Notes under the pieces: model-generated
What the model was told of the DNA's origin: nothing
Databases searched by the model: none
The model's input: the letters and a program-made list of their open reading frames with translations, nothing else
Position numbers and translations under genes: made by a program
IMG/VR virus record: IMGVR_UViG_3300033984_000410
Coordinates: 1-64,000 of that record
DNA: 64,000 bases
Source: a virus
Direction: 5' to 3' (one strand)
In this document: positions 1-64,000 of the stretch, in pieces
Layout of the letters: every line of letters begins with the position of its first letter
Numbering within the stretch: the first letter of the stretch is position 1

Positions 1-213
1 TATGATGAAAACGGGGTAGCGTTTTTATATATTCAAAAAGAATATTATGACGAGAAACACTCAAATATGTCATTTATAAATCAATCACCAATATTAATTG
101 TTAATAATTATGGCGATTTTACAGAAATGTTTAGTGATTATTGGAAAGAACCAATGAAACAATGGTTTTGGGATAAATATAAACTACCGGTTAAAACGAT
201 AGTTGCTGATTAA
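1..213 (+). CDS. C-terminal part of an unrecognised protein (5' truncated)
   Basis: An open frame runs from the first base to TAA at 211-213 and gives 70 residues with no start codon, so the gene begins outside the window. The tail is aromatic-rich (YWKEPMKQWFWDKYK) and ends VKTIVAD. It sits 11 bases upstream of a leader-peptide gene in the same direction. No family recognised. Confidence 0.7.
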   Translation, partial: YDENGVAFLYIQKEYYDEKHSNMSFINQSPILIVNNYGDFTEMFSDYWKEPMKQWFWDKYKLPVKTIVAD

Positions 214-224
214 TAAAATAAAAT

Positions 225-605
225 ATGAAAATAATAATCACAGAAAATAAGCTAAACACCTCATTTGAGAAAATGCTTAATAGGGAATTGAAACACCTAA
301 AAGAATATAAGGAATCCGACGATTTTGACGAAGAAAGTCTCCCAGATAATATTTCTTGGGATACAATGAATTGGATTGAATATGTTGATAAAATTGAGGT
401 TGTTCAAGTTGATAAAGAAACTAACCCAAATCCAGAATTTAGTTCTTTTAATGTTCTAATTAATGTTTATACAAGTTATTTAACTAATTTTGATGTTGAA
501 AGTATTATTTCAGACCTTGAAGATAATATTAACGAAACTTTACAATATAATGTAAGTTTAATTGAAAACGATGTAATAAATAACGGAACAACAACTGAAT
601 GGTAA
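225..605 (+). CDS. Hypothetical protein with MKIIITE leader
   Basis: This 126-residue acidic protein begins MKIIITENKLNTSFEKMLNR, an example of the N-terminal peptide shared by about fifteen proteins here. The rest shows no known domain. It is first in a run of three head-to-tail genes (225, 607, 1053) that all carry nearly the same first 8 codons, consistent with reuse of one 5' segment. The leader resembles T4-type capsid-targeting sequences; that role is inference. Confidence 0.8.
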   Translation: MKIIITENKLNTSFEKMLNRELKHLKEYKESDDFDEESLPDNISWDTMNWIEYVDKIEVVQVDKETNPNPEFSSFNVLINVYTSYLTNFDVESIISDLEDNINETLQYNVSLIENDVINNGTTTEW

Positions 606-606
606 T

Positions 607-1056
607 ATGAAAATAATAATTACAGAAAATCAATATACATTATTGAAAGAAATGGAAGATAACCCAAAAGTTTATAACTTCCCATCATTGGATGTTTTCG
701 GTAACGAAGAACCAATAGATAATTGGAATTTGATGCAAAGTTTTTTAGAGAAAAAAGGTAACCCAGATTTTTCTATTAGTGGTAATTTGGATTTAAGAGA
801 TACACCAATTGAATCACTAGGAAATCTTACTTCGGTTGGGGGTTATTTAAATCTATATGGTACACCAATTGAATCATTAGGTAATCTAACTTCAGTTGGG
901 GGTAGTTTGATTTTATCACGAACACCAATTGAATCATTGGAAAATCTAACTTCGGTTGGGGGGTTTTTAATTTTACGAAATACACCAATATCAGAAAAAT
1001 ACACAGAAAAAGAAATAAGAAGTCAGGTTGAAGTTAAAGGAAATATACACTTATGA
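607..1056 (+). CDS. Leucine-rich-repeat-like protein with MKIIITE leader
   Basis: The 149-residue protein starts MKIIITENQYTLLKEM, then carries at residues 58-135 about four copies of a 20-residue unit of the form TPIESLGNLTSVGGxLxL. Regular hydrophobic spacing and G-G turns suggest a small solenoid or LRR-like beta structure, usually protein-binding. The DNA repeats with a 60-base period, so copy number could change by slippage. The stop overlaps the next start (1053). No partner can be inferred. Confidence 0.82.
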   Translation: MKIIITENQYTLLKEMEDNPKVYNFPSLDVFGNEEPIDNWNLMQSFLEKKGNPDFSISGNLDLRDTPIESLGNLTSVGGYLNLYGTPIESLGNLTSVGGSLILSRTPIESLENLTSVGGFLILRNTPISEKYTEKEIRSQVEVKGNIHL

Positions 1057-1580
1057 GAATAATAATTACAGAAAATCAAAGAACCCAAATGTTAAATAAA
1101 ATTTGGGACAAATTAAAAGCAAACGGAAAACAACCAACACTAAACCGTGAGGTTCTAAACTCTTTAGGTTTTAATACTTGGGATTCCGAACCAAGATTTG
1201 CATTAACACATTACCTTGGCGGTTATGATAAAGTAAAGGAAGATGCTAAAAATTTAGTATTAGGAAAAACCTTTAATACCGATGACTATGATGGAACTGG
1301 TAGTTATAGTTTTACTTTTACAGTTGAAGATGTATGGGAAGAAAATGAAGAAGAACAAGCAATCCAATTTATAGTAAAATTTGGTAACGGAACTGTTGAT
1401 TGGTATGATGAAGATGGTGAAGAAATTGGTCCAACAGATATTTTAGATGCTTATTCACAAGCGGATATGACTGAAAGTTGGGAATTTAAGTCTGAAATAC
1501 AAGATGTTATTAAAATGATTTTAGAACAAGAAGTAACCAACAAAACCGGAATTGATGTTGAAGTTGAATTATTATGGTAA
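1053..1580 (+). CDS. Hypothetical protein with MRIIITE leader
   Basis: A 175-residue acidic protein starting MRIIITENQRTQMLNKIW. The ATG lies inside the last codons of the upstream gene (4-base overlap), so translation is probably coupled. There is no recognisable domain after the leader; the middle is rich in D, E and aromatic residues. A strong hairpin terminator follows at 1591-1619. Confidence 0.8.
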   Translation: MRIIITENQRTQMLNKIWDKLKANGKQPTLNREVLNSLGFNTWDSEPRFALTHYLGGYDKVKEDAKNLVLGKTFNTDDYDGTGSYSFTFTVEDVWEENEEEQAIQFIVKFGNGTVDWYDEDGEEIGPTDILDAYSQADMTESWEFKSEIQDVIKMILEQEVTNKTGIDVEVELLW

Positions 1581-1590
1581 AATCAATAAA

Positions 1591-1619
1591 AAAACCCATC
1601 TTATTTAGATGGGTTTTTT
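1591..1619. terminator. Bidirectional rho-independent terminator
   Basis: The inverted repeat AACCCATCT / AGATGGGTT with a 5-base loop is flanked by A and T runs. It lies between convergent genes (1053 plus, 1622 minus) and can serve both. Confidence 0.85.
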
Positions 1620-1621
1620 AT

Positions 1622-2356
1622 TTATCGTTTTAAGATTTCTTTAGTGTAATACTCATCAAAACCTTCCATCATCTGACTAACTGATTTGTTTTTATCAATT
1701 CCAATAACCGTATCAATTAAACCAAATTCTTTAGCTTCGTCAGAATTAAACCATTTATCATGTCTTGATGATTCAAGCATTTCCTCAAAAGTTTTTCCGC
1801 AATTATCAGCTAAAATTTTGAATAACATATAGTTATATTTTTCAGCTTCCAATTGGTTAATCCTAGTATCTTGTACATTACCCCCTGTAGAATGTGAAAC
1901 AAAATGCGTCATAACCTTTGAGTGAATTAATGATGACCTTTTACCCTTTTCTCCAGAAGATAACAATACAGAACCCATTGACGCACACATTCCAACATTG
2001 ATTGTTGCAACATCAGCTTTAATGTAATTCATAACATCTCTAATCCCCAATCCAGCTAATACTGAACCCCCAGGGCTTGATATCTGTAGAGTAATATCTT
2101 TTTTATTAACACTATCCAAGAACAATAATTGGGCTTCAACAATTGACGCCATTGTATCTTCAACACCTCCGGATACCCAAATAATCCTATCCATAAGAAG
2201 TCGCGAGAAAATATCTATTTGGGTAGCTCTCATTTCCCTTTCTTCCAAAATGTATGGTGTTACATTATCAATATGTTTTTGATAGTAATGTAGATTAAGG
2301 CCTGATAAACCTTTTTCACCCATTGCAAATTTCTCAAATTCGTTTTTGTAATTCAT
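1622..2356 (-). CDS. clpP: ClpP-type serine protease subunit
   Basis: The 244-residue protein matches Bacteroidetes ClpP throughout: an N-terminal segment resembling NLTPYIIEER, then SRLLMDRIIW, the SPGGSV loop at 94-99, nucleophile Ser126 in GMCASMGS, probable catalytic His151 in VMTH and Asp200 in RHDKW. ClpP forms a double-heptamer barrel that needs a Clp ATPase to feed it. A ClpC-like ATPase with the ClpP-docking VGF loop is encoded at 50451. The His region carries about three extra residues relative to the usual HQPxGG, so His155 is an alternative. Activity is inferred. Confidence 0.93.
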   Translation of the reverse strand: MNYKNEFEKFAMGEKGLSGLNLHYYQKHIDNVTPYILEEREMRATQIDIFSRLLMDRIIWVSGGVEDTMASIVEAQLLFLDSVNKKDITLQISSPGGSVLAGLGIRDVMNYIKADVATINVGMCASMGSVLLSSGEKGKRSSLIHSKVMTHFVSHSTGGNVQDTRINQLEAEKYNYMLFKILADNCGKTFEEMLESSRHDKWFNSDEAKEFGLIDTVIGIDKNKSVSQMMEGFDEYYTKEILKR

Positions 2357-2471
2357 ATATTAATTTTTTTAGTTATTCCAAATGATAGGTTAAAAAAATA
2401 AGATTGCCAACATTGAAAATTAATGTTTTTCTATTTGATTATTTAATTTATTTATATTATATTTTTTTATC

Positions 2472-2699
2472 ATGGAAAAAACTGTTATGAGTGAGTTAAT
2501 TACGGAGTTATATCCGGAGGTTATCATATTATACATTGAGGAATTGGAAAGGCAAATGTTGGATAAAGGGAATATGTGGATACCGGATACCCCCTCTTAT
2601 TTTGTTCAGGTGATGTATACTACAATTTCTTATAATGATTATAATATGTCAAACCTTGTATCGGATTTTACGGGATGTGAAGTTAATATATTCAAATAA
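2472..2699 (+). CDS. Hypothetical 75-aa protein
   Basis: Small acidic protein starting MEKTVMSELITELYPEVI, with start-region composition typical of its neighbours. No known domain. It diverges from clpP across a 115-base AT-rich gap and is followed by a tandem direct repeat. Confidence 0.65.
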   Translation: MEKTVMSELITELYPEVIILYIEELERQMLDKGNMWIPDTPSYFVQVMYTTISYNDYNMSNLVSDFTGCEVNIFK

Positions 2700-2753
2700 T
2701 CAGTCTATAACCTTAAAAAAAATAAAATAAATCAGTCTATAACCTTAAAAAAT
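2699..2753. repeat. Two direct copies of a 22-base sequence
   Basis: AATCAGTCTATAACCTTAAA occurs at about 2699 and again about 31 bases later, separated by A-rich sequence, just upstream of the gene at 2766. It could be an operator or a slippage duplication. No function can be assigned. Confidence 0.75.
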
Positions 2754-2765
2754 AAAAATTAATAT

Positions 2766-3350
2766 ATGAGCAATTTAGTAGAACACGCAAGAACAGAATT
2801 AAAATCAGCAGGATTGTTAGATGAGACCACAGATTTTTATGGTGGTGAAACCGGTAAGGCGGTATTGGAATTAATTGAGAAATTTTCAGAACAAGGTCAT
2901 TCCGGGACTTCAGCGGGTCTTGTGGCGGGTTTATTCGCAAGATTGGCGAAATATGATGTTATCACCCCAATCACTGGTGAAGATGATGAATGGAACAATA
3001 TTTCAGAAGAAATGGGTCAAATATTACATCAAAATAAAAGATGTTCATCATTATTCAAGAGAGCGGATAATAAAGTAAGTTATTCTGATGCGATAATCTT
3101 TAGAGGTGAAGAATCCTGGGACACTTTTACCGGTAAAGTTGAGGATATTTCAAGTAGTCAATTCATTAAAGGGTTCCCATTCACACCTAAAACATTTTAC
3201 ATTGATGTTTATAAAGAAATTTATGATTATGATAAACACGGAAGTGAAGAAGATGCGAGAATTATCACCACTAGTAATGGTAATTATGTATATTTCATTA
3301 AAGATAAAACCCAATTAGAAGAAATTTTCAATTATTACGATAAAAAATAG
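2766..3350 (+). CDS. Hypothetical 194-aa protein
   Basis: Starts MSNLVEHARTELKSAGLL and continues with an alpha-helical segment (AVLELIEKFSEQGHSGTSAG...), then an aromatic C-terminal half. This composition is common in conserved proteins of large Bacteroidota and T4-like phages, but I cannot name a family. It lies directly downstream of the direct repeats and reads alone up to the host-like promoter at 3369. Confidence 0.8.
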   Translation: MSNLVEHARTELKSAGLLDETTDFYGGETGKAVLELIEKFSEQGHSGTSAGLVAGLFARLAKYDVITPITGEDDEWNNISEEMGQILHQNKRCSSLFKRADNKVSYSDAIIFRGEESWDTFTGKVEDISSSQFIKGFPFTPKTFYIDVYKEIYDYDKHGSEEDARIITTSNGNYVYFIKDKTQLEEIFNYYDKK

Positions 3351-3368
3351 TTTATCCAAATAATTTGT

Positions 3369-3377
3369 TTATCTTTG
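3369..3377 (+). promoter_or_regulatory. Host-like -7 element
   Basis: TTATCTTTG matches the Bacteroidetes TAnnTTTG -7 box, 29 bases before the ATG at 3406. No clear -33 box. Confidence 0.5.
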
Positions 3378-3405
3378 TATCGTTGAATGTATAAAACAAA
3401 AATAT

Positions 3406-3639
3406 ATGAGCACTAATTTAGAAGACTGGGAAGCTGTAAATTACAGAATGAGAGAAGAAGGGATTGACTATTGCTTTGAACATTATAGCAATTGGGATGA
3501 AATCCAAGATGACGAATTCCACCGATTAAGATTGGGTTTTCTTCAATATATGAAAGAAATTAGAGAATATGTTAATAAAAAAATTGAGGAAGAAGAGTTT
3601 AAAGAGTGGGATAGATTAGATGACTTATTTGAAGAATAA
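3406..3639 (+). CDS. Small acidic protein, paralogue of the next gene's C-terminus
   Basis: The 77-residue protein has the segment CFEHYSNWDEIQDDEFHRLR followed by a helix ending REYVNKKIEEE. The same pattern, CFLIYSDWDEIKDKEFHSLK to MGYVNTKVSEG, closes the protein at 3659, so the two share a domain. Function unknown. Confidence 0.75.
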   Translation: MSTNLEDWEAVNYRMREEGIDYCFEHYSNWDEIQDDEFHRLRLGFLQYMKEIREYVNKKIEEEEFKEWDRLDDLFEE

Positions 3640-3658
3640 CCAATAAAAATTATATATT

Positions 3659-4132
3659 ATGAACAAGTACAATACAAAGAATAACAAAAAATATTTAGGG
3701 TTACTAAACTTTGAAGGTGATGTTTTTAGAGCATACAAAGAAACTGAAGATAAATTTGTTATCATTGACGATAACCACGAATTTATTTTAACAACAGATA
3801 AAAATGGTGTTCGCGATGTTTTATCAGGTAAAATTATATTAACAACAAGTAGTGGTAGAACTTACAAAATATCTGAAGAACACCAAAACGCAAGACCAAA
3901 ACAAGAAGCTATTGATAATTTCTTGGGGACTGAATCCGGTGACGACTATAAGTTATGGTTTGACCTTAAAAATAAAATTGATAAAAAAGGTTTTGAGAAG
4001 TGTTTTCTTATCTATAGCGATTGGGACGAAATTAAAGATAAAGAATTTCATTCCTTAAAAAGACATTTTATAAAATCTATGGGAACATTGATGGGTTATG
4101 TTAATACAAAAGTTAGCGAAGGTAAAAAATAA
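3659..4132 (+). CDS. Hypothetical protein with paralogous C-terminal domain
   Basis: 157 residues. The N-terminal 80 residues are lysine-rich and beta-like (KYLGLLNFEGDVFRAYKE). The C-terminal 65 residues repeat the YS[ND]WDEI-x-D-x-EFH unit of the preceding gene, suggesting duplication and fusion. Stop and next start are almost adjacent (4132/4134). No known function. Confidence 0.75.
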   Translation: MNKYNTKNNKKYLGLLNFEGDVFRAYKETEDKFVIIDDNHEFILTTDKNGVRDVLSGKIILTTSSGRTYKISEEHQNARPKQEAIDNFLGTESGDDYKLWFDLKNKIDKKGFEKCFLIYSDWDEIKDKEFHSLKRHFIKSMGTLMGYVNTKVSEGKK

Positions 4133-4133
4133 T

Positions 4134-4313
4134 ATGGGTAAAACTTTGCCAACACCATATCCTGGTCAATCATTAGAAGACTATAAAAACCAACTAATAT
4201 CTTTTAAGAAAAACTATTGGAAATTCCTTAACCCCCTCTCTAAAAGTAAAAGTAAAAGTGGGGGTAGGGAAATTCCATTACCACCTGAACACTTAAGACC
4301 AAAAAAAGAATAG
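4134..4313 (+). CDS. Small basic protein, 59 aa
   Basis: ATG at 4134 (MGKTLPTPYPGQSLEDYKNQ) is chosen over an upstream in-frame ATG inside the preceding gene. The central SKSKSKSGG tract is low complexity and the C-terminus is proline-rich. Expected to be translated with its neighbours. Confidence 0.6.
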   Translation: MGKTLPTPYPGQSLEDYKNQLISFKKNYWKFLNPLSKSKSKSGGREIPLPPEHLRPKKE

Positions 4314-4316
4314 GGG

Positions 4317-4406
4317 ATGAAGAAGATGATACTAGTGATTGCGTTAATACTCCAATTGTTGTTAGATGAATTAAAACGAAAAAGAAAAAGTATATGGGAC
4401 TTATGA
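4317..4406 (+). CDS. Micro-ORF, 29 aa, possible membrane peptide
   Basis: MKKMILVIALILQLLLDELK followed by a basic tail: one hydrophobic helix with positive flanks, like a tiny membrane peptide. Its TGA overlaps the thymidylate synthase ATG at 4403. It could be only a coupling leader. Confidence 0.4.
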   Translation: MKKMILVIALILQLLLDELKRKRKSIWDL

Positions 4407-5641
4407 ATAAATTAGATAAACAATACACAGACCTACTTCAAGATATCCTTGATAATGGAACCACTAAAGGTGACCGTACTGGTACAGGGACAATCTCAGT
4501 ATTCGGAAGACAAATCAGACATAAAATGTCAGAGGGATTCCCACTTTTGACTACAAAGAAAATGCCGTTCAAAACAATCGTAACTGAACTTCTTTGGTTT
4601 TTAAGAGGTGATACAAATATTAAGTATTTGGTTGATAATGGATGTAATATTTGGAATGGTGATGCTTTTATTAATTACAATAAGTACGTATGGAAGTTAA
4701 GTAATTTAGAATTACTAACACAAGAAGAATTCATCAACAAAATCAAAACAAATGATACATTTGCTAAAGAGTGGGGTGAGTTAGGTCCAATCTACGGTAA
4801 GCAATGGAGACAATGGAATACTCATAAAACTGTAGTAGTAGGGCATAATGGAAATCATAATGAATTTGGGACAGTTGTTATAGACCAAATCCAAAACCTA
4901 ATCAACGACCTTAAAACAAATCCAGACTCAAGACGATTAATGGTTACTGCTTGGAATCCTGCAGATTTAGAAGCAGCAGTGCTTCCTCCATGCCATTATG
5001 GATTTCAAGTTTATACAAGAGAGTTGAGTTTGGATGAACGATTTAAGATTGCTTACAAAAATTTAGAACTAAGAAAAAAATTAGAAGCTGAATCTGCTAT
5101 GCTACATTATCCATCAGGACATAATAAAGTTATGGATGACGCAAATATTCCAACCAGAGCAATCTCTTTAATGTGGAATCAAAGAAGTTGCGATTTTTTT
5201 CTCGGAATTCCTTTTAATGTAGCGTCTTATGGATTGTTATTAGAAATAATTGCTAAAGAAGTCAATATGATTCCAGATGAATTGATTGGTAATTTAGGTG
5301 ATGTTCATTTGTATTCAAATCATATTGAACAAGCAAAAGAACAAATCGGTAGAGAATTAACTCACGAAGAAAAAATTGAGTATGCTCGTTCATTATATGG
5401 GAATGAAGTGTGGTGGGATATAAATGATAAAAGAGTTATAACAGTTTTACAAAGAAAGAGACAAACAAGAGAACCATATCCATTACCAACATTAAACATC
5501 AACACAGAGTTTTGGAAAACACAAAGTGGAAAATGTGGAGTAGGTCTATTGGATACTAATCTAGAAGGATTTGAAATAAGTGATTTTCAAATAGAGAATT
5601 ATCAATCACATCCAACAATAAAAGCACCTTTAAGTAACTAA
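4403..5641 (+). CDS. thyA: Thymidylate synthase
   Basis: Catalyses dUMP plus methylene-THF to dTMP for phage DNA synthesis. Visible are GDRTGTGT near the N-terminus, FPLLTTKK, the active-site Cys197 in LPPCHYGFQVY, RSCDFFLGIPFN, and the C-terminal HPTIKAPL-like end. At 412 residues it is far longer than the usual 264-residue enzyme; extra segments lie around residues 90-125, 140-157 and 205-250. ATG 4403 begins MNKLDKQYTDLLQ, where the family normally starts; 4394 is an in-frame alternative. Confidence 0.95.
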   Translation: MNKLDKQYTDLLQDILDNGTTKGDRTGTGTISVFGRQIRHKMSEGFPLLTTKKMPFKTIVTELLWFLRGDTNIKYLVDNGCNIWNGDAFINYNKYVWKLSNLELLTQEEFINKIKTNDTFAKEWGELGPIYGKQWRQWNTHKTVVVGHNGNHNEFGTVVIDQIQNLINDLKTNPDSRRLMVTAWNPADLEAAVLPPCHYGFQVYTRELSLDERFKIAYKNLELRKKLEAESAMLHYPSGHNKVMDDANIPTRAISLMWNQRSCDFFLGIPFNVASYGLLLEIIAKEVNMIPDELIGNLGDVHLYSNHIEQAKEQIGRELTHEEKIEYARSLYGNEVWWDINDKRVITVLQRKRQTREPYPLPTLNINTEFWKTQSGKCGVGLLDTNLEGFEISDFQIENYQSHPTIKAPLSN

Positions 5642-5643
5642 TT

Positions 5644-5793
5644 ATGTGGGACATTGTAGTAATAAAAGAAGACGGAGATAATTATATCGTAATGACTCCT
5701 AATGGAGATGTACATAGTATATCAAAAGAAACTTTTCAAACCTTTGAAAAGGCTGGTAGGGTAAGTTATAACCCTGAACATAAAAAAATGTAA
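5644..5793 (+). CDS. Small hypothetical protein, 49 aa
   Basis: ATG two bases after the thyA stop gives MWDIVVIKEDGDNYIVMTPN and ends in a lysine-rich tail. Close spacing suggests co-transcription. Resembles short beta-strand phage proteins; function unknown. Confidence 0.6.
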   Translation: MWDIVVIKEDGDNYIVMTPNGDVHSISKETFQTFEKAGRVSYNPEHKKM

Positions 5794-5804
5794 ATAAAAA
5801 AAAT

Positions 5805-6134
5805 ATGACGACACAGACCTTAAAAGAATTGATAGAAGTTGAATTTGATAGATGTGAAACTATTTCAGAATTCAAAACAAATGTTTTTAGATTAATTGAT
5901 TTATATGGAAAAGATGTTACAACCACTTTTCCAGGAAGTATTACTTTCCCTACACCAACAGAACCTGACGAAGTAAAATACGGAACAATATGTTCTTGTA
6001 ACCCACTAAATGGTGGTAGTGGTATATGTGGTTGTGTAATGGGTAATAAACTAGTTAAAAACCCTAAAAAATATAACAACACATCCATTACCACAAATAT
6101 GAATACTTGTTCAACAAATACAAATAACCTATGA
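5805..6134 (+). CDS. Hypothetical protein with Cys-rich C-terminus
   Basis: 109 residues. The N-terminal half is helical (TLKELIEVEFDRCETISEFK). The C-terminal half has C-x-C and G-x-C-G-C motifs (ICSCNPLNGGSGICGCVMG) that may bind a metal. The stop overlaps the membrane-protein gene at 6131 by 4 bases. Confidence 0.7.
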   Translation: MTTQTLKELIEVEFDRCETISEFKTNVFRLIDLYGKDVTTTFPGSITFPTPTEPDEVKYGTICSCNPLNGGSGICGCVMGNKLVKNPKKYNNTSITTNMNTCSTNTNNL

Positions 6135-6469
6135 ATTTTATCTTAGGGTTAATTTTTGGAATATTAGCACAAATAGTAACCTTCATCCAATTACAGGGTC
6201 AGTTTAAGTATCCTTGGATGAAGGATAATCCTATGTTGGTAGCTTTAATAGGTGTGCCGTTATCACTCCTTTATATTAAAGCGGTTAGTCATATGGTTGA
6301 ACATTTCAATGGTGAAATGTGGCCTTCCAGGATTTTAGGTTTTGCCGTAGGAGTGATAGTTTTCACCATTATGTCTTGGTTATGGTTTAAGGAACCACTA
6401 ACATTAAAAACCTTAGTTTGTTTAGGTTTGGCGTGTTGTATTTTAGCTATTCAATTATTATGGAAATAA
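6131..6469 (+). CDS. Integral membrane protein, DMT/EamA-like half
   Basis: 112 residues with about four hydrophobic helices: FILGLIFGILAQIVTFIQL, MLVALIGVPLSLLYIKAV, ILGFAVGVIVFTIMSWLWF, TLVCLGLACCILAIQLLW. Size and helix layout suggest a small-multidrug-resistance or EamA-like fold, though transport is not shown. Proteins of this look recur in large phages of Bacteroidota (recollection, unchecked). Confidence 0.78.
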   Translation: MNFILGLIFGILAQIVTFIQLQGQFKYPWMKDNPMLVALIGVPLSLLYIKAVSHMVEHFNGEMWPSRILGFAVGVIVFTIMSWLWFKEPLTLKTLVCLGLACCILAIQLLWK

Positions 6470-6488
6470 TTTTCATATAATTTAATTT

Positions 6489-6519
6489 ATATGATATATA
6501 TCATATAAACCCCCCCCCC
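6489..6519. other. AT palindrome followed by C10 tract
   Basis: An 18-base perfect palindrome (ATATGATATATATCATAT) is followed three bases later by ten consecutive Cs, six bases before the ATG at 6525. The C run could slip during replication and alter expression of the downstream gene; the palindrome could be an operator. Confidence 0.6.
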
Positions 6520-6524
6520 TTTAT

Positions 6525-6716
6525 ATGACACACGAATACACAATTATTACGGAGAGAGTAGCCCCGGATGGTGCTCAAAAATGGGATTTAGTAATCCCTG
6601 ATGGTCCTCACACAATAACAGAAATTGAGGCTGTTATGTTTAAATTAAAAGAATACGAAAGTGTTAAATTGGTAACTTGGGAAAAGTACCAACAAATGTT
6701 AAAAGAAAGAAAATAA
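6525..6716 (+). CDS. Hypothetical 63-aa protein
   Basis: MTHEYTIITERVAPDGAQKW followed by a short alpha/beta segment. It sits between the palindrome/C-tract and a membrane protein gene one base downstream. No family recognised. Confidence 0.65.
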   Translation: MTHEYTIITERVAPDGAQKWDLVIPDGPHTITEIEAVMFKLKEYESVKLVTWEKYQQMLKERK

Positions 6717-6717
6717 A

Positions 6718-7077
6718 ATGAATCAAGAAGAAATTAAAACAGAAGAAACTACAAAAGTTTACAAAAAACCATATAAGAACCATTTTAATAAAATAGTTAA
6801 GGAATATGAGAGTGCTACAAATAAAGAGATTTGGGAGGGTATAAGAGACAATTTCATCTACGGCTTCCTTGGTGCTGTATTAGTTGTTTTTATCGCCACA
6901 AAGTCAGATATTGCAGTTTTATTAGGTTTTTTGGTATATTACTTCTTTTTAGGTAAGATTGTTAATAGACCAAAATACATTACAGACTTGGGAAAATTGA
7001 TTGTTTTTCCTATACCGTCAGCCCTGGGAGCGTTTGTAGGGTATAAATTATCATATTTTTTAATCAATTTTATGTAA
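6718..7077 (+). CDS. Small membrane protein
   Basis: 119 residues: a charged cytoplasmic-looking N-terminus (about 55 residues), then hydrophobic segments around 60-85 (IYGFLGAVLVVFIATKSDIA, VLLGFLVYYFFLG) and at the C-terminus (ALGAFVGYKLSYFLINFM). The stop overlaps the next start. Role unknown. Confidence 0.7.
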   Translation: MNQEEIKTEETTKVYKKPYKNHFNKIVKEYESATNKEIWEGIRDNFIYGFLGAVLVVFIATKSDIAVLLGFLVYYFFLGKIVNRPKYITDLGKLIVFPIPSALGAFVGYKLSYFLINFM

Positions 7078-7361
7078 TGAAAGGATTTAGTAAAGAAAAA
7101 ATAGTAACCGACTTAAAACGTATTTTGGATAAATACGAAGGTATGTTAATACACGATATCTTTTCTGATATTGAGAATGAGATTCAAGAGTATATTAATG
7201 ATTATCTAACAACTCACGATGTGTATGTTTCAGACTTCCCAATTGAGTTTTGTAATAGTAATGGTAAATTTATATTGCAGGCTAATGGTGAATGTCAGGT
7301 AATACCCAAGTTATATATAGAAAAAATGGATATTAATGTTGTAATAATAAAAAACCCTTAA
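7077..7361 (+). CDS. Hypothetical 94-aa protein
   Basis: Translationally coupled to the membrane protein by one-base overlap of TAATG type. Acidic helical N-terminus, then beta-like C-terminus with one CNSNGKF and one GECQ site. Ends at the terminator 7351-7383, overlapping its left arm. Confidence 0.7.
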   Translation: MKGFSKEKIVTDLKRILDKYEGMLIHDIFSDIENEIQEYINDYLTTHDVYVSDFPIEFCNSNGKFILQANGECQVIPKLYIEKMDINVVIIKNP

Positions 7362-7383
7362 GGTTAACTTAAGGGTTTTTCTT
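7351..7383 (+). terminator. Rho-independent terminator
   Basis: AACCCTTAAGG / CTTAAGGGTT hairpin followed by a T run. Confidence 0.85.
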
Positions 7384-7400
7384 TTTAAAAAGTTTTTCAT

Positions 7401-7413
7401 TGTATTTATTATA
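7401..7413 (+). promoter_or_regulatory. TATTTAT-type candidate late promoter
   Basis: TGTATTTATTATA lies 16 bases before the leader-peptide gene at 7429, matching the recurrent TATTTATA element. Confidence 0.45.
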
Positions 7414-7428
7414 ACACATCACTTAAAT

Positions 7429-7872
7429 ATGAAAAAATTTTTAATTACGGAATCAGAAAAAAAAACTATAAGACAATTATATGGACTAAGTGAACAACAA
7501 ACAGCTCCGGAATCATCTGTAGACACTACAACAACAGCAATACCACCTAAACAACAAATGGGGTCAACTCCTGAACAAAGAGCTGCAGCTAAAGAGAGAA
7601 ATAGGTTAAGATTAGCACCTATTGAAACGGCTCAAAAAACAAAGATACAAAATTGGATTGATTGTAATAGTAAACCGGGGAGTACACCTTTAACTACTGC
7701 TGATTATTGGAAATGGCAAGAAAAAAGAAACAAAGGTAATGATGCTGACCCATATGGTGGACAATTAAATACTTCCTCAGCAAACAAAAGAGGAGAAACA
7801 AAAGGAAGTTGTAATGCTGATGGTTCGGCCGGAGACACCAAAAAAGGTGAATCGTTGCAAGATATAAAATAA
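7429..7872 (+). CDS. Hypothetical protein with MKKFLITE leader
   Basis: 147 residues. The leader MKKFLITESEKKTIRQLYGL is followed by SEQQ, fitting the leader pattern with a downstream [LIV]-x-E-Q. After a T/P/Q-rich linker comes a basic domain with two cysteines (WIDCNSKPGS and KGSCNADGS) that could form a disulfide. Flanked by a terminator on each side, so it is a single-gene unit. Candidate packaged protein (inference). Confidence 0.78.
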   Translation: MKKFLITESEKKTIRQLYGLSEQQTAPESSVDTTTTAIPPKQQMGSTPEQRAAAKERNRLRLAPIETAQKTKIQNWIDCNSKPGSTPLTTADYWKWQEKRNKGNDADPYGGQLNTSSANKRGETKGSCNADGSAGDTKKGESLQDIK

Positions 7873-7874
7873 GA

Positions 7875-7908
7875 AAAAAACCCTTAAGATTAACTTAAGG
7901 GTTTTTTG
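7875..7908 (+). terminator. Rho-independent terminator
   Basis: AACCCTTAAG / CTTAAGGGTT hairpin and T run, nearly the same as the one at 7351, so it may be a duplicated module. Confidence 0.85.
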
Positions 7909-8023
7909 TTTTAATCTTAGGTTCAATACCTTTTGATTTGTAATGTAAGTTCCAATCTAAAATAGATTGTTTACTTTTTTTTAATATAGTGTGTAGTTTT
8001 TTAATTAAATTATTCATATTATC

Positions 8024-8584
8024 TTATGATACTCTTTTGAGGTATTTCCAATTTTTTTGGTAATCAATGTTATTAACACAAAATCTTGCGTAACCATTAA
8101 CCTTTAAATGACCTGTGTTATAGTATCCACATACGATACTCCAATTTCCGTATCTATTATGTAGTGTATGAAGTAATTTCATACTGGTTTGAATATTAAA
8201 ATTTATGTTTGTTTTTAACTTTTTTACAGACACTTTTCTGTGATGAACATCGTTTGCTGTTGTTGGCATAATTTGCATTGGACCTACAGCTCCCGCTGAT
8301 GATGTTTGACTTGGTTTATATTTCCAATCAAATGGACCGCAATATCTTGTTTCTAAAAACGCCACATTGAAAGCAATGTGTTTTGGTATTTTGTATTTAT
8401 CAGAATACATATCAATTAATTCATACATTTCTAATGAAGTAGGTGATGTTGGTGTTCCCCCCATCTTTGCCATTTCAATTTTAGGGTCTGTTTTTTCTTT
8501 TTTACTCATTGCGATGAAGGATGAAAATATCACTATCATTGAGAGGGTAAAACAAGAAAATAAAAAGATTTTTTTTACATTCAT
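8024..8584 (-). CDS. Lytic transglycosylase-like protein (SLT fold) with signal segment
   Basis: 186 residues. An N-terminal hydrophobic segment (IFLFSCFTLSMIVIFSSFIA) suggests export or membrane anchoring. The SLT-type domain shows the catalytic Glu in FLETRY, the AGAVGPMQIMPTTA motif and GYYNTG. These enzymes cleave the glycan strand of peptidoglycan. It overlaps a small membrane protein operon (8586) on the same strand. Role in entry, lysis or wall remodelling is not decided by sequence. Confidence 0.9.
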   Translation of the reverse strand: MNVKKIFLFSCFTLSMIVIFSSFIAMSKKEKTDPKIEMAKMGGTPTSPTSLEMYELIDMYSDKYKIPKHIAFNVAFLETRYCGPFDWKYKPSQTSSAGAVGPMQIMPTTANDVHHRKVSVKKLKTNINFNIQTSMKLLHTLHNRYGNWSIVCGYYNTGHLKVNGYARFCVNNIDYQKNWKYLKRVS

Positions 8585-8585
8585 A

Positions 8586-8924
8586 TTAATTCATTTTATC
8601 GGTTATGGTGTTATTCTCACCCCACACATTTTTGGCATATAGTTTGAAGATAGTTTTACCTATGCTATCAGAGTATATGGTGTAGTCTCCAGTTTGGTTA
8701 TTGATAACGATTAAATGGTTGTTTTCGTCTATTGCGAGGTTCACATTTTGTTTCAAAACATGGGTCACTTTAAACTTCGCATCCTCTCGTTTCATAATAA
8801 GTTTGTTATAATAAATACCTATAAAAAAAGCCGAAGCTACTGACAACAATATAATAACATATACCAATAGGTTGTTAAGTGTTGATTTTACTGTGTTTAA
8901 TCTGTTTTTTAATTTCTCGTTCAT
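8586..8924 (-). CDS. Membrane-anchored protein, one TM helix
   Basis: 112 residues with a basic N-terminus and one helix (LLVYVIILLSVASAFFIGIYY), then a soluble beta-rich domain. It starts upstream of the transglycosylase with a one-base gap, so the pair is likely co-expressed, and the protein may be exposed in the periplasm. Function unknown. Confidence 0.75.
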   Translation of the reverse strand: MNEKLKNRLNTVKSTLNNLLVYVIILLSVASAFFIGIYYNKLIMKREDAKFKVTHVLKQNVNLAIDENNHLIVINNQTGDYTIYSDSIGKTIFKLYAKNVWGENNTITDKMN

Positions 8925-8990
8925 AGTCTTAAAGTTTTAATTGTTTTTATAATTATAGGTAAATAATTTCAGAAAACAAGGTGTAATAAA

Positions 8991-9013
8991 AAAGGGTGGA
9001 AGACCACCCTTTT
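8991..9013. terminator. Bidirectional terminator
   Basis: AAAGGGTGG / CCACCCTTT with a 4-base loop, 23 bases past the stop of the FKBP gene on the minus strand. Confidence 0.8.
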
Positions 9014-9035
9014 TATAAGTTAAAGTTAATGTTAA

Positions 9036-9461
9036 TTAGTCAACACTAACAACTTCCAAATCAAAAATCAATTTCTGACCTGCTAATGGGTGGTTTGCGT
9101 CTAATACGACAACATCTTCTTTTACTTCAGTTACTCTAACTGAAATAGGACCCATTGGTCCATTACCTTGTAATGTTTCACCAACTTGAACACCTTCTGG
9201 AACTTGTTCTTTAGGGATTTCGGTAATCATATCTTCTCTGTAATCTCCGTAAGCGTCAGCTACTTCAATTTCAATTGTTTTAGTTTCAGATTCGGTCATG
9301 CCGATTAATCCTGCTTCAAAACCTTTAATTAATGAACCTTGACCTAGTGTTACTTCTAACGGCTCACGACCTTCGGTCAATGATGTATCAAAAATTTCAC
9401 CTGTTGTAAGTTTTCCGGTGTAATGAACTTTTACATTACTAGTTGTTTCTACTGTTTTCAT
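9036..9461 (-). CDS. FKBP-type (SlyD-like) peptidyl-prolyl isomerase
   Basis: 141 residues with the SlyD layout: VKVHYTGKLTTGEIFDTS, a GREPLEVTLGQGSLIKGFEAGLIGM core, then an inserted flap (YREDMITEIPKEQVPEGVQVGE) and a closing ANHPLAGQKLIFDLEV. SlyD proteins catalyse proline isomerisation and act as chaperones. The histidine/cysteine-rich metal tail of E. coli SlyD is absent. May assist folding of phage virion proteins (inference). Confidence 0.93.
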   Translation of the reverse strand: MKTVETTSNVKVHYTGKLTTGEIFDTSLTEGREPLEVTLGQGSLIKGFEAGLIGMTESETKTIEIEVADAYGDYREDMITEIPKEQVPEGVQVGETLQGNGPMGPISVRVTEVKEDVVVLDANHPLAGQKLIFDLEVVSVD

Positions 9462-9493
9462 ATATAAATTGATTTTATTTTTAATAAGTATAG

Positions 9494-9793
9494 TTAATTT
9501 TTTTCAATAGTCAAATTAGTTTCTAAAATATCTAACGATGTTACTATTGAGATATCCGAATCAATCCCCATATATTTCCAAGCTTCACCTATAATATACT
9601 GGAGACCATAAGGATAACTTTCTTCACATAATTCAACATCATCACTATATAATGTGCAATTAATTACAAATAATTTTGCGTTGGTTGAATACTTTATTGG
9701 ACCATTTACCTTAATAAAACTGCTATTCCCAAATAATAGGAGTAACTCTTCTTTAAGAAGACCATTAATTAATAACTCAAAACCTTTTTTCAT
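9494..9793 (-). CDS. Hypothetical 99-aa protein
   Basis: MKKGFELLINGLLKEELLLL opens with an amphipathic helix, followed by beta-like sequence with two cysteines. It shares the minus strand with slyD and diverges from the leader-peptide gene at 9832. No family recognised. Confidence 0.7.
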   Translation of the reverse strand: MKKGFELLINGLLKEELLLLFGNSSFIKVNGPIKYSTNAKLFVINCTLYSDDVELCEESYPYGLQYIIGEAWKYMGIDSDISIVTSLDILETNLTIEKN

Positions 9794-9831
9794 TCCAAAA
9801 AAATAGTTATATTTACAATAAAAATCAAATC

Positions 9832-10122
9832 ATGGGAAAGTTAATTATAACCGAACAGGAAAGACAAGATATATTGGGTAAGTATAATGATGAGAATACC
9901 AATAAAGAGGTTCTTGTTTATTTACGCAGACATTTTACGACACATACTTATCCTGGAGTTCCTGACCAAGTAATGATATCTATCAATGATAAATTATATC
10001 CGGTGTATTCTAATAAAAAATATGTTAAAAATAGAATATACAATATAGTTAAGGAAGTCTTTGATAACTTGGATGAAGCGATTATAAAAAAAACAATTAA
10101 AAATTATTTAGATTATTTGTAA
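9832..10122 (+). CDS. Hypothetical protein with MGKLIITE leader
   Basis: 96 residues starting MGKLIITEQERQDILGKYND, a clear member of the leader set (E-x-x-x-I-L spacing kept). The remaining 65 residues form a small basic domain with aromatic residues. Too short for a family call. Confidence 0.75.
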   Translation: MGKLIITEQERQDILGKYNDENTNKEVLVYLRRHFTTHTYPGVPDQVMISINDKLYPVYSNKKYVKNRIYNIVKEVFDNLDEAIIKKTIKNYLDYL

Positions 10123-10129
10123 AAATAGT

Positions 10130-10137
10130 TATCTTTG
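10130..10137 (+). promoter_or_regulatory. Host-like -7 element (TATCTTTG)
   Basis: TATCTTTG ends 9 bases before the ATG at 10147, implying a very short 5' leader for the lipoprotein mRNA, or use of ATG 10159. Confidence 0.6.
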
Positions 10138-10146
10138 TAAAAAAAT

Positions 10147-10398
10147 ATGGAAACAAAAATGAAATACTTGTGCGGATTAATAGTTGTTAGTTTATTAACA
10201 TTCACTTCTTGTAAAAAAGATGAAATATCTTCATCAATAGAAGGTAACGGATTTAAAGTTGAATTTTTATTTGAGAAGGATGGTATAAAAGTGTATCGTT
10301 TTATTGATGGTAGTAGTACTCATTATTTTACTTCTAGAGGTGAAACAATTAGTTCCCAACAGCATGGGAAAACCAGTTATGATGAAAATATAAATTAA
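10147..10398 (+). CDS. Small lipoprotein
   Basis: 83 residues with a type II signal (MKYLCGLIVVSLLTFTSC); the lipobox Cys is followed by KKDE. The mature part (GFKVEFLFEKDGIKVYRFID...YFT) resembles small Bacteroides lipoproteins of the DUF4884 type. Promoter is host-like. Phage lipoproteins often block superinfection, but nothing in the sequence proves that here. Confidence 0.8.
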   Translation: METKMKYLCGLIVVSLLTFTSCKKDEISSSIEGNGFKVEFLFEKDGIKVYRFIDGSSTHYFTSRGETISSQQHGKTSYDENIN

Positions 10399-10405
10399 GA
10401 TAAAA

Positions 10406-10912
10406 ATGATAGACTTTACCAAATATTCAGTAGAAGAATTAAGAGAACTTCAAAATAGTATTGGAACTTATCTTACTAACATAAATGATGGGTTTATATA
10501 TATCTGTGAGGTTAGGTCATATGGTAGCAGTTGGGTATTAAACTTTACCAATGAACTTTCGGTGAATGATTTATGTGTGACTTATGATGGACAAGATGGA
10601 ATTGTGGATGTATATACCACAAATCCAAATGCTAAAATTAACAACTATGGCGGTGAGGTTAATTATATTGAATCACAAATGAATTATGATAGATGGAAAA
10701 AAGCCAACGATTTGGTTCATACTATAAGAAAAGCTGAAGATGATATAAAAAGATGGGAAGATAGAGATAATATCCCTTTTCATTCAAGACCATCGTTTGA
10801 ACCAGTATGGTCTGAAGAAGATGTTGTTGGAATGAAAAAAGTGTTGGAAGAAATTGGTGAATATGAAAACCCTACACCAATAAATGTTAATAGTTATGAT
10901 GAAGAATACTAA
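10406..10912 (+). CDS. Hypothetical 168-aa protein
   Basis: Starts MIDFTKYSVEELRELQNSIG; mostly helical ends with a beta-rich middle. Seven bases after the lipoprotein gene, so likely the same transcript. No recognised domain. Confidence 0.75.
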   Translation: MIDFTKYSVEELRELQNSIGTYLTNINDGFIYICEVRSYGSSWVLNFTNELSVNDLCVTYDGQDGIVDVYTTNPNAKINNYGGEVNYIESQMNYDRWKKANDLVHTIRKAEDDIKRWEDRDNIPFHSRPSFEPVWSEEDVVGMKKVLEEIGEYENPTPINVNSYDEEY

Positions 10913-10924
10913 AATAAAATAGAT

Positions 10925-11146
10925 ATGACACTAAAAGATAAGTTACAAGTTGAGATAATGGATTTACCAATTATGGATGAGGTAATTGATGACATTGGAA
11001 CTAATTTAGAATATGTTGCTGATAATTTTGCTAAAGAAGTTTTGAGAACTTATATAAGTAACAAAACTTTACAATATAAACAAAGTCAAGGAGATTATAG
11101 TTTAGATGAATTACTACTAATTATTAAAAAAGAAAAAGGATTATGA
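10925..11146 (+). CDS. Hypothetical 73-aa protein
   Basis: Acidic helical protein (MTLKDKLQVEIMDLPIMDEV). Its stop overlaps the next start (ATTATGACA, 4 bases), indicating coupling with the gene at 11143. Confidence 0.7.
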   Translation: MTLKDKLQVEIMDLPIMDEVIDDIGTNLEYVADNFAKEVLRTYISNKTLQYKQSQGDYSLDELLLIIKKEKGL

Positions 11147-11745
11147 CAATATTCAACGATGAAGATAAAAAAATAGGAATTATTGAGAAAATTTCACTTT
11201 GGTATAGATTTGATGGTAGACACATTCCAAGGAATATTATGGAAGGTATTAAAAATATCATCTATTGGTTTCCTATTATTTGGAAAGATAGAAATTGGGA
11301 CCAATCATTCATTTATGAAGTGTTGAAACATAAACTAAAAGCTCAAGCTAACTATATTGATACTAAAGATAGACACACTAGAGCTAAACAAGATGCTCGT
11401 AGAATGAGATTATGTGTTAGTTTAATACAGATATGTCAAGACGATACTTACAATACGGAATATATGGATTACGCCGAAACCGACTTTTGGTTTGAGGATG
11501 TTGAGGATAAACCTGGATATTCAACCATAAAGAGTGACATCATTTGGGAGAAATATGATGATTACTTCAAGAAATATCCGTTAATTTATAAGAGAGTGAT
11601 GAATGGTGAAGGTGTGTTTAGTCTTGAGGGTAGAGACGACGATAAACAAGTTATTGCAATGAACATCGGACACATCAACCAAGACAGAGCACATAAGCTT
11701 TTGTTTAAAATACTGGAATCTAATATAAATTCTTGGTGGGATTAG
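11143..11745 (+). CDS. Conserved-looking phage protein, W/Y-rich
   Basis: 200 residues with KIGIIEKISLWYRFDGRHIP and FPIIWKDRNWDQSFIYEVLK. The same architecture occurs in conserved proteins of unknown function in many large phages (recollection, unchecked). Aromatic and charged, no signal or TM segment. Probably cytoplasmic; function unknown. Confidence 0.8.
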   Translation: MTIFNDEDKKIGIIEKISLWYRFDGRHIPRNIMEGIKNIIYWFPIIWKDRNWDQSFIYEVLKHKLKAQANYIDTKDRHTRAKQDARRMRLCVSLIQICQDDTYNTEYMDYAETDFWFEDVEDKPGYSTIKSDIIWEKYDDYFKKYPLIYKRVMNGEGVFSLEGRDDDKQVIAMNIGHINQDRAHKLLFKILESNINSWWD

Positions 11746-11757
11746 ACTATTTATAAT
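11745..11757 (+). promoter_or_regulatory. TATTTATA-type candidate late promoter
   Basis: ACTATTTATAATA starts 24 bases before the ATG at 11769. Confidence 0.45.
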
Positions 11758-11768
11758 AAAAAATAGTT

Positions 11769-12122
11769 ATGATTACCAGATTAAAGAAAAATATTTACTT
11801 AACAATATACGGGGTCTCACTCTTAACATTAATAATGATATGGAGTGGACCCCAATTATTTACACCGGTTGAAACTTATAAAACAACAATTAAAGAAGAA
11901 CCGGAATTACCTATCGTATATGTTGATTCAGCATCATCTGGACCGGTAGAACAACTCCCAAGAAGTGTTAAACCTGAACCAGTCGTTGAACCAAAGGTTA
12001 CACAGATAGAACCACCCCTATCAATCTTTTCATTTATAAAAGAAATAACATCTTCAATAATCGCAATAGGTAATATAATCCTATTATTTTATCAAATTAG
12101 AGATAAAAAAAAGACCACATAA
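11769..12122 (+). CDS. Two-helix membrane protein with Pro-rich middle
   Basis: 117 residues: TM helix 1 (IYLTIYGVSLLTLIMIW) near the N-terminus, a Pro/Glu-rich stretch at 45-85, TM helix 2 (EITSSIIAIGNIILLFYQI), then a basic tail. Such layouts occur in phage holin or spanin partners, but there is no decisive motif. Its TATTTATA promoter fits late expression. Confidence 0.72.
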   Translation: MITRLKKNIYLTIYGVSLLTLIMIWSGPQLFTPVETYKTTIKEEPELPIVYVDSASSGPVEQLPRSVKPEPVVEPKVTQIEPPLSIFSFIKEITSSIIAIGNIILLFYQIRDKKKTT

Positions 12123-12126
12123 TAGT

Positions 12127-12157
12127 TTGATAAAGTCGTATTAATAGTCTATCTTTG
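12127..12157 (+). promoter_or_regulatory. Host-like promoter (TTG / TATCTTTG)
   Basis: TTGATAAA at 12127 and TATCTTTG at 12150-12157 have the spacing of Bacteroidetes promoters, upstream of the phosphoesterase at 12175. Confidence 0.7.
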
Positions 12158-12174
12158 TTAAAAATATAGAAACA

Positions 12175-12864
12175 ATGATTATCACTCTAATCTCAGATAC
12201 ACACGGAAAACATAATGAAATCACTCAGGATTTACCTGGTGGTGATTTGTTATTGCACTCAGGAGATATCTCATCAATGGGATACCAACACGAAGTTCAA
12301 CAATTCTGTAAATGGTTTAACAATGTTGAAAACTACGACCATAAAATCTTCATTGCTGGAAACCACGATTGGGGTTTTCAGAATAATGTTGAAAAGATTA
12401 TGGAAATTGTTAACTCATACAAAACCGTAGATTACATCCAAGACGAAACCATCAGTGTTGGTGATGATGAAAAAATGGTTAATATTTATGGGTCACCTTG
12501 GCAACCAGAATTCTATAATTGGGCGTTTAACTTACCTAAAAATGGTGTAGAACTAGCGGCAAAATGGGATGCTATTCCAGATAATACCGATATCTTAATC
12601 ACTCACGGACCAGCATTTGGTGTTTTAGATACCGTTGCCGGAAAAATGTGGGATAACTTGGGTTGTCAGTTATTGACCAATAAAATTAAGTCAATTAAAC
12701 CCAAAATCCATGTTTGTGGTCATATCCATTCAGGTTATGGTTATTACTTTGATGGTGATACTCACTTCATCAATGCGTCTGTATTAAACGAAGCGTATCA
12801 ATACACAAATAAACCAATCACTATTGATTGGAATCAGGAAACCAATGAGGTAACCTTTTTATAA
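12175..12864 (+). CDS. Calcineurin-like metallophosphoesterase
   Basis: 229 residues with the full metal-binding set: SDTHGKH (D8, H10), HSGDIS, AGNHDWGF, ITHGPAFG and CGHIHSGYGYY. The family hydrolyses phosphomono- or diesters; the short form resembles MPPED2/Icc-type nucleotide phosphodiesterases. It has its own host-like promoter and a terminator. In context it may act on nucleotides or on RNA ends beside the phage's RNA-repair proteins (inference). Confidence 0.92.
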   Translation: MIITLISDTHGKHNEITQDLPGGDLLLHSGDISSMGYQHEVQQFCKWFNNVENYDHKIFIAGNHDWGFQNNVEKIMEIVNSYKTVDYIQDETISVGDDEKMVNIYGSPWQPEFYNWAFNLPKNGVELAAKWDAIPDNTDILITHGPAFGVLDTVAGKMWDNLGCQLLTNKIKSIKPKIHVCGHIHSGYGYYFDGDTHFINASVLNEAYQYTNKPITIDWNQETNEVTFL

Positions 12865-12866
12865 AA

Positions 12867-12898
12867 GAAAACCCCTTCTTTACAGAGGGGGTTTTTTG
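12867..12898. terminator. Rho-independent terminator
   Basis: AAACCCCTTC / AGAGGGGGTTT hairpin with a T run between convergent genes. Confidence 0.85.
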
Positions 12899-13081
12899 TT
12901 ACATTAACCTTTGCAATTCCGCCATAACTCTTTGTTGTTGTTCTTGGAGTTGTTTGATTCTGGTTAATTGTTGTGTGTTTAAATCAATACTTTCACCTTT
13001 TATTGAGGCAATTTCATTGTCCAGTGTATCAAAATTATATGTTAACTGGTTGTACTTTTGGGCTTTTTGGTTATCGTTCAT
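12899..13081 (-). CDS. Small coiled-coil protein, 60 aa
   Basis: Glutamine-rich heptad pattern at residues 30-60 (TRIKQLQEQQQRVMAELQRL). No signal or TM. It follows the endolysin gene on the minus strand with a 37-base gap. Confidence 0.65.
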   Translation of the reverse strand: MNDNQKAQKYNQLTYNFDTLDNEIASIKGESIDLNTQQLTRIKQLQEQQQRVMAELQRLM

Positions 13082-13118
13082 ATGATTAACATAACCATAA
13101 TTTTGTTATTGTGAATGA

Positions 13119-13910
13119 TTAAGATAATAACTTATAAAACTTATTAAATTCCTCTATGCGGTGCTCAATCCCAATTAACCCCCCATTTACACATTTAGAA
13201 ACACTTTCAATTGCTGCTTTAGTTGCGCCAGCATCACATTTCTTAACACAATTTGTCTTGAAGAACCAAGCTGCGGAAACTAATGAGTATTTTGTAGCTA
13301 CTAAATCCGGGTTTGCTAACAAATCAACACCTATTGCTTTACCGAAGGCTTTATAGTTGTCCTTACCTGTCAATTGGCAAGCACCCCTCCCCCGAAACTT
13401 ATAACCATCCTTTGTAGCTTCATTACCATTACCCATTCTACTACCATAAACTTTTGACGCAATTTTTTCAGGGTTACGAGAATAACTTTCAGATAAGTTA
13501 CCAGGGAAATATTTTGGAAAAATAACCTTTAGTCTATCACCTGAATAGTTTAAGTTTTCTTGTAGGATTGAGAAGTTAGCACTTTCGTGACTACATTGAG
13601 CTAAAAAGTGTGCTAATCTTAAAGGTGTGTCAATATCAAATTTTTCAATAACCTCAGGAATTTGAGATAAAATTGTATCTGGTATTACCCCCTTTAATTT
13701 AGAAGTGTTTAATGTATTTGGAACAGTTGTTCCTAATCCTAGTTTTGACCAAGTTGTATCACCAACAATACCATCGGCAGTTAATTCATTTTTTTCTTGC
13801 CAAGTTTTAACCGCCTTTTCGGTTGCTGGTCCGAAATCACCATCGGGAGTTAATCCCAATTTTGTCTGTAATTGTTTTACTTCATCACCTGAAGAACCTA
13901 ATTTTAACAT
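13119..13910 (-). CDS. Endolysin: peptidoglycan-binding domain plus GH19 lysozyme/chitinase-like domain
   Basis: 263 residues. Residues 1-60 are a PG_binding_1 repeat (LGSSGDEVKQLQTKLGL, DGDFGPATEKAVKTWQ, DGIVGDTTW). Residues about 70-263 are GH19-like: AHFLAQCSHESANFS with the catalytic Glu, and GRGACQLTGKDNYKAFG. Such proteins cleave the glycan backbone and serve as lysins in many phages. No signal peptide, so release needs a holin. Upstream on its strand is AATATTTATA, the candidate late element. Confidence 0.95.
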   Translation of the reverse strand: MLKLGSSGDEVKQLQTKLGLTPDGDFGPATEKAVKTWQEKNELTADGIVGDTTWSKLGLGTTVPNTLNTSKLKGVIPDTILSQIPEVIEKFDIDTPLRLAHFLAQCSHESANFSILQENLNYSGDRLKVIFPKYFPGNLSESYSRNPEKIASKVYGSRMGNGNEATKDGYKFRGRGACQLTGKDNYKAFGKAIGVDLLANPDLVATKYSLVSAAWFFKTNCVKKCDAGATKAAIESVSKCVNGGLIGIEHRIEEFNKFYKLLS

Positions 13911-13938
13911 AATATTTAGTTTAACTATAAATATTATG

Positions 13939-14133
13939 TTATACTATTTTTTTGGTTAGTTTTCTACTTGTTACAGGTTTGGGTGTAGAGCGTGGGTTCT
14001 TTGATTTTATTTCAACCTCGTAAGGACCGGTCTTATTTTTGGATAAGTCGTATCTCCAAATGATTGTTTCATCAACATCATCGTAGATTTTTTCCCATTT
14101 GGTATCACCAATGTTTTTATTATCTTTTTTCAT
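13939..14133 (-). CDS. Small basic protein, 64 aa
   Basis: Opens MKKDNKNIGDTKWEKIYDDV and ends KPVTSRKLTKKIV; charged, no TM. Located just upstream of the endolysin on the same strand. Unknown. Confidence 0.65.
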   Translation of the reverse strand: MKKDNKNIGDTKWEKIYDDVDETIIWRYDLSKNKTGPYEVEIKSKNPRSTPKPVTSRKLTKKIV

Positions 14134-14180
14134 AATGTAAAAATATTAAAATCTTTTTGGATAATCAAATGTTTTTTTTG

Positions 14181-14188
14181 TATATTTG
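14181..14188 (+). promoter_or_regulatory. Host-like -7 element (TATATTTG)
   Basis: TATATTTG lies 27 bases before the ATG at 14216. Confidence 0.5.
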
Positions 14189-14215
14189 TTGAGTAGAATT
14201 AAAGCAATAGAAATT

Positions 14216-15010
14216 ATGAAAAATATACATATATTACCAACAACGCAAAAAAGTAGGTTAGCAACTAAAGATTCCAATGGTAAATTAGAAATAAGTGATA
14301 AAAATACTTTTTTTGTTAATGGGTGGGGATTTACTCCTCAAAACATTTATATTACTTCCGCACAAGAAATTAAAGTGGGGGATTGGTATTACTTACCAAG
14401 AACAAATTCGGTTCATAAATGTATTGAAGACCCAACAGAATTAAATTTAGAAATAAGATTAGGTGTTGCGAAAATCATCATAACAACAGACCAAAGTTTA
14501 ATTGTTGATGGTATACAAGTTATTGACGATACTTTTTTAGAATGGTTTGTTCAGAATCCAAGTTGTGAGGAAGTTGAAGTATTGAGATGTCCAATAGAAG
14601 GGTTATGCACAATTATTCCAAAAGAAGAATTACATTCTATGGACGATGAAGTTGAATGTAATAATTGTGGTTATTTAATGTCTTTAACAGAAGACGAAAG
14701 TGTTTATGCTTGTTACAATTCTGAATGTACAAGTTGTTATGAGGAATATGAAGAAGAACCTAAACAAGAAACACTTGAAGAAGCTGCTGAAAGACACGTA
14801 AATATAAATGTTGCTAAATACGCATCTAAATTAATGTATAAAGAACATTTTATTGCAGGTGCTAAATGGCAAATAGATAAACAAGAAAGAAGTTATAGTG
14901 AGGAAGAAGTATTTAATTTACTTATGGAATTTTCTTCACGAGATATAAATTCATCTTCAAGAACACCTCATAGTGTTGCTAATTGGTTTGAACAATTTAA
15001 AAAGAAATAA
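14216..15010 (+). CDS. Hypothetical phage protein with zinc-ribbon-like cysteines
   Basis: 264 residues (start MKNIHILPTTQKSRLATKDS). Residues about 165-185 have CNNCGYLM followed by YACYNSECTSCYEEY, a possible zinc knuckle. The C-terminus (EHFIAGAKWQIDK, EEEVFNLLMEFSS, VANWFEQFKKK) resembles the end of many conserved phage proteins of unknown function. An upstream in-frame ATG at 14186 is not favoured because it overlaps the -7 box. Confidence 0.8.
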   Translation: MKNIHILPTTQKSRLATKDSNGKLEISDKNTFFVNGWGFTPQNIYITSAQEIKVGDWYYLPRTNSVHKCIEDPTELNLEIRLGVAKIIITTDQSLIVDGIQVIDDTFLEWFVQNPSCEEVEVLRCPIEGLCTIIPKEELHSMDDEVECNNCGYLMSLTEDESVYACYNSECTSCYEEYEEEPKQETLEEAAERHVNINVAKYASKLMYKEHFIAGAKWQIDKQERSYSEEEVFNLLMEFSSRDINSSSRTPHSVANWFEQFKKK

Positions 15011-15011
15011 G

Positions 15012-15209
15012 ATGAAATTTAAATTAAGTCTAAAACCCCCATTTTTATTATACAATGATACTTTATGTGAATGTGGTGAACATAAAAAATGTGTTAGAAA
15101 AATAAATGCTTCAAATAACGGAAGACTATGGGTTGAAAATAAAGACCATTTTAGATGTGGGAAGGTTAGAAATCAAATTGAAAAACTAAATGAATTATTT
15201 AATAAATAA
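15012..15209 (+). CDS. Small Cys-containing protein, 65 aa
   Basis: ATG at 15012, one base after the previous stop, gives MKFKLSLKPPFLLYNDTLCE. The C-E-C-G-x-H-K-K-C cluster plus a later FRCG may bind zinc. Function unknown. Confidence 0.65.
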   Translation: MKFKLSLKPPFLLYNDTLCECGEHKKCVRKINASNNGRLWVENKDHFRCGKVRNQIEKLNELFNK

Positions 15210-15215
15210 TAACTT

Positions 15216-15473
15216 ATGATAACACATACAAAAGGTGGTTTAATTATTGAGGAAATTAAAATAGGTGATATTCATTATGAATATGATTATGGGATGGGAA
15301 TGAAGTGTGAAGTAATAACTTTACCAAAACTTAACGAATCTAGCCAATACGAGTGGAATAGTAGAAATGTAAATACAGGTAATATTATCAATTATCTAGT
15401 AGACCCAAAATACCCCCACTATTCACCTAACTTATATAATCACGAGGCTTATAAAGTTAATACTTACATATAA
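15216..15473 (+). CDS. Hypothetical 85-aa protein
   Basis: Small beta-rich protein (EEIKIGDIHYEYDYGMGMKC) in the same run of tightly spaced genes. No recognised family. Confidence 0.68.
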   Translation: MITHTKGGLIIEEIKIGDIHYEYDYGMGMKCEVITLPKLNESSQYEWNSRNVNTGNIINYLVDPKYPHYSPNLYNHEAYKVNTYI

Positions 15474-15482
15474 TAAAAAAAA

Positions 15483-16067
15483 ATGAAAACAAATAAAATC
15501 TTATTCTTGGACAACGACGGAGTTCTATGCTTAAGTAATAATTGGGGTGGTAGAACTAAAAAATGGAATGAGTATAGAAAACTCAATCCTGACCAAGATA
15601 TGCTTGAGTTAGCACCAGTTGAGGTAAGATTTGATGATTTTGATAAAAAAGCGGTTAAGGTATTAAACCAGGTATTGGAAGAAACCGGAGCTGAAATCGT
15701 TGTTTCCTCTGATTGGAGATTACACGCAAATTTAGAAGAACTCGGAGAATATTACCTATCCAAAGGTATCTTAAGAGCCCCAATCGGTGTAACCAAAAGA
15801 TACTTTAATTGCGATAATCCGGATGAACTTGAATGGAATAGAAGAACAGCTTACGAACTACAGAGATGTATTGAAGTTAAACAATACCTAACCGACCATC
15901 CGGAAGTTACTCATTGGGTTTGTGTTGATGATTTGCAATTGGGTGAGAAAGATACCTATGGTCATATCCAAAAGTGGGGTTTATCCAATTTTGTTCATAC
16001 ACCCAGGATGGATGAGGGAATCAAACAATCAGGTGTTAAAGAGAAATTAATCAAATACTTAAAATAA
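15483..16067 (+). CDS. HAD-superfamily protein, similar to HAD domains of RNA-repair proteins
   Basis: 194 residues. Motif I is FLDNDGVLCL (Asp10, Asp12) and motif II is IVVSSDWR; CVDDLQ near residue 155 fits motif IV. The compact form with SSDWR resembles the HAD_SAK family seen in multi-domain RNA-repair proteins, predicted to remove phosphates from RNA ends (family knowledge). With the RNA ligase at 38147 and the kinase at 19666 this suggests end repair, though a simple nucleotidase is possible. Confidence 0.85.
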   Translation: MKTNKILFLDNDGVLCLSNNWGGRTKKWNEYRKLNPDQDMLELAPVEVRFDDFDKKAVKVLNQVLEETGAEIVVSSDWRLHANLEELGEYYLSKGILRAPIGVTKRYFNCDNPDELEWNRRTAYELQRCIEVKQYLTDHPEVTHWVCVDDLQLGEKDTYGHIQKWGLSNFVHTPRMDEGIKQSGVKEKLIKYLK

Positions 16068-16068
16068 T

Positions 16069-16530
16069 ATGGAAAGAATCAATCATAGAACATTCAAGGA
16101 TGAAAGAGGGTCATACACACCCATTTCAACGACGGTTTTAGACCAAAAGTGGGAACAATGTTCTGTTAGTATCAATGATGAAAAATTTACCTTTAGAGGC
16201 CTCCATTATCAAACAAATCCCCCACAAACAAAATACATTAAAGTGGTTCAGGGGTCCATTGTTGATTTTATGGTTGATTTGGAAACTGGTGAAACGGATT
16301 ATATTGCACTTTACGATTCCGATGCGGTGTTAATACCAAATAATAAGGCTCACGGATTTTTGACATTAGAACCCAACACAATTGTGGTTTATATGGTTGA
16401 GGGTGAATATAACCCGGAATCAGAACATAGTATTGTATGGGATACGAATAAGGAGGTCAAACGAGTTGTTAATAATTTTAAACAACAAAACCCCTTAATC
16501 ATTTCAGAAAAAGATGCGTTAGGTAAATAA
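16069..16530 (+). CDS. RmlC-like dTDP-sugar 3,5-epimerase/isomerase
   Basis: 153 residues of cupin type: FRGLHYQTNPPQTKYIKVVQ, GSIVDFMVDLETGE, PNNKAHGFLTLEPNTIVVYM and Y-x-P-E-x-E. This matches RmlC or FdtA-like enzymes that act on nucleotide sugars for surface polysaccharide or glycosylation. One base after the HAD gene, so co-transcribed. No other sugar genes are in view; it might modify virion or host glycans. Confidence 0.88.
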   Translation: MERINHRTFKDERGSYTPISTTVLDQKWEQCSVSINDEKFTFRGLHYQTNPPQTKYIKVVQGSIVDFMVDLETGETDYIALYDSDAVLIPNNKAHGFLTLEPNTIVVYMVEGEYNPESEHSIVWDTNKEVKRVVNNFKQQNPLIISEKDALGK

Positions 16531-16543
16531 ATTTATTATCTTC

Positions 16544-16556
16544 AATATTTATTAAT
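16544..16556 (+). promoter_or_regulatory. TATTTAT-type candidate late promoter
   Basis: AATATTTATTAATA begins about 22 bases before the leader gene at 16567. Confidence 0.45.
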
Positions 16557-16566
16557 AAAATCACAA

Positions 16567-16920
16567 ATGAAAATAATTATCACCGAAGAACAATACAAAC
16601 ATTTTAATATTGTTAAAAAATCAGATTTAGAGGATTCCGGAACTTGGTCTGCGGATGTATTAACACATAAAAGTGAAGGTAAAAATATATATACTTATAG
16701 TGATGGTGTTTTTACAAAAAGAGAAAAAAAACCATTGGAAAGAGGTGTCACTCGTCACGGGGGTAGTAGAACCGAAGTTTTTTATCTATCTGATGAACAA
16801 GCGGAACAGGCAAATGATTTAATTAGACAGTCTCGTGAGTTAGAACAACAGGCGAAAGAATTACGTCAACAAGCCAAAGAAGTTATACAACAAGAATTTC
16901 ATTTACCACAAAAACGATAA
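16567..16920 (+). CDS. Hypothetical protein with MKIIITE leader and Q/E-rich coiled coil
   Basis: 117 residues starting MKIIITEEQYKHFNIVKKSD. Residues 75-110 are a heptad-like Q/E/R helix (ANDLIRQSRELEQQAKEL). Flanked by its own TATTTAT element and terminator. Candidate internal head protein (inference from leader). Confidence 0.75.
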   Translation: MKIIITEEQYKHFNIVKKSDLEDSGTWSADVLTHKSEGKNIYTYSDGVFTKREKKPLERGVTRHGGSRTEVFYLSDEQAEQANDLIRQSRELEQQAKELRQQAKEVIQQEFHLPQKR

Positions 16921-16922
16921 AT

Positions 16923-16952
16923 AAAAACCCCTCCGGTAAAGAGGGGATTTTT
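16923..16952 (+). terminator. Terminator, identical to the copy at 18457
   Basis: CCCCTCCGGTAAAGAGGGG hairpin with A and T flanks. The 30-base unit recurs exactly at 18457-18486, on the other side of the methyltransferase/endonuclease pair. Confidence 0.88.
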
Positions 16953-16996
16953 ATTGACATATAGTGATTTTTAACCTATTTTTATATAAAAAAAAT

Positions 16997-17866
16997 ATGT
17001 GGAATAAAGACGATTATAATAAGTTTCATTTAATTGACATTATTGATGGTATGAAAAAAATACCTGATAATAGTGTTGATATAGTTCTTAGTGACCCCCC
17101 ATATAATATTGGTAAAGATTTTGGTATCTGTAAAGATAATATGGAATTAACTTCTTATTTGGAATGGTGTGATTTATGGATTGACGAATGTAAACGAATT
17201 ATAAAACCAACAGGTGTTATTTACATTTACGGGTTCAGTGAAATTTTAGCACATATTTCAGTAAGGATTGATTTACCCAAAAGATGGTTAATATGGCACT
17301 ACACCAATAAAACAACACCATCTTATAAGGGGTGGCAGAGAAGTCACGAGAGTATTTTATATATTTGGAAAGATAAACCAGTGTTTAACAGAGATGCTGT
17401 TAGAGTTCCGTATACCGAAACATTCCTAAAAAATTCATCAGGTAAAAAAAGAACCAATACCGGAACTGCAAGATTTGGTAATTCATCAGATACGGTATAC
17501 ACCGCTCATGAAAATGGTGCGTTACCTAGAGATGTATTTACAGAAATTTCAACATTAGCCGGAGGTGCTGGTAGAGAAAGATATTTCTTATACAAAGGAG
17601 TTGTTTACCCTTCAAAAGAGATTAAGAAATTTCCCGTTGATGAATGTATTAAACACCCAACGCAAAAACCTTCTAAATTAACTGAAAAGTTAATAAAAGC
17701 ATCATTACCGGAGAAAGATGGTGTTGTAGTTATACCTTTTGGAGGTTCAGGAACTGAAGGTGTTGTGTGTAAAAGAATGGGGGTTGATTTCATCGGATTT
17801 GATATTAACGATGAATATATTAAGTTAGCGGAAGGGGCTTTAGAACAATATAAAACAATATATTAA
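16997..17866 (+). CDS. DNA methyltransferase (N6-adenine or N4-cytosine type)
   Basis: 289 residues. Motif IV is SDPPYNIG near residue 38 and motif I is VVIPFGGSGTEG near residue 240, the order of beta-class enzymes; HPTQKP is also typical. Start ATG 16997 (MWNKDDYNKFHLIDIIDGMK) is the normal family start. Converges with the putative nuclease at 17882. DPPY indicates an amino-methyltransferase, target unknown. Either half of a restriction system or a self-protection enzyme. Confidence 0.93.
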   Translation: MWNKDDYNKFHLIDIIDGMKKIPDNSVDIVLSDPPYNIGKDFGICKDNMELTSYLEWCDLWIDECKRIIKPTGVIYIYGFSEILAHISVRIDLPKRWLIWHYTNKTTPSYKGWQRSHESILYIWKDKPVFNRDAVRVPYTETFLKNSSGKKRTNTGTARFGNSSDTVYTAHENGALPRDVFTEISTLAGGAGRERYFLYKGVVYPSKEIKKFPVDECIKHPTQKPSKLTEKLIKASLPEKDGVVVIPFGGSGTEGVVCKRMGVDFIGFDINDEYIKLAEGALEQYKTIY

Positions 17867-17870
17867 TTTT

Positions 17871-17904
17871 ATTTCATAGCGTTAAGAGTTTAACGCTATG
17901 AAAT
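17871..17904. terminator. 15-bp perfect hairpin between convergent genes
   Basis: ATTTCATAGCGTTAA and its exact complement with loop GAGT. Sits between the methyltransferase and the nuclease and can end both transcripts. Confidence 0.85.
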
Positions 17905-18409
17905 TATTTAGTTCTTCAATTCCATTAATAGGTGTTAAGTAATCTTTAATTTTACTATAGTCACACCATAACCCTTGACCTCCAGCACCACCTTGTTGTG
18001 TTACTAAACCTATAGATTTTAATTCCATAAATTTCTCTTTCCCAATAACATAAACATCTATTGAATTAAAATTGACACCCACCATCAATAAATAATCATA
18101 AAGATGGTCTTCCATAATATGTTGCCATTTCCAATCACCACTGGTAACCCAAAATCTTGCAGATTTAACCTCAAATTTAATCCCAGTTGATTCTTGTAGG
18201 ATATCATGACCACTTTCAGTTGGTTTATCCAGGGATAAACATTCTTTAATAATCCTTTGAGCTTTTTCCCCAAATGATTTATTACCCAATCTTACAATTT
18301 TAACAATATCAGGGTGCGCGTTATTCTCAATATAGTAATCTACTTGAGTTTTAACATTTTTAATAGTGTCAAAAGCATTCGTTTTGTTTACTTGATTTAT
18401 ATCAAACAT
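17882..18409 (-). CDS. Putative restriction endonuclease (PD-(D/E)xK-like)
   Basis: 175 residues. SGHDILQESTGIKFEVKSAR contains D-x(11)-E-x-K, the usual metal-binding core, followed by GDWKWQHI. Adjacent and convergent to an adenine/cytosine methyltransferase, the arrangement of a type II restriction pair. A TATCTTTA box, close to the host consensus, lies upstream on its strand. Sequence specificity is unknown; a Holliday-junction or repair nuclease is the alternative. Confidence 0.72.
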   Translation of the reverse strand: MFDINQVNKTNAFDTIKNVKTQVDYYIENNAHPDIVKIVRLGNKSFGEKAQRIIKECLSLDKPTESGHDILQESTGIKFEVKSARFWVTSGDWKWQHIMEDHLYDYLLMVGVNFNSIDVYVIGKEKFMELKSIGLVTQQGGAGGQGLWCDYSKIKDYLTPINGIEELNNFIALNS

Positions 18410-18456
18410 AGTTTATTTATTTTTTATAAAGATACAACTAAATTTAATATAAAACA

Positions 18457-18486
18457 AAAAACCCCTCCGGTAAAGAGGGGATTTTT
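18457..18486. terminator. Terminator, exact copy of 16923-16952
   Basis: Same 30-base hairpin in the same orientation. Together the copies bracket the restriction-modification-like cassette as direct repeats. Confidence 0.88.
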
Positions 18487-18771
18487 TTATTCTTCAGATG
18501 TTGTATCTTTCTTTTCTTTTTGTATTTGATTGACTATGTAACCGGATATTGCAAATTCAAGGGTTGCCCACATAAGAAAATCTGACATTGTTAATACTTC
18601 GTGTTTTTGGTATAGGAAAAATAACATTCCGATTTGACCTATAAGAAATGCAACACCTGATTCCACTCTTTTCTTTGAGAAGTGAGATTTGTTTCCGTTA
18701 TACATTTTACCTATCTCCCGGATGAACCATTTAATATTTTCCCATCCAAAGAAAAAATTATCCTTTTTCAT
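18487..18771 (-). CDS. Small membrane protein, two TM helices
   Basis: 94 residues from MKKDNFFFGWENIKWFIREI. Hydrophobic helices at about 38-56 (GVAFLIGQIGMLFFLYQ) and 62-80 (FLMWATLEFAISGYIVNQI), then a charged tail. ATG 18771 is chosen over an upstream start because an ATATTTATA element lies just upstream. Unknown role. Confidence 0.75.
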   Translation of the reverse strand: MKKDNFFFGWENIKWFIREIGKMYNGNKSHFSKKRVESGVAFLIGQIGMLFFLYQKHEVLTMSDFLMWATLEFAISGYIVNQIQKEKKDTTSEE

Positions 18772-18807
18772 ATTTACTTTTTTATAATTATAAATATATG
18801 GAAATGA

Positions 18808-18839
18808 AAAAAGGAGAGGTAGCGACACTTCTCCTTTTA
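18808..18839. terminator. Hairpin AAAGGAGA / TCTCCTTT
   Basis: Inverted repeat followed by a T run in both directions; likely ends the minus-strand gene at 18903. Confidence 0.6.
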
Positions 18840-18902
18840 ATTTGTTACCATCACTGATAACGGTCCTAAAATCCCCCAGAGTTGGAGGTGAATTATAAAA
18901 TA

Positions 18903-19427
18903 TTATTTTTCTTTAAGTAATACCAAACATCTTTTTAGATATTCTTTAGCTCTTGGAGATGGAGTATACTCATCTTCTTTTGTTTGTAAAGCCAATACTT
19001 TTTCAATATCTTTTACAAGTTCAGTTCCGTGTTCATTTTCTTTATAAAGTTCAATTACTTTATCCATAGCTTTATGACACTCATTTGATGTTTCATCAAA
19101 GTAATTTTTACCTCTATACTTATTCAAGTTATTAAGCATTTCGTAAGCTAAATGAGCTCCACCATCGTTAACATCCTTAAATAATCTCAATCCGTTTAAG
19201 ATACCTAAAGTATCAACCATTGAGTTAACACCATTTCTTCTTTTCTTAACACCTGGAGTATAGTGGTGAAAATCATCAGCTTTACCAGTAATTTCTTCTA
19301 GTGGCATAACATTAGATGTTAAACAATGATTTTTCTTTTCTTCTTTAACTTCTGGTTGTGCTTGTTCCAGGATATGTTTTCTAATAGATTGACGAAGTAA
19401 TTTTTCGTCTATAATAACTCTTTTCAT
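18903..19427 (-). CDS. Hypothetical protein with MKRVIIDE leader
   Basis: 174 residues beginning MKRVIIDEKLLRQSIRKHIL, then EQAQ, a variant of the leader (I-D-E in place of I-T-E, followed by I-L-E-Q). The rest is basic and helical with two cysteines. GATATTTATAAAA lies 15 bases upstream on its strand. Candidate packaged protein. Confidence 0.75.
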   Translation of the reverse strand: MKRVIIDEKLLRQSIRKHILEQAQPEVKEEKKNHCLTSNVMPLEEITGKADDFHHYTPGVKKRRNGVNSMVDTLGILNGLRLFKDVNDGGAHLAYEMLNNLNKYRGKNYFDETSNECHKAMDKVIELYKENEHGTELVKDIEKVLALQTKEDEYTPSPRAKEYLKRCLVLLKEK

Positions 19428-19448
19428 ATAATACTTTTTTTATAAATA

Positions 19449-19661
19449 TCACTTATTTGGTAATTGTTCATCATCTTCATATTTTGTTGAAGTTAATGTT
19501 AATGTAACCCAAACATCAAATACTAAAAAATATATCCACCAGGTTAAATTGGATAATGGAAATTCATCTGGGTATAACCCATTCATGGTGAATAGATAAA
19601 TAATTTTTATCATTATTATAAATTTCAATAATGATGTGATAACTTTAAATGCTTCTTTCAT
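19449..19661 (-). CDS. Small membrane protein
   Basis: 70 residues with two hydrophobic segments (LLKFIIMIKIIYLFTMNGL and WWIYFLVFDVWVTLTLTS). It sits between the kinase and the leader gene on the minus strand. Unknown. Confidence 0.68.
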   Translation of the reverse strand: MKEAFKVITSLLKFIIMIKIIYLFTMNGLYPDEFPLSNLTWWIYFLVFDVWVTLTLTSTKYEDDEQLPNK

Positions 19662-19665
19662 AATA

Positions 19666-20064
19666 TTATAATTTTATTTCAAATCTTTTTTTCATTTGTT
19701 CAATTTTTTCCTCCGGAACATTATGTTGGTTAGTTCCCTGATGTCTTTTCTCAACAATAATTGAGAAAATTGTAAAATCATATTTTTCGGCCAATTCATA
19801 ATATGGTTTCATTTCCCATTCTTGGGTGAATGTATTGGATACCGCAATTCGTTTATCCCCAATTACATTATCAGATAATTTCATTGTTATTTCAACTTGG
19901 TTTTGACACCATTGATGAGCTTGTTTTAATTTGGTTGGGTCAAATTTATATTCATTCCCCTCCATAAAAAACATATCAGCCTCAAAATTAACCACCCCCA
20001 TTGTTTTCGCCAATGAACTTTTACCTGCTGATGGCAGCCCTCTCAATAGATATAGTGTTTTCAT
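19666..20064 (-). CDS. P-loop kinase (polynucleotide-kinase-like)
   Basis: 132 residues from MKTLYLLRGLPSAGKSSLAK, Walker A GLPSAGKS. NFEADMFF resembles the substrate-side Asp motif of Pnkp-type and AAA_33 kinases, and R-H-Q-G is a possible lid. It phosphorylates either a small molecule or RNA/DNA 5' ends; with an RNA ligase in the window the latter is attractive. No phosphatase domain is fused, unlike T4 Pnk. ATG 20064 is chosen; the longer frame would need a TTG start. Confidence 0.8.
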   Translation of the reverse strand: MKTLYLLRGLPSAGKSSLAKTMGVVNFEADMFFMEGNEYKFDPTKLKQAHQWCQNQVEITMKLSDNVIGDKRIAVSNTFTQEWEMKPYYELAEKYDFTIFSIIVEKRHQGTNQHNVPEEKIEQMKKRFEIKL

Positions 20065-20066
20065 AA

Positions 20067-20537
20067 TTAAATTTTTGTTATCCAAAGATAATATTTTGTG
20101 TTATTTGCTGAACCAATTGTTATATCAATAAAAGGTAGTCCCCTAATATCACCATTTAGATTTGAATCGTAAATAGTTCCACTCAAATTCCCCCAAACAG
20201 TTCCGTTTAATGTTAGATTATAACCTGAACCTGTAACATAAAAAGAATAGGTATTTTGTGTTTTGGATTGATTTGTGGAATACATATAGTTATTTTTTGT
20301 AATAAAATGTAAGGTATCACTACAAGTCCTTGTTGTTGTTTCCGTTCCTATTTTATATTCTTTGATAACCCATTTTTGACCTATTAATGTGGGTGCTGAA
20401 GTAGTCCCTCCACCACCTGGGGGTGGATTAACAATTGGGTTATTCCCATTACCATTAACATTATTATTATCGGTGGGAATTTCTTGAATATAACAAGAAG
20501 AAAGTAATAAAGTAGTTAAGATGATTAATTTTTTCAT
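20067..20537 (-). CDS. Lipoprotein with N/G/P-rich linker
   Basis: 156 residues: type II signal MKKLIILTTLLLSSC, then an N/G/P-rich low-complexity linker and a C-terminal beta domain (WVIKEYKIGTETTTRTCSDT). Resembles lipocalin-like surface lipoproteins of Bacteroidota. Its promoter is host-like, so it may be made early. Function unknown; superinfection exclusion is possible. Confidence 0.8.
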   Translation of the reverse strand: MKKLIILTTLLLSSCYIQEIPTDNNNVNGNGNNPIVNPPPGGGGTTSAPTLIGQKWVIKEYKIGTETTTRTCSDTLHFITKNNYMYSTNQSKTQNTYSFYVTGSGYNLTLNGTVWGNLSGTIYDSNLNGDIRGLPFIDITIGSANNTKYYLWITKI

Positions 20538-20551
20538 ATCGTCTTTTTTTA

Positions 20552-20559
20552 CAAAGATA
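20552..20559 (-). promoter_or_regulatory. Host-like -7 element (TATCTTTG on minus)
   Basis: CAAAGATA on plus reads TATCTTTG on minus, 15 bases before the lipoprotein start. Confidence 0.6.
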
Positions 20560-20591
20560 ATCATATTTATATTATAAAAGAAACAATTTTT

Positions 20592-21830
20592 ATGAAATTA
20601 GTTGAAAATATTAAAATATCAAAAGAATTACAATATCATATTGATAATAACCTACCATTAAACGAGAATGTATTCAGACCAAACTCTGAAAAATATTTCC
20701 AATTGTTTAATGAAGTTAGAGAATTATTTAACGATGATAAAATTAGATTGACCGAGGATGATATATTTTTGGTTGAAAGTGATTTGGGTAAAAAAGTAAA
20801 ACTATCCAATGGTCAGACCGTATGGCTGGATGCCCCAATTGAGGAAGAATTAATTTCGGAAACAATAAAATTGGATATTAAAGTTGGCGATACTTTAATG
20901 GGTGGAAAATTTAAGAATAAAAAAGTTGTTGTAAAAACAATTGATAAAAATGAAAAGGGGGATATTACAATCAACGGAAAACCATTATTGAGGTTTAGAA
21001 TGATTAATGAAGTTAGAGTTCCAAGGGACGAAAGAGTTGAATTATATAGAGACGATAATATCCTTGTTATTGTTCCATTAACTCATAGAGCTTTAAGAAA
21101 ATATGCAAACTCCTGTCAGTGGTGTATTAATTCAGATGTTTCAGAATGGGAAGATTATCATAAAGGATTACACACAATTATCCTTCAAAGAAACCCTAAA
21201 GAAGTAAAAACCGGAATAACAGGAAATCCAACCGCTAGTGAAATATTAATGGGTCAAAGATGGGGTGAAGGTTATACTTTTGATGATATTCAAGATATTT
21301 TAGGATATGAATTTGAGAACGAACAACAAGCGGAAGAATATTTAATATCACTAACTAAAGATATTGATAATTTCGCAACTAATGCTGTTTATTATTCACC
21401 TGGTTATGGAATTTATGATATGGAAGATAATCATATGGGTGATTATCATTATGAAATTACCGATATACCAAATGTAACACCTGAAATTGTTAAACTAATT
21501 GATGAATACCTTGTTAATGAAGAAGTATTATCTGAAGCCGAATATAAAGGTAAAAATGTGGAACTAAACAAACCTACTAGAAGTTCTGGACCTAAAAAAT
21601 ATCAGGTATATGTTAAAAACCCATCAACCGGAAATATTAAAAAAGTAAGTTTTGGTGATGCAAAGGGGGGATTAACCGCTAAAGTATCAAACCCTAAAGC
21701 AAGAAAAGCATTTGCTGCTCGTCATAATTGTAAAGATAAAAAAGATAAAACTAAAGCCGGATACTGGGCTTGTAGAGCAAATAGGTTCGCTAATCTGTGG
21801 GGTGGTAAAACTTATCCAGGGTTTTGGTAA
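20592..21830 (+). CDS. Large hypothetical phage protein with DUF-type basic C-terminus
   Basis: 412 residues. The C-terminal 75 residues (KKYQVYVKNPSTGNIKKVSF, KARKAFAARHNC, KTKAGYWACRANRF) match a Cys/His/Arg-rich tail shared by many proteins of T4-like and cyanophages. The middle (RKYANSCQWCIN) adds a CxxC. Function unknown, possibly a capsid-associated or DNA-binding protein. Upstream ATATTTATA suggests late expression. Confidence 0.82.
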   Translation: MKLVENIKISKELQYHIDNNLPLNENVFRPNSEKYFQLFNEVRELFNDDKIRLTEDDIFLVESDLGKKVKLSNGQTVWLDAPIEEELISETIKLDIKVGDTLMGGKFKNKKVVVKTIDKNEKGDITINGKPLLRFRMINEVRVPRDERVELYRDDNILVIVPLTHRALRKYANSCQWCINSDVSEWEDYHKGLHTIILQRNPKEVKTGITGNPTASEILMGQRWGEGYTFDDIQDILGYEFENEQQAEEYLISLTKDIDNFATNAVYYSPGYGIYDMEDNHMGDYHYEITDIPNVTPEIVKLIDEYLVNEEVLSEAEYKGKNVELNKPTRSSGPKKYQVYVKNPSTGNIKKVSFGDAKGGLTAKVSNPKARKAFAARHNCKDKKDKTKAGYWACRANRFANLWGGKTYPGFW

Positions 21831-21842
21831 AATAAATAAGAT

Positions 21843-22181
21843 ATGAAAATTATAATTACAGAAAATAGGGTATTAAGTGTTGCGAAAAAAGAGCTAACTA
21901 AACACTTTGGTGATTTGACACCTGTTGAGGATAAAAGAAACCCTAATGTTGTTTTTTATACTGATAAAAACCGAAAAATTTATATTCAGTATATTGCACA
22001 CTTCAAGAAAGCCGGTGTTAATGAAATTTATTCATTTTTAGAAGACATATTTGGTTTTGATGAAGACCAAATAAATGAAATTATGACGGAATGGTTTCAA
22101 GAACAATATGGTTTAGATGTAAAAAGAACCATTCAGGCCAGTCGTGAATTTTGGGGTTGGGATGGTATAACAAATAATTAA
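21843..22181 (+). CDS. Hypothetical protein with MKIIITE leader
   Basis: 112 residues: MKIIITENRVLSVAKKELTK, followed by an acidic aromatic domain (FYTDKNRKIYIQYIAHFKKA). Directly downstream of the 412-residue protein and upstream of a cupin-like gene, all same strand. Candidate packaged protein. Confidence 0.75.
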   Translation: MKIIITENRVLSVAKKELTKHFGDLTPVEDKRNPNVVFYTDKNRKIYIQYIAHFKKAGVNEIYSFLEDIFGFDEDQINEIMTEWFQEQYGLDVKRTIQASREFWGWDGITNN

Positions 22182-22184
22182 GAT

Positions 22185-22457
22185 ATGGAAAATAATAAAA
22201 AAAACTTACCATTTACTGAAGTAAATGATGGAAATAAGAAAATAAGAACCTTTTCAGCTAATGTTGAAGAAGGTGAGTTGCAATGGCATAGAGACCGGGA
22301 AGATAGATTAGTTGAAACTACTCATGAAACCAATTGGAAAATCCAATTTGATAATGAATTACCTAGAGACCTAAAAAGAGTAATAATCCCTGAAGGTGTT
22401 TATCATAGACTTATTAAAGGAACTGATGATTTAACAATATCAATTATCTATATATAA
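22185..22457 (+). CDS. Cupin-like small phage protein
   Basis: 90 residues with EGELQWHRDREDRLVE, WKIQFDNELPRDL and IPEGVYHRLIKG, the H...H pattern of a small cupin found in T4-like phages of aquatic bacteria. Metal binding is likely; substrate unknown. Confidence 0.78.
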   Translation: MENNKKNLPFTEVNDGNKKIRTFSANVEEGELQWHRDREDRLVETTHETNWKIQFDNELPRDLKRVIIPEGVYHRLIKGTDDLTISIIYI

Positions 22458-22460
22458 ACA

Positions 22461-23090
22461 TTACCCTTTGAACCTTCGGAGTAATTTAGATATTAATTCT
22501 CTAACCATTACACTTGATACCGTTAATAAACCAAACGAAGCCAATCTTAAAGCGACTTGTTTAATATCGTTATTATCGTAATTACCACTTTGAGCCATTT
22601 GATATAACATAGGAATTAATGGAATGATGAAGGTATAACTCATCATATTAGAGACTTTATGTAAAGTTAGATTTAAACTATCCATAAACTTTAAGAAAGT
22701 ATCTTTTAATTCATCCCCCTTTTTAATTAAAGATTTGAAAGTATCATAAAGACCATTTTCTTTTATTTTACTAACAATTTTATTTAAAGCAGTCTTATTA
22801 TCAAGATAATATGTTGCGATAATACCAGTTAATAACAAACTAATTTCAACATCAGATAACGATGGGTCAATATGATTTAAGAAATCGTTAAGAGGACCAA
22901 CCATACCACCAATACTCGCACCCCAAGTTATAGTAAATTTCAAGTCAAACCCAATTTGGTCTGCCGATTTATTTAGAATGGTTTTAACAAATTCGTAGTT
23001 TTTTTTGATTGTATCACCAAAATCTCTATTAATAGATTCTAGTAAAATCACCTTTTTTTGGTGTTCCGTGATTAATAAATTAACTTTCAT
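22461..23090 (-). CDS. Membrane protein with MKVNLLITE leader
   Basis: 209 residues from the ATG at 23090, chosen because it gives MKVNLLITEHQKKVILLESI, a clear leader. Hydrophobic segments at about 75-95 and 160-200 (MMSYTFIIPLIPMLYQMAQ, LASFGLLTVSSVMVREL). A membrane protein bearing the leader suggests packaging with lipid contact, or that the leader is not only for packaging. Confidence 0.75.
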   Translation of the reverse strand: MKVNLLITEHQKKVILLESINRDFGDTIKKNYEFVKTILNKSADQIGFDLKFTITWGASIGGMVGPLNDFLNHIDPSLSDVEISLLLTGIIATYYLDNKTALNKIVSKIKENGLYDTFKSLIKKGDELKDTFLKFMDSLNLTLHKVSNMMSYTFIIPLIPMLYQMAQSGNYDNNDIKQVALRLASFGLLTVSSVMVRELISKLLRRFKG

Positions 23091-23140
23091 ATTTATAAAT
23101 ATTAACAATTTATGATATTTATAAATAAAAAGAAAAAAAA

Positions 23141-23380
23141 ATGATAAATCCAAAACTAAAAATAGGCGACAGAGTTGTTTTGCTGGATATGGAAAACGAA
23201 GAGAATGTTACCCCTGGAACTTGGGGTACGGTAACAAGAATATCTCATGTATTCGGAACAACAGATTATGGTGTAAAATGGGATGATGGTGGTTCCTTAA
23301 ACTTATTATCAGATGTTGATAAGTGGGATACCAATGAAAATAGAGTTAATAACGGAAGAAAACCAATCAAGGGGGAATAA
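23141..23380 (+). CDS. SH3-like small protein
   Basis: 79 residues: KIGDRVVLLDMENEENVTPG, TWGTVTRISHVFG and YGVKWDDGG form a KOW/SH3-type barrel common in phages. Likely a protein- or nucleic-acid-binding module. Confidence 0.75.
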   Translation: MINPKLKIGDRVVLLDMENEENVTPGTWGTVTRISHVFGTTDYGVKWDDGGSLNLLSDVDKWDTNENRVNNGRKPIKGE

Positions 23381-23394
23381 TAACAATAACGCAT

Positions 23395-23406
23395 ATATTT
23401 ATAACA
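23395..23406 (+). promoter_or_regulatory. TATTTATA-type candidate late promoter
   Basis: ATATATTTATAA lies about 17 bases before ATG 23418. Confidence 0.45.
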
Positions 23407-23417
23407 AAACAAATATT

Positions 23418-23957
23418 ATGAACGCATATTTTTTTAACATGACAAATGAGGAAAGAGAAAACATCCTTGACCAACATAAAGAGATTTATGACGGATATGT
23501 AACAAATTACGCTCAACCTAAAGAGCAACCATTATATACTCAAGATTTCGCTAACGATAAAAATGGTATAACCATTAATAATAAAGGTGAAGTATCTGAA
23601 TATAAACATATGAACATTAATGAAATGAGATATGATGGAAAAACTACCGGATTATTTGATGAGAATAATGCTCAAGTTGGTGCGGAACTTTTACCTGAAC
23701 CTACATTTGAGGGTGAGTATAACGAATTAGATGAAGTTTTAGATTATATTGGTGATGGTAAAGATGATTTAACTCACGGAACTATTGAAAATTCTGAAGA
23801 TAATGACCTTGAAATTATAGAATTAGACCCTTCAGTTTTTGACGAAATGGATATTGAAGACTTCCAAGATGAGGTTGACGAGGATATCATTGACTCATTA
23901 AAAGAAAGTGTAAACGAATCATTAAGTATGTTCAAAAGATTTACAAAATATAATTAG
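23418..23957 (+). CDS. Acidic protein with leader variant
   Basis: 179 residues starting MNAYFFNMTNEERENILDQH. T-N-E-E-R-x-x-I-L-x-x-H fits the leader helix even though the first residues differ. The rest is acidic, rich in D/E/N, with ESVNESLSMFKRFTKYN at the end. ATG 23418 is preferred over the longer frame. Possible scaffold- or core-type protein. Confidence 0.72.
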   Translation: MNAYFFNMTNEERENILDQHKEIYDGYVTNYAQPKEQPLYTQDFANDKNGITINNKGEVSEYKHMNINEMRYDGKTTGLFDENNAQVGAELLPEPTFEGEYNELDEVLDYIGDGKDDLTHGTIENSEDNDLEIIELDPSVFDEMDIEDFQDEVDEDIIDSLKESVNESLSMFKRFTKYN

Positions 23958-23963
23958 AATTTT

Positions 23964-24275
23964 ATGAGCACCGAAATTAATGAATTAGTCTCCTATTTTA
24001 TCAACGAAGAAAATCAAACTTTAGAAGTTACTTTTAGATTTGATTCAGATAACGAAGATGAAATAAGAACCGACCAAATTGATTTATCAGAATCAACAAC
24101 ATTTGGTTATAATTTAATACCAAATAATACAGATTTTTACAACGATAGATATGATGATGAGGATGATGAATTTGAGGAATATTATGAAGTTGTTGATGAA
24201 GATGAAGTAATATCCTTCCTCAACGAATATTACCTAATATACCCAACCAAATTACCAAAATCAGAATTATTTTAA
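23964..24275 (+). CDS. Acidic hypothetical protein, 103 aa
   Basis: Very acidic (DRYDDEDDEFEEYYEVVDED). Follows the preceding acidic gene by 6 bases and ends at a terminator. DNA-mimic or scaffold roles fit the charge; no evidence either way. Confidence 0.7.
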   Translation: MSTEINELVSYFINEENQTLEVTFRFDSDNEDEIRTDQIDLSESTTFGYNLIPNNTDFYNDRYDDEDDEFEEYYEVVDEDEVISFLNEYYLIYPTKLPKSELF

Positions 24276-24280
24276 TATAA

Positions 24281-24310
24281 AAAACCCCTCTTTAACAGAA
24301 GGGTTTTTTT
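24281..24310. terminator. Bidirectional terminator
   Basis: AAAACCCCTC / GAAGGGTTTTT hairpin between convergent genes. Confidence 0.8.
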
Positions 24311-24806
24311 ATGGACCAACTCTAGTTAGATGGATTGTTATTAATTGATTTGAACCAATATTACCATAAGGCCATAATCCAGTGTTTCTTAACACCAAAC
24401 TCTCATGACCATCCTCAATCACTTTAAAGATTCTAACACCACCATTCATCTCAATTTTAACATAACCCAAATCATAAACAGAATAATGATTAATGATGAA
24501 ATACGGATATTGTTTTTCCCATACAACACGACCACCATTAATCATTGTAGGATTGAAATATACAAACATATAATCAAAACTCCATCTAGTGAAACCAACC
24601 TTTATTTGGTCTAATGGGAATGAATCATCCGTATTTGTATAAACATCACCCGGGTAATAAACAAGACTGGTCTGTTGAGCGTTTTCCGTATTGGTCTTCG
24701 TTATCCTATCTATAATATATTCACCACTTAAACTAAGTGATGAGGGTTGTTGATATATTTCACAAGAAGATAGAAATAAACTCAAAATTATTATTATTCT
24801 TTTCAT
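24309..24806 (-). CDS. Lipoprotein
   Basis: 165 residues: MKRIIIILSLFLSSC lipoprotein signal, then a beta-rich domain (SGEYIIDRITKTNTE, FTRWSFDYMFVYFNP). ATG 24806 is chosen so that the signal is at the N-terminus. Promoter TATCTTTG on minus at 24827. Function unknown; one of four lipoproteins in the window. Confidence 0.8.
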   Translation of the reverse strand: MKRIIIILSLFLSSCEIYQQPSSLSLSGEYIIDRITKTNTENAQQTSLVYYPGDVYTNTDDSFPLDQIKVGFTRWSFDYMFVYFNPTMINGGRVVWEKQYPYFIINHYSVYDLGYVKIEMNGGVRIFKVIEDGHESLVLRNTGLWPYGNIGSNQLITIHLTRVGP

Positions 24807-24826
24807 TTTTACACTATTTATATTTA

Positions 24827-24834
24827 CAAAGATA
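24827..24834 (-). promoter_or_regulatory. Host-like -7 element (TATCTTTG on minus)
   Basis: CAAAGATA on plus, 21 bases before the lipoprotein start. Confidence 0.6.
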
Positions 24835-24868
24835 TGAATTATTTTCATATATCAAAATAATTATTATT

Positions 24869-25114
24869 ATGGGAACAGATATTGACTACATAATCTCTTT
24901 AATGAAAGAATTTACACCCAAAGCAACTACTGATGAATTGGGTGAACAAGAAGACACTACAACTACAAGTGATACTGGTGGCGAAAAACCAGATTACCCT
25001 ACAATAACTAAATGGGAAACTGGTGTGGTTAGAGGACCCGCAAATCAAATAGGAAATACTAAATGGTCTGATAGTGTTAAACCAGTCAGAGGTAAAGGTA
25101 ATACTTTATTATAG
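24869..25114 (+). CDS. Small hypothetical protein, 81 aa
   Basis: MGTDIDYIISLMKEFTPKAT, then LGEQEDTTTT, a T-rich stretch and a basic C-terminus. L-G-E-Q resembles the [LIV]-x-E-Q sites of leader proteins. Followed by a TATTTATA element. Confidence 0.65.
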   Translation: MGTDIDYIISLMKEFTPKATTDELGEQEDTTTTSDTGGEKPDYPTITKWETGVVRGPANQIGNTKWSDSVKPVRGKGNTLL

Positions 25115-25120
25115 GATAAA

Positions 25121-25130
25121 GATATTTATA
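25121..25130 (+). promoter_or_regulatory. TATTTATA candidate late promoter
   Basis: GATATTTATA, 8 bases upstream of ATG 25139 or 20 upstream of ATG 25151. Confidence 0.45.
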
Positions 25131-25138
25131 ATTATAAA

Positions 25139-26113
25139 ATGAAAAATAATATGGAAAAATACGATTTAAACGAGGGAAATGAAGCTCTAAATAGAGTCCT
25201 TCTTATGATGAAATACGATAGTAAAAAAACATTAACTGAAAATAAAGTAATTGTTAATGAACAAAGTCCATCAACAACCAAAACAGCCGAAAGTTACGCT
25301 AAATCTGAAGACGCTAAATTAGACGAAACTTTATCATCACCAAATCCACCTAAAGGATGGTTGGAAATTAGTTATGATGAAATACAACGTTTAGTTTCAA
25401 ATAATGAAGGTTTAGCGGATAATTTAGATGCTTCTTTATTAGGTAAAGGGTCAATTTTTGGTGGTTCTATGTCAATTGACGATATGTCTCAAGTGACTAA
25501 AACATTGAGAAGTGCTAAAAATACATTTTTTAGAACTCAAAAAATGGGAAGTGATGAATGGGTTTGTTATCCAATGATTGAAGGATTAAGAGCGCAATAT
25601 GGTATAGAAGAAAGTGGTGAATCATTATATGGTGAGATAAGTGACCCTAGAGGTTCTAATTCAGCCGAAGTACAGAATTGGTCAACAAATACAATAAGGT
25701 TATTAGTGTCTTTATATAAACAATGGTTAACTGACATAAAACTAAAAACACCAACACCAACACCAACACCGACACCAAGTCCAACACCAAGTCCAACACC
25801 AAGTCCAACACCATTACCAAAAAAAAGTAAATATCGTGTTTGTGTAGGAACTTACACGAAAGGTTGTAAATCACCAATTATTGCAAAGGTTCAAGGTTGT
25901 TTAGGTTTAGTCCCTGATGGTAAATTTGGACGTAATACAGATGCCGCTTTAAAAGCTAAAGGATTTGATATTGGTTTTACCGATAATGATGTTAAAAGAA
26001 TTTGTAATACAAATGTTATTCCACCGAAGGAAGTACAACCACCAATAAAACTATCTGATGAAGATACATTAGCGGATAATCAAGGTGACGCATCAGCAGA
26101 AAATGGTCTTTAA
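25139..26113 (+). CDS. Peptidoglycan-binding-like protein with TP-repeat linker
   Basis: 324 residues. The N-terminal region has LTENKVIVNEQS, two (L/I/V)-x-E sites. Residues about 203-228 are a TPTPTPSPTPSP linker. Residues about 235-290 (SPIIAKVQGCLGLVPDGKFGRNTDAALKAKG) match the PG_binding_1 pattern (VQxxLGLxxDGxFGxxT). Cysteines flank the domain. Likely a virion or lysis-linked wall-binding protein. Confidence 0.8.
   Translation: MKNNMEKYDLNEGNEALNRVLLMMKYDSKKTLTENKVIVNEQSPSTTKTAESYAKSEDAKLDETLSSPNPPKGWLEISYDEIQRLVSNNEGLADNLDASLLGKGSIFGGSMSIDDMSQVTKTLRSAKNTFFRTQKMGSDEWVCYPMIEGLRAQYGIEESGESLYGEISDPRGSNSAEVQNWSTNTIRLLVSLYKQWLTDIKLKTPTPTPTPTPSPTPSPTPSPTPLPKKSKYRVCVGTYTKGCKSPIIAKVQGCLGLVPDGKFGRNTDAALKAKGFDIGFTDNDVKRICNTNVIPPKEVQPPIKLSDEDTLADNQGDASAENGL
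25750..25813 (+). repeat. Tandem CCAACA/CCAAGT repeat
   Basis: About ten 6-base units encode the Thr-Pro/Ser-Pro linker. Slippage could change linker length. Confidence 0.8.
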
Positions 26114-26131
26114 CATTAAAAAAAATATAAT

Positions 26132-27763
26132 ATGAAAAATAAAATAATTTTAGAACAAGAACCTACAGGTAAACCACCTGTAACAACTACAACCATAGAT
26201 TTAGGACAAGCATATAAATCAGGTTGTTTCACAATTTATAAATGGTTTACTATTGACCCAGCGCCACAACCTAAAAAAACAAAAACAGGTCAATCTGTAA
26301 TCTCTGGTAAAAACAATAAAGGTGAACAAATATTTTTTTACGAAAATGGTACCGTTAAAAATGTTATAACACAAAAACAATTAAATTGGTCTTGTAGTAA
26401 TGTATCAACTGAATCTAATAGTATTTTATCAAATTTTGGTATTACTAAAAATGATAAAGAAAAAGTAAAACAATTTACACCAATATTACAAGGGTATATT
26501 AATAAAGGTGCGGTATCTGATGTATTTACACCATGGAATAATATGTTATCTGTTAATTTTCCTGATGTTACAAAATTAACCCAATCAGGTGACATACCAT
26601 TTAATTTACCACTTAATTTAGCGGATTTAGAAAGTAAATACAAACCAATTCCTGGGTTAGATAAAACATATAACTGGAATAATGTTAAAATTTATTTACC
26701 TTACAAGGAAACGGAAAATTTAACAACACCAGGAAAAGTTAATTTAACTGTTGCTGATTGTCAGACAAAATTAAAAGAATATTTTATTTCCGCAATTCAA
26801 ACTAATGCGGGTATTACTCAAGCTATGGATTCAACACAAAGTCTTAAATATCAAAATGATATTAGAAGATGTTGGGCGAATAACGCTTATAAGGATTTTA
26901 AAGGTATTACAAAAGATGATATCTCAAATTTAACTAGTCAATTAACACCTTTTGGATTCTTCGAAAGAAACCTTAGTTATAATAATATTAAAAAAATATT
27001 TAAAGGAGGAACAAAATATCTAACACCAAGAAACGCGTTTCCTTATATTTTTGATATTGAAGAAAGAATAAAAAAAGAATCAACAATAGATAATTTAGAC
27101 TCATTAATTAAAGAAAATTTAATAATGTCTTTAAACGAAAAAAAGAAAAATGTTTTAACTGAAAATACAATCCTTAAAAATAGAACCGAAATATTGTTAG
27201 AAGGTGGTATGCCAACAACAAAAGAAGGTCAAGAAAAATTAATTGACGAAATTATTAACGAAGCAATTTCATTAAACTCACAAGGTTATACTCAAGAATT
27301 AATTAATGAGAATTTTTGGGATGCAATTAAAGGTTTATTTGGAAGTCATATAGGTGGTGGTGTAGTTGAAATGTTTAAGGAGAAATTTATGAGATACCTT
27401 ATCGGTAAATTGACCCCAATTGACCCTGATGGATGGGGTGCTGGAATAGTTGAGAAAGCTTTCGGTAATATCCCAGTATCAGATTATTTTAATGGTAAAA
27501 TATTAGAATGTGATTATTTAACACATGTTATCGCAAAATCATTAGTTGAAGAAGTTGTCGCTAAAGCAGGTCAAAAAATGGGTGCTGAAAACGCAATATT
27601 TGATGTGTTAAGAAACTCTATAGTTAACCAACTTGATGATACAGATTTTGCTAAAAATATAGAACACGGTTTATCAAAAATAGTATGTCCAGCTATTCAA
27701 GGTATCTCAGGCAAAATGTCAACAGCCGTAGATAAAATGAAGGACAAAGCTTTGGCAGCTTAA
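26132..27763 (+). CDS. Large hypothetical protein with many (L/I)xE sites
   Basis: 543 residues starting MKNKIILEQEPTGKPPVTTT (I-L-E-Q close to the N-terminus, like processed leaders). Residues 325-395 hold a run of L/I-x-E sites (LIKEN, SLNEK, VLTEN, ILLEG, LINEN). The C-terminal 150 residues are hydrophobic/helical (GLFGSHIGGGVVEMFKEKFM), possibly membrane-active. No family recognised. Could be an internal or ejected virion protein. Confidence 0.78.
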   Translation: MKNKIILEQEPTGKPPVTTTTIDLGQAYKSGCFTIYKWFTIDPAPQPKKTKTGQSVISGKNNKGEQIFFYENGTVKNVITQKQLNWSCSNVSTESNSILSNFGITKNDKEKVKQFTPILQGYINKGAVSDVFTPWNNMLSVNFPDVTKLTQSGDIPFNLPLNLADLESKYKPIPGLDKTYNWNNVKIYLPYKETENLTTPGKVNLTVADCQTKLKEYFISAIQTNAGITQAMDSTQSLKYQNDIRRCWANNAYKDFKGITKDDISNLTSQLTPFGFFERNLSYNNIKKIFKGGTKYLTPRNAFPYIFDIEERIKKESTIDNLDSLIKENLIMSLNEKKKNVLTENTILKNRTEILLEGGMPTTKEGQEKLIDEIINEAISLNSQGYTQELINENFWDAIKGLFGSHIGGGVVEMFKEKFMRYLIGKLTPIDPDGWGAGIVEKAFGNIPVSDYFNGKILECDYLTHVIAKSLVEEVVAKAGQKMGAENAIFDVLRNSIVNQLDDTDFAKNIEHGLSKIVCPAIQGISGKMSTAVDKMKDKALAA

Positions 27764-27837
27764 AAGTACCTTTGGAGTAGTGTCCAAATGGAATAAACCT
27801 ATCTAAAAGAAAGGAGGGGAAGTTCCAAATCTTGCAA

Positions 27838-27861
27838 AAAGATGTCATTTGACATCTTTTT
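27838..27861 (+). terminator. Rho-independent terminator
   Basis: AAAAGATGTCA / TGACATCTTTT stem with a 2-base loop and a T run; ends the transcript of 26132. The 75 bases before it hold short hairpins only. Confidence 0.8.
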
Positions 27862-27931
27862 GTGGTTAATACATTTTGATATATCAATTTTAATTTTATA
27901 TATTTGTCCTATAATCTTAAAACAAATAATT

Positions 27932-28186
27932 ATGCCAGACTTTACAGCAGACATTGATATCTCACCAAGTGATTATATCTACGAATGTTCCGATTACGAA
28001 ATAAAAGAACTAATAACAGAACTTAAAGAAAGCGGTTACTTAAAGGGGGGTATTACAGATACCGACGATGATAATATTATTGACGACGAATGGACAGAAA
28101 TGATTAATAAAATCTATAAAAATAGATTATTACTATCCAACGAAGATGAGGAAATCATTAGAAATATTTCCAAAAAATTAATTTAA
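27932..28186 (+). CDS. Acidic hypothetical protein, 84 aa
   Basis: ATG 27932 gives MPDFTADIDISPSDYIYECS. Acidic, helical C-terminus. A TATATTTG box about 25 bases upstream supports this start over the longer hydrophobic frame. Unknown. Confidence 0.7.
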   Translation: MPDFTADIDISPSDYIYECSDYEIKELITELKESGYLKGGITDTDDDNIIDDEWTEMINKIYKNRLLLSNEDEEIIRNISKKLI

Positions 28187-28261
28187 TTGAAAAATATTTG
28201 ACTTTAAGTGAATTTTACTTAATATCGTAATACTTATTATAAACAAAGTAAAAAACACAAA

Positions 28262-28384
28262 ATGAAAAATATTAATAAACATATGAATTTAGTATCCTGG
28301 AATCAACAATTTAATAATTGTTCGTATCCGAGTGTGCAAAATATTGATTCAGATGATTCATTGAGTGATTTAACAACAATCTAA
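28262..28384 (+). CDS. Micro-ORF, 40 aa
   Basis: MKNINKHMNLVSWNQQFNNC to SLSDLTTI. Stands alone between a gene and a terminator, with an A-rich start region. It resembles the micro-ORF at 33570 in layout (AACAAA-ATGAAAAAT start, terminator 25 bases later). May encode a small peptide. Confidence 0.45.
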   Translation: MKNINKHMNLVSWNQQFNNCSYPSVQNIDSDDSLSDLTTI

Positions 28385-28404
28385 AAGTTAAACATAAAAT
28401 ATCA

Positions 28405-28440
28405 AAAATTCTGAATCTAAAAAGTTCAGAATTTTTTTTT
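28405..28440 (+). terminator. Rho-independent terminator
   Basis: AATTCTGAA / TTCAGAATT hairpin and T9 just before the tRNA-island promoter. Confidence 0.85.
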
Positions 28441-28449
28441 ATAATAAAT

Positions 28450-28480
28450 TTGACACAGAACAAAAAATAGTATATCTTTG
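28450..28480 (+). promoter_or_regulatory. Host-like promoter of the tRNA island
   Basis: TTGACA at 28450 and TATCTTTG at 28473-28480 with 17 bases between: a near-ideal Bacteroidetes promoter reading into the first tRNA at 28532. Confidence 0.85.
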
Positions 28481-28531
28481 TAGAGAATTAAAAAAGGGTG
28501 TTCATTGACATAACGGTAAACAAATTATAAA

Positions 28532-28619
28532 GGAGAATTGGCAGAGCGGTCGAATGCGGCAGTCTTGAAAACTGTTGTACTGAAAGGTACCGGGGGTTCG
28601 AATCCCTCATTCTCCGCCA
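28532..28619 (+). tRNA. tRNA-Ser(TGA)
   Basis: Class II cloverleaf: acceptor GGAGAAT/ATTCTCC, anticodon loop CTTGAAA, long variable arm, T-loop TTCGAAT, encoded CCA. Confidence 0.95.
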
Positions 28620-28625
28620 TAGTAT

Positions 28626-28697
28626 TGGATTATAGTGTATCGGTTCGCACATAACTCTTTGAAAGTTATAGGTCAAGTTCGACTCTTGATAATCCAA
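28626..28697 (+). tRNA. tRNA-Gln(TTG)
   Basis: Acceptor TGGATTA/TAATCCA, D-loop with GG, anticodon arm TAACT-CTTTGAA-AGTTA, T-loop TTCGACT. Confidence 0.92.
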
Positions 28698-28707
28698 CAA
28701 AATAATA

Positions 28708-28779
28708 CGGGGTGTATTCTCGGAGTGAGAAACCTGCCTTGGACGCAGGAAGCGGAAAGTGCGACTCTTTTCACCCCGA
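28708..28779 (+). tRNA. tRNA-Pro(TGG) with T-loop TGCGACT
   Basis: Acceptor CGGGGTG/CACCCCG, anticodon arm CCTGC-CTTGGAC-GCAGG. T-loop position 55 is G instead of the near-universal U. Confidence 0.88.
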
Positions 28780-28784
28780 CGGAG

Positions 28785-28850
28785 TGGACTGTTACTAATT
28801 CATAGACTTGGCCTCAAGTGCATAGAATTAGAATTTCAGTCTGACTGATA
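28785..28850 (+). ncRNA. Non-tRNA hairpin element between tRNAs
   Basis: Nested stems: ACTG/CAGT outside, CTAATTC/GAATTAG (7 bp), and ACTTG-GCCT-CAAGT with a tetraloop. No T-arm or anticodon. Could be a processing spacer or a degenerate tRNA. Confidence 0.5.
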
Positions 28851-28853
28851 ATT

Positions 28854-28924
28854 ACCCCCAAGGCTTTAAAGTGAAGCACGATACTTTTAATATCGGGAAG
28901 AAGGAGCATTACCTTCTGGGGGTA
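28854..28924 (+). tRNA. tRNA-Lys(TTT), non-canonical elbow
   Basis: Acceptor ACCCCCA/TGGGGGT, anticodon arm CGATA-CTTTTAA-TATCG. D-loop TAAAGTG lacks GG and T-loop is AGCATTA instead of TTCRANN. Confidence 0.85.
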
Positions 28925-28985
28925 CAAGTGTTTTGGTTTAGAGATTATTCCGGGTATTGGCTTTAATAATACGAAAACTCTAATT

Positions 28986-29066
28986 GGGTCGCAAAAGTCG
29001 TTCGGATACGGCAGCTTGACTGTAAATCAAGTCCTCACGGGAGTGGTTCGAGTCCACTGTTATCCA
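28986..29066 (+). tRNA. tRNA-Tyr(GTA), 5' end uncertain
   Basis: Anticodon arm CTTGA-CTGTAAA-TCAAG, T-arm AGTGG-TTCGAGT-CCACT, acceptor 3' strand GTTATCC. The 5' strand is either GGGTCGC at 28986 (two wobbles, one mismatch) or GGATACG at 29003 with no D-arm. Confidence 0.72.
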
Positions 29067-29122
29067 CTTTAGTTTATAGGTCGTACTGTCCTTGGGTTCT
29101 ATAAAAATCCTAAAAAAGGTAA

Positions 29123-29195
29123 GGGTCTTTGGTATAGCTGGTGCGTACGTTAGTCTGAAGAACTAAAGGAACAGGTTCGATTCCTGTAGGACCCA
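29123..29195 (+). tRNA. tRNA-Phe(GAA)
   Basis: Acceptor GGGTCTT/AGGACCC, anticodon arm TTAGT-CTGAAGA-ACTAA, T-arm ACAGG-TTCGATT-CCTGT. Confidence 0.92.
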
Positions 29196-29199
29196 CAAA

Positions 29200-29342
29200 C
29201 AAGGTGACGCTACAGTCGTAAGATTCCGGAATCGAGAAGACAAAGAGCCTAAGTGTAAAGATGAGCTCCTACAGCCTTGGACTACTATTAAGGAATGATA
29301 CGAGCCTCCAAAGTTCGAAAGGAGTCAGGTAGTAGTCAAAAA
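29200..29342 (+). ncRNA. Structured spacer, two multibranch hairpins
   Basis: First unit closed by CAAGG/CCTTG with internal GATTCCGGAATC and GAGC/GCTC stems; second closed by GACTACT/AGTAGTC (7 bp) with CTCC/GGAG inside. Neither has an anticodon arm or T-loop. Confidence 0.5.
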
Positions 29343-29344
29343 TT

Positions 29345-29416
29345 GGACTTGTAGCTCAGTAGGAGAGCATTCGCCTGTTAAGCGAAGGGTCGGGATGGCA
29401 GAATTCCCCAAGTCCG
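29345..29416 (+). tRNA. tRNA-Asn(GTT), non-canonical T-loop
   Basis: Acceptor GGACTTG/CAAGTCC, D-arm with GG, anticodon arm TTCGC-CTGTTAA-GCGAA. T-arm GGGA..TCCC has loop GGCAGAA with a T-T mismatch in the stem. Confidence 0.88.
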
Positions 29417-29440
29417 CGGAGTCCTGATATAACAGGAAAC

Positions 29441-29486
29441 CCCCACTCCCATATGGCAGCCGGTCCGTTAAGCCGGTGAAGTGGGG
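29441..29486 (+). ncRNA. 46-nt tRNA-like element without T-arm
   Basis: 7-bp closing stem CCCCACT/AGTGGGG, then a 5-bp arm CCGGT/GCCGG with 7-nt loop CCGTTAA (GTT at the anticodon position but C33). No T-arm; the D region is CCCATATGGCA. Confidence 0.5.
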
Positions 29487-29492
29487 TAATAT

Positions 29493-29565
29493 GGTGTTTC
29501 TAGCTTAATTGGTAAAGTGCTACACTGTGAATGTAGAGAACAGGGTTCGAAACCCGGAAACACAC
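29493..29565 (+). tRNA. tRNA-His(GTG)
   Basis: Acceptor GTGTTTC/GAAACAC with an extra 5' G, anticodon arm CTACA-CTGTGAA-TGTAG, T-loop TTCGAAA. Confidence 0.88.
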
Positions 29566-29567
29566 AA

Positions 29568-29632
29568 AAGGAACAGAATAATACCTGGACAGTCTTCAAG
29601 GAGACAGGGTAAAGTTTGGACAGCTCCTTAAT
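29568..29632 (+). ncRNA. Structured spacer hairpin
   Basis: AAGGA/TCCTT closing stem around CCTG/CAGG and GTCT/AGAC; not a tRNA. Confidence 0.45.
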
Positions 29633-29633
29633 T

Positions 29634-29704
29634 ACACAATACAGGCAAGGTGTCGGTCAAGTCTCCAAAACTTAGGCGGGTAAGTTCGATTCTTACATTG
29701 TGTG
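29634..29704 (+). tRNA. tRNA-Trp(CCA)
   Basis: Acceptor ACACAAT/ATTGTGT, anticodon loop CTCCAAA with 4-5 bp stem, T-arm GTAAG-TTCGATT-CTTAC. D-arm weak. Confidence 0.82.
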
Positions 29705-29741
29705 CAAAAAAGAAATGTTTAATTATTAATTATTAATTATT

Positions 29742-30248
29742 GTGAGTAAGTACCAGAAAACATTAGTTTTAGATTCCAGTTTTACCGCTAGAAGTATCAT
29801 AACCACGGAGAGAGCTTTTGCTATTCATTATAAGGGAAACGCTGACGTAATAAAAGAACACCCAGAAACATTTGGTTTAGTTAATCCAGACTTAAAGATT
29901 AAAAAACCATCAGTTATCAAAGTTTATAAATTTGTTAACCAAAACATCCAAAAAGTACCATTAAATAGAGACAATGTTTATCGTAGAGATAATCATCAGT
30001 GTGTTTATTGTGGATGTAATAATAGAAAGACCTTAACTTTAGACCATGTTTTACCCCAATCTAAGGGAGGAAAAGACACCTGGGACAACTTGGTTACCTG
30101 TTGTCTGAGATGTAACCGTGAGAAGTCTGATTTGACCCTGGAGGAGTATGGTAAAGAAATACCCCAACCTAAACGACCCCACTTTTTAATGTTAATGAAA
30201 CAATTGATGTATATTCCGGATGAGTGGAAACCTTATTTATTTTTTTAG
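29742..30248 (+). CDS. HNH endonuclease
   Basis: 168 residues from a GTG start (MSKYQKTLVLDSSFTARSII). The HNH core is CVYCGCNNRKTLTLDHVLPQ, SKGGKDTWDNLVTCCLRCNR: two CxxC zinc pairs, LDHV, and N..N. A stand-alone HNH of the type found in bacteria and phages, a DNA nicking or cleaving enzyme. It lies inside the tRNA island, so it may be a homing-type element that spread into it (inference). Confidence 0.92.
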   Translation: MSKYQKTLVLDSSFTARSIITTERAFAIHYKGNADVIKEHPETFGLVNPDLKIKKPSVIKVYKFVNQNIQKVPLNRDNVYRRDNHQCVYCGCNNRKTLTLDHVLPQSKGGKDTWDNLVTCCLRCNREKSDLTLEEYGKEIPQPKRPHFLMLMKQLMYIPDEWKPYLFF

Positions 30249-30280
30249 TATAAAATGTTTGGTGGATTGTAAAAAAGGTG

Positions 30281-30288
30281 TATCTTTG
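30281..30288 (+). promoter_or_regulatory. Host-like -7 element (TATCTTTG)
   Basis: 23 bases before the ATG at 30311; possible TTTGGT -33 box at about 30258. Confidence 0.6.
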
Positions 30289-30310
30289 TAAAAATAAAAA
30301 GGTAGAAACT

Positions 30311-30547
30311 ATGGAACCAATAAAACAATTATTTTCAGATTTAAGTGATGAAGAATTAATCTTAACAATTAAAGAGATTAAAGAATCGGATGTGACTGGA
30401 TTATTTCCTGAAAACACAAATGTTAGAGCTTTATGTCAGGAATTGACTAAAATCACCAAGATGGATGTATCGTCACATTTATTGATGGTTAAAATCAATA
30501 TTCTTAAAGAAGGGTCTTACAGATGGTTAAAAACAATTGAACAATAA
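30311..30547 (+). CDS. Small helical protein, 78 aa
   Basis: ATG 30311 (MEPIKQLFSDLSDEELILTI) is preferred because the -7 box lies inside the longer frame. Helical, acidic N-terminal half. Unknown. Confidence 0.7.
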   Translation: MEPIKQLFSDLSDEELILTIKEIKESDVTGLFPENTNVRALCQELTKITKMDVSSHLLMVKINILKEGSYRWLKTIEQ

Positions 30548-30560
30548 AAACATAGAAATC

Positions 30561-30887
30561 ATGACATTAGAAAAAGAATTATTGGATTTTACTAACTGGT
30601 TGGTTGATAATAAATGGACCTTGGTTGGTAATGGTTTGTGTTTGAATAACGACACTAAAAAACTTGTTTCAATTGGGGAATTGGTTCGTCAAAGTAATTC
30701 ACTTAAAGATTATTACGAACAAGACTTCCAGGTGGGTGAAATTGTTAGAGAAAAGAACAGTGGTGACGAAGTTGAAATTAAAACCATTGAATATAATAAA
30801 TTTGATAATGAATACCAATATTGGTATGAAGATGAAGATGGTGAGGAGTGGTATGGTTTCGCTGACGAGTTTGAGAAAATAAATTAA
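30561..30887 (+). CDS. Hypothetical acidic protein, 108 aa
   Basis: MTLEKELLDFTNWLVDNKWT; the C-terminal half (FQVGEIVREKNSGDEVEIKT...YWYEDEDGEEWYGFADEFE) looks like an SH3/Tudor-like barrel. Follows the previous gene by 13 bases. Confidence 0.7.
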   Translation: MTLEKELLDFTNWLVDNKWTLVGNGLCLNNDTKKLVSIGELVRQSNSLKDYYEQDFQVGEIVREKNSGDEVEIKTIEYNKFDNEYQYWYEDEDGEEWYGFADEFEKIN

Positions 30888-30917
30888 AATAAGTTTGGTA
30901 TTAATAAAAAATTGATT

Positions 30918-30925
30918 TACATTTG
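30918..30925 (+). promoter_or_regulatory. Host-like -7 element (TACATTTG)
   Basis: 21 bases before the micro-ORF ATG at 30947, upstream of the second tRNA block. Confidence 0.5.
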
Positions 30926-30946
30926 CTAACACAAAACAGATAAACT

Positions 30947-31075
30947 ATGAAAACAAAGCCATCAATTACCAGTGTAGAGTTTAAGAATTTTTCAACAAGA
31001 TTATGTAGAATGTATCCTGAGATAGGTTCAACATTTACAACTAAAGAAATATACGACGAATATTTCGGTCGTTAA
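30947..31075 (+). CDS. Micro-ORF, 42 aa
   Basis: MKTKPSITSVEFKNFSTRLC to TTKEIYDEYFGR. Directly precedes the tRNA-like series and has its own -7 box. Unknown. Confidence 0.5.
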   Translation: MKTKPSITSVEFKNFSTRLCRMYPEIGSTFTTKEIYDEYFGR

Positions 31076-31084
31076 TTAGAATAA

Positions 31085-31156
31085 AGTCAGGTGGCTCATT
31101 GGTAAGAGCGACAGCCGAAATGGATGTGGGTACAGGTTCGATTCCTGTCCTGACAA
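31085..31156 (+). tRNA. tRNA-like, normal length, anticodon unclear
   Basis: Acceptor AGTCAGG/CCTGACA, D-arm GCTC-ATTGGTAA-GAGC, T-arm ACAGG-TTCGATT-CCTGT. The anticodon arm ACAGC-CGAAATG-GATGT has a G-A mismatch and G at position 33, so the identity cannot be read. Confidence 0.7.
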
Positions 31157-31172
31157 CAAATTTAGAAAATAT

Positions 31173-31279
31173 CCTTCTGTAGTTTAACAAGAGCAAAACA
31201 CAGAGACGAATACATCTCCCTACGGTAACCATCCCAAGAATGTATTAAGAGTATGTGGGTTCAACTCCCACTGGAAGGG
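31173..31279 (+). tRNA. Expanded tRNA-like element (107 nt)
   Basis: Acceptor CCTTCTG/TGGAAGG and T-arm GTGGG-TTCAACT-CCCAC are intact. In place of a 17-nt anticodon arm there are about 54 nt, with a 7-bp stem AATACAT/ATGTATT topped by a 24-nt loop. Confidence 0.6.
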
Positions 31280-31303
31280 CAAATCATAGGAGTAATTACC
31301 TTA

Positions 31304-31427
31304 TGACTGAGAGATTCGAAGCTCTCGATTGATTATGGTGTAAAGGCGCACGGTAGAAGGTAGTAGGTCCGAATTATGCGAGACCGAGGGTGGAAACAGG
31401 ATTAAGGTTCGAATCCTTATTAGTCAG
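31304..31427 (+). tRNA. Expanded tRNA-like element (124 nt)
   Basis: Acceptor TGACTGA/TTAGTCA, D-arm GAGAG/CTCTC, T-arm TAAGG-TTCGAAT-CCTTA. About 80 nt lie between D and T arms, including CGCA/TGCG and GGTC/GACC stems. No anticodon arm identified. Confidence 0.55.
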
Positions 31428-31435
31428 CAAAATAA

Positions 31436-31553
31436 AGTCAGGTGGCGGAATTGGTAGACGCAACATGGTATGGCAATACAGAGGGTGATAGTATAAGTCC
31501 TATCAGTGGTAAGTGACCTCTCTTATAACAGGTTCGAATCCTTGTCCTGACTA
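31436..31553 (+). tRNA. Expanded tRNA-like element, AGTCAGG family (118 nt)
   Basis: Acceptor AGTCAGG/CCTGACT, Leu-type D-arm GCG-GAATTGGTAGA-CGC, T-loop TTCGAAT with a bulged T in the stem. The centre has GTAT-GGCA-ATAC and a long AGAGG/CCTCT arm containing GATAG/CTATC. Confidence 0.6.
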
Positions 31554-31578
31554 CAAATTTAAAATAAAAATAAAAATT

Positions 31579-31665
31579 ATGAAAAGAAAAGACGTTTACG
31601 TTTGTGTTTGTGATGGTAGTTGTACTAGTCCAGAGGATTGTTCACCAATTAAGTCAAAACGATAA
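31579..31665 (+). CDS. Micro-ORF, 28 aa, Cys-rich
   Basis: MKRKDVYVCVCDGSCTSPED then CSPIKSKR. Four cysteines in 14 residues suggest metal binding or disulfides. Lies between two tRNA-like elements with an A-rich start region. Confidence 0.45.
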   Translation: MKRKDVYVCVCDGSCTSPEDCSPIKSKR

Positions 31666-31672
31666 TAAAAAT

Positions 31673-31797
31673 AGTCAGGTGGCGGAAAACGAGGTATGCC
31701 AATAGGGTGTAGCCCGCAAGCAAGACGCTAATTGTAGTAAGTGTACTCATACGACATATAATCGGTACACATACAGGTTGGAATCCTGTTCTGACTA
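31673..31797 (+). tRNA. Expanded tRNA-like element, AGTCAGG family (125 nt)
   Basis: Acceptor AGTCAGG/TCTGACT and T-arm ACAGG-TTGGAAT-CCTGT (C56 replaced by G). D-loop extended to about 40 nt between GCG and CGC; GTGTAC/GTACAC stem in the centre. Confidence 0.55.
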
Positions 31798-31918
31798 ATA
31801 AATAGTAGAAACAACATCCCCCCAGTTTCTTGGTCTGTGCACGGATAGGATTTGTAAGGGGGTTGAGATTGGATGACGTTTATCTTTTGTAATCCAACAA
31901 TAAACAGAAAAAGATGTT

Positions 31919-32052
31919 AGTCAGGTGGCGAAAGGAGTGGGGTGTCCCTGCTCGTGGTAGACGCACACCTTTATGGTTAAAGCGGAGTGTGAAGTATAAA
32001 CACACCATACAGTTAACAGTATGAATTACGGGTTCGAATCCTGTCCTGACTA
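31919..32052 (+). tRNA. Expanded tRNA-like element with hairpin in the D-loop (134 nt)
   Basis: Acceptor AGTCAGG/CCTGACT. The D-stem GCG/CGC is intact but the loop carries an inserted 8-bp hairpin GAGTGGGG-TGT-CCCTGCTC before GTGGTAGA. Further hairpins CTTTA/TAAAG, GTGTG/CACAC and CATAC/GTATG follow. T-loop TTCGAAT. Confidence 0.6.
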
Positions 32053-32131
32053 CGATTGCTGAGGAACGGTCCAGAGTAGTGGAATTATAGTTAAATTCAA
32101 TACGTTGACAGCTTGGAAAGACAAGCAAAAC

Positions 32132-32233
32132 AGTCAGGTGGCAGAGTGGTTTAATGCTAACTAGGGAGAGTCTGAGGGTGGTAACCTAGTACCTATACCC
32201 ATATGACCGCAGGTTCGAATCCTGTCCTGACTA
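32132..32233 (+). tRNA. Expanded tRNA-like element, AGTCAGG family (102 nt)
   Basis: Acceptor AGTCAGG/CCTGACT, Ser/Leu-type D-arm GCA-GAGTGGTTTAA-TGC, T-arm GCAGG-TTCGAAT-CCTGT. Anticodon stem ACTAGG/CCTAGT carries a 19-nt loop instead of 7. Confidence 0.6.
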
Positions 32234-32242
32234 CAAATACAA

Positions 32243-32364
32243 GGTTCCTGAGATAAAGGATTAGCTTAGCACTAACTAACTAAATACTTAAACTCCAGCA
32301 TAACGGTTTGCTACCCCAGTTAGTGATGGTGGTGGAAAGATAGGTTCAACTCCTATAGGGACTA
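32243..32364 (+). tRNA. Expanded tRNA-like element (122 nt)
   Basis: Acceptor GGTTCCT/AGGGACT (two wobbles), T-arm ATAGG-TTCAACT-CCTAT. Central stem ACTAACT/AGTTAGT (7 bp) with a loop of about 40 nt. Confidence 0.55.
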
Positions 32365-32437
32365 CAAAGCTGACAACCTAGTGATTGATGTGTGAAGCTA
32401 ACACATAAGTTGTTGACTGATGGAAAGACATCAAAAT

Positions 32438-32522
32438 AGTCAGGTGGTGAAATGGATAGACACTACCCTGTTTGGGGGAGAGGTGAAAGAAACTCGTACA
32501 GGTTCGAATCCTGTCCTGACTA
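32438..32522 (+). tRNA. Class II tRNA-like, AGTCAGG family, anticodon unclear
   Basis: 85 nt: acceptor AGTCAGG/CCTGACT, D-arm GTG-AAATGGATAGA-CAC, loop around CCC-TGTTTGG-GGG, variable arm GAG/CTC, T-loop TTCGAAT. The loop does not place a U33. Confidence 0.65.
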
Positions 32523-32532
32523 CAAAATAATT

Positions 32533-32602
32533 GGTCTTGTTGGTCGAAGCGGCCGGTAAGTCTGCAAAACTTACGGAGGGGGTGCAATACCCTCCAAGAC
32601 CT
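32533..32602 (+). tRNA. tRNA-Cys(GCA)
   Basis: Acceptor GGTCTTG/CAAGACC with U73, D-stem GGTC/GGCC, anticodon arm TAAGT-CTGCAAA-ACTTA. T-arm GAGGG/CCCTC has an unusual 9-nt loop GGTGCAATA. Confidence 0.85.
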
Positions 32603-32677
32603 CAAAAGTTTAACAATTTGGTAGATACCGGTGATAATCACCGGTAAGTAAGGAAAATATAAATTAGAAAAGTTTAA

Positions 32678-32874
32678 CACCTCGATGGTTGTCTGTAACC
32701 AACATATGAAACAGAATAGGCGTGTTGATAGTGGTAAGCCTCGCTAATTGTAACCGATTAAGTTCAAAGGAAGATAAGGACTAGTACGCCTGTGACGAAC
32801 ACGACGAATTCAGGATTTCCCATAGTAGCCCCGTTACAAACCAGAGTGCCGCAGAGGTGTTAAATTTTTTTTAA
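32678..32874 (+). ncRNA. Structured RNA closed by an 11-bp terminal stem
   Basis: TTTAACACCTC near 32679 pairs with GAGGTGTTAAA near 32869, followed by a T-run. Inside are GGTT/AACC, AGGCGT/ACGCCT and GTCGTG-like pairings. No ORF and no tRNA arms. Candidate stand-alone sRNA. Confidence 0.6.
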
Positions 32875-32887
32875 TATATTTATCAAT

Positions 32888-33271
32888 ATGAAAAAATTTG
32901 TAATTACAGAAGAAGAAAAAGACGATATATTAAACCAACATAACGAAATGATGGATAAACCAAAACTTCCGGAAAATAGAAGAATGTTAGATTTGGATAT
33001 AACTCCAATGAGTTTAAAAAAATTTAAGTCTCAAGGTCTTACACCATATTACTATGATGGTGATACTGATATTATTGAAATGAAAGGTCCAATTAAAGGT
33101 AAAGTATATAATACAAAACCAAAAGAAGTTTTCTTATTAACATCTGATGAATATGATAAGATTAAACAATTATCAGATAAAATTAAGGAAATGATTGAAC
33201 TTAAATTATACACTATTAAACTATATAAGGAATACCTCCCATCTAGTTTAATTAAAATTGTGGAAAAATAA
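32888..33271 (+). CDS. Hypothetical protein with MKKFVITE leader
   Basis: 127 residues: MKKFVITEEEKDDILNQHNE, a textbook leader (E-E-E-K-x-x-I-L-x-Q-H). The rest is a small basic alpha/beta domain (KVYNTKPKEVFLLTSDEYDK). It sits alone among RNA genes, with AATATATTTAT directly upstream. Candidate packaged protein. Confidence 0.8.
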   Translation: MKKFVITEEEKDDILNQHNEMMDKPKLPENRRMLDLDITPMSLKKFKSQGLTPYYYDGDTDIIEMKGPIKGKVYNTKPKEVFLLTSDEYDKIKQLSDKIKEMIELKLYTIKLYKEYLPSSLIKIVEK

Positions 33272-33290
33272 AAAAAATATTCTAAAAAGT

Positions 33291-33320
33291 TTGTGGATAT
33301 TAGAAAAAGAGTTATCTTTG
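33291..33320 (+). promoter_or_regulatory. Host-like promoter for a structured RNA
   Basis: TTGTGG at 33291 and TATCTTTG at 33313-33320. Confidence 0.7.
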
Positions 33321-33325
33321 TCAAA

Positions 33326-33497
33326 GAAAATAAGTCTTAGCCGAAAAGACTGAGCACAAAACTAGAGTTTGTGTAGGAATACATCTAAAGATGGTGGCTA
33401 AGTGGGTCTCTTGGATACACCCGACCAAGCGTAAGGCGACAACACGTTAGGGAAAGCTGTCGTAATACTAACCCCCAACTATAATTGGGGGTTTTAT
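33326..33497 (+). ncRNA. Structured small RNA, about 170 nt
   Basis: Own promoter and terminator, no ORF. Stems: CTTAGCC/GGCTAAG (7 bp), CACAAA/TTTGTG hairpin, GACA/TGTC hairpin, then terminator AACCCCCAA/TTGGGGGTT. Family not recognised. Confidence 0.65.
33469..33494 (+). terminator. Rho-independent terminator
   Basis: AACCCCCAA-CTATA-ATTGGGGGTT and T run, ending the 33326 RNA. Confidence 0.85.
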
Positions 33498-33569
33498 AAA
33501 AAAAATTAAAAATACTTTACACTTTAGTGAATTAGTATATATTTATTAGAAATAACAATAAAACAACAA

Positions 33570-33644
33570 ATGAAAAATCTAAACATATCACTTACAATAG
33601 CGGCAACTGAGGGTAGAGATACAACTTGGATGTTGATGGTATGA
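33570..33644 (+). CDS. Micro-ORF, 24 aa
   Basis: MKNLNISLTIAATEGRDTTW then MLMV. A TATATTTATTA element is 30 bases upstream and a terminator 25 bases downstream, making a complete mini transcription unit like the one at 28262. Confidence 0.45.
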   Translation: MKNLNISLTIAATEGRDTTWMLMV

Positions 33645-33668
33645 AATATATTTAACTAAAAATATTAA

Positions 33669-33704
33669 AAAATCCATCTTCAAAAAAAAGGTGGATTTTT
33701 TTTT
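33669..33704 (+). terminator. Rho-independent terminator
   Basis: AATCCATCTT / AAGGTGGATT hairpin with T9. Confidence 0.85.
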
Positions 33705-33735
33705 ATGTGTTGTTGTTATAATCAAATATTATCCT

Positions 33736-33743
33736 TATCTTTG
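33736..33743 (+). promoter_or_regulatory. Host-like -7 element (TATCTTTG)
   Basis: 22 bases before ATG 33765, upstream of the third tRNA block. Confidence 0.55.
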
Positions 33744-33764
33744 TTAAAAGAAATTATAAAAAAT

Positions 33765-33941
33765 ATGAAAGATACAAAAACTAACCAGGAGGTTACATTA
33801 AACGAAGAATTGGTGATGGAGTATTCACCAATATTAGGAACAACATACACATTAAAACCAGTTGAGTGGGATGAAGACCACGCGTTTAGTTTAGTTCTAA
33901 ATGATATCCTTGATGATTTGGATATTGATGAGTTAAAATAG
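33765..33941 (+). CDS. Small acidic protein, 58 aa
   Basis: MKDTKTNQEVTLNEELVMEY; acidic C-terminus (DILDDLDIDELK). The start is downstream of the -7 box. Immediately precedes tRNA-Glu. Confidence 0.6.
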   Translation: MKDTKTNQEVTLNEELVMEYSPILGTTYTLKPVEWDEDHAFSLVLNDILDDLDIDELK

Positions 33942-33950
33942 TAATACAAT

Positions 33951-34022
33951 GGCCCGGTCGTCTAAAAGTTAGGACCTCACATTTTCATCGTGAAAACCGG
34001 GGAGCGTTACCCCGTCGGGCTA
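33951..34022 (+). tRNA. tRNA-Glu(TTC), non-canonical elbow
   Basis: Acceptor GGCCCGG/TCGGGCT (G-U at both ends), anticodon loop TTTTCAT. D-loop TAAAAGTTAG lacks GG; T-arm CGGGG-AGCGTTA-CCCCG. Confidence 0.87.
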
Positions 34023-34045
34023 CGAAAGATATAAAATAAATTCAC

Positions 34046-34125
34046 GCGGTTGTGAAAGATATAGGTGAATGTCGGGTTCGATTCCCGGCAACCAGGACGG
34101 TTCGACTCCGCTGGTGCTGGCCGCA
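34046..34125 (+). ncRNA. tRNA-like element with two T-arms and no anticodon arm
   Basis: CGGG-TTCGATT-CCCG and CGG-TTCGACT-CCG T-arm motifs occur in tandem inside a possible outer stem GCGGTTG/TGGCCGC. GGTTG/CAACC and ACCAG/CTGGT stems enclose them. No 7-nt anticodon loop. Confidence 0.5.
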
Positions 34126-34156
34126 ATATACTATTTCATTTTTTATATCTTTAATT

Positions 34157-34228
34157 GGGGCTATCGTATAAAAGCTATTACAATGGTTTTGCAAATCATA
34201 GAACACGGAGCGTTACCGTGTAGCTCCA
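34157..34228 (+). tRNA. tRNA-Ala(TGC), non-canonical elbow
   Basis: Acceptor GGGGCTA/TAGCTCC, anticodon loop TTTGCAA. D-loop lacks GG; T-arm CACGG-AGCGTTA-CCGTG. Confidence 0.88.
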
Positions 34229-34248
34229 CAAAAAAAACAAAAATAAGT

Positions 34249-34279
34249 TTGATTATTAAAATAATATAACTTAAATTTG
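34249..34279 (+). promoter_or_regulatory. Host-like promoter in tRNA block 3
   Basis: TTGATT near 34249 and TAAATTTG at 34272-34279 ahead of tRNA-Asp. Confidence 0.55.
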
Positions 34280-34295
34280 TAGAGAATAAAAACAA

Positions 34296-34366
34296 AGTCT
34301 AGTAGTGAAAAAGAATCATCCAACACTGTCACTGTTGAGTAGCCGGAGCATTACCGGTCTAGACTG
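34296..34366 (+). tRNA. tRNA-Asp(GTC), non-canonical elbow
   Basis: Acceptor AGTCTAG/CTAGACT, anticodon arm CAACA-CTGTCAC-TGTTG. D-loop AAAAGAA; T-loop AGCATTA. Confidence 0.88.
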
Positions 34367-34383
34367 CAAAATAAATAATACAT

Positions 34384-34454
34384 CGCGGGAAGCTAAGTAG
34401 CAGTCGGGTCTCATAAGCCATGATGTGTAGTAGGAGCGTTACCTTCTCCCGCAA
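34384..34454 (+). tRNA. tRNA-Met(CAT), possibly initiator, non-canonical elbow
   Basis: Acceptor CGCGGGA/TCCCGCA leaves a C1-A72 mismatch, a hallmark of bacterial initiator tRNA. Anticodon loop CTCATAA; T-loop AGCGTTA; short D-arm. Ile2 (lysidine) is an alternative. Confidence 0.75.
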
Positions 34455-34476
34455 CTAATTTAATAAATAATTAACT

Positions 34477-34650
34477 ATGGCTACAGCACCGCAAAAATCA
34501 AGAAAACAAAGAGCTTTAAGTGTTCTTGAAACACAATTAAGTAATTCAGTTAAAACTGAAAAAGGAACAACAGATGTTAAAATTCCTCTAACTGAAGCAG
34601 ATGTTAAGAGAATTAAAAAAGAAATTGAAATCTTAAAAACAAGAGTTTAA
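34477..34650 (+). CDS. Small basic protein, 57 aa
   Basis: MATAPQKSRKQRALSVLETQ with a lysine-rich helical C-terminus (DVKRIKKEIEILKTRV). Lies between tRNA-Met and tRNA-Gly. May bind RNA; unproven. Confidence 0.6.
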   Translation: MATAPQKSRKQRALSVLETQLSNSVKTEKGTTDVKIPLTEADVKRIKKEIEILKTRV

Positions 34651-34659
34651 TTTAGTTCC

Positions 34660-34731
34660 GCGGGTGTCGTATAATGGTCATTACAATTGACTTCCAATCA
34701 ATAGACGAGATTTCGATTATCTCCATCCGCT
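34660..34731 (+). tRNA. tRNA-Gly(TCC)
   Basis: Acceptor GCGGGTG/CATCCGC, D-loop with GG, anticodon arm ATTGA-CTTCCAA-TCAAT, T-arm GAGAT-TTCGATT-ATCTC. Fully canonical. Confidence 0.93.
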
Positions 34732-34734
34732 CTT

Positions 34735-34915
34735 TCTCAGAGAATTACGACGAAAACTGGGTTTTAGCCCCTGTTATAACACCACCAAGATACTCTAGCA
34801 ATTCCGGATTAGTTAGGTTGCGGTGATAAGGAAATAAGTCGGGTATAGCTAACCAAAAAGACGAAAACCTTGTAGTGGATTATGGTGACGCTCCATAGCA
34901 GTAAATCTCTTATTA
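34735..34915 (+). ncRNA. Gene-free structured stretch between tRNAs
   Basis: About 180 nt without ORF or tRNA arms. GAGAATT near the start can pair with AAATCTC near the end. Probably a spacer RNA. Confidence 0.35.
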
Positions 34916-34919
34916 TAAT

Positions 34920-34989
34920 AATTGGGTAGCTCAGTGGATAGAGCAGTCAATATATTGATGTGCCGGTGGTTTGATTCCACCCCCAATTA
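34920..34989 (+). tRNA. tRNA-like with truncated anticodon arm
   Basis: Acceptor AATTGGG/CCCAATT, D-arm GCTC-AGTGGATA-GAGC, T-arm GGTGG-TTTGATT-CCACC are all good. The anticodon arm is TCAA-TATA-TTGA, a 4-nt loop with no readable anticodon. Confidence 0.65.
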
Positions 34990-34993
34990 TAAC

Positions 34994-35068
34994 ACCCCCA
35001 TGGGCAAACTGGTAAAGTCGCTTCACTTAGGATGAAGAGTTCTGTGAGTTCAACTCTCACTGGGGGTA
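34994..35068 (+). tRNA. tRNA-Leu(TAG) with short variable loop
   Basis: Acceptor ACCCCCA/TGGGGGT, D-loop with GG, anticodon arm CTTCA-CTTAGGA-TGAAG, T-loop TTCAACT. Leu tRNAs are normally class II; here the variable loop is about 6 nt. Confidence 0.82.
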
Positions 35069-35071
35069 CAA

Positions 35072-35144
35072 ATTAGAATTAGCTTATAGTAAAGCGGCAG
35101 GAGTTTAACTTACTGCATAACGGATTCCAACACCGGTTCTAATT
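35072..35144 (+). tRNA. tRNA-like, degenerate anticodon and T arms
   Basis: Acceptor ATTAGAA/TTCTAAT perfect, D-stem GCTT/AAGC. Anticodon stem GCAG/CTGC with a 12-nt loop; T region CGG-ATTCCAACA-CCG. Confidence 0.55.
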
Positions 35145-35182
35145 TTTTATAAAATAAAATAGGTTTATAAGTATAGATTTTA

Positions 35183-35190
35183 TATATTTG
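35183..35190 (+). promoter_or_regulatory. Host-like -7 element (TATATTTG)
   Basis: Upstream of the 500-nt gene-free structured stretch. Confidence 0.5.
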
Positions 35191-35199
35191 TTAAAATAA

Positions 35200-35705
35200 A
35201 CATAACCCAGTAGATAGGTCCGCCAAGAAAGTCTTTAAACAACGTGGGAACTGCGGCTCTCCCAATGTGGCTGGAATGTTTTAATAAAAGGCTGAACATC
35301 GAACCTTTGTAATAGACTATAAAAGGTCTTTAAGACGTAGTATTGTAATAAATATTATGCTTTACATAAAGATATCAACAGAGATGTTGAATGCGTTGTT
35401 CCCTTGAGAAAGGAAAATAGAGTGGCTACAAGGTTGTTGCAACAACTAGTAAAGACTAACGCAAATGAGCTCTCAGCAAGCAACCTGTTTGGGTTCATCC
35501 AGCAGCTGCGTGACCCTACTCTTATACAAGCTCCGTAACTGATAACTCGGCAAGCTATAAGAAAGGGTGCTAAATAAAAACTACTTGAGTAAGTGGGGGT
35601 GGTCAATCAACAACCCATTGAAGTTTCAGGTGAATATATAGACAGGATTGGTGAGTCTATATAAGTAAGTAACAAGTTAATGTGTTTTTAGAAAGATTGA
35701 ATAGT
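35200..35705 (+). ncRNA. Large structured RNA, about 500 nt
   Basis: No plausible ORF. Hairpins visible by eye: GTTGTTGCAACAAC, TATATAGAC/GTCTATATA (9 bp, near 35636), CAACAGAGATGTTG, CTTATA/TATAAG. A -7 box at 35183. Possibly the same kind of RNA as 41680-42590; RNase P RNA was considered but its conserved core is not convincing. Confidence 0.55.
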
Positions 35706-35708
35706 TTT

Positions 35709-35809
35709 TAACATTGGCGAAAAATAGTCAGGTGACGTAATGTAAACGTTATGGTGCAAGTCCATTTCAACTCAAGTGAGTAATATAGGTGCGAATCCTG
35801 TTCTGACTA
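35709..35809 (+). tRNA. tRNA-Leu(CAA)-like, AGTCAGG family
   Basis: Acceptor AGTCAGG/TCTGACT, D-stem ACGT/ACGT, loop TGCAAGT (CAA at 34-36 but G33), class II variable arm ACTC-AAGT-GAGT, T-loop TGCGAAT with position 55 changed. Confidence 0.65.
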
Positions 35810-35811
35810 CA

Positions 35812-35982
35812 ATGAGTAAGAGATACTCAGAAGTCTTTAATCCAAGACTTTTTAACAATGGATTGGGTAATGAATTGGACATCCTCAAAGCCAATTCCTT
35901 GGGTGAAAGACAGGTAGTAGCGTCTCCAAGTAAACTTGACTTTTTTGTTTGGGTAAGACCGTCTTCGTTTTTGAAAGGATAA
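35812..35982 (+). CDS. Small protein, 56 aa
   Basis: ATG 35812 (MSKRYSEVFNPRLFNNGLGN) immediately after the tRNA 3' end; an earlier in-frame ATG lies within the tRNA. Basic, no known domain. Confidence 0.55.
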   Translation: MSKRYSEVFNPRLFNNGLGNELDILKANSLGERQVVASPSKLDFFVWVRPSSFLKG

Positions 35983-36025
35983 AACGAGTAATATCTACAC
36001 CGAAATATCTCATCGGTGGTTTTTT

Positions 36026-36097
36026 GGTCTCGTAGCTCAAAGGTGGAGCAGTTCGCTCATAACGAAAAGGATGGGATATCGTAATTCCCCGAGACCA
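36026..36097 (+). tRNA. tRNA-Met(CAT) (elongator or Ile2), altered T-loop
   Basis: Acceptor GGTCTCG/CGAGACC, D-loop with GG, anticodon loop CTCATAA. T-arm GGGA..TCCC with T-T mismatch and loop ATCGTAA. Confidence 0.85.
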
Positions 36098-36132
36098 CAA
36101 ATTATCCCCCCTTTGTGTTCTATCACATCGGC

Positions 36133-36162
36133 CAACCTCCAGGGAAACTTGGGGGTTTTTTT
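36133..36162 (+). terminator. Terminator at the end of the tRNA island
   Basis: ACCTCCA / TTGGGGGT stem and T7. Confidence 0.7.
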
Positions 36163-36221
36163 AAAAAATATTATGTGAAACTTAAATATAATTTATTTAT
36201 ATTTGTAAAAAGAAAATAAGT

Positions 36222-36473
36222 ATGGGAGTAAATAGAGAAAAATTGGCAGATAACCTATATGAGTTACAATACCAATTAAAGATGTCAAAAGATAAGGAGT
36301 TGATATATAAAGATATTTTATCTAATATTGAGGGGTCATTGGTTGAGTTATTTCAACGAGAGACGGAGAATGAAAGGTTTAACCTGGGTGATGAGATTAA
36401 CTTCCGGGAGAGTATGGTTAACCTAAAAAGTTCGTTAGACGAGTATAAAAGATTATATAAATTAAGATTTTAA
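36222..36473 (+). CDS. Helical protein, 83 aa
   Basis: MGVNREKLADNLYELQYQLK; mostly charged helix, likely coiled coil. TATATTTG lies about 17 bases upstream. One base before the next gene. Unknown. Confidence 0.72.
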   Translation: MGVNREKLADNLYELQYQLKMSKDKELIYKDILSNIEGSLVELFQRETENERFNLGDEINFRESMVNLKSSLDEYKRLYKLRF

Positions 36474-36474
36474 T

Positions 36475-36693
36475 ATGGACGACAAAGTATACAATCCTTC
36501 AACCTATCCATTGGTGGAGACTGCAATAACTAATAGAATAATTATTAAAGACCCGGGTAAGGAGATGAGGGATGATTTTGCTGGTCAGGCAATGATGGCG
36601 TTAATTAATAATTTGGGTAGTAGTGATTATGTGGAGACAGCTAAAATAGCGTATAAGTATGCTGACGCAATGATGAAAGTAAGAAATAAATAA
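36475..36693 (+). CDS. Hypothetical 72-aa protein
   Basis: MDDKVYNPSTYPLVETAITN; contains FAGQAMMALINN and a helical C-terminus. This N-terminal style is seen in short conserved phage proteins of unknown role. Confidence 0.7.
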   Translation: MDDKVYNPSTYPLVETAITNRIIIKDPGKEMRDDFAGQAMMALINNLGSSDYVETAKIAYKYADAMMKVRNK

Positions 36694-36705
36694 ATAATAA
36701 ATAAA

Positions 36706-37158
36706 ATGAAAAGAAGAATTTACCTAGATGATATCCGTACACCAGTTGAGGACAATTGGATTGTTGTAAGAGATTATAATGAATTTGTTAAAAAAGTTAT
36801 GGAGATTGGCGTTAAGAACATTGATTTCATTTCTTTGGACCACGATTTGGGGGATACTGCTATGGCGGAATATTACAACAATGTATCTAAAAATTATGTT
36901 TTAGACTACAATAACATTGATGAGAAAACTGGTTATGACGCCGCTAAATGGTTGGTTAATGAGTTTTATTCAGTTAATGAAGATAGAATTAATATGACTA
37001 GTGAACAAAAAAGAAAATCTGATTTTATTTTCCCAACTGTTTATGTGCATTCAGCAAATCCGGTCGGAGCTCACAATATCTGTGGTTATGTTAACAATTT
37101 CTATAAAAACGAAAAACAGAAAGAAACTTGTATTAGAGTGAATATTCCAATTAAATAA
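36706..37158 (+). CDS. Receiver-like protein (cREC-type, possible cyclic-phosphate processing)
   Basis: 150 residues: IYLDDIRTP (paired Asp), FISLDHDLG, then VHSANPVGAHNI. This D-D...D-x-D...H-S-x-N pattern matches receiver-fold proteins that Aravind and colleagues linked to RNA repair and cyclic-phosphate ends (family knowledge). It lies 1 kb upstream of an RNA ligase on the same strand. An ordinary response-regulator role is unlikely as no output domain or kinase is near. Confidence 0.72.
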   Translation: MKRRIYLDDIRTPVEDNWIVVRDYNEFVKKVMEIGVKNIDFISLDHDLGDTAMAEYYNNVSKNYVLDYNNIDEKTGYDAAKWLVNEFYSVNEDRINMTSEQKRKSDFIFPTVYVHSANPVGAHNICGYVNNFYKNEKQKETCIRVNIPIK

Positions 37159-37176
37159 AAAGTTTTTCACTTTCTG

Positions 37177-37208
37177 TTTGGTAGATTAAAAGTTTTATTG
37201 TAGTTTTG
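37177..37208 (+). promoter_or_regulatory. Host-like promoter (TTTG / TAGTTTTG)
   Basis: TTTG at 37177 and TAGTTTTG at 37201-37208; reads into the 37241-39181 run that ends with the RNA ligase. Confidence 0.6.
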
Positions 37209-37240
37209 TCATATCAAAATAACAATAAAACTTTTTTATT

Positions 37241-37612
37241 ATGAAATCACGTAGCAAAACATTAGGATTACACGAATGGTCAAAAGAAGATACAATCGTA
37301 ACATTGTATTACACAAAATACGGAACATATGGTTTGTATTTGAAAGATGAGAGTTCGTTAGCAAAATGGATTGGAACTTCACTTGGTTCCTTGAAGATGC
37401 AATCTGGAAACTTTAGAGGGTTAATGGGTGAGACTGAAAGAGCCTTGAGTGATTACTCTAAATTACAAGCGGAAGTTTATAATGAGTATGGTGATATGAC
37501 TAAAATACAATTGATGAAAGTTGTTAAGTCAATCATTGACCAGGACGCTTATGAGAGAAACGCGATTTTAATTAAAATGGGTAAAGACCCTAAAAAAATG
37601 GTGAAAGCATGA
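37241..37612 (+). CDS. Hypothetical 123-aa protein
   Basis: MKSRSKTLGLHEWSKEDTIV, GTSLGSLKMQSGNFRGLMG. Basic, helical; N-terminal part resembles small DNA-binding domains of phage and restriction-linked proteins, unproven. Overlaps the next gene by 4 bases. Confidence 0.72.
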   Translation: MKSRSKTLGLHEWSKEDTIVTLYYTKYGTYGLYLKDESSLAKWIGTSLGSLKMQSGNFRGLMGETERALSDYSKLQAEVYNEYGDMTKIQLMKVVKSIIDQDAYERNAILIKMGKDPKKMVKA

Positions 37613-37989
37613 AAATCAGAATCAACAATATTGAATGTAGAGAATATAGTGCAACCAAAGTTGACAAACTCTTTTATGAGATAGTTAAATGGGATACTAA
37701 TGTCTACTACGGTAAAGAAGATGAATATCGGACAAATGGTTATGAAGATGAATTTGATAGTGGTTTTTTAACAAAAAATGGTCATAGTATTCAAAAGACA
37801 TTTTTTACAACTAAAGAGTGTTGTTATACCGTCGCCACTTTGGAATTGAATTACGGTGAACCTGATGTTAATCTGAAGAGTGTTGGGTCTAGATTATTAG
37901 ACCTTAAAGGGTCTGAAATAAAAGACTTTTTTAAGGTGTATGAATTAGCAAATAAAAAAATAAATAAAAAACATTTCAAAAGAAAATGA
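37609..37989 (+). CDS. Hypothetical 126-aa protein
   Basis: MKIRINNIECREYSATKVDK; alpha/beta with two adjacent cysteines (KECCYT) and a lysine-rich C-terminus. Translationally coupled on both sides (ATGA overlaps). Confidence 0.7.
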   Translation: MKIRINNIECREYSATKVDKLFYEIVKWDTNVYYGKEDEYRTNGYEDEFDSGFLTKNGHSIQKTFFTTKECCYTVATLELNYGEPDVNLKSVGSRLLDLKGSEIKDFFKVYELANKKINKKHFKRK

Positions 37990-38153
37990 AAGCTAAAGAC
38001 CAAGCAAAAGAATTAGTTGAAAAATTTACAACCAAGGAAGATGCTTTGAATGCTATTGACCTTCTTAAAGAATTTATTGTAAAATACGATAACCATTTAG
38101 AGGATTTTTTATTTTGGGAGAAAGTTGAGAAAAAAATTAAGAAATCATGTTAG
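37986..38153 (+). CDS. Small helical protein, 55 aa
   Basis: ATG overlaps the previous TGA (ATGA) and its TAG overlaps the RNA ligase start. MKAKDQAKELVEKFTTKEDA. Small helical proteins of this sort often accompany phage enzymes. Unknown. Confidence 0.65.
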   Translation: MKAKDQAKELVEKFTTKEDALNAIDLLKEFIVKYDNHLEDFLFWEKVEKKIKKSC

Positions 38154-39181
38154 AGATATTAAATAAGTATTATTTGGATGGCCTGTTGTATAAACAGGTT
38201 CATCCTGTTTTACCATTAACCATATGGAATTATTCAGAAAAATGTCAGTATGAGGAGAAATGGGATTCTGTGTCTTTGATGTGCCGTGGACTTGTAACCG
38301 ATAACGAAGGTAATATTGTTGCAAGACCTTTCAGAAAATTTTTTAATATTGAGGAAGAAAAACATACTCCAACACAAGATTTTGAGGTCTACGCTAAAAT
38401 GGACGGTTCCTTAATAATTTCATTTTATTATAATGGTGAGTTGGTTGTTGCTAGTCGTGGTTCATTTACTTCTGACCAAGCTATTGCAGCTAAAAAACTA
38501 TTATCTGAAAAATACAACCCAAACAATGGTATGTTACCAGGTTATACTTATCTATTTGAATTCATCGCACCATGGAATAGAATTGTTGTTGATTATGGTG
38601 ATGTTGAAAAACTAATTGTATTGGGTGTTATTGAAACTGAAACCGGAAAGGAAGTTGAGTTTTCAGAAATGGAAAATGAGGGGTTTGAGATTGTAAAAAA
38701 ATACGATGGTATAAAAGACTACTCAATCTTAAAATCTATCATTAAAGATAACGAGGAAGGTTTTGTTGTTAGATTTTCAAATGGAGATAGAATGAAGATA
38801 AAAGGAACCGAGTATTTACGTCTTCATAAAATCATGACCAATGTATCAACCACCGGGATATGGGAAATGTTAAAAAACGGTGATGACGTTACAGAGATAT
38901 TAAAAGATGTTCCGGATGAGTTTTACAGAAAAATAAAATTATATGTTAAAGAATTAAAATATTTTTATTATTCAATGAAGGACAATGTTGGTAAAAAATT
39001 TGACTATTTTATGTATGGGAAATACAACGATAAAGACCCTATAGAAAATAAAAAAGTTTACGCTGAATGGGTCTTAACTCAACCTAAACACTTACAACCT
39101 ATTTTATTTAAGATGTTTGATAAGAAAGATTACTCAGAAATAATCTGGAAATTAATTAAACCTAAATTCAGAAAATTATAG
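38147..39181 (+). CDS. rnlA: T4 Rnl1-type RNA ligase
   Basis: 344 residues. Motif I is AKMDGSL (nucleotidyl lysine), followed by ASRGSF, FEFIAPWNRIV (motif III), EEGFVVRF (motif IV) and MKIKG (motif V). MCRGLV upstream is also typical. T4 Rnl1 reseals tRNA cut in the anticodon loop by host PrrC. Here it closes a coupled operon and sits in a genome with a tRNA island, so tRNA repair is the natural reading. Tight overlaps with upstream small genes. Confidence 0.93.
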   Translation: MLEILNKYYLDGLLYKQVHPVLPLTIWNYSEKCQYEEKWDSVSLMCRGLVTDNEGNIVARPFRKFFNIEEEKHTPTQDFEVYAKMDGSLIISFYYNGELVVASRGSFTSDQAIAAKKLLSEKYNPNNGMLPGYTYLFEFIAPWNRIVVDYGDVEKLIVLGVIETETGKEVEFSEMENEGFEIVKKYDGIKDYSILKSIIKDNEEGFVVRFSNGDRMKIKGTEYLRLHKIMTNVSTTGIWEMLKNGDDVTEILKDVPDEFYRKIKLYVKELKYFYYSMKDNVGKKFDYFMYGKYNDKDPIENKKVYAEWVLTQPKHLQPILFKMFDKKDYSEIIWKLIKPKFRKL

Positions 39182-39201
39182 TATTTACTATTTACTTTTG
39201 T

Positions 39202-39232
39202 AAAAATCCGATGTAATTATCGGATTTTTTTT
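39202..39232 (+). terminator. Rho-independent terminator
   Basis: AAAATCCGAT / ATCGGATTTT hairpin and T run, ending the RNA-ligase transcript. Confidence 0.87.
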
Positions 39233-39265
39233 TATTTCAGATATTTATAGTAAAATAACCTTATT

Positions 39266-39278
39266 AATATTTATAACA
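39266..39278 (+). promoter_or_regulatory. TATTTATA candidate late promoter
   Basis: AATATTTATAACA just upstream of ATG 39280; another ATATTTATA at 39241. Confidence 0.45.
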
Positions 39279-39279
39279 T

Positions 39280-39891
39280 ATGGATTCATCTGTCATTGTC
39301 GCATTTATATCTGGGGTCGTAGGGCCAGTTCTTCTTTTATTCATTAAAAATAAATTTGAAGAACGAAAACAAAATACGGACATCATTAAAGACGCCTTAG
39401 CTGTAAGTGAATGTGTTGAATCTAAATTAGACGCTATTAAAGAAGATTATAAAGCCGACAGAGTATGGATAACCCAATTTCATAATGGGGGTCACTTCTA
39501 CCCAACAGGTAAATCAATCGCGAAATTTACTATGTTATATGAGGTTGTTGAAGCTGGTACAACTTCAATCCAATCAAATTTTCAAAGTATTCCGGTTAAT
39601 CTATTTAGTAAATCTATTAATAGATTATTATCTAATGATGTTATTGAAATATATGACTATAAAGATAAAGAGACTCCAACTTACGGTCTTGAATATATTG
39701 CAAATGAAAATAGTTGTAAGTCAGGTTATTTATTTGCAATAAAAAATATTGATGGTAAATTTGTGGGTATTTTAGGTGTTGATTATACAAAGAAAAAAAA
39801 TAAACTGACACCAAATGATATTATTCATTTACAAGTGTCGGCGACATTATTAGGTGGTGTTTTAATGACTCACTTATGTCAAAATAGTTAA
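39280..39891 (+). CDS. Membrane-anchored GAF-like protein
   Basis: 203 residues: one N-terminal TM helix (VIVAFISGVVGPVLLLFIK), a charged linker, then RVWITQFHNGGHFYPTGKSI and GYLFAIKNIDGKFVGILGVD, typical of GAF/PAS-type folds. Possibly a sensor or virion membrane protein. No catalytic residues recognised. Confidence 0.78.
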   Translation: MDSSVIVAFISGVVGPVLLLFIKNKFEERKQNTDIIKDALAVSECVESKLDAIKEDYKADRVWITQFHNGGHFYPTGKSIAKFTMLYEVVEAGTTSIQSNFQSIPVNLFSKSINRLLSNDVIEIYDYKDKETPTYGLEYIANENSCKSGYLFAIKNIDGKFVGILGVDYTKKKNKLTPNDIIHLQVSATLLGGVLMTHLCQNS

Positions 39892-39894
39892 ATT

Positions 39895-40440
39895 ATGATA
39901 AAATTAATAACACTCCTTGAAATGACCGCTGACGATTTTAAAAAACAATTAGTTAGTGTTGGTCATACCGAAAAGAATGGTAGTCAATTAACCAATGGTG
40001 GTGATTTAGACCCAAAATTTTTAGACATTGTTTCCGCATTTTTAACTGAATGGGATGGTTTAGTTGGTAAAACTAGTTGTAGGTTAAAGTTTACGGCAGG
40101 TCATGATATCTCTCATAAAACAAGCAATCCAAAAAGTGCTCATAATACAGGTAATGGTATTGATTTTACTTTAGATTCTAGTTGTCATCCTAAACTTATA
40201 CAACTTCTTACAACCTATAAATCAAAATATCCGGGTTTTAGTTTTTTAGATGAATATACAAATCCAACCAAACATTCGTCAGGACCTCACTTTCACATTC
40301 AATATGGAACAGGTTCCGCTACCGCGACGACACCAGCAACAGGTACAACAACAACCACTACTACAGGTGGTGTGGATGCAAAAACTATGGCTAAAAATTT
40401 CTTAGGTAATGTTATTTCAAATTTTGGTATCGGTAAATAA
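39895..40440 (+). CDS. M15-type peptidase (D,D-carboxypeptidase-like endolysin)
   Basis: 181 residues. Zinc motifs SAHNTGNGIDF (S-x-H-x(6)-D) and GPHFHIQY (H-x-H) are those of the M15/VanY group, which cut peptide bonds in peptidoglycan. A Thr-rich linker follows. Three bases after the GAF-like gene. A second lysis or entry enzyme beside the GH19 lysin. Confidence 0.88.
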   Translation: MIKLITLLEMTADDFKKQLVSVGHTEKNGSQLTNGGDLDPKFLDIVSAFLTEWDGLVGKTSCRLKFTAGHDISHKTSNPKSAHNTGNGIDFTLDSSCHPKLIQLLTTYKSKYPGFSFLDEYTNPTKHSSGPHFHIQYGTGSATATTPATGTTTTTTTGGVDAKTMAKNFLGNVISNFGIGK

Positions 40441-40459
40441 AAAATAATAATAAAAAAAT

Positions 40460-40996
40460 ATGGTAAATTTTATAAATCCCCAACCAAAATCGAGTAGTTC
40501 CATAATTGTTGCACCTTACCCTGGTGAGGTTATTGAAGTTGACCCATCAGTATGTGATGGTAATATAAAAATAAAACATAACATTAATGGTGTTAGTTAT
40601 ATTTCAGAATTTTGTAATGTAGAGAGAATTAGTGTTCGTGTTGGTGAATCTGTTAGACAAAAGGAAAAAATAGGTAATTTGGGTTATAAATCGTTAAAAT
40701 CTTGGGTGTATGATAACCATGGTAAAAAATACTCAATGACACACTTTATTAATGATACTGAAAAAGATAAAGAGTCAAAAGTAACAACTACAAAAAAAGA
40801 AAAAAAACAACCTATAAATTATGATACAAAATATTCTGGGTTAGCTAAATTACCGATTGATGTTCTTTTATCACCACTTTCATTAATGAAGGATGTTATG
40901 TCTTACAAGACCGATAAACAAAAACAAAAGGAAAAGGAAAAAGAAGAACAAAATTTAAACGAAGAAATTAATAGAATAAAAGAATTATTAAAATAA
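40460..40996 (+). CDS. M23-like (lysostaphin-fold) protein, probably inactive
   Basis: 178 residues: APYPGEVIEVDPSVCDGNIK, YISEFCNVERISVRVGESVR and QKEKIGNLG follow the M23/lipoyl-like barrel (G.V..G..I.I.H...Y....F..). The catalytic H-x-H is not obvious, so it may be a binding domain. Basic coiled-coil C-terminus. Confidence 0.72.
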   Translation: MVNFINPQPKSSSSIIVAPYPGEVIEVDPSVCDGNIKIKHNINGVSYISEFCNVERISVRVGESVRQKEKIGNLGYKSLKSWVYDNHGKKYSMTHFINDTEKDKESKVTTTKKEKKQPINYDTKYSGLAKLPIDVLLSPLSLMKDVMSYKTDKQKQKEKEKEEQNLNEEINRIKELLK

Positions 40997-41024
40997 AAAA
41001 CCCCCAAGTTAATGGGGGTTTTTA
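40995..41024. terminator. Bidirectional terminator
   Basis: AACCCCCAAG / AATGGGGGTT between convergent genes. Confidence 0.85.
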
Positions 41025-41028
41025 GTTA

Positions 41029-41238
41029 TTATTGTTTTGCAACTTCTTTAACTGGTTCAACAACTTTAGTTGTGTCAGCTTTAGTAGAGTCAGCTTTAAC
41101 TTCAACTTTTGTTGAATCAACAACAACTGCTGTAGAATCGGTAACAACTGCTTCAACATTTCCTTCAGTTTCATTGTGTTTGCAAGATGCGAACGTCAAG
41201 GCAGCTACTGCCAACATAGATAAAATTACTTTTTTCAT
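41029..41238 (-). CDS. Small lipoprotein, V/T/D/K low complexity
   Basis: 69 residues: signal MKKVILSMLAVAALTFASC, then KHNETEG and a repetitive V-D-S-T-K tail. Typical of small surface lipoproteins in Bacteroidota. An exclusion or envelope role is possible. Confidence 0.78.
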   Translation of the reverse strand: MKKVILSMLAVAALTFASCKHNETEGNVEAVVTDSTAVVVDSTKVEVKADSTKADTTKVVEPVKEVAKQ

Positions 41239-41331
41239 AAAAATTTGTTTTAGTTTATTATTTATAGATAATTAATAGGTATAAAAGATTTGAATGTCAA
41301 GTCGGGTAATAAAAATAAAAATATTGTAAGT

Positions 41332-41556
41332 ATGACAGTTGCTGAACTAATAATAAAATTAAATACCATTGAGAATCAAAACGCTCCTGTTTTTGTGAAA
41401 GGTTATGAAGATGGGTTAGATGATATTACTTTTGATAATAAATTACATAATGTATTATTAAATGTGAATAGTGAATGGTATTATGGTAAACACGAATTAA
41501 CTTACACTAATAATAGTAAAACTCATAAAATTGTTGAAGGGGTGATAATTTCTTAA
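41332..41556 (+). CDS. Small phage protein of the MTVGELI type
   Basis: 74 residues starting MTVAELIIKLNTIENQNAPV, a start shared by many short phage proteins that read xLLxxLxxxxxDxPVxV. ATG 41332 is chosen for that reason over 41290. Function unknown. Confidence 0.72.
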   Translation: MTVAELIIKLNTIENQNAPVFVKGYEDGLDDITFDNKLHNVLLNVNSEWYYGKHELTYTNNSKTHKIVEGVIIS

Positions 41557-41645
41557 AAACCATTTGACAAACCAAAAGTCATGACCTATACTTTTTAAGA
41601 GTTTAATAAAAATGTTATTAAATGAAAAAAAAATACAAAATATAG

Positions 41646-41675
41646 TTTACAACTGAAAAAGAATAACTATCTTTG
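41646..41675 (+). promoter_or_regulatory. Host-like promoter of the large ncRNA
   Basis: TTTACA at 41646 and TATCTTTG at 41668-41675; the transcript would begin near 41682. Confidence 0.75.
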
Positions 41676-41681
41676 TAAAAC

Positions 41682-42624
41682 AAATCGGGAATAACCGATA
41701 TCGTTCTTTGAGAAAACAGATTATCCATTATAATACTTCGGTATTGTAAAAAACGATAATGGGCGGCTTATAGTCCTTATATAAATTGATGAAAATCAAT
41801 ATAAAGTGAATCTGTTGTGTTAACAGATTTGCGGTTTCAGAAATGGAACTCAAGTAAGCAAGCAGGATACTATATAATCTTGATTACCGAGGCCAACGGT
41901 GTAGGGAAAGTGATTATATAACTGGGTGATGTGGGTCATCTGGTTGAGGGGGGAACTCTAATAGGAATAACCTGTAGGATTTGTGCAAAAAATATGATTA
42001 TCCAATTATATTATTGCGACTTCCAAAATTAAAGGAAACTTAAAACCGAAAGGTATGACAACAAACAGGTGGTGCTGAAATTGTCCTTGATACTTATCTA
42101 CCAAGGTAAATATCTCGAAGTAGTCTTGAAATTTGAGAGTAGGGATACTCTAAGATGAAGTTAAGTATTCTGATGTCCAAAAGATATCGGAGCTTGGGGT
42201 AAACCACTTCGTCTATTCATCCACAACACAATACCTTATACTTTATTTAAGTAAAACTAAAAAAATGTAAGCAAAAGTGTTTACCACTATGAAACGGAAG
42301 TTGCCCACATATTCACTGGCTGTCAGTGGAACGTAATAACCGCAAGTTTGACCGTATTTTTATGAAAAATCTCTAAGCCGTCGGAAGCTGAATCAGGACG
42401 CAATCTTGATGAGACAGGAGTAGTAAGAGAGTAGTTTCATAGTTAAGGGGTGATTGGTCTAACCAATCGGCAATGAGAAATACTAATCAAAAGTTAGTGG
42501 AAAAGTAGGGAAACCATAATCCTATGAAAGGTTCTTAAAATTAAAGTTTATTCTCAGCTTTTTTTATTTTTTATCAAAACATACAGAAAATCCTTTAACA
42601 AAATAATGTTAAAGGATTTTTTTG
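41682..42624 (+). ncRNA. Giant structured RNA (GOLLD/ROOL-like candidate)
   Basis: About 900 nt without a credible ORF, between its own promoter and a strong terminator. Dense hairpins: AATAC-TTCG-GTATT inside CCATTA/TAATGG, ATTGAT-GAAA-ATCAAT, AATCTGTT/AACAGATT, ACC-GAAA-GGT, AGAGTA-GGGA-TACTCT, CACTG/CAGTG, GATTGGT/ACCAATC. Several close with stable tetraloops. Size, phage origin and nearness to tRNAs are features of GOLLD and ROOL RNAs (established families), but I cannot match a consensus, so a new class is possible. Confidence 0.75.
42589..42624 (+). terminator. Rho-independent terminator
   Basis: AATCCTTTAAC / GTTAAAGGATT hairpin and T7, ending the large RNA. Confidence 0.88.
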
Positions 42625-42627
42625 TTA

Positions 42628-42750
42628 ATTGATATATTTATAATAAAAAACTAATATGAAAAATTTATTTAATGACATTTCTCAAGAAGAGAAAAATAGA
42701 ATCCTTGAGATGCACTCGGGTAAAAAAAATGTGATATCTGAACAAGAAAT
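42628..42750 (+). repeat. Promoter-plus-leader cassette, copy 1
   Basis: About 115 bases covering GATATATTTATAATA and the first 30 codons of the gene at 42656. Nearly identical to 46733-46855. Confidence 0.85.
42631..42643 (+). promoter_or_regulatory. TATTTATA candidate late promoter
   Basis: GATATATTTATAA, 13 bases upstream of ATG 42656; the identical element precedes ATG 46761. Confidence 0.5.
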
Positions 42751-43066
42751 TGGTGGTTACAAAGAAGGACCTGGTGACCCTCAAGGTGATGAACTTGACC
42801 ACTATAATAAAATTGTAAAACCAAAATTGTTAGCTGTAGGTTTTAAAGATGAATATGATAAAAATTTAAAACAATTTGGCACGGAGAATTCTTTAACTTA
42901 TGGTGGACACAATAACGGTGTTAATGTCCTATGGGATAGAATAAAAGGGGTTTATCATGTGTGGGCCGGAAATGATAAGGGAAAACGACAATTCCAACTT
43001 GGTCCAAATGACCCAAAAGTTGTCGCTAATAAAGTTGTTCAGTACGCTTTATCATTAAAGAGATAA
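42656..43066 (+). CDS. Leader-peptide protein (MKNLFNDISQEEK type)
   Basis: 136 residues. MKNLFNDISQEEKNRILEMH then SGKKNVISEQE, the same 30-residue leader as the gene at 46761 with I-S-E-Q at its end. The rest is a small basic/acidic domain (YGGHNNGVNVLWDRIKGVYH, DKGKRQFQLGP) unlike the paralogue, so a leader has been joined to two different cargo domains. Confidence 0.82.
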   Translation: MKNLFNDISQEEKNRILEMHSGKKNVISEQEIGGYKEGPGDPQGDELDHYNKIVKPKLLAVGFKDEYDKNLKQFGTENSLTYGGHNNGVNVLWDRIKGVYHVWAGNDKGKRQFQLGPNDPKVVANKVVQYALSLKR

Positions 43067-43078
43067 TAAATGACAAAT

Positions 43079-43106
43079 AAACCACCAATTATGGTGGTTT
43101 TTTTTG
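43079..43106 (+). terminator. Rho-independent terminator
   Basis: AACCACC / GGTGGTT hairpin and T9. Confidence 0.82.
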
Positions 43107-43125
43107 TTTTTATAATATTTTTATT

Positions 43126-43133
43126 TACATTTG
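43126..43133 (+). promoter_or_regulatory. Host-like -7 element (TACATTTG)
   Basis: Ends only 4 bases before the smpB ATG, implying a nearly leaderless mRNA. Confidence 0.55.
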
Positions 43134-43137
43134 TTCT

Positions 43138-43590
43138 ATGAAAAAAGAAATCAACATAGTCAATAAGAAAGCGAAACACGAATACGAGTTTTTACAGACT
43201 TACGTATGCGGCGTTAAGCTAATCGGTTGTGAAGTAAAATCAATACGCCTAGGTAAGGTTTCCATATCCGAGGGGTATTGTTACTTCAACAATAACGAAT
43301 TATTCATTAAAGGAATGAACATATCTGATTATGGTTACGGCACAGTCCATGATAACACCTCAGATAGAAAGTTATTATTAAAACGGAAAGAGTTAAACAA
43401 ATTAGAAAAAGAACTCGTAAAAGGCCTTACAATCGTTCCTTACAGGGTCTTTACAAATGAGAGAGGATTGATTAAAATAGAGATATCCCTATCTCGTGGT
43501 AAAAAGAACTACGATAAAAGAAATGACCTAAAGTCCAGGGATATTGATAGAGATAGTAAAAGAGAAATTAGTGGTCGGTTCACAAAATAA
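43138..43590 (+). CDS. smpB: SmpB, tmRNA-binding protein
   Basis: 150 residues: NKKAKHEYEFLQTYVCGVKL, IGCEVKSIRLGKVSISEGYC, TSDRKLLLKRKELNKLEKEL and LSRGKKNYDKRNDLKSRDID are the signature blocks of SmpB, with a basic C-terminal tail. SmpB delivers tmRNA to stalled ribosomes. The complete tmRNA gene lies 450 bases away on the other strand, so the phage carries both trans-translation components. Confidence 0.97.
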   Translation: MKKEINIVNKKAKHEYEFLQTYVCGVKLIGCEVKSIRLGKVSISEGYCYFNNNELFIKGMNISDYGYGTVHDNTSDRKLLLKRKELNKLEKELVKGLTIVPYRVFTNERGLIKIEISLSRGKKNYDKRNDLKSRDIDRDSKREISGRFTK

Positions 43591-43614
43591 ATAAATTAAA
43601 AAAAAATTAAAATT

Positions 43615-43920
43615 ATGGTAGATTTAATGTCATTAGCGTTAGGGGTAGTTGCAGTTCTTATTGTATTGGGGGTTGTGATTATGTTTTATGCTGTCAATCA
43701 AGTTTTTTTACTTAAAAAAAAGTTTGGTTATTTAGAAAAAGAAACACAAGATAATTATAACTTCTTACATAGAAGGATTAACGAATCAGAAATAAGTTCA
43801 GAACAAATGGTTATGCGGTCACACAATCATATTGATGAGGTTGAAAAACAATTAATAAGTATGATTGACTCCAGGTTGGATAAACTGGAAAATAAAATAA
43901 TCCAAAAACAAGTATTATAA
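43615..43920 (+). CDS. Membrane-anchored coiled-coil protein
   Basis: 101 residues: one N-terminal TM helix (LALGVVAVLIVLGVVIMFYA), then a long charged helix (RLDKLENKIIQKQVL). Same strand as smpB, 24 bases downstream. Unknown role. Confidence 0.75.
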   Translation: MVDLMSLALGVVAVLIVLGVVIMFYAVNQVFLLKKKFGYLEKETQDNYNFLHRRINESEISSEQMVMRSHNHIDEVEKQLISMIDSRLDKLENKIIQKQVL

Positions 43921-43944
43921 ATAAACGAACCGACCATTAATTAC

Positions 43945-43971
43945 ACCCCTCTTCACCGGAGGGGTTTTTTA
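43945..43971. terminator. Rho-independent terminator
   Basis: ACACCCCTCTTC / CCGGAGGGGTTT stem. Confidence 0.8.
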
Positions 43972-44002
43972 TTACCCATACTTAAGTATTAACCAAAAAA
44001 AA

Positions 44003-44022
44003 ATGAGACCCGAAGGTCTCAT
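44003..44022 (-). terminator. Terminator of the tmRNA
   Basis: On the minus strand: GAGACC-TTCG-GGTCTC then a T run, directly after the tmRNA CCA end. Confidence 0.88.
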
Positions 44023-44025
44023 TGC

Positions 44026-44412
44026 TGGTGGAGATGCCGGGATTTGAACCCGGGTCTTGCCCATCCTAAAGATTAAGGACTACACGCTTAGGTCAACATT
44101 TTTCTAATGTTCCGAAAATAGTTAGTTCGTTCTTCACCATTGTAAACTAACAACCAATGGATGACTCGATTTCGGGTTCAGTCATTTTTCCACCTTTGTA
44201 AGACCTTATGTTCCTGGGTTATATGGTTACCGACCCGTTGTTGTTCAACTAATTAAGCTGTAACAACTTCTTCAGAGCGGATTAATCCTACTGCTGAAAG
44301 TTTTGCGATTGTTTCGCCGTTTGAATTTTGTGACCATAGATTTAAGTGATAGGAAACTTCTCACTGCGTGCCCCCAATAAATAGCAATGCCAATCAATAC
44401 CATTTCATCCCC
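44026..44412 (-). ncRNA. ssrA: Transfer-messenger RNA (tmRNA)
   Basis: On the minus strand the RNA starts GGGGATGAAATGGTATTGAT (like the conserved 5' end GGGGNUGAnnnUGGnUUCGAC) and ends with a T-arm CCGGG-TTCAAAT-CCCGG and CATCTCC-ACCA; 5' GGGGATG pairs with CATCTCC. Length is about 387 nt. The tag frame begins GGC GAA ACA (G-E-T, as in Bacteroidetes tags) but then reads IAKLSAVGLIRSEEVVTA before TAA at 44253-44255, instead of the short NYALAA ending. Promoter TATATTTG on minus at 44431. Confidence 0.93.
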
Positions 44413-44430
44413 CATTGTTTTATTATACTA

Positions 44431-44461
44431 CAAATATATATGATTATTTATTAATAATCAA
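44431..44461 (-). promoter_or_regulatory. Host-like promoter of the tmRNA
   Basis: On minus: TTGATT near 44461 and TATATTTG at 44438-44431, about 20 bases before the tmRNA 5' end. Confidence 0.65.
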
Positions 44462-44473
44462 ATATAGAGTATA
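44461..44473 (+). promoter_or_regulatory. TATTTATT candidate late promoter
   Basis: ATATAGAGTATATTTATTAA before ATG 44494. Confidence 0.4.
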
Positions 44474-44493
44474 TTTATTAATAAATATTTTTT

Positions 44494-45849
44494 ATGGCTG
44501 ATATAGATAATAGTAAAAACAACGCATACGAAGGAACTCGTATTATTGTAAATACTGAAGACTTAATGTTTTTGGAGGTTTTAGCTCCGGATTCTTTAGG
44601 TTATTTTGGACTTGATTGGGTTAAGAACCGATATGATAGATTTAGAGATGGTAATTTATATTTAATTGTTGATAAGAGAGAACTCCCTGTAAATGTTAAA
44701 GTATTATATACTGACACTGATGGTGAATTTTTCGGATATTATCAATCTGGGGATACTATAAAGTATTCTGAACTACTTTTAGAGTATCCTGAGTTAGTGG
44801 ACCAAATAACAGCTTTAGAACCGGTGAGTGAAATATATGACGCATTACTTTCAATCTCTGAAGGACAGGAATTATCAAAATACAACCTTAGAAATATTGA
44901 TGACTTAGTTAGTGATTTCAAATTTAACAAACGAAGTCCAAGGGCTAGTTCTGTTATGTTATCATTTGATGATGTTGATGATATTCTTGGGATATTTGAT
45001 GTTAGTGAGGACGATAAGTGGTTTGTGGGAGCTGTAACATCTTATGATAGTTATGAATTTGAGTATTGGGATAATGTTCATGATGATTGGTTACAAGGGT
45101 ATGGTTTAGACCATTTTAGTGGTGTCGAAAACGAAACTAGAATTGATAATATTTTAAAAGTTATATTACCTGGTCATAGTATAAATACGAATGATGATGA
45201 GGAACGACAATTAATTTGCAATACTTTAGAGACTTTTTTCCCAAGTGAAATTGAGGATGTTTTAGATACCTATATTCGTGAACAAAATTATTGTAAAACA
45301 AGAGGAACCTTAAAGGAAATAGAATCAGATGTTTCTAATTTATTTGAACCATATAACATATTCAAAGTAGGTGAAGGGTATAATTATGTTACAAGTGTTA
45401 AAACTTTATTAAGTCTATATGAAAATGTGGGTTCTAAAAAATATACATTAAAAGAACTTTTAGCTGAAATTAATAAAGATACTGAAGTTGGTGGTTGGGC
45501 TGAATACATGTATGAAACAGAATGTGATGAGTTTGACCAAGTAACTATGGATAGAACTGTAAGTCAGGCTTTAGATTCTATGGAAGAAGGTTTAGAGGAT
45601 TCTGATAAGTTTGAGGATATTGAGGAATTTAAAAAAATGGCGGATTTTATTTTATCAAAATATGATTTAAATAGAAATTATGAAACACCTAAAGATAGTA
45701 ATATCAGATTTACCATACATCAACTAGACCCCTCCGATAATTCTGTATTGGTTACGGTTAAAAACCTTGAGAAAAGAACTTCAGAAAAAAGAAGATTAGA
45801 TTTGGAAGGGTTTAATAATTTATTAACTCAACAAGAATTATTTCAATAA
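44494..45849 (+). CDS. Large acidic protein of unknown function
   Basis: 451 residues, very acidic. Blocks: YEGTRIIVNTEDLMFLEVLA, a DVDDILGIFDVSEDDKWFVG region, and a C-terminal beta-like part (IRFTIHQLDPSDNSVLVTVK). No TM, signal or known motif. Probably a phage-specific structural or inhibitor protein. Confidence 0.8.
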   Translation: MADIDNSKNNAYEGTRIIVNTEDLMFLEVLAPDSLGYFGLDWVKNRYDRFRDGNLYLIVDKRELPVNVKVLYTDTDGEFFGYYQSGDTIKYSELLLEYPELVDQITALEPVSEIYDALLSISEGQELSKYNLRNIDDLVSDFKFNKRSPRASSVMLSFDDVDDILGIFDVSEDDKWFVGAVTSYDSYEFEYWDNVHDDWLQGYGLDHFSGVENETRIDNILKVILPGHSINTNDDEERQLICNTLETFFPSEIEDVLDTYIREQNYCKTRGTLKEIESDVSNLFEPYNIFKVGEGYNYVTSVKTLLSLYENVGSKKYTLKELLAEINKDTEVGGWAEYMYETECDEFDQVTMDRTVSQALDSMEEGLEDSDKFEDIEEFKKMADFILSKYDLNRNYETPKDSNIRFTIHQLDPSDNSVLVTVKNLEKRTSEKRRLDLEGFNNLLTQQELFQ

Positions 45850-45877
45850 AGATAGTGACGATTAAATTTCTTTTTAT

Positions 45878-45885
45878 TATCTTTG
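45878..45885 (+). promoter_or_regulatory. Host-like -7 element (TATCTTTG)
   Basis: Ends 4 bases before the peptidase ATG: a nearly leaderless mRNA, as for smpB. Confidence 0.6.
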
Positions 45886-45889
45886 TTTT

Positions 45890-46708
45890 ATGGAAAGAAA
45901 TTATCAACTATTGAAAGATGTTTTATCGGTTCCGACTAAAACATATAATGAAGGATTAATGGTGGAATTCATAACCAATTGGTTATCGGAGAATAACATC
46001 CCCTTCTATATTGACGAGTATCAAAATATTTACGCTACAAAACAAACTTTTGAGGTGGAATATTTCCCTTGTGTTATTGCACATACGGATACCGTTCATA
46101 ACATTGACACTATCAATGTAAGAGAAGAAAATCTTAAAAACGCACAAGGTGAAATAAAACCTGCGTTAAAGGCTTATAATGATTTGGGTAATCCAACTGG
46201 TATTGGTGGTGATGATAAATGTGGCGTTTATGCTTGTCTTGAATTACTAAAAGAATTACCAAATCTAAAAGCTGGATTTTTCGTATCTGAAGAAACTGGA
46301 TGTCACGGTTCTAAAAACGCGGACCCTGAATTTTTTAAGAATGTGGGGTATGCTATTCAATTTGACGCTCCGGAGAACTGGATGGTTTCAGAATATTGTA
46401 TGGGTGTTAAGTTATTTGATAGAGAGAGTGATTTCTTCAAGTCTTGTGATTTTGTTATAAACGAAAACTTTAATGGTCGTCAATTATACCAAGCACATCC
46501 TTATACAGATGTTTATAAATTAAAACAGATTTTTAATTTTTCTTGTATTAATTTCTCAATCGGGTATTACGATTATCATACAAAATATGAATATGTAATT
46601 ATTGAAGATGTTTATAGTGGTATTAAAACCGGGAAAGAAATGATTGAAAAACTAGGATATCAAAAATATACCTTAGAATACGAACAATCAACATATAACT
46701 TTTATTAA
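45890..46708 (+). CDS. M20/M42-type metallopeptidase
   Basis: 272 residues. Metal motifs: IAHTDTVH (first His-Asp), GIGGDDKCGVY (bridging Asp), FVSEETGCHGS (Glu-Glu) and QFDAPE. This matches the catalytic core of M20 aminopeptidases such as PepT, which cut short peptides, but at 272 residues it is shorter than the usual 400 and lacks the dimerisation domain. Could degrade peptides released by the phage Clp system (inference). Its 3' end is duplicated at 47998. Confidence 0.85.
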   Translation: MERNYQLLKDVLSVPTKTYNEGLMVEFITNWLSENNIPFYIDEYQNIYATKQTFEVEYFPCVIAHTDTVHNIDTINVREENLKNAQGEIKPALKAYNDLGNPTGIGGDDKCGVYACLELLKELPNLKAGFFVSEETGCHGSKNADPEFFKNVGYAIQFDAPENWMVSEYCMGVKLFDRESDFFKSCDFVINENFNGRQLYQAHPYTDVYKLKQIFNFSCINFSIGYYDYHTKYEYVIIEDVYSGIKTGKEMIEKLGYQKYTLEYEQSTYNFY

Positions 46709-46733
46709 GAGACTTCGGTCTCTTTTTTTTTTT
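46708..46733 (+). terminator. Rho-independent terminator
   Basis: AGAGAC-TTCG-GTCTCT and T10; a second copy occurs at 48179. Confidence 0.88.
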
Positions 46734-46855
46734 GTGATATATTTATAATAAAAAACTAATATGAAAAATTTATTTAATGACATTTCTCAAGAAGAGAAAA
46801 ATAGAATACTTGAGATGCACTCAGGTAAAAAGAATGTAATTTCTGAACAAAATAG
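46733..46855 (+). repeat. Promoter-plus-leader cassette, copy 2
   Basis: Near-identical to 42628-42750, ending at codons for VISEQ; downstream sequences are unrelated. Confidence 0.85.
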
Positions 46856-47462
46856 TCAACAAGTTTATAAAGAAATTGCGGATTATTTATATAATTCTAT
46901 GAAAGGGTTAAGTTCCTCTGAGGATTCAGAAAATGTTGAAACAATTATACTTAATAGAATAAAAAATAAAAATGATTGGGAAGGAGTTAAAAAGGCTTTT
47001 GGGGTAAAAGACGGTGAAAATTTGGAACAGTGGTTAAAAGGTGAACTTAGACTTGATTATAATGAAATAATGGGAATGATAAATCGAAATGACGGTAATT
47101 TTAAGAAAGAAGATTCAATGTATAATCCGGGGTCTAAAATTAGTTTAATTACTAATAGACAGTTTCTTATGTCAAGAGCATATCAATATGCAAGTATTAT
47201 GGGTGACAAAAAAGAATTAGAATTGGATATTAATAACGCAATAATTATTCGTAGAGATAAAGATGGGATAGTTATTAAAACTGATTATGTTGATTATTAC
47301 CCAATTCCTGAATATACAAGAGGAAAATCTACACCAAAACAAGAAAGATTAACAAAACCTTGTATAAAAATCCCTTTTAAAGATGTAATTGAATGGAGAG
47401 ATGGTACTTTACAAATTAGATGGTTTTCTGATTTTGTTAAAAGTAGGGTAGTACCTTGTTAA
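46761..47462 (+). CDS. Leader-peptide protein (MKNLFNDISQEEK type)
   Basis: 233 residues. The first 30 match the gene at 42656; then NSQQVYKEIADYLYNSMKGL and a mixed alpha/beta domain with EYTRGKSTPKQERLTKPC and IEWRDGTLQIRWF near the C-terminus. No named family. Good example of one leader on different cargo. Confidence 0.8.
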   Translation: MKNLFNDISQEEKNRILEMHSGKKNVISEQNSQQVYKEIADYLYNSMKGLSSSEDSENVETIILNRIKNKNDWEGVKKAFGVKDGENLEQWLKGELRLDYNEIMGMINRNDGNFKKEDSMYNPGSKISLITNRQFLMSRAYQYASIMGDKKELELDINNAIIIRRDKDGIVIKTDYVDYYPIPEYTRGKSTPKQERLTKPCIKIPFKDVIEWRDGTLQIRWFSDFVKSRVVPC

Positions 47463-47477
47463 ATTCTAAATTAATAT

Positions 47478-47510
47478 AAAAAAAAAGAGGACTATTTGTC
47501 CTCTTTCCTT
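47478..47510. terminator. Terminator
   Basis: AAAGAGGAC / GTCCTCTTT hairpin between convergent reading frames. Confidence 0.75.
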
Positions 47511-47522
47511 TTTCTTGTTTTC

Positions 47523-47987
47523 TTAGATGTCTCTTGGAGACTTAACTTCTTTTTCTACTGAAACAAGGGTATATAACACACCTTCCACCATATTTCCTTT
47601 GATAATCTCTTCGGATACAAAATCCTCAATCTTATCTTGGATTGTTCTTTTGATTGGTATAGCTTCGTAAGTCTCGTCAAATCCAACATCGGAAATCAAA
47701 TGTAAAATAGTTTCATCAAATGTGATGTTATAGTTCAAACCAACTAATCTTTTTGATAACTTATCTAATTCCAATGTTACAATTTTTTTAACATCTTCCT
47801 TCACCAACGAATTAAAGATAACAACCTCATCAATTCTATTTAAGAATTCCGGAGTAAAGAATTTTTTAAGTTCTTTTTTAAGAATTTCTCGTTTGTATTC
47901 TTCTTCAGCATAAGAGTTATTACCGGTTTTAAATCCCACACCTGAACCAAAGTCTTGTAATTTTTTAACCCCCACATTTGATGTCAT
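47523..47987 (-). pseudogene. C-terminal fragment of the ClpC-like ATPase
   Basis: 154 residues align from start to end with the C-terminal 170 residues of the protein at 50451 (TSNVGVKKLQDFGSGVGFKT, PEFLNRIDEVVIF, PIKRTIQDKIEDFVSEE). It begins abruptly at the end of the second ATPase core, so it cannot work alone. The upstream part is missing and joined to a peptidase fragment. Confidence 0.85.
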
Positions 47988-47997
47988 AATGATGACA

Positions 47998-48179
47998 CAA
48001 TTTTTAATTTTTCTTGTATTAATTTCTCAATTGGGTATTATGATTATCACACAAAATATGAATATGTAATTATTGAGGATGTTTATAGTGGTATTAAAAC
48101 CGGGAAAGAAATGATTGAAAAACTAGGATATCAAAAATATACCTTGGAATATGAACAACCAATTTATAACCTTTATTAA
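47998..48179 (+). pseudogene. 3' fragment of the M20-type peptidase gene
   Basis: About 180 bases are about 93% identical by eye to 46527-46708 (end of the peptidase, through its TAA). Only the last roughly 60 codons are present. The junction with the clp fragment is at 47996-48000, near the short shared AATTTTTAATTTTT. Confidence 0.85.
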
Positions 48180-48200
48180 GAGACTTCGGTCTCTTTTTTA
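48179..48200 (+). terminator. Terminator, copy of 46708
   Basis: AGAGAC-TTCG-GTCTCT and T run carried along with the duplicated peptidase end. Confidence 0.85.
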
Positions 48201-48208
48201 TTTATTGG

Positions 48209-48221
48209 TATTTATTAATAA
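48209..48221 (+). promoter_or_regulatory. TATTTATT candidate late promoter
   Basis: GGTATTTATTAAT, about 20 bases before ATG 48231. Confidence 0.45.
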
Positions 48222-48230
48222 AATGTTATT

Positions 48231-48623
48231 ATGAAAAAATTAATAATTACTGAAGAAGAAAAAAATAGAATACTTAATCTTCATTTAAACGAACAAAGTA
48301 AAGAAAATTCCGCAGTTAAATTTATAAAAAATTTATTGGTAACAAATCCAAATTTATTTAATGGTAAAAAACCTTTAAGTTTATTAGAAAAACCATTGAA
48401 TGATTTTAACTCAAAAAACCCTTCCGATAGATTAGATATACCATCATTAGTAAAACAGTTGTCGGTTAATAATTCACCTTTTAAAATGACCACATTCAAC
48501 ATTCAAACCTATGAACCAAAACGCATTACTAGGTTAGATTATGACTTAAACAACATTGGTTTTACCTTAACAAAAAATGAAATTGATAACTCAATACAGG
48601 GTGGTGTTAAATTAAAATTTTAA
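48231..48623 (+). CDS. Leader-peptide protein (MKKLIITEEEK type)
   Basis: 130 residues. MKKLIITEEEKNRILNLHLN then EQSKEN: the clearest leader with L-N-E-Q. Cargo is a small basic domain (LVTNPNLFNGKKPLSLLEK). Own TATTTAT promoter and terminator. Candidate packaged protein. Confidence 0.8.
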   Translation: MKKLIITEEEKNRILNLHLNEQSKENSAVKFIKNLLVTNPNLFNGKKPLSLLEKPLNDFNSKNPSDRLDIPSLVKQLSVNNSPFKMTTFNIQTYEPKRITRLDYDLNNIGFTLTKNEIDNSIQGGVKLKF

Positions 48624-48641
48624 GAGACTTCTGTCTTTTTT
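48622..48641 (+). terminator. Weak terminator
   Basis: AAGAGACTT-CTG-TCTTTT with a T run; a decayed copy of the 46708 hairpin. Confidence 0.6.
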
Positions 48642-48650
48642 TTTATTTTA

Positions 48651-48662
48651 AGTATTTATTAC
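48651..48662 (+). promoter_or_regulatory. TATTTATT candidate late promoter
   Basis: AGTATTTATTAC, about 20 bases before ATG 48675. Confidence 0.45.
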
Positions 48663-48674
48663 TAAAACACTATT

Positions 48675-49493
48675 ATGAAAAACTTATTTATACTAACCGA
48701 AGAAGAAAAAAATAGAATTTTAAATCTTCATGAAAGTGCCACAAAACGACATTATTTAGTTGAACAAGAAATAAAACAAGGACCTGAAGGTGACCCATAT
48801 CAATATAAAAAAATTGGTGACGAATATTTTTACGCTAAGAAAAATGACGACAATTGGACTAAAGTTAATAACCCTAAAGGTATTACAGATATCAAAAATA
48901 CTATTTTTAATTCATCAATAAATAAATTAACAACTCAAAAACCTGAAGCTTATTTATTATTTGATGGTACTAATTTAAATTGGATTGAGAATGGTAAAGT
49001 TATTAAACGATGGTCAGCAATTTCAGGAAGAACTAAATTTAATACTTTTGGTGATAAAAATTTGGAGAAATTAGTTAAAAAATATGGGGCTAATAGGATG
49101 GAATTTATGAAAATTAAAGACCAAGGTCCTATACCTGTTGGTGAATATTCTATAGGTCAAGTACAAAAACGAACAAATGGTGACGCTCAAAGATTTATAC
49201 AAGGTAAAACGGATAAAGAGTTACAACGTATTATGTTACAAAATGTTAAACACGATTGGAATTTAGGAACAGAAACTGATATGGTTGCTTGGGGTAATTA
49301 CAGATTACCAATAACTAAAGTTGGTGAAACTGAAACTTTTGGTAGAGGTAGTTTTTACATTCATGGTGGTGGTATTCCAGGTTCTATTGGTTGTATTGAT
49401 TTATTAACTCAAATGGATGATTTCGCAAACTATTTCACAAATTGGAAGAATAAAACAAAAAAAAATAAATTAAAATTAGTTGTTAAGTATTAA
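48675..49493 (+). CDS. L,D-transpeptidase-like (DUF2778/Tlde1 type) wall enzyme with leader
   Basis: 272 residues. Leader MKNLFILTEEEKNRILNLHE with HYLVEQE at about residue 30. From about residue 85: YLLFDGTNLNWIENGKVIKR, then FYIHGGGIPGSIGCIDL, the H-x-x-x..S-x-G-C catalytic motif. Such enzymes act on the peptide stems of peptidoglycan. A leader on a wall enzyme fits a virion-borne entry or exclusion toxin-like role (inference). Confidence 0.85.
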   Translation: MKNLFILTEEEKNRILNLHESATKRHYLVEQEIKQGPEGDPYQYKKIGDEYFYAKKNDDNWTKVNNPKGITDIKNTIFNSSINKLTTQKPEAYLLFDGTNLNWIENGKVIKRWSAISGRTKFNTFGDKNLEKLVKKYGANRMEFMKIKDQGPIPVGEYSIGQVQKRTNGDAQRFIQGKTDKELQRIMLQNVKHDWNLGTETDMVAWGNYRLPITKVGETETFGRGSFYIHGGGIPGSIGCIDLLTQMDDFANYFTNWKNKTKKNKLKLVVKY

Positions 49494-49499
49494 TTTTAC

Positions 49500-49526
49500 T
49501 AATAAATAAATAAATAAATAAATAAA
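49500..49526 (+). repeat. (TAAA)n microsatellite
   Basis: Six AAAT units just upstream of ATG 49528; likely affects spacing to a start region by slippage. Confidence 0.8.
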
Positions 49527-49527
49527 A

Positions 49528-49863
49528 ATGAAAAAAGTAGTTAAATTAACTGAAAGAGAATTAAATAATCTTATTAGGAGAATGATTAACGAAGATATGG
49601 AATCTTCTTTAGAATCAAAAGGTGGTAAATGGTTAAGTGTTAAAAACAAAATACCCGCAAACCCACCTAAAATGTCTCTTGGTGCTTTAAAAGAAAGATT
49701 GGGTAATGACGGATATTCTAATGATAATAGTGATGAACCTTTAGCAAACATTCAAGTTTTTGTTCATGGAGCAAAAAACCCTGGTGAGAACATTCCGATG
49801 AGATTATTATTCCGTAACCCAACAGACCCAACAGACAGAAAATGGTATGAACTAGTTGCTTAA
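49528..49863 (+). CDS. Leader-variant protein (MKKVVKLTEREL)
   Basis: 111 residues: MKKVVKLTERELNNLIRRMI then NEDMESS, a variant of the leader with L-T-E and an amphipathic helix. The C-terminal half (PLANIQVFVHGAKNPGENIP) is beta-like. Candidate packaged protein. Confidence 0.75.
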   Translation: MKKVVKLTERELNNLIRRMINEDMESSLESKGGKWLSVKNKIPANPPKMSLGALKERLGNDGYSNDNSDEPLANIQVFVHGAKNPGENIPMRLLFRNPTDPTDRKWYELVA

Positions 49864-49932
49864 TAAAAAAAAAATAAATTAAAATTAGTTGTTAAGTATT
49901 GATATTTTTTTATATTTTTGTAAAAAAAAGAT

Positions 49933-50439
49933 ATGAAACTAATAACATTATTACTCGTAATTACAACATCACTTTATGGTCAGTCAAAAATAGAGATTGC
50001 TAAAGAATTACAAAAACAATATAACCCCCCTAATAAGAATTATGTTGTTTTTATTGATTACTCAAAACCAATTTCAGAAAAAAGATTATACGTGATTGAT
50101 ATGAAAACATCAGAAACAATTTTAACCACTAAAGTTGCTCACGGAATAAATAGTGGTAAAGAATACGCTACTGAATTTAGTAACACTGATAAAAGTTTAA
50201 AAAGTAGTTTAGGTGTTTATGTTACTCAAGAAACATATTATGGTTACTTTGGTTACTCTTTAAGAATTAATGGTTTAGATAAAACCAATTCTAATGCGAG
50301 ACAAAGAAATATTATATTTCATTCTAACACAAAAATGAGTAAAAAATGGTCTTGGGGTTGTTTCTCAACAGATGAAAAAACTAACAAAAAACTAATTAAT
50401 ATAATAAAAAATGGGTGTTTAGTTTATGTTTATAAATAA
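49933..50439 (+). CDS. Secreted L,D-transpeptidase-like protein (YkuD_2 type)
   Basis: 168 residues with a signal peptide (LITLLLVITTSLYGQ). GVYVTQETYYGYFGYSLRIN, RNIIFHSN and SWGCFST give the H...S-x-G-C catalytic region of the YkuD_2 family. Secreted, so it acts in the periplasm on peptidoglycan. Upstream has ATATTTTTGTAA, near the host -7 form. It follows a wall enzyme of another LDT type. Confidence 0.85.
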   Translation: MKLITLLLVITTSLYGQSKIEIAKELQKQYNPPNKNYVVFIDYSKPISEKRLYVIDMKTSETILTTKVAHGINSGKEYATEFSNTDKSLKSSLGVYVTQETYYGYFGYSLRINGLDKTNSNARQRNIIFHSNTKMSKKWSWGCFSTDEKTNKKLINIIKNGCLVYVYK

Positions 50440-50468
50440 AAAAAAGGGGATTATTCGTCCCCTTTTTT
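50440..50468. terminator. Bidirectional terminator
   Basis: AAAAAGGGGA / GTCCCCTTTTTT between convergent genes. Confidence 0.85.
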
Positions 50469-52538
50469 CTTTCTACCTCTTTTCAAAGGTTCTTTATTTT
50501 TAGTTATAATAACTTCTTTATCTACAACATCAACCACACTTGAGTCCCCCTCGTTAATTTCACCTTTCAAAATCTCTTCAGAGATGAAGTCTTCAATTTT
50601 ATCTTGAATAGCTCTTTTAATAGGTCTTGCTCCATAGTTTTCATCATAACCAACATCAGATATCAATTCAGTTACTTTATCGGTATAACTAAAGTTATAT
50701 TTGATTTTAGCAAGACGACCCATTAGTTTATCTAATTCTAAAGTAACAATCTTTTTAACATTCTCTTTATCTAAAGATTTAAACATAATAACATCATCAA
50801 TTCTGTTTAAGAATTCAGGCGCGAAGAATTTTTTAAGTTCAGCTTTAAGGATATCGTTTTTAAGTTCTTGTTCAATATATTCGTTACCACCATTTTTAAA
50901 TCCAACACCAGTTCCGAAGTCTTGTAATTTTTTAACACCTAAATTAGATGTCATAATGATAAGACAGTTTTTAAAGTTAATTTTTTTACCTAAAGAGTCA
51001 GTTAAGTGACCTTCATCTAACATTTGTAAAAGTGTTGAGAAGATATTTTTATCCGCTTTTTCAATCTCATCAAATAAGATAACAGAGTAAGGTTTATTTT
51101 TAACTTCATTAGTTAAGAATCCACCTTCTTCGTGGGCAACATAACCTGGAGGAGAACCTATAAGTCTTGAGATTGTATGTTTTTCTTGATATTCTGACAT
51201 ATCAATTCTAATCATATTTTCTTCACTACCAAAAATTTCTTTTGCTAATTGTTTTGCTAAATAAGTTTTTCCTACTCCGGTAGAACCTAAAAAGATGAAT
51301 GAACCAATTGGACGATTTGGGTCTTTAATACCTAATCTATTTCTTCTGATAGCTTTTGCGATTTTAACCACGGCTTCAGGTTGACCAACAACTTTATCAG
51401 CTAAAGCTTGTTCTAAATTAACTAATGCTTTAGTATCGTCAATTGATAATTTTGATACAGGTATTTTAGTCATATTAGATACAACTTCATATACTAGTTC
51501 TTCAGGAATTTCTCTTTTATGAGCTTGTAATTCCGCTTCAAATTTTATTTTTTCATCCTCTAATTTTGATAGAATTCGTTTTTCTTTATCTCTAAGATTA
51601 GCCGCTTCTTCATAGTTTTGTTTTTTAACTACCTCAATTTTTTCCAATTTAATATCTGACGCTTGTTGTTTTAATTTTTCAATTATTTCAGGCATCTTAA
51701 TATCAACTTGACTTCTCGCACCAACTTCGTCTAAAATATCAAAAGCTTTATCCGGGAATTCTCTGTCGGTAATGTATCTATCCGCTAAATCAACACAAAT
51801 TTCTAAAATAGAATCAGTGTAATTTACTTTATGATATGATTCATATTTTTCTTTAGCGTTTTTCAAGATGATTAATGTTTCTTCTTTTGTTGCAGAATCA
51901 ACAATAACCTTTTGAAATCTTCTTTCTAATGCTCCGTCTTTTTCAAAGTTTTTTCTATATTCATCTAAAGTTGTTGCTCCAACACATTGGATTTCACCTC
52001 TTGCTAAAGCTGGCTTAAAGATGTTTGACGCATCCATTGACCCGGATGAATTTCCCGCACCAACAATGGTGTGAATCTCATCAATGAATACAATTATGTT
52101 TGGAGAGTTTTGTAACTCCTCAATAATAACTTTCATTCTTTCTTCAAATTGTCCACGGTATTTTGTTCCTGCAACAATGGATGTCATATCTAAAGATACG
52201 ATTCTTTTATCCATTAAGTTTCTTGGACAATCCCCATTATATATTTTAATTGCAAGACCTTCAACGATTGCAGTTTTACCACAACCAGGTTCACCTAATA
52301 TAATAGGATTATTTTTCTTTCTACGAGAAAGAATTTGAGCAATCCTAGTGATTTCTCTTTCACGACCAACTACAGGGTCTAATTTACCTTCTTCAGCTAA
52401 CTTTATTAAGTCTCTACTAAAGTTATCTAATACAGGTGTTGTTGATTCTGAGATGGAATTTGATTTTTTTCCTTTTTCGTCATTATCTGAAAATTCTATC
52501 ATATTATTATTATTATTTTGTTTTGTTAATGATATCAA
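50451..52538 (-). CDS. clpC-like: ClpC-like double AAA+ unfoldase lacking the Clp_N domain
   Basis: 695 residues. ATPase 1 Walker A GEPGCGKT (82-89), VFIDEIHT, ATPase 2 GSTGVGKT, ILFDEIEKAD. Between them is a UVR-type coiled coil (KQNYEEAANLRDKEKRILSK), and near residue 570 the VGF ClpP-docking loop (FGTGVGFKN). The roughly 150-residue N domain of ClpC is missing, so adaptors must bind elsewhere. ClpP is encoded at 1622. The C-terminus ends in a basic tail (KRGRKKKGDE). Confidence 0.93.
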   Translation of the reverse strand: MISLTKQNNNNNMIEFSDNDEKGKKSNSISESTTPVLDNFSRDLIKLAEEGKLDPVVGREREITRIAQILSRRKKNNPIILGEPGCGKTAIVEGLAIKIYNGDCPRNLMDKRIVSLDMTSIVAGTKYRGQFEERMKVIIEELQNSPNIIVFIDEIHTIVGAGNSSGSMDASNIFKPALARGEIQCVGATTLDEYRKNFEKDGALERRFQKVIVDSATKEETLIILKNAKEKYESYHKVNYTDSILEICVDLADRYITDREFPDKAFDILDEVGARSQVDIKMPEIIEKLKQQASDIKLEKIEVVKKQNYEEAANLRDKEKRILSKLEDEKIKFEAELQAHKREIPEELVYEVVSNMTKIPVSKLSIDDTKALVNLEQALADKVVGQPEAVVKIAKAIRRNRLGIKDPNRPIGSFIFLGSTGVGKTYLAKQLAKEIFGSEENMIRIDMSEYQEKHTISRLIGSPPGYVAHEEGGFLTNEVKNKPYSVILFDEIEKADKNIFSTLLQMLDEGHLTDSLGKKINFKNCLIIMTSNLGVKKLQDFGTGVGFKNGGNEYIEQELKNDILKAELKKFFAPEFLNRIDDVIMFKSLDKENVKKIVTLELDKLMGRLAKIKYNFSYTDKVTELISDVGYDENYGARPIKRAIQDKIEDFISEEILKGEINEGDSSVVDVVDKEVIITKNKEPLKRGRKKKGDE

Positions 52539-52702
52539 TAATTATAACAAAAATTATTCTATGAATCAATATTGACAATTTGTCAGTATATTTTTTTATA
52601 AAATGTCAAATTGTCATATAAATAAGTCATTTTACTATAAATTTGACTTTGGTATAAAATTAGTTATAATTATTTCAAATAAAAAATTAAAACAAAAAAA
52701 TT

Positions 52703-53170
52703 ATGTTTAGAAACACAAAAAACCCGTTCGTATTATTAAATGATTTTACTACACCTTTTGGTTCTTTTGACCCATTCACGGTATTACTAGGAGATGTTAA
52801 GACTGAAAAAGGTCAAGACGAGAATGGTCAATGGACTTCTCAGACTTACACATCTGAAAATGGTGTTGTTACAGTAAAAAACTTCACTAGAACTTCTAAA
52901 AGTCCTAAAAGTAAAACAACTACTAATACAACAACAACTAACACAACAACTAACACTACTGAGTTAACAACTTTACAAAATGAGTTAACAACAGCTATTG
53001 AGACTCAAAACTTTGAACGTGCAGTTGAATTAAGAGACCAAATTAAAAAATTGGAATCTAATCAAGAAAAAATTGAAACTCTAACTTTAGAATTAGAAAC
53101 TTCAATTAAAGAACAAAACTTTGAGAAATCAATTAAGTTGAGAGACCAAATTAATAAGTTGACTAAGTAA
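52703..53170 (+). CDS. Protein with two UVR motifs, possible Clp adaptor
   Basis: 155 residues. C-terminal half has two copies of the pattern LETSIKEQNFEKSIKLRDQI and LTTAIETQNFERAVELRDQI (UvrB/UvrC motif). The N-terminus has FVLLNDFTTPFGSFDPFTVL. UVR motifs mediate binding among UvrABC, McsA and ClpC proteins (family knowledge). It is divergent to the clpC-like gene with a 165-base gap, so it may be its adaptor. Confidence 0.82.
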   Translation: MFRNTKNPFVLLNDFTTPFGSFDPFTVLLGDVKTEKGQDENGQWTSQTYTSENGVVTVKNFTRTSKSPKSKTTTNTTTTNTTTNTTELTTLQNELTTAIETQNFERAVELRDQIKKLESNQEKIETLTLELETSIKEQNFEKSIKLRDQINKLTK

Positions 53171-53175
53171 TTTAC

Positions 53176-53204
53176 TAAACCCCACCTTTGAGTGGGGTTT
53201 TTTA
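53176..53204 (+). terminator. Rho-independent terminator
   Basis: AACCCCACC / GTGGGGTTTT hairpin. Confidence 0.82.
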
Positions 53205-53250
53205 TTTATTAAAATTACTGAATAGTTATTATTATAAAAAAAATTATATT

Positions 53251-53493
53251 ATGGGAATTAAAAAAGAAATTATTGAAGGTACTAAAATTATTAATGAAAT
53301 TGAATCAAGTAATTTAGTTAAAACTATCTATGATGTTGAGAGTCAAAAATTAATAGCGGAATTCAAAAATGGGTTTAAATATGAGTATGATGAAGTGCCT
53401 CACAAAACATATACTCAATTTAGGATGTCAGAATCTCAAGGAAAATTCTTCAACACTAACATCTCAAAGACTTTTAAGTATAAAAAATTATAA
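53251..53493 (+). CDS. KTSC-domain protein
   Basis: 80 residues from ATG 53251: ESSNLVKTIYDVESQKLIAE, FKNGFKYEYDEVPHKTYTQF, SQGKFFNTNISKTFKY. This is the KTSC domain, a small fold seen in phages and bacteria, often next to or fused with lysyl-tRNA synthetase-like or nucleic-acid proteins. Role unclear. Confidence 0.85.
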   Translation: MGIKKEIIEGTKIINEIESSNLVKTIYDVESQKLIAEFKNGFKYEYDEVPHKTYTQFRMSESQGKFFNTNISKTFKYKKL

Positions 53494-53511
53494 ATTTTTC
53501 TAAAAAATTGG

Positions 53512-53520
53512 ATATTTATC
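53512..53520 (+). promoter_or_regulatory. TATTTATC candidate late promoter
   Basis: GGATATTTATC close upstream of ATG 53525. Confidence 0.4.
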
Positions 53521-53524
53521 TTTA

Positions 53525-54295
53525 ATGGATAATAATATTAAAAATATTTTACAAAGTTTTCACTTACAAGACACCTTAAACCCTAAAATATGGGTTATGT
53601 CTGAAGATGATGAAATTGGTAATATGAATCCTAAAGTTAGGACTCGTTTACTTGACATTGCCTACGACTTTATTGATTTCTTAGGTGTGGATGTTATTGT
53701 GTCGGATGTTGTTATGACAGGTTCATTATCAAATTATAATTGGTCAAAATACTCTGATGTTGATTTACACATCATTGCTGATTTTAATCAATTCAAGGAA
53801 TCTGAATTACCTTTATATAAAGACTTATTTATATTAAAAAAAACAATATATAATGATAACCATGATATTACTATTTATGGTTATGATGTTGAACTATATG
53901 TTCAAGATGAAAATGAAGCTCACTTTAGTAGTGGTGAATACTCTATTCTATTTGATGAATGGAAATCAAAACCTAAAAAAGAGAATGTTGATATTGACAC
54001 CGAATTAATTAAAACAAAAGCTAAAAAATGGATGGATTCTATTGATGCTATAATAGAACAATCAAAAGATGAATCTTTAGAAGAGTCTAAATTATTAATA
54101 GGTAAGTATAAGGATAAGTTAAAGAAATATAGAACAAGTGGGTTAGAAAAAGACGGAGAATATTCTAATGAAAATTTAGTATTTAAGGTTTTAAGGAGAA
54201 ATGGGTATGTTCAAAAGTTATTTGATTTCTTAAATAAAAACACAGATAAAATCCTCTCGCTTGACGAAAAAATAAAAAATACATCAGAAAAGTAA
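53525..54295 (+). CDS. MNT-type nucleotidyltransferase
   Basis: 256 residues. GSLSNYNWSKYSDVDLHII has the G-S-x(9)-D-x-D active site of the pol-beta-like nucleotidyltransferase fold (near residue 70), with ELYVQ as the likely third acidic position. C-terminal 100 residues helical. Family members adenylate small molecules, RNA or proteins (toxins). It stands at the left edge of the head module, so it may be a conserved late protein of this phage group. Substrate unknown. Confidence 0.82.
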   Translation: MDNNIKNILQSFHLQDTLNPKIWVMSEDDEIGNMNPKVRTRLLDIAYDFIDFLGVDVIVSDVVMTGSLSNYNWSKYSDVDLHIIADFNQFKESELPLYKDLFILKKTIYNDNHDITIYGYDVELYVQDENEAHFSSGEYSILFDEWKSKPKKENVDIDTELIKTKAKKWMDSIDAIIEQSKDESLEESKLLIGKYKDKLKKYRTSGLEKDGEYSNENLVFKVLRRNGYVQKLFDFLNKNTDKILSLDEKIKNTSEK

Positions 54296-54311
54296 TATTT
54301 TTAATTCTGAC

Positions 54312-54323
54312 TATATTTATATA
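54312..54323 (+). promoter_or_regulatory. TATTTATA candidate late promoter of the head module
   Basis: TATATTTATATA about 30 bases before ATG 54353. Confidence 0.5.
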
Positions 54324-54352
54324 TAAAATTAATTCAAAACAAAAATAAAAAA

Positions 54353-55723
54353 ATGGGAAATAATTTAAGACCAATTGGTAGTGAAAAATTGCAAGGTATG
54401 GAGAAAATCAACCGTATGCTTGAAATTGCTAGATATAAAGAATCAACACCTAATCCTATCAATGAGGATAAGTCAGTAGAATACACTAAAACTTTATCTG
54501 ATGGTAACAATTACCAAATCATTAAAGAAAAAAGTGGTTATGTTCTAAAAAGAACATTATTGGAATCAGATGGTAATTCTGATTATTTAGAACCAATGAG
54601 AAATAGAAAATATTACCCATCATATTCTCAAGCATTAAAAAGATTAAATCTTATTGCTAAAGAAGTTAATGTTAATGAAGGTGTTGAAAGTAATACATCT
54701 TTATTTAATGAAAGTCAATCTGACGCTACAAAATATATTTTGAAAATGTCAGCTAACGAACAAGCCCCTGTTGCGGGACAAGTACCTGCTCCAGCACCAG
54801 CCCCCGCGGCTGCACCGGCTCCTGCCCCAGTTGCTGCACCAGCACCAGCTCCGGAAGAAGAATTAGATTTAGATTTTGATATGGAGGATACTGAAGGTGA
54901 AGAGGATGATAATGAACCAGTATCAATAAAAGTTATTCAGAAATTAACTGGAAAATTAGCTCAAAAATTAAGAGCTTTTGACGAGGCTAATGAAGAAGAA
55001 CCAATGTCATCTAAAGATATTAAGTATGTTGTTAATTCTATTTTATCAGCAATTGATGTTGAAGCGTTAGATGAGGAAGATAAAGACGATATCTTAAGTA
55101 AATTAGAAGGTATTGAGGACGAATCTGAATTTGGTGGTGAAGAAGATTTTGATGGACTATCTGACGAAGATGGTTTAGAAGATGAAGAATTAGAAACTGA
55201 ATTACCTGAAGGTGAAATGGGAGAAGCTTTTGATAGCGAAGAAATGACAATGTTTGATGATTTTAGTGAAGATGATTATGAAGAAATTTCTGACCTTAAA
55301 AGTCATATGTCTGGAAACAGAATGAACCCAAGAGCTGACAGAGAGTATCTTGATTTAAGTGATAACGATGAAGATTCTGATAGAACTAAAAAACATTTTG
55401 GTCTTGAACCTCGTCACAGAAAAAATATGGGAGATATGTTTGAAGGTATTTTTTCTGAATCTAAAGTTGATAAAATATTAGAAAGATATTTTGAGACTGA
55501 AAAAACTGAAAATACTAAAAAAACTCCTATCACTGAAAATAGAAAAGTTATTGTTAACAGAATTAAAAATTTATCTGAAAGTATTTCACAAGAAGTAGCT
55601 TCAACTAAGTTTACGAGAAATAACCCAACCGCTAAATTAATTGGTAAAACAACTAAAAACTTTTTAGTATTTGAAAATAATAATACAAAAGTAAGAATCT
55701 CTACTAAAGGTGAAATTCTATGA
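54353..55723 (+). CDS. Acidic putative scaffold or capsid-core protein
   Basis: 456 residues: N-terminal helix (MGNNLRPIGSEKLQGMEKIN), ANEQ (a [x]-N-E-Q site) near residue 135, a Pro/Ala-rich stretch (APAPAPAAAPAPAP) at 143-170, then a very acidic region. Repeated V-N-E, I-N-E and L-S-E sites suit cleavage by a gp21-type protease. Position just before the terminase block fits scaffold or head decoration. No homologue named. Confidence 0.78.
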   Translation: MGNNLRPIGSEKLQGMEKINRMLEIARYKESTPNPINEDKSVEYTKTLSDGNNYQIIKEKSGYVLKRTLLESDGNSDYLEPMRNRKYYPSYSQALKRLNLIAKEVNVNEGVESNTSLFNESQSDATKYILKMSANEQAPVAGQVPAPAPAPAAAPAPAPVAAPAPAPEEELDLDFDMEDTEGEEDDNEPVSIKVIQKLTGKLAQKLRAFDEANEEEPMSSKDIKYVVNSILSAIDVEALDEEDKDDILSKLEGIEDESEFGGEEDFDGLSDEDGLEDEELETELPEGEMGEAFDSEEMTMFDDFSEDDYEEISDLKSHMSGNRMNPRADREYLDLSDNDEDSDRTKKHFGLEPRHRKNMGDMFEGIFSESKVDKILERYFETEKTENTKKTPITENRKVIVNRIKNLSESISQEVASTKFTRNNPTAKLIGKTTKNFLVFENNNTKVRISTKGEIL

Positions 55724-56130
55724 ATCATTTAATTTACGTAAATGAATTAGGACCAAATTATAAAGGCGATAACATTTACGAATTTATTTTTTCGGATACT
55801 ATAGATAATATCTGGGGCGAAAATTGGGAATCAAAACCATCTAATGGTTACCCTTTACCCCCAGATTTAGAATTTGTTAAAAAAGTGGGTGTATTGAAAA
55901 ATGACCTAATAACAATGTCAGTAATTCAGAATTCTGATTATTTCTCAATGATGGATTGTCTTGATGGTGTTGTAGCTTTAGCTTGGGAAAACGAATCGGA
56001 TTATGTTGATTTTAGTCATAAAAAAAGATTAGTGTTCTTATTCGGTGATACTGAAGAATCTGTTAAAGATAAACTATACGAACGAGATATCGTTTTAGAA
56101 ATTGAAAAAAAAACAATATATGAAAATTAA
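55720..56130 (+). CDS. Hypothetical 136-aa protein in head module
   Basis: MNHLIYVNELGPNYKGDNIY; a compact alpha/beta protein with IWGENWESKPSNGYP. Overlaps the previous TGA by 4 bases (ATGA), so it is coupled. Conserved small protein of this phage group, function unknown. Confidence 0.8.
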   Translation: MNHLIYVNELGPNYKGDNIYEFIFSDTIDNIWGENWESKPSNGYPLPPDLEFVKKVGVLKNDLITMSVIQNSDYFSMMDCLDGVVALAWENESDYVDFSHKKRLVFLFGDTEESVKDKLYERDIVLEIEKKTIYEN

Positions 56131-57085
56131 TCACAAATTATTAAAATTGGTTGAGTATGGTATGAAAACTACCACTCTAACTTCCTTGACTGAATCTCAA
56201 GTGAATAATCTATATAATAGATTAGTAGAAGGTAAAAAAGAAACTAAAGAAGCTACAACAACTAATCTTAACGCTAAAGAAACAACTTATAGTTCTGGTG
56301 AAGTTGGAGCTATGAAAACCAAAGGACTTGGTGTTAATGTTAAAAATGGTGAAGTTAGACCAACTGGTGACGGAGGTCTTAAAGTTATCACTAAAGAAGG
56401 TGAAATGACTGAAAAAGCCGAATCTAAACAACAACAAAAATTTATGGGTTTAGCTTTGTCAGTTAAACGAGGTGACACGCCTAAAGGTGAAGTGTCTAAA
56501 AAAGTTAAAGAGACAGCTAAAAAAATGTCTGAAAAAGATTTAGAAGATTTTGCATCTACAGAACATAAAGGTTTACCTAAAAAAGTTAAAAAAGAAGAAA
56601 CTAAAGAAAGTTTTGGATTTGGTGATTATGGTAAAAAATTAGCATCTGCTGCTGCTGGTGCAACTAAAAAGAATTTAGGTCAAATAAGTCCTAGTGTATC
56701 TATTGGTGAATCTAAAGAAGCTATTATAGAAAGAAAAATTATTCAATTGGTTGAGAAACACCTTACACCAAAAATGACTAAACAAGACTTCTTAAATTTA
56801 GTTAAAGAACAAGGAACTAAAGAAGCCCCTGTTAAGACTCCTGTTAAGACACCAACAAAACCAAAAAAAGATAATCCTTATCAACCAAAACATAAACCAG
56901 CTCCTAAAGCTGAAGTTAAAGAACAAGGAACTAAAGAAGCTCCGGTGAAAACTCCGGTAAAAACTCCTACAAGACCAAAACCGTTTAATCCTTATCAGCC
57001 AAAGCATAAACCAGCTCCTAAAGCTGAAAATAAAGATTTACCTGAATGGTTATCTTTCACATCATTAGGTCTTAAATTAAAATAA
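56120..57085 (+). CDS. Basic structural protein with DUF3008-like domain and two repeats
   Basis: 321 residues from ATG 56120 inside the end of the previous gene. Residues about 95-150 (KFMGLALSVKRGDTPKGEVS and DLEDFASTEHKGLPKKV) match a short motif in phage virion proteins. Near the C-terminus a 38-residue lysine/proline-rich unit is repeated twice (VKEQGTKEAPVKTPVKTPT). Many E-x-Q and L-x-E sites. Likely packaged or neck-associated, DNA-contacting. Confidence 0.75.
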   Translation: MKINHKLLKLVEYGMKTTTLTSLTESQVNNLYNRLVEGKKETKEATTTNLNAKETTYSSGEVGAMKTKGLGVNVKNGEVRPTGDGGLKVITKEGEMTEKAESKQQQKFMGLALSVKRGDTPKGEVSKKVKETAKKMSEKDLEDFASTEHKGLPKKVKKEETKESFGFGDYGKKLASAAAGATKKNLGQISPSVSIGESKEAIIERKIIQLVEKHLTPKMTKQDFLNLVKEQGTKEAPVKTPVKTPTKPKKDNPYQPKHKPAPKAEVKEQGTKEAPVKTPVKTPTRPKPFNPYQPKHKPAPKAENKDLPEWLSFTSLGLKLK

Positions 57086-57090
57086 TAGTT

Positions 57091-58428
57091 ATGAGTTTAA
57101 ATTCTAAAATAGAACAAATATTAAAAGCGAAAACTAAACTTGAAACTAAATTAATTCAAGAAGGTTTAACTAAAAAAGAACATAGTGTTTTGAATGAAAT
57201 CAATTCTACTATGAAAGAACAGATAGATTACGAAGGTCCTGAAAGAATGGAACCGGGTATTGAGAGAAAGATTACATCAAAAGAAACTCCTTTTGCTGGA
57301 CATCCTGCAATTCCTGAAGGTGACAAAGATTTTATTGAAACTATTTCATCTAAAAGATTTAAGGATTCTGTAGCTAAAGTTAGAAGATTTTTAGGTGACA
57401 CAACACCTATCCAAGGTCGTAATCCAATGATGGGTTTAATGTCTATGGTTATGAGAGGCTTACAACAGACTATGTCTATAGAGTCTCAAAACAAGGAAAC
57501 TCTTGAGAATTTGGCGGTTGAGTTAGTTAAAAAAGAATTAGGAATACCTGAAGGTTCATTACAATTTGACGCCCAATTAGTTCATAGACCTATGGGTGCC
57601 GCTGAAGGTATGAGAGGTGAAGCTGAAGAACCTAGTGAAGAAGAAGTTAAAGACGCTTTTGCTAAAGCTGAAGAACACCAAGAAGAATTGGCGGATTTCG
57701 CGGATGAATTTGAGAAATTTAATTTAGAAAAAGCTAAAAGAAGACTTATCAACTCATTAATACAAGGTGCTGCTTTTAAAGGTGGTCATATGTATGTTTT
57801 ACTTAATGATGAGTTAAATGCAATTAACCCTAACTTAATGAATTTATATGGTGTTAATCAATCATTGATGGAACACTTATATTGGTTATACCCAGATATG
57901 GAACAAATGGCAGGTTCTGGTGGTGGTCAAATGGGACAATCAGAAGTTGATAATGAAACAGACCCACCTACAGTTGTTGCTCGCGCCGCTACTTTCCCTT
58001 TATTGGTTCACGAATTAGTTAAAGGTGTTTATGAAGTATTTGGAACTCACGGATTACCGGATGACCCAAGACAAGCTGAAATGGTTATGGGTGCTGAAGA
58101 TACTTTACCCGCAGAAATTTGGGATTCTAGATTAGGTCCTATATTTTGGGAAAAATTTACAGATGCTTACCCTGACAAATTATTTGATGAGGATAAAAAA
58201 CATTTACAACATTATCTTTTTGTTAGGTTCTCAAGATTAGATGCTGCGGAATTTATGAAAATTGCAAAATTAATCTTAAAAGGTGACCCACAAGGAAGTA
58301 AATTTATTGATAGAATGGTTAATGAAATCATTGAGGATTTGAAAAAACAAGAATACGAAGATAAGGATAATGATGATTACGATGATGATGATTTGAATGA
58401 TATTGATTTGTCAGCACTTGGTTTTTAA
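57091..58428 (+). CDS. Large head-module protein, unknown function
   Basis: 445 residues: charged N-terminal helix, then a GMRGEAEEPSEEEVKDAFAK acidic linker, a hydrophobic patch (MMGLMSMVMRGLQQ), LLVHELVKGVYEVFGTHGLP and an acidic tail (DNDDYDDDDLNDIDLSALGF). Directly upstream of the terminase with an 18-base gap. Such proteins precede terminase in jumbo T4-like phages. Not identified. Confidence 0.8.
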   Translation: MSLNSKIEQILKAKTKLETKLIQEGLTKKEHSVLNEINSTMKEQIDYEGPERMEPGIERKITSKETPFAGHPAIPEGDKDFIETISSKRFKDSVAKVRRFLGDTTPIQGRNPMMGLMSMVMRGLQQTMSIESQNKETLENLAVELVKKELGIPEGSLQFDAQLVHRPMGAAEGMRGEAEEPSEEEVKDAFAKAEEHQEELADFADEFEKFNLEKAKRRLINSLIQGAAFKGGHMYVLLNDELNAINPNLMNLYGVNQSLMEHLYWLYPDMEQMAGSGGGQMGQSEVDNETDPPTVVARAATFPLLVHELVKGVYEVFGTHGLPDDPRQAEMVMGAEDTLPAEIWDSRLGPIFWEKFTDAYPDKLFDEDKKHLQHYLFVRFSRLDAAEFMKIAKLILKGDPQGSKFIDRMVNEIIEDLKKQEYEDKDNDDYDDDDLNDIDLSALGF

Positions 58429-58445
58429 AAAATTAAATTAACATT

Positions 58446-60218
58446 ATGGCAAACCTAACAAAAGAACAAGTATTAATTGAATATGTAAGATGTCATAAAG
58501 ATATTGAATACGCGTTAAGAACTTATTTACAGACATACGATAATACAGTATCAAAATATGTTCCTTTAGAATTATACCCTGACCAATTATCATTACTTAA
58601 TGATTATGAGGATTATAATGAAAATATTGCATTGAAATACAGACAAGCGGGGGTATCAACAGTTACCGCCGCTTGGGCTTCAATGAAACTATCCTTCGCA
58701 AAAAAAACAAAACCTGAAAAAGTACTTATTATTGCCAATAAATTAGATACATCTTTAGAGATGGCTAATAAAATTAGAGCGTTTGTAGCTCAATGGCCTA
58801 GTTGGGTTGGTATTGACTTTTCAGTAGAAAAAAATTCACAAAAACATTACAAATTAAATAATGGTAGTGAGGTTAAAGCTGTAGCGACATCCAAGGATGC
58901 ACTGCGTGGTTTTACCCCCACTATACTTGTATTTGATGAGGCTGCGTTTATTGACGCTGATAGTGATTTCTGGGCTGCGTGTATGGCATCCCTTTCCACT
59001 GGGGGTAAAGTAATAGTTGTTTCAACTCCCAATGGATTTGACCCTATTTATTACGAAATATACGACCAAGCCTTACGAGGAATGAATGACTTTAAGATAT
59101 CAGAGATGTTTTGGTATCGTGACCCTCGTTATACTAAAGATTTATATTTGGTTAAAACACATGATACCATTCATTATCTTTTAAATAAAGAGGATTACAA
59201 TAAAAATGAACTTATTAGTTGGGCTCATATCCCAGCGGACCAAAGGGATTATGTGGAATTAAAATCAATGATGGATAATGGTTATAAACCATGTTCAAGT
59301 TGGTTTGAGAGTATGGTTAAGAAATTAAAATATGATAAGAGAAAAGTATCACAAGAGTTAGAATGTAACTTTTTAGGTTCTGGTGATAATGTATTTGATT
59401 CTAATTTAATGCAGAACATTCACGAGAATATGATTACTGAACCTAGTAATAAAATGATGGCTAACGCATTATGGTTATGGAAAGAACCGGTGATAGGTCA
59501 TAAATACATTATGGGTGTGGATGTCAGTCGTGGAGATAGTGAGGATTTTAGTTCTTTTCAGATAATTGATTTTGATGAAAGAGAACAAGTTGCTGAATAT
59601 GTTGGGAAAGTTCCCCCCGATGTTATGGCGGAGATTGCATATAAGTGGGCTAATATGTATTCAGCTTATGTGGTTATAGATATTACTGGGGGTATGGGGG
59701 TTTCAACTGCGAGAAAGATGCAGGAGATGGGTTATAAGGATTTATATATTGATGGTGTTGACACCACTAATAAATGGGCTTACAATCCTAAATCGGCAGA
59801 AAAAATACCTGGAATAAATTTTAACAATAAAAGGGTTCAAATTATTGCGTCATACGAAGAAGTATTGCGTCATAAGTTCAGAATATATAGTTCAAGACTA
59901 TACAATGAAATGAATTCCTTTATATATATTAATGGTCGTCCTGACCACCAAAGAGGTCACCATGACGATTTAATTATGTCAATTGCGATGGCAACTTATG
60001 TTGCTGAATCATCATTTAGTAATTTAACTAAAGTTACTGAACATACAAAAGCGATGATTGATTCATGGTCTGTAAATAATAATACTGACATAAATAAATC
60101 TTTAGAGTTTAACCCTGTAATACCAAATTATACAGATAGACAAGGTCAATTTAATGGTGGTAATATAGCTAAAGAAGACTATAACAAATACGGGTGGTTA
60201 TTTGGAGGTATGAGATAA
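58446..60218 (+). CDS. terL: Terminase large subunit (T4 gp17-like)
   Basis: 590 residues. Walker A YRQAGVST (65-72), Walker B LVFDEA (161-166, Asp164/Glu165), TPNGFDP coupling motif, and nuclease residues Asp359 (GVDVSRGD), Asp412 (VIDITGG) and Asp507/508 (HHDDLIMS). It cuts concatemeric DNA and powers packaging through the portal. No small terminase is visible next to it. It anchors the T4-like head module. Confidence 0.97.
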   Translation: MANLTKEQVLIEYVRCHKDIEYALRTYLQTYDNTVSKYVPLELYPDQLSLLNDYEDYNENIALKYRQAGVSTVTAAWASMKLSFAKKTKPEKVLIIANKLDTSLEMANKIRAFVAQWPSWVGIDFSVEKNSQKHYKLNNGSEVKAVATSKDALRGFTPTILVFDEAAFIDADSDFWAACMASLSTGGKVIVVSTPNGFDPIYYEIYDQALRGMNDFKISEMFWYRDPRYTKDLYLVKTHDTIHYLLNKEDYNKNELISWAHIPADQRDYVELKSMMDNGYKPCSSWFESMVKKLKYDKRKVSQELECNFLGSGDNVFDSNLMQNIHENMITEPSNKMMANALWLWKEPVIGHKYIMGVDVSRGDSEDFSSFQIIDFDEREQVAEYVGKVPPDVMAEIAYKWANMYSAYVVIDITGGMGVSTARKMQEMGYKDLYIDGVDTTNKWAYNPKSAEKIPGINFNNKRVQIIASYEEVLRHKFRIYSSRLYNEMNSFIYINGRPDHQRGHHDDLIMSIAMATYVAESSFSNLTKVTEHTKAMIDSWSVNNNTDINKSLEFNPVIPNYTDRQGQFNGGNIAKEDYNKYGWLFGGMR

Positions 60219-60240
60219 AAATATTTCTCAATTACCATAT

Positions 60241-60249
60241 AGGACTATT
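60241..60249 (+). promoter_or_regulatory. TATTTATA candidate late promoter
   Basis: GGACTATTTATAT about 35 bases before ATG 60282. Confidence 0.4.
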
Positions 60250-60281
60250 TATATGGGAAGAAAATAAGTTATATTAAGAAT

Positions 60282-62147
60282 ATGGAAAATAATCAAAACA
60301 ATCAAAATAATTTAACTGTTTGGCAAAGATTATCAAAAGCGTTTGGTCCTAATTCATTATTGAATCAAGACTATCCGACTTATAAAGTTGATAAAAAAGA
60401 GTTGTTAAAAACAACTTCTAAAGCTGAATACGAAAAAGAAAAGTTACAGGCTCAACAAACTTATTACTTAGGTAATCAGTGGACTAAAATTGAAAGTAAC
60501 TTATATACTCAAGCGGTTTATTATGAACCAACTCGTTTAGCATCATTTTATGATTATGAAAGTATGGAGTACACACCTGAAATTTCTGCAGCATTAGACA
60601 TTTATGGTGAGGAATCAACAACGGTTGACCAAAATGGTCATATGTTACAAGTATTTTCTGAATCAAAACGAATCAAATCAATCTTAACGGATTTATTCAA
60701 CAACGCTTTAGATATTAATACAAATTTACCTATGTGGACAAGAAATACTTGTAAATATGGGGATAATTTCGTTTACCTAAAATTAGATGGTGAAAAAGGT
60801 ATTGTTGGTGCTATGCAACTTCCTAATATTGAAATAGAACGATTAGAGAGAGGTATGGCAGCTAAATCCGCTAATGTTGAGGAATTACCTGAAAATAGAG
60901 GGTTAAGGTTCAAGTGGAAATCTAAAGATATGGAATTTAACACTTGGGAGATTGCTCACTTTAGATTATTAGGTGATGATAGAAAATTACCTTATGGTAC
61001 TTCTATGTTGGAGAAAGCGAGAAGAATTTGGAAACAATTATTACTATCTGAAGACGCGATGTTAATTTATAGAACATCAAGAGCACCTGAGAGAAGAGTA
61101 TTTAAAGTTTTCGTTGGTAATATGGATGATAAAGATGTTGAACCATATGTACAACGTGTTGCGAATAAATTCAAAAGAAGTCAGGTTGTTGATTCAAGTT
61201 CAGGAAATGTTGATATGAGATTTAATCAAATGGCTGTTGACCAAGATTATTTCATCCCTGTTCGTGACCAAGCGGCTGCTTCACCTATTGAGACTTTACC
61301 CGGTGCTCAAAACTTAGCTGAAATCGCGGATATTGAGTATATTCAAAAGAAATTATTAACGGCTCTTAGAGTCCCTAAAGCCTTTTTAGGGTTTGAAGAA
61401 CCTGTTGGTGGTGGTAAAGATTTATCGTTAATGGATATTCGTTTCGCAAGAACAATTAATAGAATACAAAATTGTATGATTGCCGAATTAAATAAAATTG
61501 CAATTATTCATTTATTTTTATTAGGTTTTGAAGATGAGTTATCTAATTTTACATTAGGTTTAACTAACCCATCAAGTCAAGCGGATTTATTAAAAATTGA
61601 CATATTCAAAGAAAAATTGTTGGCTTATAAAGATGCTGTAGCACCTATTGAGGGTATTGCTCCGGTTTCTGTATCTTGGGCTAAAAAACATATCCTAGGA
61701 TTTTCTGATGAAGAAATTAAACTTGATTTACAACAACAACGTATTGAGAAAGCGGCCGGTGCTGAATTAACTAATACCGCAACAGTTATTACTCATACAG
61801 GTATCTTTGATAATATTGATAAGTTATATGGTAATAAACCTGGAGCTCCACAAGCTGCCGGTGCAACACCACCAGCAGAACCTGGAAGTGAAGGTGGCGG
61901 AGAAGATTTTGGTGCGTTAGGCGGAGCCCCTGAGATGGGTGGTGAAGAATTAGGTGGAACTCCACCTCCAGGACCTGAAGCAGGTGGTGAAGCTGGGGTA
62001 ACACCAGAATCATTTAAGAAAACCAACCATAACATTTTATTAGAAAATGAAGGGCTATTTAATGACGATTCTTACATCAATTTATCTAAAGGTGAAAATT
62101 ATTTAGGAGAAATTGAAGACCAATTGGATAAACTTCTGAATGGTTAG
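60282..62147 (+). CDS. Portal vertex protein (T4 gp20-like)
   Basis: 621 residues: WQRLSKAFGPNSLLNQDYPT, YEPTRLASFYDYESMEYTPE, EISAALDIYGEES, YRTSRAPERRVFKVFVGNMD, VDQDYFIPVR and LPGAQNLAEIADIEYIQKKL follow gp20. It forms the dodecameric portal ring. A Gly/Pro/Glu-rich low-complexity stretch at about 525-585 is a later insertion. C-terminal end acidic. Confidence 0.95.
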   Translation: MENNQNNQNNLTVWQRLSKAFGPNSLLNQDYPTYKVDKKELLKTTSKAEYEKEKLQAQQTYYLGNQWTKIESNLYTQAVYYEPTRLASFYDYESMEYTPEISAALDIYGEESTTVDQNGHMLQVFSESKRIKSILTDLFNNALDINTNLPMWTRNTCKYGDNFVYLKLDGEKGIVGAMQLPNIEIERLERGMAAKSANVEELPENRGLRFKWKSKDMEFNTWEIAHFRLLGDDRKLPYGTSMLEKARRIWKQLLLSEDAMLIYRTSRAPERRVFKVFVGNMDDKDVEPYVQRVANKFKRSQVVDSSSGNVDMRFNQMAVDQDYFIPVRDQAAASPIETLPGAQNLAEIADIEYIQKKLLTALRVPKAFLGFEEPVGGGKDLSLMDIRFARTINRIQNCMIAELNKIAIIHLFLLGFEDELSNFTLGLTNPSSQADLLKIDIFKEKLLAYKDAVAPIEGIAPVSVSWAKKHILGFSDEEIKLDLQQQRIEKAAGAELTNTATVITHTGIFDNIDKLYGNKPGAPQAAGATPPAEPGSEGGGEDFGALGGAPEMGGEELGGTPPPGPEAGGEAGVTPESFKKTNHNILLENEGLFNDDSYINLSKGENYLGEIEDQLDKLLNG

Positions 62148-62148
62148 A

Positions 62149-62160
62149 TATTTATATATA
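62149..62160 (+). promoter_or_regulatory. TATTTATA candidate late promoter
   Basis: GATATTTATATA about 12 bases before ATG 62171. Confidence 0.45.
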
Positions 62161-62170
62161 AAAAAGTAAA

Positions 62171-62890
62171 ATGATAAAGTTCGGTATATTAAAATCACAG
62201 GTTGAGAATGTATTATTAGAATCATATAAAAATGATACATTTAAAAAAGAAGTACAAAATTTTAAGAAACTTGTATTAGAAAATAAAAATATTAATAAAA
62301 TATTTTATCTATATGATGATTTAACCTCTAACAAGGGGTTAAATGAATCTATAGTTAATGAATACATCACTGAATGTATTTCAATTTATGAAAATACAAT
62401 TAATAAAATTACACCATCCGATATTGATAAATTAAAGAAATGGGTTGGTAATAATAAAACAGAAAATATATATGAATCTGTTGACAATTTATTTTCAAAA
62501 GATGTTCTTATGATTGAGTCAAGAATTCAATCTAAAAAAGTTATTTCAGAAACTTTAAAAGTATCCCCTAAACAAATTCAGGAAAATGTTAACATACCTT
62601 TAGGTTCAATGGTTAATATTGCAAATAAAACTATTAACACATTTATTGAAAATTTAGAGGAGTCAGATAAAAAAGAATTAAAAACTTTATTATCAACAGA
62701 TGATGAAGAATTAAAATTAAAGTATGATTCAATTAAAGAAACTATCATCACAAAATTAACTAAAATGAAAGGCGATGAACTAGATGTTTCAACTAACAAT
62801 ACAATCAACGAAACAATTGATAGAGTTGTTTCAGAAAAATATGATAAATTAAATTATGTTAAACTTAAAACTTTAAACGAAAATTTATAA
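62171..62890 (+). CDS. Helical head-module protein
   Basis: 239 residues, mostly charged helix, with LVLENKN, GLNESIVNEYITE and TLNENL (L-x-E sites). Located between portal and prohead protease, where T4 has core proteins gp67/gp68. A core or scaffold role is a reasonable guess, unproven. Confidence 0.75.
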   Translation: MIKFGILKSQVENVLLESYKNDTFKKEVQNFKKLVLENKNINKIFYLYDDLTSNKGLNESIVNEYITECISIYENTINKITPSDIDKLKKWVGNNKTENIYESVDNLFSKDVLMIESRIQSKKVISETLKVSPKQIQENVNIPLGSMVNIANKTINTFIENLEESDKKELKTLLSTDDEELKLKYDSIKETIITKLTKMKGDELDVSTNNTINETIDRVVSEKYDKLNYVKLKTLNENL

Positions 62891-62910
62891 ATCAATCTAT
62901 AAGTTTAAAA

Positions 62911-62940
62911 TCAACCCCTCCGATAACGAGGGGTTTTTTA
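62911..62940 (+). terminator. Rho-independent terminator
   Basis: AACCCCTCC / GAGGGGTTTT hairpin. Confidence 0.85.
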
Positions 62941-63016
62941 TTACCTATATATTTTTTTGACAATAAGGTATTATTTACTTACTTTTTTAAAAAATAAACT
63001 AAAAATATGTACATTA

Positions 63017-63487
63017 ATGAAAAAAGGAAAAACATCACAGATTGATGGATTTGATAATGCAAAAATAACTTACGGAACAGTAGATTCTGTAAATCTAAAA
63101 TCAATTTATCTTAACATACAAACTTGGGTTGAACCAATAACCGAAGTTGAAGATTGGAATAGAATAGTTTTAAACTTAAGTAGAAACATTAAACACTCCA
63201 TTTACGAGGTTATGAATGAAGATGTATTCACAAAAACTTTTATAGTTGATTTAGATTTGAGGTCAAGTGGATTATCAATATTAAAGAAATCATTTATGAA
63301 TTTAGAAATTAATTTTTATCTTAACGATAGTGAAATTGATTTTAAAGATGAAAAAATAAGAAAAACATTGTCAAAAATAACATACGAAATATTCAAAGAG
63401 AATTTTAAAGATAATAAATATTTTAATTTTTATTTAACTAAAACATCTAAATTATGTGATAATATGTTAGAAATAGAAAATTCTTAA
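63017..63487 (+). CDS. Hypothetical head-module protein, 156 aa
   Basis: ATG 63017 (MKKGKTSQIDGFDNAKITYG) is chosen over the hydrophobic longer frame. Alpha/beta, W/N-rich. Lies just upstream of the prohead protease. Unknown; a similar position in T4-like genomes holds small structural proteins. Confidence 0.75.
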   Translation: MKKGKTSQIDGFDNAKITYGTVDSVNLKSIYLNIQTWVEPITEVEDWNRIVLNLSRNIKHSIYEVMNEDVFTKTFIVDLDLRSSGLSILKKSFMNLEINFYLNDSEIDFKDEKIRKTLSKITYEIFKENFKDNKYFNFYLTKTSKLCDNMLEIENS

Positions 63488-63499
63488 TATTTATTAATA
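63487..63499 (+). promoter_or_regulatory. TATTTATT candidate late promoter
   Basis: AATATTTATTAAT about 12 bases before ATG 63512. Confidence 0.45.
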
Positions 63500-63511
63500 A
63501 AAACATTTATT

Positions 63512-64000
63512 ATGAGTAATATAGAAATTAATAAAACTAATGTCCTTAATAAAAAATTAATTCTAATTGAATACGATGCGGGTTATATTTCACCAAAAGA
63601 TGAGTATAATTCTAAAATAATTAAAGAGTCTGATGGTATGTTAGACCATTCAAAACCTTTTGAATTTTACGCTGTATTACAAAAATACGATACCCCTAAT
63701 AGAAATGGTAGAGTATACCCTAAAAGACTATTAGAAAGAGAAGCTCAGAATTATAGAAAAATGATTGAGAAAGGAACTGCGTTATCAGAATTAAACCATC
63801 CTGAATCATCATTAATTGACTTAGATAGAGTATCACATTTAATTACTGATGTATGGTGGGAAGGACCTGCGTTAATCGGTAAAATAAAACTATTAACAAC
63901 ACCAGGTTACCACGAAAGAGGTATTGTATCATCTAAAGGTGATTTGGCTGCCAATTATTTAAGACAAGGGGTTACTTTAGGTATCTCATCAAGAGGTGTA
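63512..64000 (+). CDS. Prohead core protease (T4 gp21-like), 3' truncated
   Basis: 163 residues visible. TPNRNGRVYPKRLLEREAQN, ALSELNHPESSLIDLDRVSH (catalytic His in ELNHP), VWWEGPALIGKIKLL, DLAANYLRQGVTLGISSRGV (nucleophile Ser in SSRG) match gp21. It cleaves head proteins after a Glu in (L/I)-x-E sites during capsid maturation. Its presence gives meaning to the shared I-T-E/L-T-E leaders in this window. The gene runs past the window end. Confidence 0.95.
   Translation, partial: MSNIEINKTNVLNKKLILIEYDAGYISPKDEYNSKIIKESDGMLDHSKPFEFYAVLQKYDTPNRNGRVYPKRLLEREAQNYRKMIEKGTALSELNHPESSLIDLDRVSHLITDVWWEGPALIGKIKLLTTPGYHERGIVSSKGDLAANYLRQGVTLGISSRGV

Follow-up and report, generated by a model that had tools for sequence, protein, structure and literature searches.

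Leader-bearing genes in the window

The window analysed here is the 64,000-nucleotide stretch at positions 1 to 64,000 of IMG/VR record IMGVR_UViG_3300033984_000410, and it is part of a phage genome of 282 kb that has a head module of T4 type. The initial annotation had listed sixteen of its genes as carrying one common N-terminal peptide. All sixteen are present at the listed starts, with an internal Met of a longer open reading frame needed for 22461(-) and 23418, and the shared-leader observation is confirmed as real. Instead of one shared peptide, however, profiles separated several leader families. Class B follows the pattern M-K-x-x-[IL]-[TSND]-x-E-E-K-x-x-I-L-x-x-H ... [LI]-x-E↓Q (the arrow marks the putative cleavage position), class C the pattern L-T-E-x-[DE]-L ... 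h-x-E, and class A is the short MKIIITE. Eight of the genes were assigned to class B (7429, 9832, 32888, 42656, 46761, 48231 and 48675 by profile, 23418 weakly), five to class A (225, 607, 1053, 16567 and 21843) and one, 49528, to class C by profile. The other two, 18903(-) with an ILE↓Q end and 22461(-) with LLE↓S, were placed by eye alone, the latter having E 0.17 as its best class B profile match. The leaders, in window coordinates, are:

7429..7494, +, class B leader MKKFLITESEKKTIRQLYGLSE↓Q; profile E 9e-9; TATTTAT motif upstream
9832..9888, +, class B-like leader without distal [LI]-x-E; profile E 1e-4
23418..23480, +, weak class B-like leader from an internal Met, without distal [LI]-x-E; profile E 2e-3
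32888..32974, +, class B leader, LPE↓N end; profile E 2e-8; upstream motif
42656..42742, +, class B leader, ISQ subtype, ISE↓Q end; shares a 30-residue identical stretch with 46761
46761..46847, +, class B leader, ISQ subtype, ISE↓Q end; profile; identity to 42656
48231..48293, +, class B leader, LNE↓Q end; profile E 2e-9
48675..48764, +, class B leader, LVE↓Q end, of a YkuD / Tlde1-domain protein; profile E 6e-21
49528..49593, +, class C leader MKKVVKLTERELNNLIRRMINE↓D; profile E 9e-12
19365..19427, -, by-eye leader, ILE↓Q end (gene 18903-19427); sequence; TATTTAT motif upstream
23037..23090, -, by-eye leader from an internal Met, MKVNLLITEHQKKVILLE↓S (gene 22461); sequence; profile only E 0.17-0.4
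225..245, +, class A leader MKIIITE; class A assignment
607..627, +, class A leader MKIIITE; paralogues in tandem at another site of the 282-kb record
1053..1073, +, class A leader MRIIITE; class A assignment
16567..16587, +, class A leader MKIIITE; upstream motif present
21843..21863, +, class A leader MKIIITE; class A assignment
25139..25261, +, candidate leader, VNE↓Q end, outside any profile; pattern match
26132..26155, +, candidate leader MKNKIILE↓Q, outside any profile; pattern match

The 80,004-base record has more leader-like starts just beyond the window, at its positions 69646, 70254 and 70883. A fold search of the PDB with the model of the 69646 protein gave nothing significant (546 matches at E <= 10, none at E <= 0.001, best 0.18). 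The 48675 protein matches Pfam families Tlde1_dom (5e-8) and YkuD (9e-7), and its structure model is poor beyond residue 115 (mean pLDDT 52).

Genome-wide distribution

Leader genes make up 38 of the 380 open reading frames of the 282-kb genome. A genome-wide search, suggested as a check in the initial annotation, bore out the class B family: its profile matches 11 proteins (independent E <= 0.0065), and since nine of these matches sit at residue 1 and two at an internal Met, the class B leaders are not a product of chance. Taking the record and its relatives together at E <= 1e-3, class B matches are N-terminal in 165 of 181 cases, and the other 16 start from an internal Met that precedes residue 70. 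Class C is not strictly N-terminal, with internal or C-terminal positions in 19 of 66 matches in the record and its relatives.

With the Glu placed at residues 20-29, [LI]-x-E-Q has 13 occurrences in 3380 positions, compared with 13 in 35517 past residue 150 (P ~8e-10). The controls [LI]-x-D-Q and [LI]-x-K-Q give two each in those 3380 positions. In 9832 and 23418 there is no [LI]-x-E past the helix.

Classes B and C recur on public viral contigs, where they precede unrelated proteins. When consensus peptides of classes B and C served as tblastn queries, no match came up in 50,697 phage records, although queries this short can miss matches; class B is thus without a cultured example in that set.

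Conserved end of the leader

The 116 class B proteins fall into 28 unrelated cargo clusters, and in 26 of these an [LI]-x-E is found past the helix, at residue 21-36, compared with 19% for random windows of the same proteins. Since a position profile anchored on Glu is circular for P1, it was excluded from the P1 claim; counted without this anchoring and with [LIVM] allowed, the site is present in 64 of 72 leaders. Eight of the 72 break the L/I-X-E rule, six of them with YL[TN]LEQ. The distal Glu motif is retained as the length of the class B leader varies. In class C, P1 is Glu in all 101 distinct leaders (38/41 in a further count), with P2 free and P3 being I, L, V or M. Class C copies followed by at least 140 residues keep the site in 9/9 cases, and copies at the C-terminus have it in 2/7 and lack it in 5/7.

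Cleavage of class B after I-T-E, one of the two positions considered initially, was rejected because the corresponding residues 5-7 vary as LDG, ISS, ISQ or LND, with no conserved Glu at that place. These variants are consistent with a helix cap, and the distal [LI]-x-E before Q is the better candidate site. The class B helix often holds a second candidate site, L-H-E.

The leader as an exchangeable module

Seven copies of one class B subtype have 78-97% identity in their leader DNA, with homology ending at the junction between leader and cargo. For 42656 and 46761, the leader DNA is 94% identical, and the next 90 bases only 34%. The leader is a swappable module; the spread of its families, selection on the peptide, exchange of cargo and a conserved P1 Glu are all observed.

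Such a pattern could also arise if recombination had spread the shared stretch as a nucleic acid module, DNA or RNA (a promoter, a ribosome-binding site, first codons), the peptide itself having no role. An upstream motif is indeed common to leader genes, preceding 13 of 21 class B, C and D leader genes and 43 of 342 others in the 282-kb genome, and in some pairs of leader genes the 40 bases 5' of the start are 82-88% identical. The motif also precedes the protease and scaffold genes, and the capsid gene is without it. A P of 0.004 for structural genes was not relied on, since the gene set was hand-picked after the list of motifs had been seen, which biases the value. We consider a nucleic acid module highly improbable: the pN/pS ratio of the leaders is 0.28 over 946 pairs, with pN < pS in 938 of them, the Glu survives changes in leader length, and across the same seven class B copies upstream identity falls as low as 33% (range 33-88%) while the leader holds its 78-97%.

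Head module and prohead protease

Two genes of the head module lie at the end of the window:

60282..62147, +, portal protein, T4 type; Portal_T4, 6e-76
63512..64000 (to 64246 in the record), +, prohead protease, S77 / gp21 family; Peptidase_S77, 4e-24

The gp21-like protease noted earlier at 63512 is thus well founded, with a Peptidase_S77 score of 85.6 bits (cut-off 27). Its ELNHP and SSRG blocks, which presumably hold the catalytic residues, align with T4 gp21. The same phage encodes a T4-type Gp23, portal and terminase. For the capsid protein, 61 N-termini were found in 80 loci; 32 of them are distinct, and all 32 carry an INE↓A site aligned with that of T4 gp23. The scaffold has L-x-E-Q in 11 of 13 distinct N-termini.

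The capsid gene is followed within 5 kb by a leader gene in 26 of 42 loci and has one upstream in 1 of 30, as counted in 45 of 80 loci selected on flank length. S77 is present in 19 of 25 class B records and 14 of 16 class C records, these being selected on contig size from 79 and 80 loci, respectively. In a comparison set of fragmentary contigs, no link between leaders and S77 was seen (S77 in 2 of 5 contigs with a leader and in 6 of 11 without). Eight of the 11 leader records without S77 also lack Gp23, which is consistent with cut records but is not proof of them.

Proposed function

The initial annotation read the whole set as capsid-targeted. This fits classes B and C well, since the same phage encodes an S77 protease with a T4-type portal, Gp23 and terminase, since the leader ends correspond to the L/I-X-E motif published for gp21 (PMC9026906, as excerpted), and since the site is kept across leader lengths and mostly missing in C-terminal class C copies; for class A (5 of the 16 genes) it is much less secure. 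With a probability of roughly 0.78, we propose that class B and C leaders are N-terminal propeptides that send varied proteins into the prohead and are cut off by S77 at the distal [LI]-x-E. The leader helix would probably dock on the scaffold core of the assembling prohead and so bring different proteins inside, where the protease of the same phage would cut at the distal site; mature cargo would then be released within the head and delivered with the DNA. Docking, cleavage, packaging and injection are all inferred steps.

Several cargos are peptidoglycan-related. As an alternative, the leader might be a permanent, uncut domain in enzymes of lysis or of the wall, serving perhaps to anchor them or to control their activity, with no head signal. 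PG_binding_1 is found in 6 of 60 representatives and several match endolysin-labelled PHROGs, but these are a minority of the 60: most cargo clusters have no wall domain, and most cargo proteins match no Pfam family. One end rule is common to B leaders, C leaders and the capsid site, and the Glu is mostly missing from C-terminal copies of the helix, which makes a wall-enzyme domain improbable.

Class A as a head leader is weakly supported. It may be a shorter version of the leader, cut after I-T-E, but at only slightly less than even odds MKIIITE reflects the shared ancestry of tandem duplicates. In the 282-kb record, the paralogues between 160.9 and 163.3 kb have 82-84% DNA identity to 607, the upstream motif is present in only 4 of 17 class A genes, and the class has no general distal site. 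Yet MKIIITE is found on several unrelated proteins, T4 IPI has ITE↓A, and in two members MK[IV]IITERQ precedes LLSE↓D or LLTE↓T, an arrangement that resembles a short class B leader.

Comparison with known systems

The T4 capsid targeting sequence of IPI, IPII and IPIII is likewise a common short N-terminal leader with an L/I-X-E end on unrelated proteins, in a phage that encodes a gp21-family protease (available parts of PMC9026906, PMC3012670 and PMC12373910). Here, the 28 class B clusters share only the leader, with the drop in identity at the junction; the ends obey L/I-X-E in classes B and C with exceptions, and in class A only as I-T-E; and the genome holds the S77 gene (4e-24). The leader sequences differ from that of T4, with no likeness evident by eye, and those of class B are longer, their sites lying at residue 21-36 where T4 has 10 and 19. 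Several families coexist on 38 leader genes, compared with three internal proteins in T4, and, unlike in T4, leaders recur as near-identical DNA before different cargo.

Many head proteins of phiKZ, 201phi2-1 and SPN3US also have propeptides, where a diverged relative of gp21 cleaves after Glu; the consulted portion of PMC9026906 does not describe a common leader on unrelated cargo in them, and the present phage, unlike these, has a direct T4-type head module. Flavobacterium phage immuto, with an annotated S77-type protease and Gp23, has MKKQILSEQF(K/R)RMQ(F/K)LAGIITE↓S in two proteins, a different leader with two copies in the 150,000 of 160,410 bases covered. The present leaders are not described in the available parts of PMC9026906, PMC3012670, PMC12373910 and PMC12286853, which is not proof of absence.

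Biological meaning

The use of these leaders appears to resemble that of the T4 capsid targeting sequence, but on far more genes. Tentatively, and at well below even odds, a common group of uncultured jumbo phages may employ the head as an all-purpose injector of proteins. Tens of proteins (about one tenth of the open reading frames) would be loaded by several leader families that exist side by side as recombining cassettes, and these proteins would include wall-acting enzymes whose domains are also seen among type VI secretion effectors. Each family may serve its own core site or copy number, and leader copies within a protein could yield polyproteins cut inside the head. Provided that the leaders do mark head cargo, a short profile would predict which unknown proteins enter the cell with the DNA, and also the cut position of each. 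T4 internal proteins are restriction-enzyme inhibitors (PMC12373910, in part), and the leader set would therefore be a ready list of anti-defence and wall-acting candidates. If true, this would extend the T4 trick beyond a single leader and to a much larger scale.

Phage and leader gene census

The 80,004-base IMG/VR record, whose bases 1–64000 form the window, lies, identical from end to end, within a 282,192-base record (G015). Pfam identifies a T4-type phage, with Portal_T4 (6e-76), Gp23 (4e-74), a T4-type terminase (2e-11) and an S77 prohead protease (4e-24), the last of these in line with the gp21-like protease of the initial annotation. By capsid protein, the closest cultured relatives are Flavobacterium phage immuto and Microcystis phage Mel-JY01 (40–43% identity, 54–57% of the query), and the host is presumably a member of the Bacteroidota.

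Sixteen genes had been thought to begin with one common N-terminal peptide. All sixteen starts are real, but profiles split them into classes. The class B profile, built from leaders of relatives, gathers 7429, 9832, 32888, 42656, 46761, 48231 and 48675, and 23418 weakly; a second (class C) picks up 49528, and a third (class A) 225, 607, 1053, 16567 and 21843, while 18903(-) and 22461(-) resemble leaders by eye only. Of the 380 ORFs (≥60 aa) of the 282-kb record, 38 were counted as leader genes; class A accounts for 17, B for 11, C for 6 and a fourth type, D, for the other 4. The 11 class B proteins were found at independent E ≤ 0.0065, with matches confined to N-termini. All 181 class B matches in the record and relatives start at N-termini, 16 of these being internal Met residues; class C is less bound to the N-terminus, with 19/66 matches internal or C-terminal.

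The leader as a module

The class B set was drawn from 157 loci, some sharing contigs, from two scans (with the capsid protein and with the leader) plus the record itself. The profile detected 187 class B genes, 117 distinct over the first 60 residues; one, a recombinase-like false match, was removed. The remaining 116 proteins form 28 clusters of cargo (the protein behind the leader), none similar to another at E 1e-3. Pairwise, seven copies of the ISQ subtype are 78–97% identical in leader DNA versus 21–40% over the next 90 bases, and the BLAST match between 42656 and 46761 stops at codon 30, the Q behind the Glu. The pN/pS of 0.28 (44 leaders of 30 codons) shows selection on the leader peptide. 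For class C, confirmation succeeded for at least 382 of the 600 candidates, and 80 loci were retained; one locus (L222) carries six leader genes within 6 kb. As judged from sequence, the leader is a module. In bacterial and archaeal genomes, one class B pattern gave 23 matching stretches, none of them confirmed as relatives.

Predicted cleavage site

According to one source, the gp21 rule is L/I-X-E, leaders on internal proteins have 10–19 residues and propeptides 7 to 65 (PMC9026906). The T4 sequences used as a yardstick are consistent with this rule: IAE/A in IPII and IPIII, ITE/A in IPI and LTE/A in gp23 (the slash marks the putative cut). The capsid protein has INE/A, aligned with the T4 site, in 32/32 distinct N-termini (80 loci yielded 61 in all), and L-x-E-Q occurs in 11/13 distinct scaffold N-termini, two of them shifted by an insertion.

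The [LIV]-x-E-Q noticed some way behind the start was borne out: [LI]-x-E-Q is most frequent where its Glu falls at residues 20–29, about ten times the level past residue 150, and control patterns with D or K replacing E gave 2 each. Class B shows [LIVM]-x-E in 64/72, a count not anchored on Glu; the eight exceptions are six YL[TN]LEQ leaders, locus L034 and 9832. In class C, Glu occupies a fixed position in 101/101 (38/41 in an earlier set), with I (75), L (17), V (7) or M (2) at P3 and P2 free. The proximal I-T-E of class B, also suggested as a cut site, fails as such, with variation to LDG, ISS, ISQ and LND; from its sequence it resembles a helix cap. In two shallow AlphaFold models, of low to moderate confidence, a helix spans residues 9–27 and 9–30.

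A natural control came from relatives, where the class C helix is also internal or C-terminal in longer proteins (16 distinct cases). With at least 140 residues behind the helix, [LI]-x-E is kept in 9/9 cases, versus 2/7 for proteins that stop no more than 25 residues on; since the cases are mutually related and were grouped post hoc, the Fisher P of 0.005 is a guide only. The contrast fits a helix that would target and a Glu that would release. Six of the nine internal copies have Met as their first residue, possibly a start of its own. At 89291 in G015, a 396-aa protein opens with what resembles a leader and carries a class C copy internally (residues 173–192, ending ILE/Q). A family encoded close to the capsid gene (record 70883–71299, and relatives) starts [IL]-x-E/A-T-S, much as the mature capsid protein is predicted to; its members in relatives often have a class C helix as their last part or close to it.

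Protease and upstream motif

S77 was found in 19/25 class B and 14/16 class C records. Of the 11 leader records lacking it, three have Gp23 near the contig end and eight lack Gp23 as well; in G045 and G058 the protease would fall beyond the contig end, judging by coordinates in the near-identical records G044 and G059. Among 16 comparison contigs chosen by thymidylate synthase, S77 occurred in 2/5 with leaders and 6/11 without, so these contigs do not show a link; S77 without these leaders is common.

TATTTAT[ACT] lies 9–32 nt upstream of 13/21 class B, C and D leader genes versus 43/342 others (P 6e-7), by class 9/11 B, 3/6 C, 1/4 D and 4/17 A. It also precedes the protease and scaffold genes and is absent upstream of the capsid gene; in relatives it precedes 74/145 leader genes versus 356/1210 others. 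The motif is probably late-promoter-like. Where the flank was 4 kb or longer, 26/42 loci had leader genes in the 5 kb downstream of the capsid gene, and 1/30 had them upstream.

Neighbouring elements and cargo

Other elements of the window

28532–36098, +, tRNA gene cluster, about 13 (ARAGORN 13, Rfam 13 tRNA rows; one anticodon undetermined)
42153–42560, +, GOLLD RNA (RF02032, 273 bits)
43138–43590, +, SmpB-like ORF adjoining the tmRNA (by eye)
44026–44412, -, tmRNA (RF00023, 83 bits)
47523–47987, -, separate copy of the C-terminal part of the Clp-like ATPase
50451–52538, -, Clp-like ATPase, 695 aa (named by eye)

GOLLD, a nanocage-forming RNA of phages and prophages, function unknown (PMC12286853), ends about 95 bases upstream of leader gene 42656. 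Leader genes 48231, 48675 and 49528 sit between the Clp-like ATPase gene and its partial copy, an arrangement that suggests insertion by recombination; the copy shares 66% identity with the gene of this phage versus about 92% with the gene in several relatives.

No Pfam family was matched by most of 60 cargo representatives. PG_binding_1 was found in six, TseH in one, PG_binding_3 in one, and YkuD and Tlde1 both in one (48675), which has HGGGIPGSIGC at the expected place and is the sole motif match in its 18-member cluster. Several representatives match PHROGs labelled endolysin.

Comparison with T4 internal proteins

According to a second source, the leader is the sole common part of T4 internal proteins and directs packaging, and IPI, IPII and IPIII each block a different GmrSD restriction enzyme (PMC12373910). 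Compared with the T4 capsid targeting sequence, the leaders here are dissimilar in sequence (by eye), longer, of several families and on many more genes. Class B and C leaders were alike to it in the sequence tests run on this phage and its relatives, and would, by analogy, behave as T4-like capsid targeting sequences.
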